39,954 nucleotides of DNA from Sulfurimonas sp. CG01_land_8_20_14_3_00_36_23. GTDB taxonomy: Bacteria; Campylobacterota; Campylobacteria; Campylobacterales; Sulfurimonadaceae. The notes beneath the pieces are model-generated. The model worked only from the letters and a program-made list of their open reading frames with translations, was not told the DNA's origin and did no database searches. Below, piece after piece: positions 1 to 39,954 of this stretch. The translations under genes and the position numbers were made by a program. Location: the NCBI GenBank assembly GCA_002781365.1, contig PETN01000059.1, forward strand, positions 1 to 39,954. Reading direction: 5' to 3'. Within the stretch, counting starts at the first letter, position 1, and each line of letters begins with the position of its first letter.

Positions 1-68
1 CATAATTTATCTCCATAATTCGTATTATTTTAACTTTTTTGAAAATAAATCTTACTGAATTACTGTCT

Positions 69-302
69 TAGATTTTAGGGGCATTATACCTCTCTCCTTG
101 TGATATGTGCAGCGGAGCGGTGCTTTTATATGGCATCAAAAAAGTAGTTGTTGGAGAGAACAAAACATTTCAAGGACCTGAGGAGTATGTTCGTTCTCGT
201 GGTGTCGATGTCACTGTTGTTGATAATAGAGAGTGTTGTGAACTTATGAACTCTTTTATAAAAGCTTCCCCGCAGTTGTGGGATGAAGATATTGGAAAGT
301 AG
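69..302 (+). pseudogene. 5'-truncated cytosine deaminase (Fcy1-like) remnant
   Basis: The frame opens just after a TAG at 69-71 and runs to the stop at 300-302. It reads LYLSPCDMCSGAVLLYGI, then VVGEN, RG, VVDN and ends WDEDIGK. From memory this tracks the C-terminal half of yeast-type cytosine deaminase (PCDMC zinc motif, VVGEN, RG-V-VVD, W-EDIG ending). The catalytic H-A/G-E half that should lie 30-40 residues upstream is absent, and no such motif is visible in bases 1-70. Two residues also seem missing between LY and LSPC. An ATG at 105 could start a 65-residue ORF, but that would lose the first zinc cysteine (PC), so I read this as a gene remnant and not a small protein. The family deaminates cytosine to uracil with zinc. 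Confidence 0.72.
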
Positions 303-310
303 AAGTCTGT

Positions 311-321
311 TTCCACATGCC
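311..321 (+). repeat. Uptake-like word TTCCACATGCC, copy in intergenic DNA
   Basis: Exact copy, followed by AAAA, in the 46-bp spacer between the deaminase remnant and the end of the GGDEF/EAL gene. It is the only exact copy outside a coding region, so protein coding cannot explain it. Confidence 0.8.
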
Positions 322-348
322 AAAAGGATGAGCGTTTAAACCTCTCTT

Positions 349-2289
349 TTATAAAGGAAGTTGCTCTTGAGGTTCTGCTAGAAAGAAACCTTGCGTGCGG
401 TCTACTTGAAGCTCTTTTACTTTTATACTGACTGCTTCATTATGAACGAACTCAGCAACAGTCAGTATATTTAATTTTTTTGCAAAATTTACAATTGTTT
501 CAACAATAACCTGTGCGTTTGTGTCTGTTTCAAGATTTTTGATGAGTGAACCATCTATCTTTATGTAGTCAATATTGAGCTTAAGAAGATGCTCAAAGTT
601 TGAATATCCTGAACCAAAGTCATCTATGGCTATTCTACAGCCAAGGGCTTTCATCTCTTTTATAAAGTCGGAAATTTCTTCATAGTTTTCAATTCCCTCA
701 GATTCTAGAATCTCAAAAATAATTTTATGTGTAACATTGTACTCTTCAATAGTTTTTTTGATATACCTTGCTACATCACTGTTGAGAATATCTTCCACAG
801 AGAGATTCACTGAAAAATCACAATCAAGATGTTCAAAATAGTGGCAGCTTTTTTGAATCATTATTTTTGTGAGCTCATAATACAATCTGCTTTTTTTAGC
901 AATGCTCAAGAACTGAGAAGGAGAGACAATATTGTTCTCATCGTCAATAAGGCGGATTAAACATTCACAACTTACAATTTTTCCTGATTTGTTATCGAAA
1001 ATAGGTTGATAATAGGGGATAATCTTATCTAGATTAATGGCTGTTTTTAGCTTTTTAACCCACTCCATGTTATTTTTATACTGCCCTTCAACATTTAACT
1101 TTTCATCATAAAACTGATAGGATATCCCTTTCTTTTTAGCTGATTTGAGGGCGATATCCGCTTTTTCTAAAGCACCCTCTATCTGGTAAACACCGCCAAC
1201 CGTGATTCTTAGAGATATCTCATTTTTTTCATGAAAGAAAATCATCTTTTCTACATCAAAAATTAACTTTTGAGTCATCTCTATCAGTTCATCAAGCGGT
1301 GGCTTTTGCACAAAAAAGAGAGCAAACTCATCCCCTGAAAAGTGTTTTAGGATAATGTTTTCATCTTCAAGAAACATTTTTTTAAGTCTCATTGAAAATT
1401 TTATCAAGATTGTATCGCCTACTTTTTGCCCGAAAAAGTCGTTAATTTCTTTAAAGTCATCAATATTAATAATAATCAGGGCACCATCACTAAATGTGTT
1501 GATTTTCTTTAGCAGACTAAGCCTGTTTGGTAATCCTGTCAAGTTATTAGTATAGAGTTGTTTGCTTAGCTCTAGAGTCTTCTCAGCAACCCTCTCTTCA
1601 AGATAATGGTTAATATTTTGCTGGTTTTTTGAATAGTGTAGGATATTCTGCTGCATACTGTTGAGCGCAGTTGAAATCAGACCTATCTCATTGTGTGCTT
1701 CTGCAAAAGGTATATTTATCTCTTTATTTGGAGAGTAGTTCTTAAGGGAAGTGGCAATCTGTCTAAGTGGCAAGAGCAGACGTTTGATATAGAGCCCTAG
1801 GAGCAAGAAAAGAATAGAGAGAAACAAGAAGAGTGAAACAGTTAATTGTGTATATTTATTGGTTAACTCTTGATAGTTTTTACTCGAATAGGTAAGAATA
1901 ATTGTTCCAACCTTTTTTTTAGAGTTAGGTCGGAAAATATTTTTCTCAACTACAAAAGAGCTCTCAATACCATTTTCATACTCTTTAGATTTGATTTCAT
2001 TAATAGTCTTGCCATTTTTTAAAACTTTTAGCGCAAGGATGTTGGGATTTTCAATAAGTTGTAGAGCAATCATATCTGTTTTGCTACTCATATCGAGATA
2101 GATGTTGAGTGCTATCAAAGGTTCTATCGTTCTGACAATAATATTTGCTTTTTCAATTTCAATATTGTAAAAAGCCTCTTTATTTATTTTCTCAACAACA
2201 AGAAAAACAATCAGAATAATAAAAAAAGATACAAGAGTTACAGAGAGAACAATCCTAGATGAAAGCGAACCTGCAGCTTTATTTCTCAT
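349..2289 (-). CDS. Membrane GGDEF-EAL protein with HAMP (c-di-GMP turnover)
   Basis: Predicted inner-membrane sensor of about 646 residues. In order: TM1 (about 14-34), a periplasmic segment (about 35-148), TM2 (about 150-170), HAMP (about 171-222), GGDEF (about 245-400) and EAL (about 412-645). The GGDEF signature is SGDEF (first glycine replaced) and the EAL signature is ECL. The EAL catalytic set otherwise looks present: ExL glutamate, N in VNLS, E in EILES, DDFGSG, K in YIKID, and the AEFV glutamate. It could therefore be a phosphodiesterase with a weakened or regulatory cyclase domain. I prefer the second ATG (2289) because AGGA sits about 8 nt upstream of it but only 2 nt before the ATG at 2295. 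It follows the YfiR-like gene by about 60 nt on the same strand and is probably its cytoplasmic output partner. Confidence 0.93.
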   Translation of the reverse strand: MRNKAAGSLSSRIVLSVTLVSFFIILIVFLVVEKINKEAFYNIEIEKANIIVRTIEPLIALNIYLDMSSKTDMIALQLIENPNILALKVLKNGKTINEIKSKEYENGIESSFVVEKNIFRPNSKKKVGTIILTYSSKNYQELTNKYTQLTVSLFLFLSILFLLLGLYIKRLLLPLRQIATSLKNYSPNKEINIPFAEAHNEIGLISTALNSMQQNILHYSKNQQNINHYLEERVAEKTLELSKQLYTNNLTGLPNRLSLLKKINTFSDGALIIINIDDFKEINDFFGQKVGDTILIKFSMRLKKMFLEDENIILKHFSGDEFALFFVQKPPLDELIEMTQKLIFDVEKMIFFHEKNEISLRITVGGVYQIEGALEKADIALKSAKKKGISYQFYDEKLNVEGQYKNNMEWVKKLKTAINLDKIIPYYQPIFDNKSGKIVSCECLIRLIDDENNIVSPSQFLSIAKKSRLYYELTKIMIQKSCHYFEHLDCDFSVNLSVEDILNSDVARYIKKTIEEYNVTHKIIFEILESEGIENYEEISDFIKEMKALGCRIAIDDFGSGYSNFEHLLKLNIDYIKIDGSLIKNLETDTNAQVIVETIVNFAKKLNILTVAEFVHNEAVSIKVKELQVDRTQGFFLAEPQEQLPL

Positions 2290-2336
2290 ATCCATTTCCT
2301 ATAAAACTATTTATGCTTTTAATTTTATCATGAATA

Positions 2337-2359
2337 GGCTGAGGCGAAGTCTCTCAGCC
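2337..2359 (-). other. Hairpin between the yfiR-like and GGDEF/EAL genes
   Basis: Perfect 7-bp inverted repeat GGCTGAG / CTCAGCC with a 9-nt loop, overlapping the yfiR-like stop codon. No T-run follows on the minus strand, so it is more likely an mRNA processing, stability or attenuation element than a strong terminator. Confidence 0.4.
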
Positions 2360-2899
2360 ATTATCATTATCAATAAATTTTACTATTTGTAAAAGAGAAT
2401 CTAAAAAATCCACTTTTTGAGTATCTAAATTTTCTTTGTTAAGATAAAGCACTGTTGACTTTTCTAACAAGAGAGAGAAGAGGAGCCCCTGTTTCAAGTT
2501 CTCCAAATCGTATGAAAAAGCGACAACCCCTTTTTCTTTCACTATTTTTGCAACTTTTTGCATATTCATACTTGTGTTGAGTACGTAAATTGCAGAAGCT
2601 TGTGTCTCATTGGATAAATCAGAGAACTCGACAAGGCTGATTTTGTATTCATATTCATCGAAATGTCCATCATAGCTTTCATCTATAAACTTTCTTATAT
2701 CTAATGCTGTCTGATAATCATTTTTATCATAAACAATTGTATAGACTATTTTCCCATCTATAAGTTTGTTCGATAGCTTCTTATCTAAAAGTACAATCTT
2801 AGGAAAAATGGAAGCTTGCGCTTTTAATAGAACCTCATTGTAGTTATGCGCATAAAGTAAATTTGCAAGAGTCAAAATAAGAAAAATAATTTTTTTCAT
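2354..2899 (-). CDS. YfiR-like (DUF4154) periplasmic protein
   Basis: 181 residues with a clear signal peptide (MKKIIFLILTLANLLYA). The mature part has the YfiR/DUF4154 pattern of alternating strands and helices: a central segment ending in AIYVLNTS, then KGVVAFSYD, then STVLYLNKENL, then a C-terminal helix ending LLQIVKFI. YfiR is the periplasmic repressor of the diguanylate cyclase YfiN in Pseudomonas. The assignment rests on pattern, length and context; identity to YfiR is low by eye. A strong AAGGAG lies 6 nt before the ATG, inside the end of the TonB receptor gene, so the two are translationally close. It precedes a membrane GGDEF/EAL protein with a periplasmic segment, matching an outer membrane-periplasm-inner membrane relay. 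It could also be another small periplasmic protein. Confidence 0.7.
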   Translation of the reverse strand: MKKIIFLILTLANLLYAHNYNEVLLKAQASIFPKIVLLDKKLSNKLIDGKIVYTIVYDKNDYQTALDIRKFIDESYDGHFDEYEYKISLVEFSDLSNETQASAIYVLNTSMNMQKVAKIVKEKGVVAFSYDLENLKQGLLFSLLLEKSTVLYLNKENLDTQKVDFLDSLLQIVKFIDNDNG

Positions 2900-5056
2900 T
2901 TAAAACTCCTTCTTTAGAGCTATTAAAAAGTTTCTACGCTCTTGCTCATAATCTTGGGAATAAGTCTTTGGTGGAGATGGATAGGTGACTTTAGCATCAA
3001 AGATATTTTTGAGACTCAGCATTACAGTAAAATCATATCGCTTGTTCATGTAGCTCAACGCACTATCTAGAGTGGAGTAAGCTTCTACAGTGTTGCGTGT
3101 ATCTCCAGAGGCTCTCTCTTTGGAACTGACATATTTTGCAAGAGCGCTGAGAGAGAAGCTATCGTTTATACGGTAAATATAGTATCCTTTTGCGAGATGA
3201 TGTGAAACATTCGAAAGTGGTTCACTCACAGCCGCATCTTGTATTTGAGATCTCCCTCCCACATAAGAGTAGTTTAGATAGAACTGATCTTCATCGGAGA
3301 TATGTCCCTTATACTCAAACTCAAGACCATACAAATCTGTATCTAAAATATTTTTGTACTGAGGGTCTGTAGCGGAGTGATGTATCTGATTTTTATTGAG
3401 TAGATAAAAGAGGTTAGTTTGAAGATAGGTGTCTGATGAGTATTTTTTCACATAGGCAAGCTCAAATGCATCCACTTTCTCAGGTTCAAGAGTTGTATTG
3501 CCTACTCGTGAGTGATTGTTCATTGTGTACATCTCTTGCCATGAAGGGTTTCTGTGCGAACGGCTATAGATAGCTTTAAAAATATTGTTTGTATCTAGTT
3601 GATAGACCATGGAGACTCTCGGTTCAAAGCCTGCATCTTTATCAGATGTCTGTTCATAGTTAAAACCGTAAATAAAACCAAGGGAATCGTTCAGTTGATA
3701 CTCATCTTGAAGTGAGAAAATGAGCGTGTCACGCTTGGCATTTTTATCAAAAAATGGGTAGATGTCAGTGTAGTCTACTAATGCAGCATCGCCTGTTGCC
3801 CAGTTGGATAACTTTGAAACCATATCTACTGTTTCCTCTTTTACATAGCGATACCCAGTCGTGATAATATGCTTATTAAAACCCTTGTACTTAAGATAAG
3901 AGGATTGGTAGAGTGTCCTTTGCTGCGCCAAATGCTCACCATATATTCCATCGGTAAAAGTAACATTATTTTCTGTGTAATCCGTATCAAATTGAACCAT
4001 ATCTATGAAGTTTACGCCATCAGGACCCAGTTTGTCTTTGGAGTCAAAAGTATCATATTTGACCCCAGCTTTTATATCAACAGTGTAATTATTAATTTCT
4101 TTGTTGTAACCCAGCTCTAAATAGTAACTTGGCAGTTTTACTCTTCCGCCATTTTCGGGAAGTGCCAGGTTGATTCCGTAAGCATTTCCCTGGGTATGCT
4201 CAAGTATTCGTGCTTTAACAGAAAAATCTTTATAGTTTAGGTTAAGACCAAGGGAGTAGTCTTGAAGCCATACAGGAGCATCACCATTTCTTGATAGGTT
4301 GGTATTATCAAAACCAAAAGCACTCATAGAACCCTGCGAATATCCATCAGGACCTGCGGGTAGTTTTTTATTGTCTTCTTGATAGTAAAAATCTATAAAA
4401 ACCTTTAAATCGTCTGCTTTATAGGTTTTTACAAAGCCGCCCATTTTATAGTCGTATGAGCCATACTTAAACACCAGTTTGTCACTTGACTCAAAGCCGT
4501 CAAAATCTTCTGCGTAAGTGATAACATGTATGGAGCCTGCATAGGCATTGACTCCATCCGTTTTACTCCCAGGTCCACGCACAACTTCAACTCTTTTAAT
4601 CATCTCTATAGGTAGCCCAAGATATTCAGAGTAGGCATCAAAAAAAACATTGTTAACCAAAGTGCCGTCTATAAAAAGTTTGGATTGACCAAAGGCGAGT
4701 GAGTTTGAACCTCTAAAAATCGGTGTTTTTGTATTGACATTATCTGTTGCCATATCAACGCCTGGAACTAACAGAAGTGCTTCTTTTAGATTTGCCACAC
4801 CTAACTTTTCTAGTTCTTGACCTTGAAATACAGAGATAATATAAGGCTGATAAGCCTCATTTTGTTTTGTAACAGTTGCTACTTCTGTATAGTGTTGTAT
4901 ATCTGTAGAGATGGAAGCGAGTATATCATCCATTTTGGCTATTGGTTGGGCATATAAGCCAGTAGCGTTTATAACTAAAGATAAAACAACTGCCATGTAA
5001 GAGAGAGTTTGATTCACGCTTTTTTTCCTAAAATGAAATAAGTTCAGGGTTATCAA
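2900..5056 (-). CDS. TonB-dependent outer-membrane receptor
   Basis: About 718 residues: signal peptide (RKK then a hydrophobic stretch ending GLYAQ), plug domain at about 60-185 (VFQGQELEKLGVANLKEAL, VPGVD, FIDG, RVEVVRGPGS, AGSIHVITY), then a long beta-barrel ending in the aromatic C-terminus LIALKKEF. The ligand cannot be read from sequence. The receptor sits between a LuxI-like acyltransferase and a YfiR-like protein with a GGDEF/EAL partner, so a signalling role is as likely as nutrient import. Start: a TTG at 5056 gives a positively charged n-region and overlaps the upstream gene by 29 nt. A GTG at 5017 with AGGA upstream gives no overlap but loses the KK. I cannot decide between them. 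Confidence 0.9.
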   Translation of the reverse strand: MITLNLFHFRKKSVNQTLSYMAVVLSLVINATGLYAQPIAKMDDILASISTDIQHYTEVATVTKQNEAYQPYIISVFQGQELEKLGVANLKEALLLVPGVDMATDNVNTKTPIFRGSNSLAFGQSKLFIDGTLVNNVFFDAYSEYLGLPIEMIKRVEVVRGPGSKTDGVNAYAGSIHVITYAEDFDGFESSDKLVFKYGSYDYKMGGFVKTYKADDLKVFIDFYYQEDNKKLPAGPDGYSQGSMSAFGFDNTNLSRNGDAPVWLQDYSLGLNLNYKDFSVKARILEHTQGNAYGINLALPENGGRVKLPSYYLELGYNKEINNYTVDIKAGVKYDTFDSKDKLGPDGVNFIDMVQFDTDYTENNVTFTDGIYGEHLAQQRTLYQSSYLKYKGFNKHIITTGYRYVKEETVDMVSKLSNWATGDAALVDYTDIYPFFDKNAKRDTLIFSLQDEYQLNDSLGFIYGFNYEQTSDKDAGFEPRVSMVYQLDTNNIFKAIYSRSHRNPSWQEMYTMNNHSRVGNTTLEPEKVDAFELAYVKKYSSDTYLQTNLFYLLNKNQIHHSATDPQYKNILDTDLYGLEFEYKGHISDEDQFYLNYSYVGGRSQIQDAAVSEPLSNVSHHLAKGYYIYRINDSFSLSALAKYVSSKERASGDTRNTVEAYSTLDSALSYMNKRYDFTVMLSLKNIFDAKVTYPSPPKTYSQDYEQERRNFLIALKKEF

Positions 5057-5606
5057 TACCTAACTGCTTTGTGTATAAAATACATGGCAATCGCAAGCCC
5101 ATTTTGCCTTGCAACTGCTTTTCGCCTATTACTTCATAACGCATTTTATACATTTTGAGCAACCGTATAAAGTGAGCTTCAAGCGCACCATAGGAATACT
5201 CAATGTCTAGTGCAGTCATTCTATCATATAATAACTTTTTAAGTTCTTGTATGATGACTTTTGTACTCCTAAGGTTTCTATGTTTCGCATCTATAAATAT
5301 TCTTGAAATCTCTCCAAGGTGCTCTCTCTCAAACATACTACGATCAAATATCATCCCATTTTCTGTTGGATATCCATGTGGAGAGTTGTGTATAAGTCTT
5401 ACAGTTGCACAGATATTGTTCTTCTCATCAATCGCGGCAAAATGCACAGAAAATGGGTCATAGATGTCCCTCTCTTTGTAGTTTAAAAAAGATGTCTCAC
5501 GAAAATAGTCTTTATATACTGGAGTATCTCGAATTACGTTGTATCTAAATGCAAAAACTTTCTCTAGCATCTCACCATCTTTAACTTCAAAAAATGAAAA
5601 ATTCAT
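5028..5606 (-). CDS. LuxI/GNAT-like N-acyltransferase
   Basis: 192 residues, of the acyl-homoserine-lactone-synthase-like GNAT superfamily (the group that includes PEP-CTERM-associated acyltransferases). The family order is visible: FRYNVIRD near the N-terminus (the LuxI Arg/Phe helix), ERDIYDPFSVHFAAID (D-x-x-D region), an arginine strand ICATVRLIH, and EISRIFID (like the LuxI E-S-R strand). Such enzymes transfer acyl groups from acyl-ACP or CoA to an amine. No lactone-forming specificity can be inferred, and no luxR-type regulator lies alongside. The start is set at 5606 because AAGGAG lies 5 nt upstream; the longer ORF start at 5633 lacks this. It is first in a same-strand set with the TonB receptor, YfiR-like protein and GGDEF/EAL protein, which suggests it modifies something those proteins sense or handle. 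Confidence 0.75.
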   Translation of the reverse strand: MNFSFFEVKDGEMLEKVFAFRYNVIRDTPVYKDYFRETSFLNYKERDIYDPFSVHFAAIDEKNNICATVRLIHNSPHGYPTENGMIFDRSMFEREHLGEISRIFIDAKHRNLRSTKVIIQELKKLLYDRMTALDIEYSYGALEAHFIRLLKMYKMRYEVIGEKQLQGKMGLRLPCILYTKQLGIDNPELISF

Positions 5607-5642
5607 CTTATCTCCTTCGAAATCTTTTAGCACAAATAGATT

Positions 5643-5653
5643 GCCATGTGGAA
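5643..5653 (-). repeat. One-mismatch copy of the TTCCACATGCC word
   Basis: GCCATGTGGAA differs from GGCATGTGGAA at one base. It lies in the 120-bp spacer between the acyltransferase start and the AEC transporter stop, so it is outside coding sequence. Apart from this I see nothing in that AT-rich spacer. Confidence 0.5.
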
Positions 5654-5726
5654 ATAGAAATTCTTAATGCATTATAGTGTTTTTCTTAAAAAATAAATTT
5701 ATATTTGCAGTTTGTATGTAGTTTGT

Positions 5727-6626
5727 TTAATTTATAAAATAATAAAGAAAGGCACTCGAGCCAAAAGAGAAGATGATGCCATACCCTACAATCGCCGAAG
5801 CAAGACGAGGAGCTAGCCCTGCCATAGAAGCCACAGCACCTGCAGTTATCATCGGTGCCATTCCCGCTTCCATGATGGAAACTTGTGCTGCCATGTTGTT
5901 CCACTCAAAGATTCCACATGCCAAAATTGCAACGGCAGGAGCGAGAATGAGTTTGATAAATATTGCAACCGAAAAGGGTTTTATCTCCTCTTTTGGAAGA
6001 AAAAGTTTGAGTTGCAGTCCAGCTGCCACAAGTGCGAGAGGAATTACTGTTGAAGAGAGAGCGTGAAGGGTGTATTCAACTGTCGATGGGTAACTATTTC
6101 CAAGAAATAAAAATGCAAGAGCAAGTGCCATGAACGGGGGAAAAATTAAAACTTTTTTGAGCATTTGTGAGGGAACAATTTTTCCGCTGTGCGAGTAGTA
6201 AACCACTACAAAAGTTCCGTAAGTTCCAAGCGCAATTGCAGTTCCAAGCTGGTCGTACATCATCAAGTAAGCAAGAGAATCTCCGCCTAAATACGCCGTA
6301 ATCATAGGAATGCCCACAAACGAACTGTTGGTTAAAACTGCAACAAGCATCAAAGCACCCTCAACCTTTTTAGGAAAGTGCATCAGCCTTGAAAACGCAA
6401 GCACCAAAAGCGCCGAAGCAATCATCACAACCCAAGCAACAAAAGGGGGAATAAACATCTCCATCGAAAATGTGAGCTTCGGAATTTCGAGTAAAATGAG
6501 TGCAGGAAGTGAGATATAAATCACAAAACGGTTCAGAGTAAGAGGCATATCTTCCGAAAATATTTTAAATTTTTGAAGGATATAACCGAGTGTGAAAGTA
6601 AAGGCTATGAGAAAAAAGTTGTCCAT
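5727..6626 (-). CDS. AEC-family permease (auxin efflux carrier-like)
   Basis: 299 residues with about ten hydrophobic segments in the two-times-five arrangement of the AEC/BASS fold. Visible family features are the opening FTLGYILQK, the first-repeat segment VLTNSSFVGIPM, and the second-repeat IMEAGMAPMITAGAVA followed by GLAPRLASAIVGYGIIFSF. Bacterial AEC proteins export or exchange small organic acids; the substrate here is unknown. Length is normal (about 300-320). It is on the same strand as asnB, 65 bp downstream of it. It carries one exact WTCCACATGCC word (5912-5922), read in frame as Ala-Cys-Gly-Ile. Confidence 0.9.
   Translation of the reverse strand: MDNFFLIAFTFTLGYILQKFKIFSEDMPLTLNRFVIYISLPALILLEIPKLTFSMEMFIPPFVAWVVMIASALLVLAFSRLMHFPKKVEGALMLVAVLTNSSFVGIPMITAYLGGDSLAYLMMYDQLGTAIALGTYGTFVVVYYSHSGKIVPSQMLKKVLIFPPFMALALAFLFLGNSYPSTVEYTLHALSSTVIPLALVAAGLQLKLFLPKEEIKPFSVAIFIKLILAPAVAILACGIFEWNNMAAQVSIMEAGMAPMITAGAVASMAGLAPRLASAIVGYGIIFSFGSSAFLYYFIN
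5912..5922 (+). repeat. TTCCACATGCC word inside the AEC gene
   Basis: Exact copy flanked by AAAA. The host gene reads the complement as GCA TGT GGA (Ala-Cys-Gly). Confidence 0.8.
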
Positions 6627-6691
6627 GGTTTCCGTGCTTAAAAAAGTTGTTGCATTTTAACTAAAGTTAGATAAATCCACATACCGTAAAA

Positions 6692-8500
6692 CTACAACAT
6701 CCACTTCTTCAACCAAACGCTCAAAACATAAAGCCCCCAGACATGCTGTTTGAAACTTCCTTTTGAAGCTGTTGATATGTACTCATCGAGTTCTTTTTCT
6801 TTGAACATTCCCGTCTGTGTATTGACCTCTTTGATGAGGTTGATTTGTTTAGAGTTTATGAGGTACTCCATGTAGGGGTTTGAGAACCCTTTTTTCTTGC
6901 GTTTTAAAATCTTCTCATCGAGTTTGTCTTTCATTATCTCTTTTAAAAGTGACTTCGTTACTCCATCTTCATAGCGGAGTTTTGGGTCTATGCTGAAGAT
7001 TCCACATGCCAAGTTGTGGTCTAAAAATGGGGTGCGTGACTCAACGCCATGTGCCATACTCACACGGTCGAGTTTGGTTAGAAAATGCTCGGCTTGAAAG
7101 AGGTTTAAGTCAATGTAACTGTACCAGATGCTCTCATCAGAGTGCGCCGAACTCTCGTAAGCGTCACGGTAGGGTTTGAGGTATTGGAGCGATTCGTTGT
7201 CTCTTACATTTCTACGCATGAGGTTGTTTTTTTGCAGGTCAGTAAACTTGTCGCCCGAGGTGCGAAACAAAAGTGTATCATCAAAAATGCGCTTGTACCA
7301 CTCCCATTCACGGTTCATGGAGAAGTTTGCACGGAAGTATTTTTTGAGCCAGTTTTTGTGTGTCAGCTGTGAAGCTTTTTGTATGTCAAGATACTCGAAA
7401 TATTGTCTGTAGCCAAGAAAGAGTTCGTCGCTTCCTTCGCCACTCATGACCACTTTGTAGCCATCTTTTTTGATTTGTTCAAATAGTAGAAAGAGTGGAA
7501 CCGCCGCGGGGTCGTTTAGCGGTTCATCAAGAGTATCAAAAACATTTCCACATGCCGAGATAAAATCATCTTGCGTGATTTCAACCTGCGTGTTGTTTAG
7601 CCCTAAAAACTCTGCACTCTCTTTTGCATTTTGGCGTTCGTCATATTTGGCAAACTCTTTGTAGCCGAGCGTGTAGGTGTGAAGACTCATACCTTTTTTT
7701 TGTGCGTAGTAGTTTAGAGTGGCGCTGTCGATTCCGCCTGAGAGAAGTGAAGCCATAGGGACATCTGCATCGAGTCTTATGTTCATAGACTCTTCGAGCA
7801 GATTTTCCAGCATGTGGATAGCTTCATCTCTATCGGTTATGATATTTGGTTTTGTGTCTAGCAAATCAAAATATCTTTTTATTTCCACATGGCGATTTTC
7901 AAATTTCAAGTACTCGCCAGCCGCCAGCTTTTTGATGCCTCTAAAAAAAGTGTGCGGTGGCGTGGGCGCTAAAAAGGAGAGGTAACTCATAAGCGCGTCG
8001 TCGTTTAGCTCTACTTTGTTTAGAAATGGAGTGAGTCCTTTGATCTCCGAAGCAAAATAAAAGGAGCCATTTTGCTCCAAGTAAAAGAGCGGTTTTTTGC
8101 CAAGCCTATCACGAAACAGATAAAGCGTCTCGCCATCAAGCAGAGCAATGGCAAACATTCCGCGCAGATGGTTTACAAAATCCACGCCCCATTTGAGATA
8201 CGCCGCGAGAATCACTTCGCCGTCACTCTGGGTTTTAAACTCAAATCCACATGCCAACTCTTGCTTCAACGCTTTGAAGTTGTAAATCTCTCCGTTAAAG
8301 GAGAGCAGGAGTTTTTCGTGCTTTATCGGCTGATGGGAACGCTCATTGATATCTAAGATACTAAGCCTTTGATGGGCGAAAAAGAGATTTTCTCTTTGCG
8401 TGATGCCGCAGTTGTCGGGTCCTCTGTGGGAGAGTTTTGATAAAGCGGATTTCGCTTGCTTCTCATCGTATTCGCCGATGATTCCAAAAATGCCACACAT
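6692..8500 (-). CDS. asnB: Asparagine synthase (glutamine-hydrolysing)
   Basis: 602 residues, the normal length. The N-terminal glutaminase domain starts MCGIFGIIG with nucleophile Cys2, followed by SHRGPD, HQRLSI and FNGEIYN. The C-terminal synthetase domain has the PP-loop SGGIDSAT and the SGEGSDELFLGY segment. The reaction makes asparagine (or another amide) from aspartate, ATP and glutamine. It starts with a one-base TAATG overlap at the stop of the methyltransferase at 8500-9072, so the two are coupled. AsnB paralogues beside small methyltransferases and surface-sugar genes often amidate sugar acids, so general asparagine supply is not certain. It contains three exact and two one-mismatch copies of the WTCCACATGCC word, read in more than one frame. 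Confidence 0.95.
   Translation of the reverse strand: MCGIFGIIGEYDEKQAKSALSKLSHRGPDNCGITQRENLFFAHQRLSILDINERSHQPIKHEKLLLSFNGEIYNFKALKQELACGFEFKTQSDGEVILAAYLKWGVDFVNHLRGMFAIALLDGETLYLFRDRLGKKPLFYLEQNGSFYFASEIKGLTPFLNKVELNDDALMSYLSFLAPTPPHTFFRGIKKLAAGEYLKFENRHVEIKRYFDLLDTKPNIITDRDEAIHMLENLLEESMNIRLDADVPMASLLSGGIDSATLNYYAQKKGMSLHTYTLGYKEFAKYDERQNAKESAEFLGLNNTQVEITQDDFISACGNVFDTLDEPLNDPAAVPLFLLFEQIKKDGYKVVMSGEGSDELFLGYRQYFEYLDIQKASQLTHKNWLKKYFRANFSMNREWEWYKRIFDDTLLFRTSGDKFTDLQKNNLMRRNVRDNESLQYLKPYRDAYESSAHSDESIWYSYIDLNLFQAEHFLTKLDRVSMAHGVESRTPFLDHNLACGIFSIDPKLRYEDGVTKSLLKEIMKDKLDEKILKRKKKGFSNPYMEYLINSKQINLIKEVNTQTGMFKEKELDEYISTASKGSFKQHVWGLYVLSVWLKKWML
7000..7010 (+). repeat. TTCCACATGCC word in asnB (copy 1)
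   Basis: Exact copy with AAG after it. The gene reads it as Ala-Cys-Gly-Ile. Confidence 0.8.
7546..7556 (+). repeat. TTCCACATGCC word in asnB (copy 2)
   Basis: Exact copy followed by GAG; the gene reads Ala-Cys-Gly-Asn. One-mismatch copies lie at 7809-7819 (AGCATGTGGAT) and 7883-7893 (TTCCACATGGC, read Arg-His-Val-Glu). Confidence 0.8.
8245..8255 (+). repeat. ATCCACATGCC word in asnB (copy 3)
   Basis: Exact copy of the A-form of the WTCCACATGCC word, followed by AAC; the gene reads Ala-Cys-Gly-Phe. Confidence 0.78.
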
Positions 8501-9072
8501 TATTTAAAAAATCCTACCGTAATATCACTCTCCAAATAGTCTGTTCTTATTTCCACATGTCCAACTTTGAGCTCCTTGGCAATCGTCTCTATTTGGCATG
8601 TGGAAAGATAGTTGTAGGTTTTTGACTCTTTCTCACCGTGGAGTGCGTTAAAGATAAAACCATTTCCACATGCCAAGAAACAGTTGCGAATAAATTGGTA
8701 GCTCTCAAAACTCTTTAATACATTCATCGCTCCACTGCAGAGATAGTAATCGGCATGTGGAAGTTCATCTTTGCAAACATCAGCTCTTATGATTTTGCAA
8801 GAAGTCTTTTCTGAGGCAATCTCACACATGATTTGCAGAGAATCAATACCGATATACTCTTTTGGTTTTTCTTGCATGTAGTGATACAAATCCCCAAAAC
8901 CACACCCCGCATCTGCAATAGTAATCTCGCTTAAATCACGGGGAAGCATCTCTAAAAGTACACTGAATCTAATATCTTGAAACAGTTTTGAATTCCAGTT
9001 GAGACCCTGTGGGGTAATGCCATATTTTCCGATGGCAGAGGTATAAAATTTTTCACTATCTATTCGCGGCAC
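8500..9072 (-). CDS. Class I SAM-dependent methyltransferase
   Basis: 190 residues. The SAM-binding motif I is ADAGCGFGDLYHYM (about residues 54-67), followed by the acidic strand end YIGIDS and a later IIRADV. The substrate is not evident. The start is GTG at 9072, with AAGAAGG about 8 nt upstream. The gene overlaps asnB by one base, so the pair is probably a two-step modification unit or was acquired together. It is the gene richest in the WTCCACATGCC word: three exact copies and one variant in 212 bp, in alternating orientation. Confidence 0.88.
   Translation of the reverse strand: MPRIDSEKFYTSAIGKYGITPQGLNWNSKLFQDIRFSVLLEMLPRDLSEITIADAGCGFGDLYHYMQEKPKEYIGIDSLQIMCEIASEKTSCKIIRADVCKDELPHADYYLCSGAMNVLKSFESYQFIRNCFLACGNGFIFNALHGEKESKTYNYLSTCQIETIAKELKVGHVEIRTDYLESDITVGFFK
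8551..8762. repeat. Cluster of four TTCCACATGCC words in alternating orientation
   Basis: Plus-strand variant TTCCACATGTC at 8551-8561, exact complement at 8595-8605, exact forward at 8664-8674, and exact complement at 8752-8762. Neighbouring copies form inverted pairs 33 and 77 nt apart that could fold. In the host gene they read as His-Val-Glu, Ser-Thr-Cys-Gln, Ala-Cys-Gly-Asn and Pro-His-Ala, so different frames are used. Confidence 0.85.
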
Positions 9073-9253
9073 AACGACCCTTCTTAAGCATTTTGTTATT
9101 TATATGATAGCATAATAGCTCGGAATTAATTCTCTCAAATTATAAGAGTTTTGAGAATGATACCTTGGGTATAATGATTCATAATTTCGATGAAATGAGC
9201 AGTGAAGAAAATATTGATTTTTTTTAGGGTGTTGGTGAAAAAAGGAAAGCGTT
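9073..9253 (+). promoter_or_regulatory. Divergent intergenic region with a -10-like TATAAT
   Basis: This 181-bp AT-rich gap separates two divergent genes. TATAAT at 9170-9175 (GGGTATAATG) is a good sigma-70 -10 for the plus-strand operon. There is no convincing -35 box, as is common in Campylobacterota. AAGGA precedes the ATG at 9254. The minus-strand promoter is not clear. Confidence 0.45.
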
Positions 9254-10174
9254 ATGTCTATTTTAAAAAAGAGTCTTATTTTTTTGATTCTTAATGCGTG
9301 GGTTGTTCTGTATGGGGCAAATGGGGATGTGAAAACGATAGCCTTTGCTCAAGATACCATGGCAAATGATTTTAGAAAAGCACAAGTCAATGAAGTGCGT
9401 GATGAAGTGGCACTTCACCCAAACTTGAAGTTTATCTACTCCGATGCAAAGGGAAGAACATCTCTGCTTATCGCGCAGATTGAAAAGTTTATCATGATGC
9501 GAGTGGACTTGATCATTTTGGGAACCAATAACGAAAAAGCTGTTGTCCCAGTTGTAGAAAAAGCGTACAAAAGTGGCATTTCTGTCATCGTTTTAGACAG
9601 AGGAATCCAAGGAGAGCAATATACTACTTTTATAAACTCCGACAATATAAAGATTGGAGCTATGGGAGCAGAGTTTATTGCAAAAAAACTGGGTGGTAAG
9701 GGAAAAGTTTTGTTACTAGAGGGCTTGCAAAAAGCGGATGTGACAAAACTTAGAACGAAGGGTTTTATGGATGTGATTGCTAAATATAAAGGCATACAAG
9801 TTATAAAAAGAACAGGAAATTATCTTCGTAAAGATGCGATAGTACAGATGGAGAAACTCATAGAGAGCGATACGCATATAGATGCTATCTTTTCGCAGAG
9901 TGACAGTATGTTAAGCGGTGTACGCTTAGTAATGGGACGTCATAACATAGATGCTTCTACTGTTATAAGTATTGGTTGTGACTTCACAAGTGAAGCTAAA
10001 GAGGCTATAAAAGCAGGCACGCAAACAGCATCGATACTCTTTCCTCTTGGTGGAAAAAAATCGGTAGAAATCGCCTTGAAAATCTTTGCAAACAAAACTG
10101 TGCCAAAGCATATATATAATCCTGTAAAGTTAGTTACAAAGGACAATGTTCAGAGTGTAAAGGCTATTTTCTAG
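9254..10174 (+). CDS. Periplasmic sugar-binding protein (Peripla_BP_4 / RbsB-like)
   Basis: 306 residues with a signal peptide (MSILKKSLIFLILNAW...YGANG). The type I binding-protein fold is seen in KTIAFAQDTMANDF, ILGTNNEKAVVPVVEKAYKSGISVIVLDRG, FINSDNIKIGAMGAEFI, KVLLLEG, TKGFMDVI, DAIFSQSDSML and ISIGCDFTSEA. These resemble ribose/galactose-binding proteins. No ABC ATPase or permease is adjacent. Instead, the ATG of a membrane GGDEF-EAL protein begins two bases after the stop. The likely role is to present a ligand to that sensor (compare LuxP-LuxQ or binding-protein-coupled chemoreceptors) and not transport. The ligand is unknown. Confidence 0.92.
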   Translation: MSILKKSLIFLILNAWVVLYGANGDVKTIAFAQDTMANDFRKAQVNEVRDEVALHPNLKFIYSDAKGRTSLLIAQIEKFIMMRVDLIILGTNNEKAVVPVVEKAYKSGISVIVLDRGIQGEQYTTFINSDNIKIGAMGAEFIAKKLGGKGKVLLLEGLQKADVTKLRTKGFMDVIAKYKGIQVIKRTGNYLRKDAIVQMEKLIESDTHIDAIFSQSDSMLSGVRLVMGRHNIDASTVISIGCDFTSEAKEAIKAGTQTASILFPLGGKKSVEIALKIFANKTVPKHIYNPVKLVTKDNVQSVKAIF

Positions 10175-10175
10175 A

Positions 10176-12659
10176 ATGATGCATTGTTATAGAAAAATTG
10201 GACTCAATAATAAATTATCTCTTTTTATTATTCTTATTATTTTAACCTCCTTCGGCGTGGTTGGTGTTTACTTTGACTCCTTTTTAAAAGAGAGCCATTT
10301 TCAAAATACTAAGAAAAAAATGCACAATGCTTACAATAGAATGGAGATAAATCTCTCTGGTGCAGAAGATAAACTTAAAAAGTGGGCTTCTTTTATTCAA
10401 GAAGATGAATATCTGCTGGCCTCTGTAGCGTTGATTGATAATTATCAGGATAAACAAAACTACAATGCTTCTCTTCTCGATGAAGAGAAAAAATATATCG
10501 CTTCACAGTTGCTCAGCAGAGTGAAGTTGTCCCTTAACAATGATATAGCTCTTTATGATAAAAATGAAGAGTTAATCTCCTTTGTTGTAAAAAAAGATGA
10601 AAAATACAATCAAAATTTTGTTTCGTATGAAAATGGGGAGCCAGTTCTTTATTGTAAATATGAAGATGAAAAGCTCTACACAACGGAGGCATGTGCATAT
10701 AGCCAATTTTTAACCTATAAGCATCCTATCTTATATAAAAATATCTTGCCTAAAGAGCCTATTATTACATACCATTCAGCTCAGAACAATCTTTATCTCA
10801 AGTCACATTTAAATATATTTTTGAGTCAAAGCAAGGAAGTGATGGGACATGTAGAGATGACACATCTCATAGGTAAAACCTATTTTGAAAATCTTTCAGA
10901 TGATTTAGAGATAAAAATGTCCATTAGCTCAGATGAAAAATACTCCAAAGTAGCCAATCAACTCCTTGATAAAGAGTTACATGATTCGTTGATTGTCACG
11001 CAAACAGATAGAGAGTATGTTGGTGCTATGCGTATGGATACTAGAGACAGCATTGTTTATTTGGTAGCCTCTCTAGAAAAAGATATACTCAACTCTGAAC
11101 TCTCTACAAACAGGATGAAACTCATCATGATTCTCTTTGTCTTGGGTTCAGTTTTTCTCTTCTTCCTCTATCTTTTCTTCAGGAAGAATCTTGCACAGCC
11201 TCTTGAAGTGATTATGAACCAGATTAATAAAATTGAAATGAGAGACTATTCTCGCTCACAACACTTAACGAGTGATGATGAACTTGAAGCTATTTCAAAA
11301 AATATTAACAATCTGGCAAGCACAATCAAAGAGAGGGAGTTAGCTTTACATACTTCACAAAGCAATTTACAATATCTCTCCACACACGACCCTCTGACCG
11401 ATTTGCCAAATCGCCGTTTTTTTACAGATAGACTTGAACATGCAATCAAGATAGCTGAGCGTACTCATTCGAAAATGGCTATCATCTTCCTTGATTTGGA
11501 TGAGTTTAAAGAGGTGAACGACTCTTTAGGTCACGACATAGGAGACGAGCTTTTAAAAGAGGTTTCAAATCGCCTGACTCTTAGTTTAAGAAGTACTGAC
11601 ACGCTCTCACGTATAGGTGGAGATGAGTTCTATATACTCCTTGAAAATGTGAAATCCCACGCAGATATAGAATCAATCGTGCAAAAAATTTATGATGAGT
11701 TTCAAACTCCATTCGCATGTAAAGAGTATAGTATAGAAACGACAGCAAGTATGGGTATTGCCATCTACCCTGAGAATGGAGTCGATAGTGTGAGTTTGAT
11801 TAAAAATTCCGATTTGGCAATGTATCAATCGAAGAACAGAGGAAGAAATCATTTTAGCTTTTTCTATGAAGAACTCTCAGACCAAATGAGAGAGAGAATG
11901 CGATGGATTATTGCCCTTAAAGATGCTGTACATAGTTGCAGTGAGTTTACATTAATGTACCAGCCAAAAATCTCAAGCGTAAGCGGTAAAATTGTCGCAG
12001 TAGAGTCCTTAGTTCGATGGAACAGCAGCGTGCTTGGATTTGCAGGACCAGATAAATTTATTAGATTGGCTGAAGAGACAAAACTTATCGTACCACTAGG
12101 CAAGTGGATAATAGAAAAAGCGTGTCAAGACTTTCTTGGGCTTTTAAAAGAGGGGTACAATCTGAGTCACGTCTCTATTAATATCTCAAGTGTACAACTT
12201 TTGCACAGTGATATGATTCAAACACTCAAAGATACTCTTGATAAAATTGAGATTAAGCCAGAACAGATAGAGTTAGAGATTACGGAGAGTTATATTGCAA
12301 CAGATGAGAAAAAGGCTTTACAAACTCTTCAAAGTTTTAGAGATATGGGAATTAAGCTCGCAGTGGATGATTTTGGAACAGGATACTCCTCTCTTAGCTA
12401 CTTGCAAAAGTTGCCAGTGACGAGACTTAAGATTGACAAATCATTTGTGGATAATCTGCCAAACTCAAAAGATAGTGTCTCTATTGTAAAGGTCATCATT
12501 GCGCTTGCAAAAACATTTAACCTCTCTCTTACTGCTGAGGGTGTAGAGACGAAGGAACAGTTAGATTTTTTAACTACGATGGAGTGTGATGAGATTCAAG
12601 GGTACTACTACTCAAAACCTTTATCTCTGGATGATTTGAAAAGTTTTTGTAAATCATGA
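10176..12659 (+). CDS. Membrane sensor GGDEF-EAL protein partnered with the binding protein
   Basis: 827 residues. TM1 (about 13-33), a large periplasmic sensor region (about 37-312), TM2 (about 315-336), HAMP-like linker (about 337-390), GGDEF (about 400-560, intact GGDEF at 481-485 with DPLTDLPNR upstream) and EAL (about 565-820). The EAL signature is ESL; the other catalytic motifs are canonical (NISSVQL, ELEITES, DDFGTGYSSL, LKIDKSFV, AEGVE, QGYYYSKP). Both cyclase and phosphodiesterase activities are therefore possible, with direction set by the sensor. It begins two bases after the binding protein, so the pair is translationally coupled. The periplasmic region is large enough to dock a binding protein. 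Confidence 0.95.
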   Translation: MMHCYRKIGLNNKLSLFIILIILTSFGVVGVYFDSFLKESHFQNTKKKMHNAYNRMEINLSGAEDKLKKWASFIQEDEYLLASVALIDNYQDKQNYNASLLDEEKKYIASQLLSRVKLSLNNDIALYDKNEELISFVVKKDEKYNQNFVSYENGEPVLYCKYEDEKLYTTEACAYSQFLTYKHPILYKNILPKEPIITYHSAQNNLYLKSHLNIFLSQSKEVMGHVEMTHLIGKTYFENLSDDLEIKMSISSDEKYSKVANQLLDKELHDSLIVTQTDREYVGAMRMDTRDSIVYLVASLEKDILNSELSTNRMKLIMILFVLGSVFLFFLYLFFRKNLAQPLEVIMNQINKIEMRDYSRSQHLTSDDELEAISKNINNLASTIKERELALHTSQSNLQYLSTHDPLTDLPNRRFFTDRLEHAIKIAERTHSKMAIIFLDLDEFKEVNDSLGHDIGDELLKEVSNRLTLSLRSTDTLSRIGGDEFYILLENVKSHADIESIVQKIYDEFQTPFACKEYSIETTASMGIAIYPENGVDSVSLIKNSDLAMYQSKNRGRNHFSFFYEELSDQMRERMRWIIALKDAVHSCSEFTLMYQPKISSVSGKIVAVESLVRWNSSVLGFAGPDKFIRLAEETKLIVPLGKWIIEKACQDFLGLLKEGYNLSHVSINISSVQLLHSDMIQTLKDTLDKIEIKPEQIELEITESYIATDEKKALQTLQSFRDMGIKLAVDDFGTGYSSLSYLQKLPVTRLKIDKSFVDNLPNSKDSVSIVKVIIALAKTFNLSLTAEGVETKEQLDFLTTMECDEIQGYYYSKPLSLDDLKSFCKS

Positions 12660-12663
12660 AGAG

Positions 12664-12717
12664 ACTCTTATTCCTAAAAGTTCTATGAGATAAGGTGCCT
12701 GCTAAGAGTTGTTTTTT
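12664..12717 (+). terminator. Possible terminator between convergent genes
   Basis: ACTCTTA (12664-12670) pairs with TAAGAGT (12703-12709), followed by TG and six T. The loop is long (32 nt) and the right arm overlaps the end of the convergent small gene, so this is tentative. Confidence 0.4.
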
Positions 12718-13061
12718 AGAAGGGGAGTGTCTTTTTCACTTATGAGACCATCAGGTGTTTCTAGGAGAAGCTCTATGCTACAGTTGAGGTACTCTGCGCA
12801 TGTAAGTGGGGTCGAATTTTTATCTTCAAAGGCTGATTTTTTTGCATTACAGATGACATCTTCGAGCAGAGATTTTGTAGCACTTTGAGAGGAGGCTGAA
12901 CCTTTGAGCTCATCCTCTATGTAGATATTTACAGTGGTAGCTATTTTTTCATTTAAAAGAGGGTGCTCAAGTAAAAGGGCATTTTTATCTATAGTTCTTT
13001 GTGCCTGTATAACTTCTTGGATGGAGTCACGAGCGAGTTGTAAAAGAACAGAACGGGACAT
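12702..13061 (-). CDS. Small AMMECR1-like protein
   Basis: 119 residues, soluble, no signal peptide. The layout follows the N-terminal part of the AMMECR1 fold from memory: an opening helix LLQLARDSIQEVI, then ATTVNIYIEDELKGSASS (family V-x-L...G-LRGCIG), then LLEDVICNAKKSAFEDKNSTPLT (family L-EDV-NA--AAFEDPRF-PLT), then CSIELLLETPDG (family IEVSVLTPP). The near-invariant LRGCIG appears degraded to LKGSAS, and the C-terminal third of the family (full length about 180) is missing. It may be a divergent or relict member. GGAG lies 8 nt before the ATG. It is about 50 bp downstream of the antiporter gene on the same strand. Confidence 0.6.
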   Translation of the reverse strand: MSRSVLLQLARDSIQEVIQAQRTIDKNALLLEHPLLNEKIATTVNIYIEDELKGSASSQSATKSLLEDVICNAKKSAFEDKNSTPLTCAEYLNCSIELLLETPDGLISEKDTPLLKNNS

Positions 13062-13112
13062 AAGCTTTCTCCAACAAAAAAATTTATAAAAACATTATAG
13101 CAAACTTTCTTC

Positions 13113-14264
13113 TTAGGTTAATTTTACCTTGTAGTTGTTGATAAGCTTAATAACTATCATGACACTGATCACTTGAAAAAGAGCAGCTAAGATGAAAGCA
13201 TAATAGTGAAGCGTATCTATAGAGTTCGCATTGTATGCCAGTGTCGCCATCGCAATAAGAAGTGTTAATGGCATAGAGTGGCTTAAACCCATCAAGATAG
13301 AATCTACAAGCCCAAGCTCCTTGATGAAAACAAGAGAGGATAAAACTCTCATAAGAATCATTGCTAGAGCAATAATAAGAGCTTTTGTAATCAAACCATC
13401 CATAGCAAGTGCTTCCAAGTTGAAAGAGGCTCCAATATGAATAAAAAATATAGGGATTAAAAAACCAAAACCATACGAAGCAAGTTTTTCAGGAAGTTCA
13501 TGTTTATGCTCAAAAAATGTTGGTATAAAAATACCTGCTAAGAATGCGCCAAAGGCGAGCTCTAAGTGTAAGTAGAGCATCGCCCCGACAAGGAGAAAAA
13601 AGATTCCCATTGAGAGTCTTATATCTTGCTCTTTATTGTCTTCATGTGGCATAAGTGCAGTCGATACTTCTGGAAACCACCAAAAGAGTAACTCCATCGT
13701 ACGAAAGAGGATAAACATAAAAATTAAAAAGAGAATAAGAGCAGAAATAGTTGTAAGAAGTCCCGTGCCAAAGCCATTTTGAAGGGCAGCAGATGTAAGT
13801 GTTAAGAATCCGATACTTACAACTTCCCCTATCCCTCCTGCGGTCATAGAGAGTACAAGCCAAGGGGTCTTTCCATACTCTTTTGAGAGTGAAGCGACAA
13901 GCCCTACAGAGATAAGTGGCAGAAGTACCATAAAGATTTTCCCAAGGTCTAAGTAGAGCGATAAAGCGATCGAAAGTCCATAGAGAAGAACAAGATAGAA
14001 GATAACCCGCTTCATGATTCTTGCAGGTGTTTTGAGAACATTTTTTAAATTAATTTCAGTTCCAGCAATAAACATAAGATATAAAAAACCGAGTTCTGCA
14101 ACTATGGAAAAGAGATGCTCCGAGTGTAAAAATCCAATATATGCCAAGATAGAGCCAAAGATAATCTCAATAGGCGTAGTCGGTAGTTTAAAAACCCTCG
14201 CAAAAAATGGAGAAAATATAATAATAAGGGAGATTGTAATGATGAGGACTACGCTGTTACTCAT
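13113..14264 (-). CDS. Kef/CPA2-type cation:proton antiporter, membrane domain only
   Basis: 383 residues, hydrophobic throughout, with about 11-12 membrane segments typical of Na_H_Exchanger/CPA2 proteins (ARVFKLPTTPIEIIFGSILAYIG; AFGAFLAGIFIPTFFEHK; GFGFLIPIFFIHIGASFNL). The C-terminal TrkA-N domain found in KefB/KefC is absent, so it is the short form. It would exchange Na+ or K+ for protons across the inner membrane. The start overlaps the bioB stop as ATGA, so the two are co-translated. Confidence 0.9.
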   Translation of the reverse strand: MSNSVVLIITISLIIIFSPFFARVFKLPTTPIEIIFGSILAYIGFLHSEHLFSIVAELGFLYLMFIAGTEINLKNVLKTPARIMKRVIFYLVLLYGLSIALSLYLDLGKIFMVLLPLISVGLVASLSKEYGKTPWLVLSMTAGGIGEVVSIGFLTLTSAALQNGFGTGLLTTISALILFLIFMFILFRTMELLFWWFPEVSTALMPHEDNKEQDIRLSMGIFFLLVGAMLYLHLELAFGAFLAGIFIPTFFEHKHELPEKLASYGFGFLIPIFFIHIGASFNLEALAMDGLITKALIIALAMILMRVLSSLVFIKELGLVDSILMGLSHSMPLTLLIAMATLAYNANSIDTLHYYAFILAALFQVISVMIVIKLINNYKVKLT

Positions 14265-15106
14265 ACTTTTTTAGCCACTTCTAGGTTTAATGATTTTAAC
14301 ATCTCTAAGTCTTTGCTCATGACTCTGCCATTGGTTGTGAGATAGTTTCCTATCACAATAGAGTTCGCTCCATAGGCAAAAATCTCGTTTTGTCTCTCTC
14401 CAAACATCAACTCTCTTCCACCTGCAACCATGATTCTTTGTGCATGTGGAATTGTCTCTCTTGTGAGTTTTATAAGCTCGAGTGCTTCGTCTGTTGTAAG
14501 TGGATTTGGCTCTAATTCAAGTGCTTCATTGTGATGGTAAAAGTTGATTGGCACAGAAGTTGGGTTAAGAGAGCGTAGGGATTCTAACATAGAGACTCTA
14601 TCCTCTTGTGTCTCGCCCAGCCCGAAAATACCACCAGAGATGAGAACTAATCCCGCTTTGTTTACATTTTGACATGTTTCATAGCGTTCTTGCCAAGGGT
14701 GTGTCGTACAAATTTTTGAGTAAAAATCTTTTGAAGTTTCTAAGTTATGGTTATATGCTTTTATGCCAGACTCTTTTAAAATCAAGAGTTGCTCTAAGGT
14801 AGCAGTTCCATTGCAAGCGATAAGTCGAAGTTCAGGCACCTCTTTAGAGACGGCTTGTGCAACATCGCAAACAAATTTCAAACTCTTCTCAGTGATGCCT
14901 TTGTCCGCAGTCACAAGACAGAAACCTAATGCACCATGCGCTCTTGCCTCTTTTGCCTCTTGTAAAATAGCATCGAGAGGTTTTTGTTTGTAACGCTCTA
15001 TATCCGCTTTATATCTTACACTTTGAGAACAGAATTTACAATCTTCATTGCATGTTCCACTATTAATATTACAGATAGAACATAAAAATATTTTTTCATT
15101 AATCAT
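14261..15106 (-). CDS. bioB: Biotin synthase (short campylobacterotal form)
   Basis: 281 residues, shorter than E. coli BioB (346) and in line with the epsilonproteobacterial form. The radical SAM CX3CX2C motif is CNEDCKFC, preceded by NINSGT. Other family features are the GICLV-like segment GFCLVTADKG, ESGIKAYNHNLETS, GGIFGLGE and FYHHNEALE. It inserts sulfur into dethiobiotin using SAM and FeS clusters. An AGGATAAG ribosome site precedes the ATG. It overlaps the phosphoesterase upstream by 8 nt and the antiporter downstream by 4 nt. A one-mismatch copy of the uptake-like word (14441-14451) falls in the Ile-Pro-His-Ala codons. Confidence 0.95.
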   Translation of the reverse strand: MINEKIFLCSICNINSGTCNEDCKFCSQSVRYKADIERYKQKPLDAILQEAKEARAHGALGFCLVTADKGITEKSLKFVCDVAQAVSKEVPELRLIACNGTATLEQLLILKESGIKAYNHNLETSKDFYSKICTTHPWQERYETCQNVNKAGLVLISGGIFGLGETQEDRVSMLESLRSLNPTSVPINFYHHNEALELEPNPLTTDEALELIKLTRETIPHAQRIMVAGGRELMFGERQNEIFAYGANSIVIGNYLTTNGRVMSKDLEMLKSLNLEVAKKV

Positions 15107-15626
15107 TTCTTATCCTATCATAAGAATACTTTTTATACTTGAACTCTAAATCTTTTATCTTTTTAGCGTAGTAAGTAACTAGAAATTTTTTATTGGTGAT
15201 TTCGAGCATGATGCACTCACTCTTTGGTTTATTCCTAGCACAGCTCTCGCCAGGGTTTAAATAGAGCGTTCCATTTTTTGTAAACTCAATAGAAAACTCG
15301 TGTGTATGCCCAAAAATAACCACCTCACTATCTGAACCTAAATAGTAAGGAAGATGCATGAGTTTGAATTTTGTATTGTCTAATTTAAAATAGTGAGGCT
15401 CTTGAACAAGGTTATATTTTGAATGATACTTTGCTAAATGCGCATCATTATTTCCATAGACGGCAACATATTTGAGGGAAGAATTTTTCAAGAGCTCTAA
15501 GACTTCAACTTCTACTATGTCTCCAGCATGAATCAAAAACTCAGCTCCCTCATCCAAAAGCATATCGATAGTTTCTTTTGCTCTCTTTACCTGTTTATGC
15601 GTGTCTGAAAGAATGCCTATTTTCAT
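15099..15626 (-). CDS. YfcE/MJ0936-family metallophosphoesterase
   Basis: 175 residues. The calcineurin-like metal-binding motifs are GILSDTHKQ (D-x-H), HAGDIVE (GD), YGNNDAH (GNND) and IFGHTHEF (GHTH), ending with LYLNPGESCA as in YfcE. It is a cytoplasmic, probably Mn-dependent phosphodiesterase of unknown physiological substrate. It lies two bases after the topA stop and overlaps bioB by 8 nt. Confidence 0.93.
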   Translation of the reverse strand: MKIGILSDTHKQVKRAKETIDMLLDEGAEFLIHAGDIVEVEVLELLKNSSLKYVAVYGNNDAHLAKYHSKYNLVQEPHYFKLDNTKFKLMHLPYYLGSDSEVVIFGHTHEFSIEFTKNGTLYLNPGESCARNKPKSECIMLEITNKKFLVTYYAKKIKDLEFKYKKYSYDRIRND

Positions 15627-15628
15627 AC

Positions 15629-17866
15629 TTATTCTTGTGCGCTCTCTACTTCTCTTGGTGTTCTAGTTTTGCATTTTACACACTCATAAACTTCTTTATT
15701 TCTGTATGTTCTCTCTGCAACTACACCATCGCACCCCTCTTCTTTACATTTGATAGTTGTTGGTTCAAACTTAGAGATAAATTTACAATCAGGGTACTTT
15801 TCACAGCCCCAAAAAGCACCACGACGAGAAACTTTCCAAATAAGCTTACCTCCACAATCAGGACATGGAATCTCAGAAGTTTTACTCTCTTGTGTCTCCA
15901 TACTTTTTGTGTTTTTACAATCAGGATAACCACTACATGCCAAGAATTTACCGTTACGCCCACTCTTAACAATCATCTCCTTCCCGCATTTGTCGCACTT
16001 CTCATCACTTGTTTCGACTTTGACTTCAACTTTGTTCCCATCTTCATCCACTTGTTCTGTGTATTTACACTTAGGGAACCCACTACATGCAATAAAGTTT
16101 CCAAATCTTCCAGAGCGAAGAAGAAGTTCGGATTCACCACATTTTGGACAAGTGCGTCCAAGAGGTTTCGCAAGTTTAAGAGAGATTATATTCTCTTTCC
16201 CCTCTTCGATTTGTTGCATAAATGGAAAGTAGAAATCACTTAAGAGTTTTTGCCAATCCACTTTTCCCTCTGAGACTTCATCGAGTTTCTCTTCCATATT
16301 TGCTGTAAAAGAGCTATCTACAATATTTGCAAAGTTTTTCTCTAAGATTTCAGTAACTGTAAAAGCCATCTCAGTTGGAATAATCTGTTTTTTCTCTATA
16401 GTTACATACGTTCGTCCACTGAGTGTTGCAACAGTTGGAGCATAGGTTGAAGGACGGCCAATACCCTCTGATTCTAGTTTCTTAATTAACGAAGCCTCTG
16501 AATAGCGAGATGGTGGCTCTGTAAAGTGTTGTTCAGGTTTGATACTTTGAAGCTCTATAGTATCCCCCTCATTTAAAGTAGGAAGAAGTTTATCTTTGTC
16601 TTCTGCTCCTGTTAAGGCATAAAAACCATCAAAAGTGAGTTTTCGACCAGTCGCTTTGTAGGTGCTGTTCTTCCCAAGGAATGTAATACTCTGTTGTTCA
16701 AAAGCAGCATCATTCATTTGACATGACATAAAGCGTTCATAGATAAGTCTATAGAGTTTTATCTCATCCGCTTTTAAAAACTTCTGTGCAATTTCTGGTG
16801 TGAAGCTTAGCATCGTTGGACGGATGGCTTCGTGAGCCTCTTGTGCTCCTTTTGCTTTTTTACCGTAAAACTTCGCTTCTGCTGGGAGATACTTCTCACC
16901 AAATCTACTTAGTATCGTCTCTCTTACAGCTTCTATAGCTTCTGCTGCCATATTGAGTGAATCTGTTCTCATATAGGTGATAACACCCGTTGTTCCATCA
17001 GGAGTTTTAACCCCTTCGTAAAGAGATTGTGCTACCATCATAGTTTTTTGAGGAGAAAATCCTAACTTACTTGAAGCAGTTTGTTGAAGTGTTGAAGTCA
17101 TAAAAGGTGGAGGCGTTGAACTTTTTCTCTGTTTAGTCTCAATTTTACTTATTATAAAAGAGTCAGCTTGAACACTTTTAACAATCTTTGATGCTTCTTC
17201 TGTATTCGTAATAGAGAGTTTTGACATCTTTGTTTCGTCATAAACAGTTAATGTTGCTTCTATATCTTTTTTGAAAATAGTATCTATGGTCCAATACTCC
17301 TCAGGTATAAAAGCTCTTATCTCTCTTTCTCTGTCAACAACAATTTTTAGAGATGAAGATTGAACACGACCGCCTGAAAGACCTTTTTGGATTTTCGAAG
17401 CAAGAAGTGGGGAGAGTTTGTATCCAACAACACGGTCAAGCATACGACGCGCTTGTTGCGCATTGACCATATCCATATCTATCTTACGAGAATTTTCAAG
17501 TGCATGGTTGATAGCTGTTTTTGTAATCTCATGAAAAACTATGCGAGGAAGTTCCTCTGGGTCTTTTTTTATGGCATGTGCAATATGCCAACCAATAGCC
17601 TCACCCTCACGATCCTCATCGGTCGCGATATATACGGTGTCTGCCTTAGAGGCAAGGGCTTTAATTTCTTTGACGATTGCAGAGTTCTCTTTTGCAACAG
17701 AGTAAGCAGGAACAAGATGATTAGACTCTTCTTCTATCGTGATGCCAAAGCGAGATTTTGGTAAATCCCTGATGTGGCCCTTAGAAGCAATAACTTCATA
17801 ATCTTTGCCTAAAAAGTTCTTTATAGTCCTAGCTTTTGCGGGTGACTCAACAATAATTAAGTTCAA
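15629..17866 (-). CDS. topA: DNA topoisomerase I
   Basis: 745 residues. An N-terminal TOPRIM (LIIVESPAKART, then TDEDREGEAIGWH), the type IA core with QARRMLDRVVGYKLSPLL and the active-site tyrosine region VITYMRTDSLN (about residue 300), and at the C-terminus four Cys-rich zinc ribbons (CPKCG...CSGFPKC; CDKCG...CSGYPDC; CPDCG...CEKYPDC; CKEEGC...CVKC). It relaxes negative supercoils. The start is TTG at 17866 with AGGAAA 5 nt upstream; no in-frame ATG precedes the conserved LIIVESPAKA. It heads the topA-phosphoesterase-bioB-antiporter set. Confidence 0.97.
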   Translation of the reverse strand: MNLIIVESPAKARTIKNFLGKDYEVIASKGHIRDLPKSRFGITIEEESNHLVPAYSVAKENSAIVKEIKALASKADTVYIATDEDREGEAIGWHIAHAIKKDPEELPRIVFHEITKTAINHALENSRKIDMDMVNAQQARRMLDRVVGYKLSPLLASKIQKGLSGGRVQSSSLKIVVDREREIRAFIPEEYWTIDTIFKKDIEATLTVYDETKMSKLSITNTEEASKIVKSVQADSFIISKIETKQRKSSTPPPFMTSTLQQTASSKLGFSPQKTMMVAQSLYEGVKTPDGTTGVITYMRTDSLNMAAEAIEAVRETILSRFGEKYLPAEAKFYGKKAKGAQEAHEAIRPTMLSFTPEIAQKFLKADEIKLYRLIYERFMSCQMNDAAFEQQSITFLGKNSTYKATGRKLTFDGFYALTGAEDKDKLLPTLNEGDTIELQSIKPEQHFTEPPSRYSEASLIKKLESEGIGRPSTYAPTVATLSGRTYVTIEKKQIIPTEMAFTVTEILEKNFANIVDSSFTANMEEKLDEVSEGKVDWQKLLSDFYFPFMQQIEEGKENIISLKLAKPLGRTCPKCGESELLLRSGRFGNFIACSGFPKCKYTEQVDEDGNKVEVKVETSDEKCDKCGKEMIVKSGRNGKFLACSGYPDCKNTKSMETQESKTSEIPCPDCGGKLIWKVSRRGAFWGCEKYPDCKFISKFEPTTIKCKEEGCDGVVAERTYRNKEVYECVKCKTRTPREVESAQE

Positions 17867-17966
17867 ATAGTTTTCCTATATATAGTATAGTCGTATTTTT
17901 TTTTGATTTCGGAAGTGTATCAAAAAAATATTAAATAGCAAAAATGCAAAAAATTTGTAAATTTAT

Positions 17967-17993
17967 TAAAGTTATTTTTTTTAGTGCCGATTT
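17967..17993 (+). promoter_or_regulatory. Sigma-28 (FliA) promoter of flagellin
   Basis: TAAA at 17967-17970, exactly 15 nt, then GCCGATTT at 17986-17993. This matches the flagellar sigma-28 consensus TAAA-N15-GCCGATAA except at the last two bases. It lies 75 nt upstream of the flagellin ATG, so flagellin should be a late-class flagellar gene. Confidence 0.85.
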
Positions 17994-18068
17994 AGTTAAT
18001 ATCAAGGCAAGGAAGCCAAGATAAAAAAACTCAAAGAGCGTAAGGCTCTTACCCAAAAAGGATTTATT

Positions 18069-18911
18069 ATGGGATTTAGAATTAACACAAACATCGGTGC
18101 AATGAACGCACACAGAAACGCTACAATGAATAATGTTGGACTTGACAAAAGTCTTCAATCACTAAGTTCAGGTTTACGTATTAATAAAGCGGCTGACGAT
18201 TCAGCTGGTCTTGCAATTGCTAACAAACTTTCAGCTCAGTCTCAAGGTCTTGGTCAAGCGGTTAGAAATGCAAATGATGGTATTGGTCTTATCCAAACAG
18301 CAGATGGTGCTATGGAAGAGTACGGTAACATTATGAAAAGAGTTAGAGTTCTTGCAACTCAAGCTTCGAATGATACTCAAGATACTACATCAAGAGGATA
18401 TATTTCAAAAGAGATTCAAGCATTACTTCAAGAGGCTAGTGATATCGCTCAAACTACTAAATTTAATGGTGTTAAAGTATTACAAGGTTCAGGTGGTTCA
18501 ACAGGTGTTGGTACATTTACATTTCACGTTGGTGCTTATCAAAACGATACACAGAGTGTAATTATCGGAAAAGCAGACTTAAGTACAATTGCTGGAGGTT
18601 CAGCAGCTACAATTGCTGTTAGTACACAAACTCAAGCTGAGGGTGTAATTACTAAAATGGATGCTGCAATCATAAAAGTAGATGGTCTTCGTGCTACAAT
18701 GGGTGCTGCACAAAATAAACTAGAGTCAACAGTTAGAAATATCTCTGTAACTCAAGTAAATGTTCAAGCAGCAGAATCTGCAATTCGTGATGTTGACTTT
18801 GCGGCAGAGTCTGCAAACTTTGCAAAACATAACATTTTAGCTCAATCTGGTTCATATGCTATGAGTCAAGCGAATGCTGTTCAACAAAACGTTCTAAGAT
18901 TATTACAATAA
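18069..18911 (+). CDS. Flagellin (short form)
   Basis: 280 residues. The N-terminal D0/D1 (MGFRINTNIGAMNAHRNA, SSGLRINKAADDSAGLAIA, NDGIGLIQTADGAMEE) and the C-terminal D0 (AESANFAKHNILAQSGSYAM, QQNVLRLLQ) are both intact. Only about 75-90 residues separate them, so D2/D3 are essentially absent. The spacer is rich in Ser, Thr and Gly (GSGGSTGVG, LSTIAGGSAATIAVSTQTQ), giving candidate O-glycosylation sites. AAAAGGA precedes the ATG. The next gene, convergent, is a Maf flagellin glycosyltransferase, so the modified substrate and its modifying enzyme are neighbours. I do not assign flaA or flaB. Confidence 0.97.
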   Translation: MGFRINTNIGAMNAHRNATMNNVGLDKSLQSLSSGLRINKAADDSAGLAIANKLSAQSQGLGQAVRNANDGIGLIQTADGAMEEYGNIMKRVRVLATQASNDTQDTTSRGYISKEIQALLQEASDIAQTTKFNGVKVLQGSGGSTGVGTFTFHVGAYQNDTQSVIIGKADLSTIAGGSAATIAVSTQTQAEGVITKMDAAIIKVDGLRATMGAAQNKLESTVRNISVTQVNVQAAESAIRDVDFAAESANFAKHNILAQSGSYAMSQANAVQQNVLRLLQ

Positions 18912-18936
18912 TCTTAGCTTGTTTCCTCGAAAATGT

Positions 18937-18972
18937 ATTAAGATTACTTCGGTAGTCTTAATCGTTTTTTTT
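18937..18972 (+). terminator. Flagellin rho-independent terminator
   Basis: An 11-bp stem (ATTAAGATTAC / GTAGTCTTAAT, one G-T pair) with a TTCG tetraloop, then CG and eight T (18965-18972). It lies 26 nt after the flagellin stop. Confidence 0.88.
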
Positions 18973-19010
18973 AACTATTCTTAGATTGCTTTAGTGATCT
19001 AAGAATAGTT
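18973..19010. terminator. Second hairpin between convergent flagellin and maf
   Basis: Perfect 14-bp inverted repeat AACTATTCTTAGAT / ATCTAAGAATAGTT with a 10-nt loop, 8 nt from the maf stop. No U-run follows on the minus strand, so it may act as a stability or back-up termination structure for the long operon. Confidence 0.6.
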
Positions 19011-19017
19011 TCTTCAT

Positions 19018-21018
19018 TTAACATCTCTTTTTAATAAACTCTTCTAAACTATTTATATATAAATCACAAATTGCATACATTTCAAATTGAATCATTTTAT
19101 CAAGTTTTTTGATGTGCCTTTTTGAGTTTTTCAACTCTTTTGAGTTGAAAAAATCTACGATTATGGCTAAGGTAAACTTGAAAAAATTATAATATACATA
19201 CGTTATGTTTTTGTAGGATGGGTCTTGTTTATGTAAGATGTTTGAAACTATACCTAACAAATCATAGAGATACTTCTCTTTGTTTGAATGTGAAACATTA
19301 TTGCTGTATTCTTGGAGTAATTTATAAATCTCTTTGGCGCTAGTGAGTCGCTCTTTAACTGCATTAGTATCACTTTCATTTAAATGTTTTACAGAATTAG
19401 CTAAAAGAGTCTCTTTCATATTCTCAAAAAACATAGTTTTATCTATATCTTTATAACTATTTAATACCACATCCTCTATGTGAAGAGGGATTGTTTGGTC
19501 TATCTTCGCACCCTCGCTGAGATTGTAAATACGTTGATCTTCTTTTTTGACTCTTGGAAGTAAAAAATAGAGAGATTGTACAGACCTATGCAGTACGGAA
19601 TTGGTATAAATCGTGTCTTGAAAATTTCCTTGAACAGGAAATAGATTTTTTACCTGTTCCATTGTATGGGAGAGATCATCTTTTTTAGTAATGTCATTTT
19701 TAGTATTGTACAAGTGACCGCTAGCGTGCGTTTCACCTGTTTCTTGATTGACTGCTAAGTCTAAACCGATTGTATATATGTTTTTAGCATTTAAAATAAC
19801 AGATAAAATCAAATTTGTAGACCCTATACATGCTGAGGAAACATTTCCAAAACCCTCTACATACCCAGCACCTTCATCAAAGTAAAATATTTGTTCTTTT
19901 GAGAATCTTTGTCTCGCTATTTTTGGGGTGTTTGGACCAAATAAAAAGATTGTATTTTTGAAAAATTCTAGCGGTATATCATCAAGAGGTTTTACTGATC
20001 TATCAAATCCATCGAGGTGTGCAATAAAGTTTGGGGTTATATCATTTTTATAAAGCGTATGCGAAATAGCCGATATCGAAAAAATGATAAACTTTTTTTG
20101 ATTCTCTTTTATCCATTCAAGATTCTTTTGAAATGATGGACCAGCAGCTAAAAGTAAAACAGGTTTGTCAAGGAGTTGGTTTGAAGAAAGAGTACGACTA
20201 ATATTAAGCATGTTGTAGTCATCATTTATATATTCAAGAGGTTTTAGGTATTTTAAGAGGATTGCTTTGTAGGAAAAATAGATAAATGACTGTGAAGAGA
20301 CAGCATTTTGTAACTGCTTAAGTTTGTTATCTGAATGTGTAGGAAACTTTATATATTTTAGATATCTGTTATTGAAAAAAGTTTGGTCTAAAAAGTCTCC
20401 AGCTGTCCTAAGAAAAATATTTTCATCATCTGATATTGAGAAGAATAGAGTTGCTTCTTGCGCGAGTGTATAATATTCTGTAGTAAAGAGAGATAATCTA
20501 AAAAGCTCCAAGTTGTCTTCAACTATGAGATACTCTTTTGCAGATATTTTTTCATGAACCATAGGTATATGTAAACCTAGACCTACCCCTATAAATATGA
20601 ACTTTTCAATTTTTTGCATACTATCGGATTCGTTGCTATTTTCGAGATAGTATTGCATCATTGGAAGTACACCTTCTACTGTCCAAAGGCTTTCATCTAG
20701 CCGTTCCTTGTTCATTTTAGAAAAGTTATATATAGGAAAACCTTCAAATATGAGAGAATCTTTTCTGTAGTTCACTAGTTTTGTAAGTTTTTGAGAGATT
20801 TCTATAGAATCTCCAGAATATAAATATTTATCTGTAGCAAACTCTTTTATATCAAAACTACCTTCTTTATACTCTAAATCAAACTGTTCTTTATAGTCAC
20901 CATTGTTTAGCGCCATCTCAAAGATTGTTAAAAGTTTGCTAAGCTCTTTTTGCTCTTTTGCAAAGTAGGCTAAATTTTTTTGATAAGTTAGCATGGCTTT
21001 ATTTTGGATAAATTCCAT
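19018..21018 (-). CDS. maf: Motility accessory factor, flagellin nonulosonate transferase (MAF_flag10/DUF115)
   Basis: 666 residues, in the usual Maf range. The central DUF115 region is marked by KPVLLLAAGPSFQKNLEWIKEN, then TPNFIAHLDGFDR, then FGNVSSACIGSTNLILS and IYTIGLDLAVNQETGETHASGH (roughly residues 270-450). It is flanked by helical N- and C-terminal domains. Maf proteins in Campylobacter, Helicobacter and Aeromonas transfer pseudaminic or legionaminic acid from the CMP-sugar to Ser/Thr of flagellin in the cytoplasm before export. It is the last gene of the Leg operon, 45 bp after the CMP-sugar synthetase, and converges on flagellin. Confidence 0.92.
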   Translation of the reverse strand: MEFIQNKAMLTYQKNLAYFAKEQKELSKLLTIFEMALNNGDYKEQFDLEYKEGSFDIKEFATDKYLYSGDSIEISQKLTKLVNYRKDSLIFEGFPIYNFSKMNKERLDESLWTVEGVLPMMQYYLENSNESDSMQKIEKFIFIGVGLGLHIPMVHEKISAKEYLIVEDNLELFRLSLFTTEYYTLAQEATLFFSISDDENIFLRTAGDFLDQTFFNNRYLKYIKFPTHSDNKLKQLQNAVSSQSFIYFSYKAILLKYLKPLEYINDDYNMLNISRTLSSNQLLDKPVLLLAAGPSFQKNLEWIKENQKKFIIFSISAISHTLYKNDITPNFIAHLDGFDRSVKPLDDIPLEFFKNTIFLFGPNTPKIARQRFSKEQIFYFDEGAGYVEGFGNVSSACIGSTNLILSVILNAKNIYTIGLDLAVNQETGETHASGHLYNTKNDITKKDDLSHTMEQVKNLFPVQGNFQDTIYTNSVLHRSVQSLYFLLPRVKKEDQRIYNLSEGAKIDQTIPLHIEDVVLNSYKDIDKTMFFENMKETLLANSVKHLNESDTNAVKERLTSAKEIYKLLQEYSNNVSHSNKEKYLYDLLGIVSNILHKQDPSYKNITYVYYNFFKFTLAIIVDFFNSKELKNSKRHIKKLDKMIQFEMYAICDLYINSLEEFIKKRC

Positions 21019-21063
21019 AGAATGCCCTTTTTTATTTTTTATTAAAGCAAGAAATATTCCCTA

Positions 21064-21750
21064 TTATATGGAAGATATTATAATGTTCGCAAGTTTGAAA
21101 TCAATATCTTCATCAATATCGATAGAAATTTTTTTATCCATAAAATATGCAAATATATTCTCTCTTAGAAAAAAACTTTTCTCTTCTAAAAGTTTGTTCG
21201 TTTTGCAGATATATATTGCTCCATTGAGTCTATAGTACTTTTGTAAATCTTGACTTCTTTTATTGCGCAGTTCATCTTTTAAGAAGTAAGACATATCTCC
21301 ATCTTTTTGCAGTGTATTTGACCAGAGTGGTGAGTGTGCTACTTCACAAACAGAGATTACTGCATGCGCACTCTTCTTTTCGAGTAGCTCAATAGCTTCA
21401 TCAATATGTTTCGCATCTCTGAGAGGTGAAGTGGGTTGCAGTAAAACTACATAGTCATATTGCTCTACACTATGAATAGTATGTTCTATTGCATCAAAAG
21501 TTGTAGAAGTATCTGTAGCAAGCTGTAGAGGTCTTTTTATAGTCGTTGCTCCATAGAGTTTTGAAATGTTGAGTATTTCATCATCATCACTACTAACAAT
21601 GACTTTATCAATATAGTTGCTCTTCAATCCAGCTTCAATGCTCCATGCAATAAGTGGCTTTCCCGCCAAATCTAAAATATTTTTTCTGGGGAGCCTTTTA
21701 CTCCCACCTCTTGCGGGAATGATGGCTAAAAATGTTTTATTTTTATACAT
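21064..21750 (-). CDS. legF: CMP-legionaminate/acylneuraminate cytidylyltransferase
   Basis: 228 residues. The NeuA signature is AIIPARGGSKRLPRKNI at residues 10-26, followed by KPLIAWSI, SSDDDEI, LQPTSPLRD and RLNGAIYI. It activates the nonulosonic acid with CTP. The choice of legionaminic over sialic or pseudaminic acid comes from context (LegC-family aminotransferase, hydrolysing epimerase and PtmE-like neighbour), not from this protein alone. The ATG overlaps the preceding stop by one base (TAATG). Confidence 0.9.
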   Translation of the reverse strand: MYKNKTFLAIIPARGGSKRLPRKNILDLAGKPLIAWSIEAGLKSNYIDKVIVSSDDDEILNISKLYGATTIKRPLQLATDTSTTFDAIEHTIHSVEQYDYVVLLQPTSPLRDAKHIDEAIELLEKKSAHAVISVCEVAHSPLWSNTLQKDGDMSYFLKDELRNKRSQDLQKYYRLNGAIYICKTNKLLEEKSFFLRENIFAYFMDKKISIDIDEDIDFKLANIIISSI

Positions 21751-22796
21751 TAAAATACTTCATAATACTCTTTATTGGCTTTCTCAAACTCTTCTATTTT
21801 CCCTATATCTATCCAATACTCTCGAATTGGAAAAGAGACAGTATTCTTTCCAGCAACAATTAGTTTTTCAAAGAGTGTAGGCATATCATAAAATTCATCA
21901 TTTGGAATATGCTCCAATACTTCAGGTGAGAGCATATATATTCCAGCACTGATAAAGAATTTCTGTATAGGTTTTTCTTCTACTGAGATAATCTTTTCAT
22001 TATCTAGTGTTACTACTCCATAAGGTATCTGAAAGTCATACTCTTTGACACACATGGTGGAGATAGAACTGTTTGCTAGGTGATAGGAGTGTAGGCTCTC
22101 AAAGTTTACATTTGTAAGTAAATCTCCATTCATTACAAAAAATGGTTCTGATGGTTTCTCTTTGAGTAAACTCAGCGCACCTGCTGTTCCCATTCTTTGC
22201 TCTTCTAGAATGTACTCAATATTTACACCAAACTCACTTCCGTCTCCGAAATACTCTTTTATGATATTAAATTTATAATTTGCGCAAAGTACAATATTTA
22301 TGTATCCATACTCAGCAAACTTTTCTATGATGGTTTCAAGTATTGGTTTATTGCCAACTTTTAACATTGGTTTTGGAGTCTCTTTTGTTAAGGGACGTAA
22401 TCTTGTTCCTAGCCCACCTACCATAAGGATGACTTTATTGCTTTTAATTTTAGGTCGTCTTAGTTGTTCAATTTCACTTATACCAATCACTCTATTTTGA
22501 TTATCAATGATTGGAATTTGATGTAGTTTTTTAGGAAGAGCTTTTTTTAAAATCTCCTCTTTAGTGTCGCTGATTGTTGCAACTGTCGGAGTTTTGAAAA
22601 TAATAGACTCAACACTATCATCAAGTGAAATATTATTGAGTAAACCTCTTCGGATATCACCATCTGTAATCGTACCAATGAGCCTGTTTTCATCATCAAC
22701 AACAAGAGCGATTTGCATTCCGCTATTGTCTATAATTTTTAACGCTTCTTTGATGGTTGAAGTTTTTGTAAGCTTTATATTTTCAATAGATTTCAT
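21750..22796 (-). CDS. ptmE: PtmE-like sugar-1-phosphate nucleotidyltransferase with CBS pair
   Basis: 348 residues. A tandem CBS pair (about 1-118: LKIIDNSGMQIALVVDDENR, IGTITDGDIRRGL, then KLHQIPIIDNQNRVIGI) is fused to a nucleotidyltransferase domain (about 120-348) with the signature GGLGTRLRPLTKETPKPM and FFVMNGDLL. The same fusion is Campylobacter PtmE, which makes the GDP-glucosamine building block for legionaminate. The nucleotide (GDP or UDP) cannot be read here. The CBS pair suggests control by an adenine nucleotide. ATGA overlap with the deacetylase upstream. Confidence 0.85.
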   Translation of the reverse strand: MKSIENIKLTKTSTIKEALKIIDNSGMQIALVVDDENRLIGTITDGDIRRGLLNNISLDDSVESIIFKTPTVATISDTKEEILKKALPKKLHQIPIIDNQNRVIGISEIEQLRRPKIKSNKVILMVGGLGTRLRPLTKETPKPMLKVGNKPILETIIEKFAEYGYINIVLCANYKFNIIKEYFGDGSEFGVNIEYILEEQRMGTAGALSLLKEKPSEPFFVMNGDLLTNVNFESLHSYHLANSSISTMCVKEYDFQIPYGVVTLDNEKIISVEEKPIQKFFISAGIYMLSPEVLEHIPNDEFYDMPTLFEKLIVAGKNTVSFPIREYWIDIGKIEEFEKANKEYYEVF

Positions 22797-23473
22797 TGGA
22801 TTTCCTTTAAAAGCATAAAGCTTTCGGCATATTCACAGCCACTCGTAGCACCTCTAAAAGTAGCTAAGGCTCTTAAATTTCTTTCACTTCTTGGAAAGGG
22901 ATGTTCTGCTATTTCACTTTTAAAAACTTTCATAATTTTGATTTTTTTATTCATAAATTCGCTTATATCTACAAAAACATTAGGAATAAAATTTTCTTCA
23001 TTTATGGCTGGTGCGAACTCTGTCTCACTTAAAGTCTCAACCATGTATATTTTTTTTATAAACGGGTATCTAAAGGATTTTGTGCAACTGTAAGTAGCCT
23101 CAAAAATTTTTCTATGGTCACTGTGCACATCGCCCTTGAAAGGAAGATACAAGATGTTTGGCTTCACTTTGTTGATGATTTCTGAGATTTTACTTACTAA
23201 TTCACTCATACTATACGCATCCACTTGCATGGTATTTAACTGTAGGTTATGGAGAGTATTAAAACCGTACATTTTGCTAACAGTTTCTATCTCTTGCGCT
23301 CTTATTTGATAAAAATCACTATTTGGGTCTGCTTGTGTGCATATGAGCCAATGAATCTCATCACCGTTTGCTTTATGTTTTAAGAGAGTTCCTCCACAAC
23401 CGAGTGTTTCATCATCTGGATGGACAGCTACAATAAGTACTCTGTTTAACATAGGTTTCTCTTTATATACCAT
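22793..23473 (-). CDS. PIG-L/LmbE-family deacetylase
   Basis: 226 residues. The zinc-binding motif AVHPDDETLGCGG is near the N-terminus and the second metal motif is HSDH. The family removes acetyl groups from GlcNAc-type sugars. In this operon it could de-acetylate a GlcNAc intermediate so that a different acyl group can be added by one of the two acyltransferases. The ORF start at 23473 overlaps the epimerase gene by 28 nt; the Met at 23452, directly before LNRVLIVAVHPDD, is an alternative start. Confidence 0.88.
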   Translation of the reverse strand: MVYKEKPMLNRVLIVAVHPDDETLGCGGTLLKHKANGDEIHWLICTQADPNSDFYQIRAQEIETVSKMYGFNTLHNLQLNTMQVDAYSMSELVSKISEIINKVKPNILYLPFKGDVHSDHRKIFEATYSCTKSFRYPFIKKIYMVETLSETEFAPAINEENFIPNVFVDISEFMNKKIKIMKVFKSEIAEHPFPRSERNLRALATFRGATSGCEYAESFMLLKEIQ

Positions 23474-24612
23474 TTTTTATCATCCAAATCTACACTATCT
23501 AGAAAATCAACTATTTTTTTATGTGCAGTTCCATCACCATACGGATTTTCTAAATTTTGTACATACTCTCTATAGTCCATATCACAGCAGGCTTTATACA
23601 GAGCCTCTTTAATCTTCTGCACATCATACTCTACAAAATCGACATTTCCAGCATTTAATCTTCCTTTTTGTCGATTCCCTACATTGACGACAGGGAGTTT
23701 GTATGTCGGCGCCTCTACTATTCCCATACTGGAATTTCCAACCAAACATTTCGCATTTCTCATAATATTTACAAAAATATCTCGCGGGAGTGCTTTGTAA
23801 AACTCTATATTTTCGTCTTTTATTTCGTCTATAACATTGATAATGTTATAAGAACCTGGGTCTGTATTTGGATAAATTCCAATAACCTTCATCTTTTGTT
23901 CACTCGAAAACTCTTTGATTGCAGACATTGTGATTTTCATTTGCTGATAAGCTTCATCTACCTCTGAAGAGAGAGGATGCTTTAAAACAACGATGTAATC
24001 ACTCTCATGGATATCCATGTCTAAAAATTTACTAATCTCTTGTTTTTCAATCACTGGGGTGTTGAGTATATTGGACATTGCTGGATTACCACTAAAACAT
24101 ACTCTGAACTTCTCTTCGCTTAAGTGATTGATTATATTATCAGCATATTGCTGTGCTAGAGCAAAATGGATATGGGAGAGCTTCGTACATGCAGATCTGA
24201 TTGGGTCATCCGCATTTCCATAAACGGTATCGCCGCCGCCTATGTGTGCGACAAGAACATCCATATAACTTCCCACGATAGAAGTCGCTATGCTCTCTTC
24301 TCTGTCTCCCACAAAGATTAAAAAGTCTGGGTTCTCTCTTTCAACAGTTTGTGTTAAACCTGCCACAAGCAGTCCCACGCCTTTTGCTCTTTGCGTTTTT
24401 CTGTTTGTCATAAGTAAATAATCAATTTTCTCTACAATCTCAAAGCCGTCATTTTCTATTTTTTCTACGCTAAAACCGTGCCAATCAGACAAGTGCGCCC
24501 CTGTGACAACAACTTTTAAATCAAAGTTTGGATGGCTGTTTAGCTCTTTTAATACTGGATAGAGAATATCATATTCAGAACGGATTCCAGTTACTGCCAA
24601 TATTTTTTTCAT
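23446..24612 (-). CDS. legG: Hydrolysing NDP-sugar 2-epimerase (NeuC/LegG)
   Basis: 388 residues. It starts KKILAVTGIRSEYDILYPVL and contains VVTGAHLSDWHG, FVGDREESIATSIV, AHIGGGDTVYGNADDPIRSA and VGNSSMGIVEAP, all typical of the NeuC/LegG branch of UDP-GlcNAc 2-epimerases. It releases the nucleotide and inverts C2 to give 2,4-diacetamido-2,4,6-trideoxymannose (Leg) or ManNAc (sialic acid). The Leg assignment rests on the dehydratase and aminotransferase in the same operon. Confidence 0.9.
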   Translation of the reverse strand: MKKILAVTGIRSEYDILYPVLKELNSHPNFDLKVVVTGAHLSDWHGFSVEKIENDGFEIVEKIDYLLMTNRKTQRAKGVGLLVAGLTQTVERENPDFLIFVGDREESIATSIVGSYMDVLVAHIGGGDTVYGNADDPIRSACTKLSHIHFALAQQYADNIINHLSEEKFRVCFSGNPAMSNILNTPVIEKQEISKFLDMDIHESDYIVVLKHPLSSEVDEAYQQMKITMSAIKEFSSEQKMKVIGIYPNTDPGSYNIINVIDEIKDENIEFYKALPRDIFVNIMRNAKCLVGNSSMGIVEAPTYKLPVVNVGNRQKGRLNAGNVDFVEYDVQKIKEALYKACCDMDYREYVQNLENPYGDGTAHKKIVDFLDSVDLDDKKWYIKRNLC

Positions 24613-24622
24613 TTCTCTTCTT

Positions 24623-25327
24623 TTATCTTGGAATTAATTCTATGGAGCCATTTTTTAAAATATACTCATACGCATTTTCTAAATCGTTAAAAAGTAAGTC
24701 AATTATACTTAAATATGGAACAAATCCCTGTTCATTCCAAAGCTGTCTATATTCATGGTATTTAAATTCATAAAGATAGACTTTGATATTGTGTTTATGA
24801 AATTTATCTAAATCCATATAGTCTAAACCGCCATGTCCAGAGATATACTCGTTCTCACCATTTTTCATAATCAAATCCAATACTAAATCGTCTTTTTTTG
24901 AACTAAGTTTAAATTCACTTGAATATCTGATTGTTGTTTTTGAACCCAACAACTCCAAAATCATGAGTAATAAATCGTTATTCAAGTCATGGAGCTTTGT
25001 ATATTTTTTTTGAGCAAAAAGCTCTTCTATTTTAGGAAAAACTTGTTCAAAATATTTTGATTTTGCATAATTCATTTGGATGGTTTTTAATATTTTATTG
25101 AGAGTGTTGCCATTTGAAATTTCTACTTCATTAATCAAGGTGTTTGATTTTGTAGAGACGGGGATTGTCAAGTAAATTTCCCCAATAGGTGTTTTTATGC
25201 TATTTCTGTTTTGAACTCCATTTTTTTGAAACTGCACATCATCCATAATAATAAAAATATCACTCTTTAGTATTTTATAAAAATATGGAAGCCATGGCAA
25301 AAACTGAGATTGATGGATGCTAATCAT
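24623..25327 (-). CDS. WbqC-like protein
   Basis: 234 residues. The start MISIHQSQFLPWLPYFYKIL, then FIIMDDVQFQKNGVQNRN, and a late WNEQGFVPYLSIIDLLFN match the WbqC family (PF08889) as I remember it. These proteins are found in O-antigen and surface-sugar clusters and have no settled biochemical role that I know of. It overlaps the aminotransferase upstream by 8 nt and lies 10 nt before legG, so it is embedded in the operon. Confidence 0.82.
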   Translation of the reverse strand: MISIHQSQFLPWLPYFYKILKSDIFIIMDDVQFQKNGVQNRNSIKTPIGEIYLTIPVSTKSNTLINEVEISNGNTLNKILKTIQMNYAKSKYFEQVFPKIEELFAQKKYTKLHDLNNDLLLMILELLGSKTTIRYSSEFKLSSKKDDLVLDLIMKNGENEYISGHGGLDYMDLDKFHKHNIKVYLYEFKYHEYRQLWNEQGFVPYLSIIDLLFNDLENAYEYILKNGSIELIPR

Positions 25328-26441
25328 TCAAAAGACTTTTGAGTGTATCTACTATAAAGTGAGCATCATCTTCAGTTATCAGCATGTGGATTGGCAAAGA
25401 GATGTGTGACTTACTTAGTTTTTCGGCATGTGGAAATATGAGCTTAGAGTTAAATAGTGGCTGTTTGTGTAGTAGTGGAGAGTAGGGTGCATCTACTTTT
25501 ATTCCTTTTGCATTCATTTTTTCTTGGATAGCATCTCTATTATACGCTTCATCTAAAAAGAGTAAAAAACGCCAATATGCGTGTCTGCTGTTTTTTGCAG
25601 GTTGTTGTATGCGGACTCTCTTTTGTTTGAGTAAATCACTTAACGCTTCAATGTAGATATGAGCGATTTTATTTCTGTGCGTTACAAACTCTTCTAATCT
25701 TTTAAGTTGGTATCTTCCTAGAAGCCCTTGTATTTCAGTTAAACGGTGATTGCTCCCTATGTTTATAAAAAGCTCACCTTTTTGAGTTGTGTCAATACCT
25801 CTATTTCTTAGACTTGCACAGGTATCATAATCTTTTTTATTGTTGAGGGTAATCATGCCACCTTCACCAGTCGTCATATTTTTTGTTGAGTAAAATGAAA
25901 AGCACCCAAAATCACCGATGTTACCTGCTTTTAAAGGACCAAAAGTAGCTCCATGGGCGTGAGCATCATCTTCGATGAGTGCTATGTTTTTACTCTTTAA
26001 ATACTCTTTTATCTCTAAAATATCAGGGCTAATCATCCCTGCAAAATGTACAATAATAACCGCTTTTGTTTTTTTGGTTATTACTTTTTTTAAGAATGCA
26101 AAGTCTAATAAAAAATTATCATCTACATCGCAAAAAACTATTTTTGCACCTGCTTTTAGTACGCTTGAGCCAGTAGCGATAAATGTCTGTACGGGAACTA
26201 CAACCTCATCTGTTGCAGATAGACGAAGTGTTGCGAGTGCTATTTCTAATGCAGCAGTACAAGAGTTTGTTGCAACTGCATACTCTGTTGCGCAGTATGT
26301 GGCAAACTCCTCTTCAAACTTTGCAACATTCTCTCCCATGGTAAGCATTTTATTTCCTTCAAGAATCTCCCTGACTTCGAGAAGTATCTCCTCTATATCT
26401 TCATTTGGAAAATAAGGAAACGCAGTATTAAAAACTTTCAT
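25320..26441 (-). CDS. DegT/DnrJ/EryC1/StrS sugar aminotransferase
   Basis: 373 residues. PLP-dependent fold with ATNSCTAALEIALATL, the aspartate in LIEDDAHAHGATF and the Schiff-base lysine in FYSTKNMTTGEGGMI. It is a second aminotransferase in addition to LegC, so the final glycan may carry an extra amino sugar or an aminated side group. It overlaps the SDR gene upstream by 14 nt. One exact copy and one variant of the WTCCACATGCC word lie near its 3' end. Confidence 0.9.
   Translation of the reverse strand: MKVFNTAFPYFPNEDIEEILLEVREILEGNKMLTMGENVAKFEEEFATYCATEYAVATNSCTAALEIALATLRLSATDEVVVPVQTFIATGSSVLKAGAKIVFCDVDDNFLLDFAFLKKVITKKTKAVIIVHFAGMISPDILEIKEYLKSKNIALIEDDAHAHGATFGPLKAGNIGDFGCFSFYSTKNMTTGEGGMITLNNKKDYDTCASLRNRGIDTTQKGELFINIGSNHRLTEIQGLLGRYQLKRLEEFVTHRNKIAHIYIEALSDLLKQKRVRIQQPAKNSRHAYWRFLLFLDEAYNRDAIQEKMNAKGIKVDAPYSPLLHKQPLFNSKLIFPHAEKLSKSHISLPIHMLITEDDAHFIVDTLKSLLND
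25381..25435 (-). repeat. TTCCACATGCC words at the 3' end of the DegT gene
   Basis: Exact complement GGCATGTGGAA at 25425-25435 (read Phe-Pro-His-Ala by the gene) and one-mismatch AGCATGTGGAT at 25381-25391 (read Ile-His-Met-Leu). The two use different reading frames. Confidence 0.75.
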
Positions 26442-27333
26442 TTTTCATATCCTCTACATATTTTTTTAAACCCTCTTCAATGCTTAAAGCTTTAAAATCT
26501 AACTCTTCTACGGCTTTAGAAATATCTATAAAGGCATCAAAATCAGAAGGAGGAAACTTATCAACTGGAACAATAGTTGAGTTACTGCCTGTGAGTTCAA
26601 TGAGCTTTTGGGTTATATCTTTAAGTGCAAGAGAATCTCTACTTCCAACCATGAAAATTTCGTGTTTGTTTAGATTTTCTGAGTTTTTATATACATTGAT
26701 GAGTGCCTCTACAGCACTCTCGACATAGATTAAATTTCTAAATCTTTCTCCCTTGCTGTAGAGTTCAATATCGCTGTTTTTTAAAGCGAGTTTATAAAGC
26801 GTTTCAACAATTCCGCCTCGGCTGTTGAGCCCAAAGATAGAAGGAAATCTAACTATATGCGTTTTTACATTTGAAGATGCAAACTCTATCTCAACTATTT
26901 TTTCTGCAATATATTTTGTTAAAGAGTAGTGGTTCGTAGGGTTCACACAAGAGTCCTGTGTAATGGTATTGCTCTTTTGTGATTTTGAAAAAACAGTGAT
27001 TGTCGAGGCAAAAATAAACTGCTCAATGTCTAGTTTTTTTGCAAGCTCTATTACATTTAGGGTTAATTGAACATTTGAATCATAAAAATCACTGTATGAA
27101 GGGTTGTTTGCTGGTTGTTTTGAAGCTAAATGAAAGAGCGTTTTTATTTTGTGTTGTTTTAGAATTTCACTCTCTAAAGAGTTTATAAATAGCAAATTTT
27201 CATCTCTTACTCTATCTAAAAAACCAAAATCTTTTCTATAAAAAACGATTACTTTTACCTTTGCTAAGAGTAGAGATTTTACTAAAGAACTCCCTAAAAA
27301 ACCTATTCCACCAAATACTAAAACAGATTTCAT
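26428..27333 (-). CDS. NAD-dependent epimerase/dehydratase (extended SDR)
   Basis: 301 residues. Rossmann motif VFGGIGFLGSSLVKSL, the serine strand FIFASTITVFS and catalytic YSLTK (YxxxK), then IVRFPSIFG. Members act on nucleotide sugars as epimerases, dehydratases or reductases; the exact reaction is unknown. The stop overlaps the DegT start by 14 nt, and the start overlaps the methyltransferase stop as ATGA. Confidence 0.88.
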   Translation of the reverse strand: MKSVLVFGGIGFLGSSLVKSLLLAKVKVIVFYRKDFGFLDRVRDENLLFINSLESEILKQHKIKTLFHLASKQPANNPSYSDFYDSNVQLTLNVIELAKKLDIEQFIFASTITVFSKSQKSNTITQDSCVNPTNHYSLTKYIAEKIVEIEFASSNVKTHIVRFPSIFGLNSRGGIVETLYKLALKNSDIELYSKGERFRNLIYVESAVEALINVYKNSENLNKHEIFMVGSRDSLALKDITQKLIELTGSNSTIVPVDKFPPSDFDAFIDISKAVEELDFKALSIEEGLKKYVEDMKNESF

Positions 27334-28037
27334 TTTTCTAGCACTATATAGTATCTGCTGTGTGCATATGTATCATTACACTCTTGTGTTGTATGGAGTT
27401 CACACCATTTGATTTTAAACTGTGTATCTTTGATGAATTCAGCTATTTTTTCTTTATCAAAGAAACTTTGTATTGTCCCTTGTTCGTGCGCTTCATCCAC
27501 TTCTATCTCTCCGTTAAACTTGCCACTCTCTTTGAGTGTGCTAAAAGATGCAGCAGACTCTGAGGAGATTAAACTCAGAAAAAAGTATCTTTTTGTTACT
27601 CTCTCTATCTCTTTGATGAGCTTTTTGGCAAGTTCAAAAGGGAGACTATCGAGGACAGCTTCACTGATTGTAAAATCAAAATAGTTATCTTCAAAAGGGA
27701 TATTTTCGCCATTGTAGGCTTGAAAATTGTTTTTTAAATCAAAGTTAAAATGACGGGCAAATTTTTTGGCTTCATTGATTGCGGTTTGAGAGATGTCAAT
27801 TCCATATCCTTCAATGTCAAATTCGTGGAGTAAAACGGTCATTCTTCCTATGCCACATCCAAAGTCCAAAGCTTTTAGTTTTTGCTTAGACTCTAGTAAA
27901 TCAACATACTCCATTAAAGAGATTTTCTTTTTTATAAATCTATTTAAAAACTTTACACTCTCCTCTTTTGGAAAATAGATGAAGTTTTCATTTCTTTTGT
28001 AGCTCTCTTCCCACTTCTCTTTTTTTATGTCAAACAC
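27330..28037 (-). CDS. Class I SAM-dependent methyltransferase
   Basis: 235 residues. Motif I is LKALDFGCGIGRMTVLL (about residues 53-69), followed by YGIDIS and later DFTISEAVLDSLPF. It lies inside the Leg operon, 3 nt after legI, so it probably methylates a sugar intermediate, such as an O- or N-methyl group on the nonulosonic acid. The acceptor is not visible in sequence. Confidence 0.88.
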   Translation of the reverse strand: MFDIKKEKWEESYKRNENFIYFPKEESVKFLNRFIKKKISLMEYVDLLESKQKLKALDFGCGIGRMTVLLHEFDIEGYGIDISQTAINEAKKFARHFNFDLKNNFQAYNGENIPFEDNYFDFTISEAVLDSLPFELAKKLIKEIERVTKRYFFLSLISSESAASFSTLKESGKFNGEIEVDEAHEQGTIQSFFDKEKIAEFIKDTQFKIKWCELHTTQECNDTYAHSRYYIVLEK

Positions 28038-28040
28038 GAT

Positions 28041-29057
28041 TTATCCTTTTTGTATTACTTCATCTTCTTGGTAATCTTGGTGCGCGATAGAACCGATAAC
28101 TTCATCCCATCGCATAGGGTCTATCCCACTTCCAGCTCTTTTGATAGCTAAATTCTCTTCTGTTAAAGCTTCGCCTTTTTTGATAGCTCTGCTTGCTACG
28201 ATGGACTTTCTAGCAATGGCTCTATTTGGCATTTCGCTTTTACTAGGTTTTTTTATCCCTGTGCCAAGGGCTTGTTCTATATTTTTTATGCTTTGAACCA
28301 TCGCTTTTAACTCTTGTGGATTTAAAGAGGCTTTATGGTCAGGTCCTTGCATGTTCTTATCTAAAGTAAAATGTTTTTCTATTACACGAGCCCCGAGAGC
28401 GACAGCAGCTATATCTACTTCTATACCAAGTGTATGGTCACTATAGCCATATGCTACATTAAAAGTTTTTCCGATTGTAACCATCGCTAAGAGATTGACA
28501 TCTTCCATTGGAGTCGGGTACATTGTATTTGCATGCAAAACTGTGATGTGAGAACGGTTTGTCCCTGATTCTATTAGAACATCTAGGGCATCTTCAATCT
28601 CACCCATATCTGCCATGCCCGTAGAGAGTATAACTTTTTTATTGAGTTTTCCAATGTGTCTGAGGTAGGGGAGGTTTGTGATCTCTCCGCTTGGAATTTT
28701 AAATATTTCAAGTCCAAGTTCAGTGAGCATATCAATACTGTCATGGTCAAATGGTGTGGAGAGAAACATAATTTTTTTCTCTTTGCAGTAGGCAATCAGC
28801 TTTTTATGCGTCTCAATATCGAGTTCAAGTTTTTTTATCATATCAAACTGAGATTCATTGGCATCTGTGGTGTTTTTTTGATAGTCGGCTTTTTTTGCAT
28901 CCTTTGAGATGACATTTTCAGTTTTAAAGGTTTGAAACTTAACAGCACTCGCACCTGCTTCTACAGCGACATCAATGAGCTTTTTTGCGATGTCGATAGA
29001 ACCGTTATGATTGACACCGGCTTCTGCAATAATAAAAACTTCATCTCTCTCAAACAT
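28041..29057 (-). CDS. legI: Legionaminate synthase (NeuB family)
   Basis: 338 residues: a TIM-barrel NeuB domain (about 1-245; FIIAEAGVNHNGS, AVKFQTF, FLSTPFD, FKIPSGEITN, LSTGMAD, YGYSDHT, IEKHFTLDKN, GPDHKASL) plus a C-terminal SAF domain (about 275-335; ARKSIVASRAIKKGE, KRAGSGIDP). It condenses a 6-carbon amino sugar with phosphoenolpyruvate. Paralogues make sialic (NeuB), pseudaminic (PseI) or legionaminic (LegI) acid; I choose LegI from the operon. It overlaps the acyltransferase upstream by 8 nt. Confidence 0.88.
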   Translation of the reverse strand: MFERDEVFIIAEAGVNHNGSIDIAKKLIDVAVEAGASAVKFQTFKTENVISKDAKKADYQKNTTDANESQFDMIKKLELDIETHKKLIAYCKEKKIMFLSTPFDHDSIDMLTELGLEIFKIPSGEITNLPYLRHIGKLNKKVILSTGMADMGEIEDALDVLIESGTNRSHITVLHANTMYPTPMEDVNLLAMVTIGKTFNVAYGYSDHTLGIEVDIAAVALGARVIEKHFTLDKNMQGPDHKASLNPQELKAMVQSIKNIEQALGTGIKKPSKSEMPNRAIARKSIVASRAIKKGEALTEENLAIKRAGSGIDPMRWDEVIGSIAHQDYQEDEVIQKG

Positions 29058-29595
29058 TCTTTACCCCTAATTTTTTTATGACTCTCGCTGGTACACCTGC
29101 TACTACACAGTAGGGAGGCACATCTTTTGTAACAATCGCTCCAGCTCCAACTACAGAATTATTCCCAACCGTAACACCAGGGAGGATAACACTGTTTGTA
29201 CCCAACCAAGAACCCTTTTGAATGGTCACTTTTTTAGCATTATAACCCTGTTTTTTAATCGCTACAGTTATATCGGCATAATTATGTGTTGCACTATAGA
29301 TAGTGACATTTGAACCGATGAGAACATCATCTTCTATAACTATTCCATTTTCAGGGTCATTGAGCAGTGCACTTAGAATGGTTCCTGGGGGTACGATAAC
29401 ATTTTCTCCGATGGAGATACTGTTAGTGCCATTGATTGTAACAAAGGGTCTGATTTCAGAATTTTTCCCTATTTTATAGAGCTTCTTTTTTTGAAACCAT
29501 ACTCTTGTTATTTTCATATAGAAGAGCCAGTGTGTAAGGTACATGTCTGCTCCTATTTTCGGATAAAAAAGGAAAAACATTAAACTTTTAAACAT
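29050..29595 (-). CDS. Hexapeptide-repeat O-/N-acyltransferase
   Basis: 181 residues, left-handed beta-helix type. Repeats include ISIGENVIVPPG, IVIEDDVLIGSNVTIYSATH and the closing GSWLGTNSVILPGVTVGNNSVVGAGAIVTKDVP, PYCVVAGVPARVIKKLG. The likely catalytic His is in SATHNY. A hydrophobic N-terminus (MFKSLMFFLFYP) may associate with the membrane. It is a second acetyl/acyl transferase besides LegH, so it could decorate the sugar or its precursor. It starts directly after the stop of the SDR gene. Confidence 0.9.
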   Translation of the reverse strand: MFKSLMFFLFYPKIGADMYLTHWLFYMKITRVWFQKKKLYKIGKNSEIRPFVTINGTNSISIGENVIVPPGTILSALLNDPENGIVIEDDVLIGSNVTIYSATHNYADITVAIKKQGYNAKKVTIQKGSWLGTNSVILPGVTVGNNSVVGAGAIVTKDVPPYCVVAGVPARVIKKLGVKNV

Positions 29596-30429
29596 TTATA
29601 TTTCCAAACTATTGAATTTGTCTACATTGATATAACATTTTGATTTGAGTCCCTCTGGTTTTAAAATAATCTCAGAATTTTGATTGCCAAATATATTGCG
29701 TACATACTCTGCAAACTCTTTATAAGAGAAGTTTTTGTCACCGATATTAAATACTCCCTCATGCTCATTTTTAATAAAAAAGAGAACTTTTTGTAGGAGC
29801 AAATCTTTGTGAATAAAATTACTCACTCTCTCGCCATTTCCATATACTGTAATCTTGTTACTCTCTAAAAGCTCTTTTTTCATAACGCTATAGAGCCTGT
29901 CCTCTCTCAAATCATCAGAAAATATCTGACTTATGCGCATATGAGTGATTTTTGTACTTGAGCTTTTGAGCATAGAATCCAAGATGTTTTCGCCGCAAAA
30001 TTTTGATAAGCCGTAGAGGACATCAGAATTTGGAGAGGGGTTTACTTGAGAGTTTTCACTATATTCGCCATCTTGATTTGGATAGAGAGCGATGGAGGAG
30101 AAATTGATAACTTTTTTGGCTTGTAGTTTTTCTGCTATTTGTACCAAATGTTCGTACATTCTGAGATTGTCATGCAGGAGTGTAAAATCTTTGACATTTT
30201 CTGAAGAGGCCATTTTTGACGCGGTATGCACAATGATATCAATGCAAAGGTTGGCATCTAAAAAGAGCCCAATATGGTGCGCATCCAATAAATTCATACA
30301 ATAAACATTTTCATGAACAGAATACTCTGAATCATTTCTTATCTCTAAAACATTGTAGTTTGCCTGTAATGTTTTAACTAAAGATTTACCCACATAGCCA
30401 TTTGCTCCCGTAACTAAAATATTTATCAT
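29596..30429 (-). CDS. NAD-dependent epimerase/reductase (SDR)
   Basis: 277 residues. Rossmann motif ILVTGANGYVGKSLVKTL, catalytic strand KVINFSSIALYP and YGLSK (YxxxK), then THMRISQIFSDD. It is slightly short for an extended SDR, which fits reductases of the RmlD type as well as epimerases. Its start overlaps the ATP-grasp stop as ATGA. Confidence 0.85.
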   Translation of the reverse strand: MINILVTGANGYVGKSLVKTLQANYNVLEIRNDSEYSVHENVYCMNLLDAHHIGLFLDANLCIDIIVHTASKMASSENVKDFTLLHDNLRMYEHLVQIAEKLQAKKVINFSSIALYPNQDGEYSENSQVNPSPNSDVLYGLSKFCGENILDSMLKSSSTKITHMRISQIFSDDLREDRLYSVMKKELLESNKITVYGNGERVSNFIHKDLLLQKVLFFIKNEHEGVFNIGDKNFSYKEFAEYVRNIFGNQNSEIILKPEGLKSKCYINVDKFNSLEI

Positions 30430-31412
30430 TTCTCTTCTACTAAAAATTCTTCAAAATATCTTTTTACAGTGCCTTCTTTGATTGTAAAACTGATTTCTTG
30501 TTTATTTAAGAGATACTCTAAAAGATACTCTATTTCATTAAAACCATAGAGTGACCTTATATAGGTTGTTCCCGAGTGTCTGGCATTGATTTCAAATATT
30601 TTTGGAATGCCGTTTGAGTCAAGTCTCAGTTGAAAGTTACAAACCCCAAACTGTCGAAGTTTTTTTGAAACATTTTCTATGTACTCTTTAATGATTGGCG
30701 GATAGTTGTGTTTCAAATAAGCTGTACTTGTATTGCCGTCTTTCAAATCTCTTCTGAGGACAATGCTCTCTTTGACTTCATCATCAAATGCAATGACACC
30801 GCAAGTATATTCATCCTCTTTTGTTCCGATGCACTCTTGAATCAGTGGATTTTTTATCTGTTTGATTCTCTCAAAGAGCTCTTTTTTGTCATTGACAAGA
30901 TAAACATCAACACTTCTAAATCCATTTCTTGGCTTGACAATAAGAGGAAAATCGATTTTTTTTGTTTGAAGCGCTTCTTCTATCTCATCTTCTAAAAATG
31001 TAGAAGGGTAAAAGAGGTTATTCTCTTTTAAAAATTGATATGTCCTATACTTGTCATCTGCAATTGAGATGATATTTTCATCGCTTACGACGACGATGCA
31101 AGAAGTTTTGTTTTGAATTTCTGTTTTGTACTTTGAAAAGAGATGGAGTTCAAAATCGACACCGATAAAGAGAATATCTATTTTTTCACTTTGTATGATT
31201 GATAGAATGCTGTGGAGCCAATCTTCTTCTTTAATATTTTTCTTTAGAATGTCTGGCAAGATGTGATTTTCATCTGTCCAGTAAGAGCCTATGGTGTTTT
31301 CAAAGTAATCCACACCTATCAATCTCTCATTTTTAAAAGAGGAGTTTTTAATAGATTTTATAATTGCTTGTCCAATTAACGAGCCAGTTCCAGTGACGCA
31401 AATTGTTGCCAT
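30426..31412 (-). CDS. ATP-grasp ligase (CarB-like)
   Basis: 328 residues. An N-terminal Rossmann-like pre-ATP-grasp domain (ICVTGTGSLIGQAIIKSI) is followed by an ATP-grasp fold: FPLIVKPRNG (nucleotide lysine), PLIQECIG, and the metal-binding KIFEINARHSGT. Such enzymes ligate a carboxylate to an amine or other nucleophile via an acyl phosphate. In a sugar operon this suggests amide-linked decoration, for example an amino-acid or carbamoyl-type substituent. That role is inference. It overlaps the PHP gene by one base and the SDR by four. Confidence 0.85.
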   Translation of the reverse strand: MATICVTGTGSLIGQAIIKSIKNSSFKNERLIGVDYFENTIGSYWTDENHILPDILKKNIKEEDWLHSILSIIQSEKIDILFIGVDFELHLFSKYKTEIQNKTSCIVVVSDENIISIADDKYRTYQFLKENNLFYPSTFLEDEIEEALQTKKIDFPLIVKPRNGFRSVDVYLVNDKKELFERIKQIKNPLIQECIGTKEDEYTCGVIAFDDEVKESIVLRRDLKDGNTSTAYLKHNYPPIIKEYIENVSKKLRQFGVCNFQLRLDSNGIPKIFEINARHSGTTYIRSLYGFNEIEYLLEYLLNKQEISFTIKEGTVKRYFEEFLVEEK

Positions 31413-32116
31413 TATATAGTTTCCTCTAAGGCTTTATTCCACATGCCCATTGTATCTGTGCTATGTGAGTCGGTTCCGATTGAGATGAAAGGGTTGTGTT
31501 TTTTTAAGAGTGGATAGAGCAACGCGATTTGATTGTTATGGTAGCGACCGTTTAAATCAAAGGCTATCTCATTTTTCACACAGCCAAGAATAATCTCTTC
31601 GTAAAAATGGGTAGGAAATTCTTCAAAGAAAGAAAGAGACATTCCTCCTGGATGTCCTAAAACATTAAAGCCACCTCTGTTGAGTGCAGCTAAGTTGAGT
31701 TCTAACTCCATCTCTTGGGCAATAGATCTCTTAAATTCTGATGCGTTATAGAGTTTTCTTCCAAAAGGGAATCTATGCACACTCACAATCGCAATATCAG
31801 CTGCCTTTGCTACCTCTTTTTGTACATCGATATTCCCAGAAAAATCTGCTACTTTTGCTTCAAAGCCAGAGTAGATATTGAGCTCTTGCTCAGCATTTAA
31901 AAAATCTATCTCTTTTTTATAATCGTCAAAATAGGTTGAACTGCTTCGAATATGGTCGGTTATGGCTATGGAGTGCAAGTCATGTTTTTTGGCACTTTGT
32001 ATAATCTCTGCAACACTGTTTTTCCCATCTGTCCATGTTGAGTGCAGATGAAAATCTACTTTAATGGAGTACGCATCAAGCGTGTTGAATTTTGGAAAAA
32101 AATCTATTGGTTTCAT
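31412..32116 (-). CDS. PHP-domain phosphoesterase
   Basis: 234 residues. PHP metal motifs: VDFHLHSTWTDG (H-x-H), AITDHI, IVSVHRF, NVLGHPGG and IGTDSHSTDTMG. It is a metal-dependent phosphoesterase of the histidinol-phosphatase/trehalase-like fold. I set the start at 32116 because it gives an ATGA overlap with the legH stop; the longer ORF start at 32149 would overlap by 37 nt. It may remove a phosphate from a sugar phosphate before or after the ATP-grasp step. One exact uptake-like word lies at 31437-31447. Confidence 0.85.
   Translation of the reverse strand: MKPIDFFPKFNTLDAYSIKVDFHLHSTWTDGKNSVAEIIQSAKKHDLHSIAITDHIRSSSTYFDDYKKEIDFLNAEQELNIYSGFEAKVADFSGNIDVQKEVAKAADIAIVSVHRFPFGRKLYNASEFKRSIAQEMELELNLAALNRGGFNVLGHPGGMSLSFFEEFPTHFYEEIILGCVKNEIAFDLNGRYHNNQIALLYPLLKKHNPFISIGTDSHSTDTMGMWNKALEETI
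31437..31447 (+). repeat. TTCCACATGCC word at the 3' end of the PHP gene
   Basis: Exact copy; the gene reads the complement as Gly-Met-Trp-Asn, a frame not used by most other copies. Confidence 0.8.
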
Positions 32117-32685
32117 TTCACTAAACTTCCAGCTTTTATAAATCCACATGCCGTGCTATACTCTTTTATGATAGCTCCACTCCCAAAAAAAGTGTTTGCT
32201 TTTATGAGTGCTCCGCCATTAATGATGGCGGATGTAGAGATGTGAACATTCTCCTCAACAACGACATCGTGTTCTATGAGCGCCTTGGAATTGATGATAC
32301 AGTTTTTTCCTATCTTGGCATGTGGATTTAAAAGTGCGTGATGCATGACTATTGTGCCCTCATCGACAAAAGCATGTTTGGATACATACGCTAAAGGAGA
32401 GATAATGCTTGGCATGTGGAAACCTAACGTTTTTAAAAGATTGAAAAGTTTTATTCTTGTTTCATTGGACTTGATATGACCGACCGTGATGATGGCATGT
32501 GGATATTTTGTTTGTAAATCTTTTAAATCCTCATCGCATCCTATGATTTTATAGTCTAAAACGCTCTCCCCGATAAGCTCTTTTTTATCAATAATTCCGA
32601 CAATCTTATACTTTGCTTCTTGTTCTATGACATCGATAACAGATTTGCAGTGACCGCCACCGCCAATGAGTAAAATCTCTTTCAT
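32113..32685 (-). CDS. legH: LegH/PglD/NeuD-type sugar N-acetyltransferase
   Basis: 190 residues. An N-terminal Rossmann-like domain (EILLIGGGGHCKSVIDVI, KIVGIID) and a left-handed beta-helix (MHHALLNPHAKIGKNCIINSKALIEHD) are the PglD/NeuD layout, with the conserved HD catalytic pair in IEHDV. In Leg synthesis this step acetylates the C4 amino group after LegC. The neighbours directly upstream are legC and the dehydratase, so the order supports it. Short overlaps on both sides (4 nt each). It holds four WTCCACATGCC words in 363 bp. Confidence 0.88.
   Translation of the reverse strand: MKEILLIGGGGHCKSVIDVIEQEAKYKIVGIIDKKELIGESVLDYKIIGCDEDLKDLQTKYPHAIITVGHIKSNETRIKLFNLLKTLGFHMPSIISPLAYVSKHAFVDEGTIVMHHALLNPHAKIGKNCIINSKALIEHDVVVEENVHISTSAIINGGALIKANTFFGSGAIIKEYSTACGFIKAGSLVK
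32142..32504. repeat. Four WTCCACATGCC words inside legH
   Basis: ATCCACATGCC at 32142-32152 (plus), and complements at 32317-32327, 32411-32421 and 32494-32504. The gene reads them as Ala-Cys-Gly-Phe, Pro-His-Ala-Lys, Phe-His-Met-Pro and Pro-His-Ala-Ile, so three reading frames are represented. Confidence 0.85.
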
Positions 32686-33854
32686 CCTATCCTCACGCTA
32701 CTTGGTATATTGACAACTCTCTCATGAAGTTGTTTGGAGTTTATAAGCGCATCCCTCTGGCATGTTTTAAACATTTCAAGTTCACTCATCAACTGCCAAA
32801 TAGGTCTGCTCATAACTCCAGCGTTGTTTAAGCATTCCAAAAAAGTGTCTCTCTCTTTTTTGCTATCAAAAAGCAGGGCGTTGAGCCAGTAGTTTGATTT
32901 TGCATTTTCTGGTTCTTTGATAAATTTTAGAGCATGCTGTGAAAAAAACGCTTCATATCCACATGCCAAATCTCGTTTATCTTTTAAAAAAGTATCAAGT
33001 TGTTCAAGCTGAGCAACAAGAAGGGCAGCGTTTAGGTTTGGAAGCCGATAATTGTACGCAATTGCATCATGCACATACTCGTAGGCATGTGGAAGTTTCG
33101 CGGTGGTTGTTAAATGTTTTGCTCTTTTTGCAAGCTTCTCATCATCTGTAACGATGACACCGCCACCACCGCTTGTGATGATTTTGTTGCCATTAAAACT
33201 AAATGCTCCAACTTTGCCAAAAGTTCCTGTGTGCTTGTCTTTGTAAAAAGAGCCTAAACTCTCGGCTGCATCTTCAACCAGTTCCACATGCCAAATATCA
33301 CAAATCTTTTTTATCTCATCAATCTTGCAAGGGTGACCGAAAGTGTGCATAGGCACACAAGCTTTTACAATTTTATTTGTAGTTTTATTGATACATCTGT
33401 TTTCTATAATCTCACAATGATTCTCAAAAAAGTTTTCTATGGAGTTTGGACTTAAACCTAAAGTATCTAAATCCACATCAAGAAATATTGGTTTTGCTCC
33501 ACAGTAACTGATGGCATTGGCGGTTGCAACAAAAGTGAGTGCTTGCGTAATGACTTCATCTTCTGGTTGAACATCCACTAAAAGCAGAGAGATATGCAGT
33601 GCTGAGGTTCCATTTACAGTTGCAATGGCGTACTTACTTCCAACGAAAGAGGCAAATTTTTCTTCAAACGCATCGACAAACTTTCCGACACTTGAGACAA
33701 AAGTAGAGTCAATACATTCATTGAGATACTTTTTTTCATTTCCTAAAAAGCGTGGTTCATGCAGAGGAATAAACTCTTTTGTATTGTAGGTCGTTTGTAT
33801 AAAATCAACGATTGCTTTACATCTTTGCATCAAGATATTTGCCTTTGTCTTCAT
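32682..33854 (-). CDS. legC: LegC-family sugar aminotransferase
   Basis: 390 residues, DegT/PseC-like PLP enzyme. ATVNGTSALHISLLL, AFTFVATANAI, the aspartate in LVEDAAESLGSFY, and the Schiff-base lysine in FSFNGNKIITSGGGGVI, which is the LegC-branch form. It aminates C4 of the 4-keto-6-deoxy sugar. An alternative ATG at 33830 (MQRCKAIVDFI) would cut the overlap with the upstream gene from 38 to 14 nt; the start is not settled. It holds three WTCCACATGCC words. Confidence 0.92.
   Translation of the reverse strand: MKTKANILMQRCKAIVDFIQTTYNTKEFIPLHEPRFLGNEKKYLNECIDSTFVSSVGKFVDAFEEKFASFVGSKYAIATVNGTSALHISLLLVDVQPEDEVITQALTFVATANAISYCGAKPIFLDVDLDTLGLSPNSIENFFENHCEIIENRCINKTTNKIVKACVPMHTFGHPCKIDEIKKICDIWHVELVEDAAESLGSFYKDKHTGTFGKVGAFSFNGNKIITSGGGGVIVTDDEKLAKRAKHLTTTAKLPHAYEYVHDAIAYNYRLPNLNAALLVAQLEQLDTFLKDKRDLACGYEAFFSQHALKFIKEPENAKSNYWLNALLFDSKKERDTFLECLNNAGVMSRPIWQLMSELEMFKTCQRDALINSKQLHERVVNIPSSVRIG
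32957..33292. repeat. Three WTCCACATGCC words inside legC
   Basis: ATCCACATGCC at 32957-32967, GGCATGTGGAA at 33084-33094 and TTCCACATGCC at 33282-33292. The gene reads Ala-Cys-Gly-Tyr, Leu-Pro-His-Ala and Trp-His-Val-Glu, so again three frames. Confidence 0.85.
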
Positions 33855-35004
33855 ATTTAAACTCTGGAATAAGTTTGAAAAACTCTTGAACGATTTCCTC
33901 TTTATTCCAAGAAAGGCGCTCTTTAAATTGAGAGATGTTTTTACTAAATAGGTTCAAACCAATATCATCAAAAAGAGGTTCATTTTTAATGATACCCAAG
34001 CTCTCAAACCTGTTCATATCTAAACTCTCTTTATCTGTAAAGAACTCTTCAAAATCTTTCTCACCTGTTGTATCACTCGAGGTAAAAAGGCATGGCCATT
34101 TTCCTTCGCTTGGAAGAGTTTGAGCAAGTTCTCTTGCCTCATCCTCAGTTTTACACAAGTAGGGTTCGTATCCTAAATTTTTGAGATATTTCAGTGCTAT
34201 ATCGGCAAATGAGATAAGGTGTAAATTATTATCGAGCTTTGGGAAAAATATATCTCTGTTCTCTCCAAAGATACAGCTCATTAAGCATAATTCACCACTC
34301 TCTTTTGGTGTGACAAAGTAGCGTTTTATATCATTAGGAGCAACGATAGGTTGTTTTTTCTCAATACGCTCTTTAAAGCCATGCAGAAGTGAACCATCGG
34401 AAAATGCTACATTTGCAAATCGAGCAGTAGAGATTTTTATGTACTTACTGCGTCGCATTAAAAACATCTCCATAATACGCTTACTAGCACCCATCATATT
34501 TACAGGATTTGCGGCTTTATCGGTTGAGACACAAAAGTATTTTTTAGTGCGTTTCGTAGTAGCTTGGGCAAGAGTTTTGTCTGTATTGAAAATATTGACA
34601 TCAATCATTCTCATAAGTGTATATTGATCCTCTTCGCTTCTTACATGTTTGAGTGCAGAGAGGTTTAAAACATAATCATATTTTCCATCGGCTTGTATAA
34701 AAGCATCATACTCAACACTTCCAATGTCAAGTGCAAAAGTCTTGAAGTCTCCCTCTATGTAGCCAAAGGAACTTCTTATGTCTCGCACAAGCTCAACCAT
34801 ATTGTTTTCACTAATATCTACAACATGAAGTTTTAAAGGGTGTCTGGAAAATATCTCTTTTACAACGGCTTGACCAATGCTTCCAGCGCCACCAAGGACA
34901 AGAAAAGAGGAGGAAGAAACTATTTGAGATAGCTCCTCTTTGTGAGCATTTATATCATCTGAGAAAAGCTCTTTATCTCTGCCGATGAGTTTTAAAATAT
35001 TCAT
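33817..35004 (-). CDS. legB: Nucleotide-sugar 4,6-dehydratase (CapD/WbpM-type, LegB role)
   Basis: 395 residues. Rossmann motif FLVLGGAGSIGQAVVKEI, then ALKHVRSEED, the segment CVSTDKAANPVN and the active-site segment MMGASKR. In the CapD/WbpM/PglF branch the usual SDR tyrosine is replaced by methionine, as here (MxxxK). It is a soluble, short form without the membrane domain of WbpM/PglF. It would make the 4-keto-6-deoxy GlcNAc nucleotide that LegC uses. The family normally takes UDP-GlcNAc, whereas Campylobacter LegB uses GDP-GlcNAc, so the nucleotide is open. Symbol by role and position. Confidence 0.82.
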   Translation of the reverse strand: MNILKLIGRDKELFSDDINAHKEELSQIVSSSSFLVLGGAGSIGQAVVKEIFSRHPLKLHVVDISENNMVELVRDIRSSFGYIEGDFKTFALDIGSVEYDAFIQADGKYDYVLNLSALKHVRSEEDQYTLMRMIDVNIFNTDKTLAQATTKRTKKYFCVSTDKAANPVNMMGASKRIMEMFLMRRSKYIKISTARFANVAFSDGSLLHGFKERIEKKQPIVAPNDIKRYFVTPKESGELCLMSCIFGENRDIFFPKLDNNLHLISFADIALKYLKNLGYEPYLCKTEDEARELAQTLPSEGKWPCLFTSSDTTGEKDFEEFFTDKESLDMNRFESLGIIKNEPLFDDIGLNLFSKNISQFKERLSWNKEEIVQEFFKLIPEFKYEDKGKYLDAKM

Positions 35005-35561
35005 TTGTTTGCTTTGTCTATGTAGTAACTGTAGATGATGTGGTCGAGTATCATGTGCATGTCTTCGACGAGTCCATACTCATCTTTAGGCGTTTGAATA
35101 TGAAAATTTATATCTGACAATATTTTAAGCTCTCCGCCGTCAAACCCTGTAACTCCCACTATTGGAGTGGCTTGTGTTTTAGCGTACTTGACTGCTTTTA
35201 AAATATTTTCTGAGTTTCCGCTACATGAAATGGCAATAAGCAAGTCTTCTTTACAGATTCTCTCCTTGAGTTGCATAAAGAAAACATTTTCATACCCTAT
35301 GTCATTGGAGATTGCACTACAAACTGGAGTATTGTCACTTAAGCTCTGTACATCAAAATTTCTTATATCTCTTCTTTTGAGTCCAACGCCTAAATCGTTC
35401 ACCATATGTGAAGCTGTCGCAGCACTTCCACCATTGCCAATAATGTAGATTCTCCCTCTCGTCTTCTCCAAAGCCTCTACGATAGCTGTTAGGGCATCTA
35501 CATCAATGTTTTGTAGCAGTGAAATTAGTTTATCCGTGTACTCTTTTGCGAAGTGCCTCAT
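35001..35561 (-). CDS. SIS-domain sugar isomerase (GmhA-like)
   Basis: 186 residues from the ATG at 35561. The SIS fold shows IYIIGNGGSAATASHMVNDL (phosphosugar loop), CSAISNDIGYENVF, IAISCSGNSENILKAVKYA and HMILDHIIYSYY at the C-terminus. It resembles GmhA, which isomerises sedoheptulose-7-phosphate. The longer ORF begins with TTG (35609) and lacks a good ribosome site, whereas AAGGG precedes the ATG at 35561 by about 8 nt. It is the first gene of the 18-gene operon. With a split transketolase encoded divergently, it could act on a C7 or other ketose phosphate. Confidence 0.87.
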   Translation of the reverse strand: MRHFAKEYTDKLISLLQNIDVDALTAIVEALEKTRGRIYIIGNGGSAATASHMVNDLGVGLKRRDIRNFDVQSLSDNTPVCSAISNDIGYENVFFMQLKERICKEDLLIAISCSGNSENILKAVKYAKTQATPIVGVTGFDGGELKILSDINFHIQTPKDEYGLVEDMHMILDHIIYSYYIDKANK

Positions 35562-35626
35562 TTTACTAACCCTTAAGTCAAAGTATTGTATTTTACTTAA
35601 ACAAATCAAACATAAAGATTAAACAT
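35562..35626. promoter_or_regulatory. Divergent promoter region of the two glycan operons
   Basis: The only gap in which both the 18-gene minus-strand operon and the plus-strand operon can start. It is 65 bp and AT-rich. The minus strand offers TAAAAT/TACAAT as -10-like boxes. I see no sigma-28 or sigma-54 site here, so the glycan genes are not obviously under flagellar control. Confidence 0.4.
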
Positions 35627-37051
35627 ATGTATGAAGACATCTACTTTCTAAATCCCGTAGAAGCGTTGCGAGTTGCCACTGAACAAAATAGATGGGGTGA
35701 AAATAACTATTTTTTGCAAGTTTGTTATTATGATGGTGAAAAGATAGAGAGTGATTTAGTAAATCTCATCCATCTTCCCATAGATAATCTACTTGAAGGT
35801 TTAGCTTATGGAACACTTAGAATACCATCTAAAATAGATTTTGAAGGCTTAGAACTCTCTGATGAGATAAAAGTGAATGTTGAGTTGAACTTTAATATGT
35901 CTATCCAACAAGTGCAGATGTACAGAAATCAGTTTAACGCTCAATATCTTCATAAAATGAAAAACAGTGCCCCAGATTTTTCTGAGCCATTAAGGTTTTA
36001 TCTCTCCGCTAGTAGTTCAACACAAGTAATGCAATATGTTTCTAAAAATATAGCAGATACATTGCAAGCTATGGGATACGATGTTCTTTTTGAACTTTCT
36101 CATGGAATGGAAGATACAAGCAGTTTAAAAAACATGTCAGAGTTCAATCCACATGCCACAATCAATGTAAATCATCTCCACAACTCTTTTTTGAATGATG
36201 CTGTTTTTAACTTTGTTTGGTTTCAGGATGGTATGCCGATTCTGCTGAATGAAGAAATACCTTTTATAAGAGGGAGAGATCATATTTTTGTTCTTGTAAA
36301 GGGACTCAAAGAACTTTTAAATAAAAAGGGTATTGAGAGCGAACTATTGTCTTTTATGATGAATGAAAACATATATAAGTCAAGAGATGAAATTAAAAAA
36401 GATAAAAAGATAGTCTTTATAGGTCGTTCTTATGCCGGTTGGATAGAACATATTAAAAATGATGTAAGTTTGAATGAAATATATAAAGATGCACTAGAAA
36501 TCTTTGAAGAAAAAAGTTATTTAAAAAATTTGTCCCATCAAGATAGTGAAATACGGTTTCTTATGGAAAAATATAATAAAACCAAGGAATATATAGACTA
36601 TATATATATGTATTTAATGCGGGATTATTGTGTTGAAAAATTATGTACTATTAATACAGATTATGAGATAGAGATATACGGTCACGGGTGGAGTCAGAAT
36701 CCTATAGTTGCTCCTTATTTTAAGGGTATCGTGGAGTATGGAGAAGATATATCTAAAATATATAATAGTGCCACTTATGGGTACTGTCCTGGTGGTTATG
36801 TGCTTATGCAAAGAACATTGGAGTGTGCATTTAGTGAGACAATTCCTTTAGTTCTTGATGTAAGAGCCGATAAGCAAGATGTATACAATGAAAAAATTGA
36901 AGAATCTATAGAATTTTTTCATATAAAGGATTTAGAGTTGATACTCTCTCGTGAACCACAAGAAAAAAGATATGATTTTATAAAAGAGCAATATGGTTAC
37001 AAGCACTTTGTAAATAGGTGTATTGAGATTATGAATGAGGAATTATCTTGA
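35627..37051 (+). CDS. Glycosyltransferase-like protein (CgeB/GT-B C-terminus)
   Basis: 474 residues. The C-terminal half reads like a GT-B donor-binding domain: YEIEIYGHGWSQ, YFKGIVEYGEDISKIYNSA, then GYVLMQRTLECAFSETIPLVLD (compare the CgeB/DUF3880-type Glyco_trans_1_2 pattern R--E-----G). The N-terminal part (1-110) has no motif I recognise; the middle has PHATINVNHLHN and FVWFQDGMPIL. It probably transfers a sugar, perhaps onto flagellin or a lipid carrier. Donor and acceptor are unknown. Its stop overlaps the transketolase start (TTGA). One ATCCACATGCC word lies at 36147-36157. Confidence 0.7.
   Translation: MYEDIYFLNPVEALRVATEQNRWGENNYFLQVCYYDGEKIESDLVNLIHLPIDNLLEGLAYGTLRIPSKIDFEGLELSDEIKVNVELNFNMSIQQVQMYRNQFNAQYLHKMKNSAPDFSEPLRFYLSASSSTQVMQYVSKNIADTLQAMGYDVLFELSHGMEDTSSLKNMSEFNPHATINVNHLHNSFLNDAVFNFVWFQDGMPILLNEEIPFIRGRDHIFVLVKGLKELLNKKGIESELLSFMMNENIYKSRDEIKKDKKIVFIGRSYAGWIEHIKNDVSLNEIYKDALEIFEEKSYLKNLSHQDSEIRFLMEKYNKTKEYIDYIYMYLMRDYCVEKLCTINTDYEIEIYGHGWSQNPIVAPYFKGIVEYGEDISKIYNSATYGYCPGGYVLMQRTLECAFSETIPLVLDVRADKQDVYNEKIEESIEFFHIKDLELILSREPQEKRYDFIKEQYGYKHFVNRCIEIMNEELS
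36147..36157 (+). repeat. ATCCACATGCC word in the glycosyltransferase gene
   Basis: Exact A-form copy in the host coding direction, read Asn-Pro-His-Ala. It is the only exact copy in the plus-strand operon. Confidence 0.72.
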
Positions 37052-37839
37052 AGGAAACGGCAACCAACATAAGAAGAAATATTTTACATATAGCAAACCT
37101 TGCACTCTCACCACATATTGGTTCTGCTTTGAGTTGTAGTGATATTTTGAGTGTATTATATTTTAAAATTTTGCAACTTGATGATTATGAGAACCGAGAT
37201 ATTTTTATACTCTCAAAAGCACATTCTGCAATGGCACTTTATGCAACCTTACATGAAAGAGGTTTATTAAGTAAAGAGGATATGGAAGGTTACTACCAAA
37301 ATGGCGGGACTTTGCCTGCACATACGGATAGACTTACAAACCCCTATATAGAAATAAGTGCTGGAAGTTTAGGTCATGGTTTACCAATAGCTACAGGTAT
37401 GGCACATGCGCTAAAATTAAAAAAAAGTAAAAGAGAAGTTTATGTCCTTATGGGCGATGGCGAGTCTCAAGAGGGAAGTGTTTGGGAAGCCGCCATGTTG
37501 GCTCCAAAACTTGAGCTAGATAACCTCACAGTGTTTATAGATAGAAATGATTTACAAGGGTATGGTAGAGCCTCTGAACTACTCTCTTATGAACCAATAG
37601 ATAAAAAGTTCGAAGCCTTCAATTGGGAAGTTTTAAGAGTAGACGGACATAATCATCAAGCGATAAAAAATGCTGTTGATTTTAAAACAGACAAACCTAA
37701 AATGATAATATGTGATACCATAAAAGGCAAGGGTGTAAGCTTTATGGAAGATGAACTCATTTGGCACTACTTTATAGTAACTGATGATGTAAAAGAGAGA
37801 GCAGTGCGTGAGCTAGAGGAGTCCTCTGATGAGAAATAG
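37048..37839 (+). CDS. Transketolase-like, N-terminal (ThDP-binding) subunit
   Basis: 263 residues, corresponding to the N-terminal third of transketolase. LSKAHSAMALYATL, TDRLTNPYIEISAGSLGHGL, and the ThDP motif MGDGESQEGSVWEAAM with the asparagine in FIDRNDLQG. The start is TTG at 37048 (GAGGAATTATC upstream), overlapping the glycosyltransferase stop by four bases. It needs the next gene for a complete enzyme. Split transketolases in polysaccharide clusters usually serve special sugars, not the pentose phosphate pathway; that inference applies here. Confidence 0.92.
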   Translation: MKETATNIRRNILHIANLALSPHIGSALSCSDILSVLYFKILQLDDYENRDIFILSKAHSAMALYATLHERGLLSKEDMEGYYQNGGTLPAHTDRLTNPYIEISAGSLGHGLPIATGMAHALKLKKSKREVYVLMGDGESQEGSVWEAAMLAPKLELDNLTVFIDRNDLQGYGRASELLSYEPIDKKFEAFNWEVLRVDGHNHQAIKNAVDFKTDKPKMIICDTIKGKGVSFMEDELIWHYFIVTDDVKERAVRELEESSDEK

Positions 37840-38704
37840 TGTTGCAAATGAGATAAAAAAGATAGCTAAGCAAGACAAATCGCTTTTTGTTATATCAGGC
37901 GATGCAGGCTTAGGCGTTTGGGACGATTTTAACACAAGCGAACAATTTATAAACCCAGGTGTAAATGAGCAGTTAGATGTAGGTTTTGCTGCAGGAATGG
38001 CGCTGATGGGACATAAAGTTATCTACTATAACATTGCTCCTTTTGTTATTATGAGACCTTATGAGTTTGTGAGAAATGATATATGCTATCAAGAGTTACC
38101 CGTTATTTTAGTAGGAACGGGAAGCGGAATAACTTATGCCCCCGCAGGCATGACTCACTATGTGGTCGAAGACATCACCCTTGCTTCAACAATGCCAAAC
38201 CTTGATATCTTTTCACCTGCTGATCCAGTGGAAGCAGTAGCATGTTTTAACTATGCTTATGCAAGTAAAAAACCAAGCTATATACGAATAGCAAAAAATG
38301 GTGAAGATGTTATACACAAAGAAGAGATAGACATAACAAAGCCGATTTTTATTCATAGAAGTAGTTCTAAACATATTCTTCTTTTACATGGCTCTATAGT
38401 CGATGAGGTTTCAAAAATCTTAGAAATTGTCGATTTGAACATCGTGAGTGTTCCGATGCTTACTTCTGATTTTGATTGGGAAGAATTTTTGAGTGCGTTT
38501 GATAAAGCATTTACCCTTGAAGAGCATTTTATAAATGGCGGTTTCGGAACGATACTTAAAGATAAATGTGATAAAAAGATTCATAAGTTTGGTCTTAAAA
38601 ATGAGTACATTCATAAAATAGGAAATAGAGACTATTTGAGAAAATATTATGGTATTGATGGAAAAATAATCGGACAGAAAATTGAAGAAATAACAAAGGG
38701 ATAA
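37829..38704 (+). CDS. Transketolase-like, C-terminal (pyrimidine-binding) subunit
   Basis: 291 residues. ISGDAGLGVWDDF, FINPGVNEQLDVGFAAGMALMG (the E of the pyrimidine-binding segment in VNEQ), PFVIMRPYEFVRNDICY, GTGSGITYAPAGMTHYVVED and PSYIRIAKNGE correspond to the middle and C-terminal domains of transketolase/DXS-like enzymes. The gene overlaps the N-terminal subunit by 11 nt, so the two are coupled and likely form a heteromer. Confidence 0.92.
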   Translation: MRNSVANEIKKIAKQDKSLFVISGDAGLGVWDDFNTSEQFINPGVNEQLDVGFAAGMALMGHKVIYYNIAPFVIMRPYEFVRNDICYQELPVILVGTGSGITYAPAGMTHYVVEDITLASTMPNLDIFSPADPVEAVACFNYAYASKKPSYIRIAKNGEDVIHKEEIDITKPIFIHRSSSKHILLLHGSIVDEVSKILEIVDLNIVSVPMLTSDFDWEEFLSAFDKAFTLEEHFINGGFGTILKDKCDKKIHKFGLKNEYIHKIGNRDYLRKYYGIDGKIIGQKIEEITKG

Positions 38705-38706
38705 AG

Positions 38707-39783
38707 GTGATGGATATAAAAAATGATGAAATGTGCACTTTTTGTACTGAGCCTTGGTCTGGTTTGATGCTTAGATGGGGTGGTAGGATACAACCTTGTT
38801 GCAGTAATTCAACTCCTTTGGGTGATATATATAAAGATCCCATTGAGGATATTTGGAATGGCAAGCCCATGCAAAATATTCGTAAATTAATCAGAGAGGG
38901 TAAGTACAAAGAGGCTGGATGCAATAGGGACTGTCCCGTAATCTACGAGCTGAATAAGAATGAAAAAAGACAATATATTTTGAACGAATGGACAGATGTT
39001 TATGTGAAAAATATGACTTTTTCACAAAATATTAATCACTTAAAAGAGGATATAGAAGGTAATTCAAATATAGCAACTTGCAAACCTATAACCTATGATA
39101 TCCAAACAACAGAGTTTTGTAATATGGATTGTATAATGTGCCATCAAAATCATCACAACCAAACAACTGTCCCTCCTGAATTTATTCAAAAAATGTTTCT
39201 TGATATAAATAGTGTGTATTGGATAAGATTTCAAGGAGGCGAAGTATTTGTTGATAAATCATTTATCGGGTATCTTTTAAAACTAAAAAATACTTTAAGG
39301 GATGAACAAAAAATCATTGTGATTACAAATGGTGCTTTAATATTGCCTGAGGATCTTGATATGCTCACAGACGGTGTACATCCAATCCATTTTTACATCT
39401 CTATGGATGCTTTAACTCCAGACATATACAAAAAGATTAGAAATAATTCCAATTTTGAAAAAGTTAAAAATAATATTTTGCATTTATCAAAAATACAACA
39501 AGTTAAAAATAATTTTGAGATATTGACATGGAATTTCGTCATTATGAAAAGTAACTTTCATATGATCCAAAATGCTATTAGATTTGCAAGCGAACACCAA
39601 ATAAAGCTCGTTTTTTTGCCCATAATCGGTGAATATGAAAATGAAAACATATTTAAGTACCCTAGTTTAAGAGAAACTTATTGTATTGATTATGTACAGG
39701 AATCAATTAATTTGGCTCGTACTTTGAAAGCTAATGTTATTGATTTAGATAAAGCGTTGGATGGGTTGAAAAATGAAAACTAA
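38707..39783 (+). CDS. Radical SAM protein with SPASM-like cysteines at the N-terminus
   Basis: 358 residues. The N-terminal 80 residues look like a SPASM module (Cys10, Cys13, PCC at 31-32, GDIYKDPIEDIWNG, Cys72 and Cys76), followed by a radical SAM core with CNMDCIMC (Cys138/142/145), the GGE-like FQGGEVF and IVITNGA. SPASM clusters normally follow the SAM domain; here the order is reversed and the C-terminus has no Cys cluster. It may modify a peptide, a protein or a sugar. GTG at 38707 or ATG at 38710 can start it. It lies 2 nt after the transketolase subunit. Confidence 0.85.
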   Translation: MMDIKNDEMCTFCTEPWSGLMLRWGGRIQPCCSNSTPLGDIYKDPIEDIWNGKPMQNIRKLIREGKYKEAGCNRDCPVIYELNKNEKRQYILNEWTDVYVKNMTFSQNINHLKEDIEGNSNIATCKPITYDIQTTEFCNMDCIMCHQNHHNQTTVPPEFIQKMFLDINSVYWIRFQGGEVFVDKSFIGYLLKLKNTLRDEQKIIVITNGALILPEDLDMLTDGVHPIHFYISMDALTPDIYKKIRNNSNFEKVKNNILHLSKIQQVKNNFEILTWNFVIMKSNFHMIQNAIRFASEHQIKLVFLPIIGEYENENIFKYPSLRETYCIDYVQESINLARTLKANVIDLDKALDGLKNEN

Positions 39784-39954
39784 TCAGTTAAAAATCATAG
39801 GATTAGGCAGATGTATAATCGGACATATGACCAATTATACAAATTTACATTTTGATAATGTAAAAATAACCCATCACTATTTAATTGAACCCTCTGATTA
39901 AACAACAAAATTTCAGAGCCAATTAGATAAAATAAAAGAACTAAAAAAAGAGTG
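39773..39954 (+). pseudogene. ORF interrupted by TAA, running off the window end
   Basis: From ATG 39773 (overlapping the radical SAM gene by 11 nt) the frame reads 42 codons (KIIGLGRCIIGHMTN, then HHYLIEPSD) to TAA at 39899-39901. The same frame then stays open to the window end as TTKFQSQLDKIKELKKE. This looks like one gene broken by an in-frame stop, or a sequencing error. It could also be a small genuine 42-residue ORF. I recognise no family. Confidence 0.4.

Follow-up and report, generated by a model that had tools for sequence, protein, structure and literature searches.

Introduction

Among the Proteobacteria, two families, i.e., the Neisseriaceae and the Pasteurellaceae, are on record as having uptake sequences (PMC5031613). 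The USS of Pasteurellaceae, of types AAGTGCGGT and ACAAGCGGT, combine a short core with an AT-rich flank, occur about once per 1 to 3 kb, originate by point mutation and form clade-specific types (PMC1626085, PMC7811141); an excess of perfect over single-mismatch copies is used as their hallmark (PMC1626085). The word WTCCACATGCC, which we study here in Sulfurimonas, resembles USS in all these respects, while word, phylum and competence machine are all different and uptake preference is putative. Furthermore, the words found within Sulfurimonas look less alike among themselves than the two USS types.

The DUS of Neisseriaceae, with receptor ComP, form several dialects that follow phylogeny within a compact taxon, have a CTG core in common and occur as inverted pairs (PMC3630211). 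Dialects and inverted pairs are found in Sulfurimonas as well. However, the words TCCACATGCC, TAAACGCAG and TGATGCTAAG have by inspection no obvious common core, CTG is absent from TTTCCACATGCCAAA and its complement TTTGGCATGTGGAAA, and the inverted pairs are without terminator features.

In Campylobacter jejuni, self DNA is signalled by a methylated short common site (RAATTY; in part read from the construct design in PMC10046745) and not by a long over-represented word as in Sulfurimonas. Both belong to the same phylum and have ComEC, a T2SS/T4P-like machine (Cts/PilQ in C. jejuni) and a pilin gene that directly precedes priA. In C. jejuni, this gene encodes the pilin-like Cj0683, which is needed for an efficient start of uptake, and pilQ and comEC mutants are transformation-deficient (PMC10046745). 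Finally, cyanobacterial genomes hold HIP1 (GCGATCGC), a word that is likewise extremely abundant and is replaced by others in some lineages (PMC4390886).

Our starting point was a 39,954-nt stretch of Sulfurimonas DNA (the window), for which an earlier note had proposed WTCCACATGCC as a candidate DNA-uptake or other genome-scale signal. None of the papers listed by our literature searches reports such a word for Campylobacterota.

Results

Abundance, shape and placement of the word

The earlier note had listed 18 exact copies in the window, 11 on the plus and 7 on the minus strand, and every position proved correct (Table 1), compared to a mean of 0.01 in 100 dinucleotide-preserving shuffles. 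Its estimate of about ten near-copies agrees with the 28 window matches with at most one mismatch, i.e., 10 one-mismatch copies (0.71 expected). All peptides it had named (PHA, ACG, HVE, FHM, GMW, STC) are present at word sites, and its fuller consensus WWTCCACATGCCRA is near the aTTTCCACATGCCAAA that we computed from 139 sites.

Table 1. Exact copies of WTCCACATGCC in the window, with host ORF, local reading and orthologous copies.
Position	Strand	Location	Reading	Core exact also in
311..321	+	outside listed ORFs, just past low end of minus-strand ORF 349-2295		
5912..5922	+	Mem_trans (PF03547) ORF	antisense LACGI	
7000..7010	+	asparagine synthase ORF		L027 and L034 orthologues
7546..7556	+	asparagine synthase ORF		L027 and L034
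8245..8255 (ATCCACATGCC)	+	asparagine synthase ORF		L027
8595..8605	-	methyltransferase-domain ORF	LSTCQ	
8664..8674	+	methyltransferase-domain ORF	antisense LACGN	L027 and L041
8752..8762	-	methyltransferase-domain ORF	LPHAD	
25425..25435	-	DegT-family aminotransferase ORF	FPHAE	
31437..31447	+	PHP-domain ORF	antisense GMW	
32142..32152	+	overlap of PHP-domain and PglD_N/hexapeptide ORFs		
32317..32327	-	PglD_N/hexapeptide ORF	NPHAK	
32411..32421	-	PglD_N/hexapeptide ORF	FHMPS	
32494..32504	-	PglD_N/hexapeptide ORF	YPHAI	
32957..32967	+	DegT-family aminotransferase ORF	antisense LACGY	
33084..33094	-	same DegT-family ORF as 32957..32967	LPHAY	
33282..33292	+	same DegT-family ORF as 32957..32967	antisense WHVEL	
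36147..36157	+	ORF 35627-37051, no Pfam hit	NPHAT	

Background-level counts elsewhere, or restriction to a single island, had been named in the earlier note as what would speak against a genome-scale signal. Instead, the 2.43 Mb genome of the organism (Sulfurimonas group) holds 877 copies (454 forward, 423 reverse) compared to 0 copies of the word read backwards, and the core is present at least once in 18 of the 19 own-genome pieces among those listed. Codon-preserving shuffling, also proposed there, yields a mean of 9.8 copies and a maximum of 17 (100 shuffles), while 124 are seen in the 379 ORFs considered. Across 383.7 kb, the word or its parts ranks first in over-representation at every k-mer length from 8 to 12, with 139 occurrences of TCCACATGCC/GGCATGTGGA versus 0.41 expected. 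The letters of L019 and L117 are N; the base total behind k-mer scan and consensus includes 1203 such uninformative positions from L019, and the subsequent analyses, from the positions of near-misses on, left both stretches out of the sequence count.

The word is asymmetric, i.e., no palindrome, and conservation stops about 3 to 4 bases beyond the core on each side. Perfect copies (887) exceed one-mismatch copies (323) in the own genome, and near-misses are mostly found at the last base (32/49). With regard to orientation, the earlier claim of no strong polarity holds: beside the genome-wide strand counts, sampled sites are balanced between leading and lagging strand as judged by local GC skew (own genome 84/70, other carriers 69/65), and both orientations are seen in each of the 14 pieces, out of the 19 listed for the own genome, that hold three or more copies. 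Most sampled sites (126/154) are located inside ORFs, in all six frames, while the word is rarer in coding DNA than expected from its share (81.8% of sites in ORFs vs. 92.7% coding). Among the intergenic sites, 16/28 pair up as 8 inverted pairs; no T-run, i.e., no terminator feature, was found after these own-genome pairs. Even spacing of the copies was looked for and not found (CV 1.18).

Origin of copies

Eight carrier loci, one of them the window, supplied the 61 queries with which we compared orthologous positions; the resulting pairs are not independent. In ungapped alignments, the core is exact at the orthologous position in 82/145 cases for carriers, in 3/54 for eroded relatives (see below) and in 6/1092 for other species. 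Gapped sites account for 17/162, 14/68 and 246/1338 of the respective pairs. These alignments fit an origin of sites by point substitution in place and not by insertion.

Word dialects across the genus

With at least 250 copies each, 11 of the 135 Sulfurimonas genomes are rich in the core; in most others it is near background. Eight of the 11 show a ratio of perfect to one-mismatch copies of 2.3 to 3.7 and were classed as active by judgement, while the other three (G136, G138, G179; 0.7 to 1.0) were set apart. Less than 90% complete are G136, G138, G139, G147, G179, G192, G201 and G207; the genus tree was built from one gene in a quick search.

Other words are abundant in other members of the genus, namely WAAACGCAG (also TAAACGCCA), TGATGCTAAG and MWCACGCAR. 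The TopA locus (L076) of Sulfurimonas indica NW8N, a cultured non-pathogen, contains 9 copies of CTCACGCA within 22 kb. Within the genus, a genome high in one counted word is never high in another. Many genomes have ComEC, yet none of the counted words. Genome G201 shows a variant word, TCCACATGCT, with 8 copies versus 0.15 expected.

In the sampled loci, CTCACGCA and TGATGCTAAG each lean to one strand (22/53 and 28/12, respectively); in part, these loci repeat one another as orthologues, and either word may thus be polar. The all-plus sites listed first for G085 and G086 were rejected as polarity, since plus-strand matches are listed first: in G088, the matches listed comprise 22/22 forward but only 7/16 reverse, and thus no polarity follows. 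Beside the genomes, TTTCCACATGCCAA is found in at least 120 stretches of viral contigs, with one match in each of 80 among the matches listed, which we set aside as uninformative. The words TCGCAATGA and TCAGGATGA in L022 and L044 resemble ordinary intergenic repeats.

Eroded relatives and competence genes

Eight genomes hold 31 to 183 copies, all with a perfect to one-mismatch ratio below 0.5. Five of them (G216, G151, G207, G110, G215) were judged as eroded, G201 as variant dialect, and G139 and G192 were left unclassed; in these last three, near-misses outnumber perfect copies as in the eroded genomes. Within the latter, near-misses are scattered across positions.

The check for competence genes suggested in the earlier note revealed comEC, dprA, GspD/E/F/G-like proteins and pilins in the host. 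ComEC is found in 123/135 genomes of the genus. Lesions of competence loci are observed in 3/5 eroded genomes (3/8 if all low-count genomes are counted as eroded): G216 is the only high-quality genome without ComEC, comEC of G151 is split by an insertion of about 8.1 kb, and G215 as well as G216 miss the priA-linked pilins, with a full-length comEC frame in G215. No lesion was found in the genes examined for G207 and G110, i.e., their comEC frames are full-length and priA-linked pilins are present. DprA was found in 17/18 genomes and fails to separate active from eroded ones. Beyond the eroded genomes, an in-frame stop shortens the comEC frame of G101 (complete, 949 copies of MWCACGCAR) to 361 of about 424 residues, a stop lies likewise within the comEC match of G119 (734 copies), and in G136, which is 71% complete and holds the first word 314 times, comEC was not matched.

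Samples of G151 and G216 (157 to 160 kb) and of G110 (83 kb) revealed no strong replacement word; the scan for replacement or variant words covered small samples of G139 (10.5 kb) and G207 (7.7 kb).

The priA-linked pilins as candidate receptor

Pilin P2 is matched by profile in 109/135 genomes. It is unmatched in the word-rich genomes G134, G145 (contig breaks there), G154, G146, G137 and G138, and P2 of the word-rich G182 is absent among the matches listed. P2 as dialect determinant is not supported, since either of its C-terminal classes is seen together with either main word. By eye, P1 differs little between G147 (first word) and G120 (second word), and neither P1 nor P2 shows a simple tracking of dialect.

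Discussion

A DNA-uptake signal, as the earlier note had proposed, is the best-supported reading of the word, with uptake putative and the receptor a candidate only. That is, judged from genome comparison, aTTTCCACATGCCAAA is probably a DNA uptake sequence that is kept by biased natural transformation in a transformable Sulfurimonas lineage.

Alternatively, methyltransferase or mismatch repair might keep the word abundant without any role in uptake, similar to HIP1, which is likewise found in very high numbers, gives way to alternate words in certain lineages, is tied to methyltransferases and shows near-misses biased to outer bases (PMC4390886). The last-base excess among own-genome near-misses is in line with this. 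Since HIP1 and its alternates are palindromes while the Sulfurimonas word is asymmetric, and since near-misses spread over positions in eroded genomes, where erosion also coincides in part with competence lesions, we regard this reading as unlikely. Quite unlikely, in our view, is that the word is an uptake sequence that was reduced in relatives by a change of specificity and not by competence loss. The variant of G201 and the full-length comEC frames of G207, G110 and G215 would agree with such a change, while the lesions in G216, G151 and G215 and the lack of a strong replacement word in the samples from G151, G216 and G110 argue against it.

Hundreds of copies throughout a genome are also compatible with a signal for chromosome maintenance, i.e., Chi, KOPS or a site of a nucleoid protein. 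Chi and KOPS are strand-polar, though, in contrast to the mixed orientations and balanced GC-skew totals observed here, and a word near background in most genomes of its genus hardly suits chromosome maintenance, such that this is very improbable. The inverted pairs could form stems, which would suit a terminator element of transcription or a small repeat, mobile or dispersed, of the REP or MITE type. But conservation ends close to the core, with no longer block-inserted unit, alignments of orthologous positions mostly run through the site ungapped, the sites lie mainly within ORFs, where all six frames are used, and no T-run is found behind the pairs; we thus consider this extremely improbable.

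Under the uptake reading, a candidate receptor, for which the priA-linked pilins are one option, would bind word-bearing DNA better than other DNA; such fragments would therefore be taken up and recombined more often. For ComN, complexes have already been modelled (PMC12616744). Consequently, molecular drive would spread new copies arising from point mutations and retain old ones, in either strand orientation and for the most part within genes. Lineages of Sulfurimonas with other specificities would have filled their genomes with other words. Where competence is lost, e.g., by insertion of a defence-carrying element into comEC, the word would erode by mutation.

Taken jointly, we lean towards an independent evolution of uptake sequences in Campylobacterota, with at least four unlike words in Sulfurimonas (TCCACATGCC, WAAACGCAG/TAAACGCCA, TGATGCTAAG, MWCACGCAR) and a readable decay after competence loss. 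So many unlike words within one genus would imply that closely related, largely uncultured bacteria repeatedly switched their uptake specificity between very different sequences. If true, this would be a third, unrelated case of uptake sequences, with several dialects in one genus as well as natural loss events. Such a case would allow testing whether biased uptake (molecular drive) alone suffices for words, in what way specificity changes and which of the pilins recognises the word. Furthermore, the genomes of uncultured sulfur oxidisers could then be used to infer competence in the past as well as barriers to the exchange of genes.

Results

The earlier note had listed 18 exact copies of the 11-bp word WTCCACATGCC in the window, about ten further near-copies and the peptides as which host genes read the copies. 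All 18 copies are confirmed at the listed positions (11 forward, 7 reverse; 0.01 expected), the peptides are present and 10 one-mismatch copies were counted. The suspected genome-scale signal holds as well: across the own genome (G000; 2,427,617 bases in 102 contigs, of which the window is one entire contig, C66) the word occurs 454 times forward and 423 times reverse, and the backwards word not once. In a 383.7-kb own sample (window plus 20 stretches, with L019 among these masked), k-mers from within the word rank first in over-representation for each k from 8 to 12, and its core TCCACATGCC together with the complement GGCATGTGGA is observed 139 times vs. 0.41 expected under a second-order Markov model. 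The codon-preserving shuffle proposed in the earlier note (379 ORFs, 100 shuffles) gave a mean of 9.8 and a maximum of 17 vs. 124 observed. Some genes of the copy-poor window stretch (see feature table), judged by reading, we take to resemble flagellar sugar synthesis genes, and the stretch could be recently exchanged DNA. Furthermore, CTCTTTTG and words related to it exceed expectation about threefold in the own sample (L001-L020 and window; 209 vs. 69), and similar words also show in some other species.

The consensus derived from 139 sites reads A-T-T-TCCACATGCC-A-A-A, with frequencies of 0.68 (A, -3), 0.50 (T, -2) and 0.83 or 0.17 (T or A, -1) upstream as well as 0.79 (A, +10), 0.79 (A, +11) and 0.60 (A, +12) downstream, and little conservation farther out. 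The word is non-palindromic. ORFs hold 126/154 sites (81.8%) but cover 92.7% of the sequence (422.5 kb), i.e., the word is mildly depleted in genes, where it is read in all six frames with two being favoured (PHA-type 44, ACG-type 35). Among the intergenic sites, 16/28 are arranged as 8 inverted pairs; no T-run was seen after the stem in inverted pairs within 60 bp, such that these are not classic terminators. Relative to local GC skew, orientations are 84/70 in the own sample, in agreement with the claimed lack of strong polarity, and 69/65 in other carriers, i.e., genomes rich in the word. Even spacing was not found (CV 1.18, 220 kb). For uptake-sequence copies of H. influenzae and N. gonorrhoeae, an excerpt of PMC1939737 gives 65% and 35% in ORFs, respectively, places about 10% within inverted repeats and notes that orientation is unbiased.

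Most TopA relatives of the own genome (named genomes, at least 80 loci) are titled Sulfurimonas, Helicobacteraceae or Campylobacterales, the closest among the matches listed being Helicobacteraceae bacterium CG2_30_36_10 (92% identity). The own genome thus belongs to the Sulfurimonas group of Campylobacterota. Among 228 genomes of the family, high TCCACATGCC counts are confined to the own genus (135 genomes): 11 genomes carry at least 250 copies, eight carry 31 to 183 and every remaining genome has fewer than 20. Seven genomes (G120, G104, G088, G090, G094, G121, G106) show 8 to 13 exact copies, possibly left over from an earlier specificity; most other genomes of the genus that lack a high count have 0 to 6.

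Different top words are found in the TopA-neighbourhood loci of other species. TGATGCTAAG occurs 911 times in G154 and at most 37 times in the other 134 genomes of the genus (also seen in loci L067, L113-L115). WAAACGCAG reaches 570 to 1398 copies in nine genomes (G193, G194, G120, G104, G170, G158, G156, G160, G137; backwards control 11 to 71), with intermediate counts in further genomes, and MWCACGCAR 676 to 1088 copies in eight (G182, G101, G165, G178, G163, G096, G119, G146; backwards control 17 to 49), with 5 to 163 copies in other genomes. High counts of two words are never combined in one genome in the scans of the 135. The top word of G085 is TAAACGCCA (80 kb), and G201 carries the variant TCCACATGCT. 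The other words are found in ORFs for 136/143 (AAACGCAG), 40/40 (TGATGCTAAG), 14/15 (AACACGCAA) and 73/75 (CTCACGCA) copies. Since the loci sampled favour one strand for CTCACGCA (22/53) and for TGATGCTAAG (28/12), a role different from that of the first word is possible for these words, which were examined much less. Several other species carry the palindrome TTACATGTAA (34 vs. 0.5 in 116 kb; 26/34 in ORFs), which could be of the HIP1 type, serve regulation or act as a further uptake word.

Sites (61, from eight carrier loci) were aligned within 300 bases of surrounding sequence to the remaining loci of a set made up of 80 loci and the window. In other carriers, the word is intact at 82 of the 145 orthologous positions that align without gaps, and identity is higher within sites (0.855) than in the flanks (0.762). 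For species outside the first-word dialect, only 6/1092 sites match exactly, with identity lower within sites (0.582) than in the flanks (0.731), which indicates that carriers shifted from the common sequence toward the word and fits an origin of copies by point substitution. Alignments gapped within the site number 17/162 (carriers), 14/68 (eroded) and 246/1338 (others). The aligned pairs are not independent of each other.

Genome-wide copies of the first word; single-mismatch numbers are counts with up to one mismatch minus exact counts
Genome	Perfect	Single-mismatch	Class
G000 (own)	887	323	active
G108	758	276	active
G117	1298	485	active
G150	1302	565	active
G133	859	270	active
G134	721	295	active
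G145	840	295	active
G147	401	107	active
G136	314	303	other, at least 250 copies
G138	357	434	other, at least 250 copies
G179	260	359	other, at least 250 copies
G216	183	494	eroded
G151	141	448	eroded
G207	140	370	eroded
G110	71	197	eroded
G215	36	222	eroded
G201	55	379	also reversed (variant word)
G139	81	183	also reversed
G192	31	289	also reversed

Eight genomes we class as active because perfect copies outnumber single-mismatch ones 2.3- to 3.7-fold, and five we class as eroded from their reversed ratios. Six non-carriers hold 48 to 81 places in total with up to one mismatch. In sampled DNA, own-genome near-misses are mostly at the last base (32/49), and those of G216 and G151 are scattered across positions. 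In loci of G216, G110, G215 and G207, 3/54 orthologous sites are still exact, while one, two and three mismatches are found at 11, 14 and 16 sites, respectively. A single-gene TopA tree from a quick search (108 rows) places a clade of G216, G151 and G207 (support 100) within a wider clade (98) that also includes the two highest-count genomes, and groups G110 with the own genome and G108 (99). Given these placements, secondary erosion is the simplest reading.

As for the competence genes that the earlier note had proposed to look for, the own genome carries comEC about 7 kb from the pilin genes P1 and P2, of which P2 ends just before priA, and a type II secretion cluster (GspD 352.1 bits vs. 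cut-off 351.35; GspE-, GspF- and GspG-like proteins). The C. jejuni pilin-like protein Cj0683, whose gene directly precedes priA, is required for DNA uptake to begin efficiently, and mutants in pilQ or comEC show deficient transformation (excerpt of PMC10046745). P1 and P2 are thus positional counterparts of Cj0683, i.e., by gene position alone. Between species, the first 35 residues of P1 are nearly the same and the C-terminal parts very different. P1 is nearly alike in G147 and G120, which carry different words.

Selected features (L, sampled loci; G, genomes; C, contigs)
Feature	Location	Positions	Remark
Dense stretch	window	31437-33292	8/18 exact copies in 1.9 kb
Sparse stretch	window	8763-31436	single exact copy
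Insertion within comEC	L146 (G151, C15)	1229-9354	about 8.1 kb
Shortened comEC frame	L217 (G101)	9668-10939	in-frame stop; 361 residues vs. about 424 in match
P1	L122	877-1299	orthologues in L203-L220
TTACATGTAA	L039, L066, L071, L074, L094, L095, L097

ComEC is present in 123/135 genomes and in 78/79 high-quality ones, eroded G216 being the sole high-quality genome for which no match was found. In eroded G151, comEC is split into two parts that cover residues 1-176 and 172-424 of the own-genome protein. The insert between them encodes, among others, TnsA-like endonuclease, KwaB (Kiwa anti-phage), radical SAM and uracil-DNA-glycosylase-family proteins, and is by these similarities a putative defence-carrying element breaking a competence gene. 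No counterpart of the priA-adjacent pilin pair was found in G216 and G215; two further pilin loci of G216 are of other kinds, and in G215 the gene order beyond the nudix gene differs too. For G207 and G110, no lesion was found in comEC, priA-linked pilins or dprA. Active genomes have a full-length comEC frame in 7/8 cases (in G117 it runs off the contig end) and priA-linked pilins (interrupted in G134 and G145, where contigs end). DprA is retained in 17/18 genomes examined. Lesions were seen in 3/5 eroded vs. 0/8 active genomes (Fisher p about 0.035), or in 3/8 (p about 0.10) if all eight low-count genomes count as eroded. Since the species are related, this association of erosion with competence lesions is suggestive, not proof. 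The shortened comEC frame of G101, a complete MWCACGCAR-rich genome, and the stop in the comEC match of G119 count against it; for G136 no comEC match was found either, but this genome is 71% complete. We infer that erosion is tied to competence loss.

Discussion

The other words and the erosion of the first word go beyond the claim of the earlier note. Similar features are known from Pasteurellaceae USS, with perfect copies in excess over single-mismatch ones and clade-specific types (Redfield and colleagues, excerpt of PMC1626085), and from Neisseriaceae DUS, whose eight dialects share a CTG core (Frye and colleagues, excerpt of PMC3630211) that the first word of Sulfurimonas lacks. The families for which a review gives uptake sequences, as far as its excerpt goes, are Pasteurellaceae and Neisseriaceae (PMC5031613). 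Within open-access titles and abstract starts, among the matches listed, no such word was found for Sulfurimonas or its phylum; subscription papers and preprints lie outside this scope. For Aliarcobacter butzleri, excerpts of PMC8308473 treat transformation and competence genes, and the phrase 'uptake signal' occurs once in the paper, outside these excerpts.

The main rival kind of explanation, an over-abundant word of the HIP1 type, shares the near-miss bias observed for the own genome. HIP1 is, however, palindromic and methyltransferase-linked (excerpt of PMC4390886), in contrast to the non-palindromic Sulfurimonas word, and we consider this explanation quite improbable. The comparative evidence supports the interpretation of the earlier note well, i.e., the word is probably a DNA uptake sequence of the USS/DUS type; our confidence is reduced by the shortened G101 comEC frame and the near-miss bias common to HIP1.

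With regard to mechanism, USS evolve by point mutation, and drive alone can accumulate them (excerpt of PMC7811141). We infer preferential uptake of word-bearing DNA by a receptor; uptake biased in this way, together with recombination (molecular drive), would let the word accumulate. Biased uptake and recombination are the simplest account of the Sulfurimonas words, where several receptor specificities would yield several words as products of drive.
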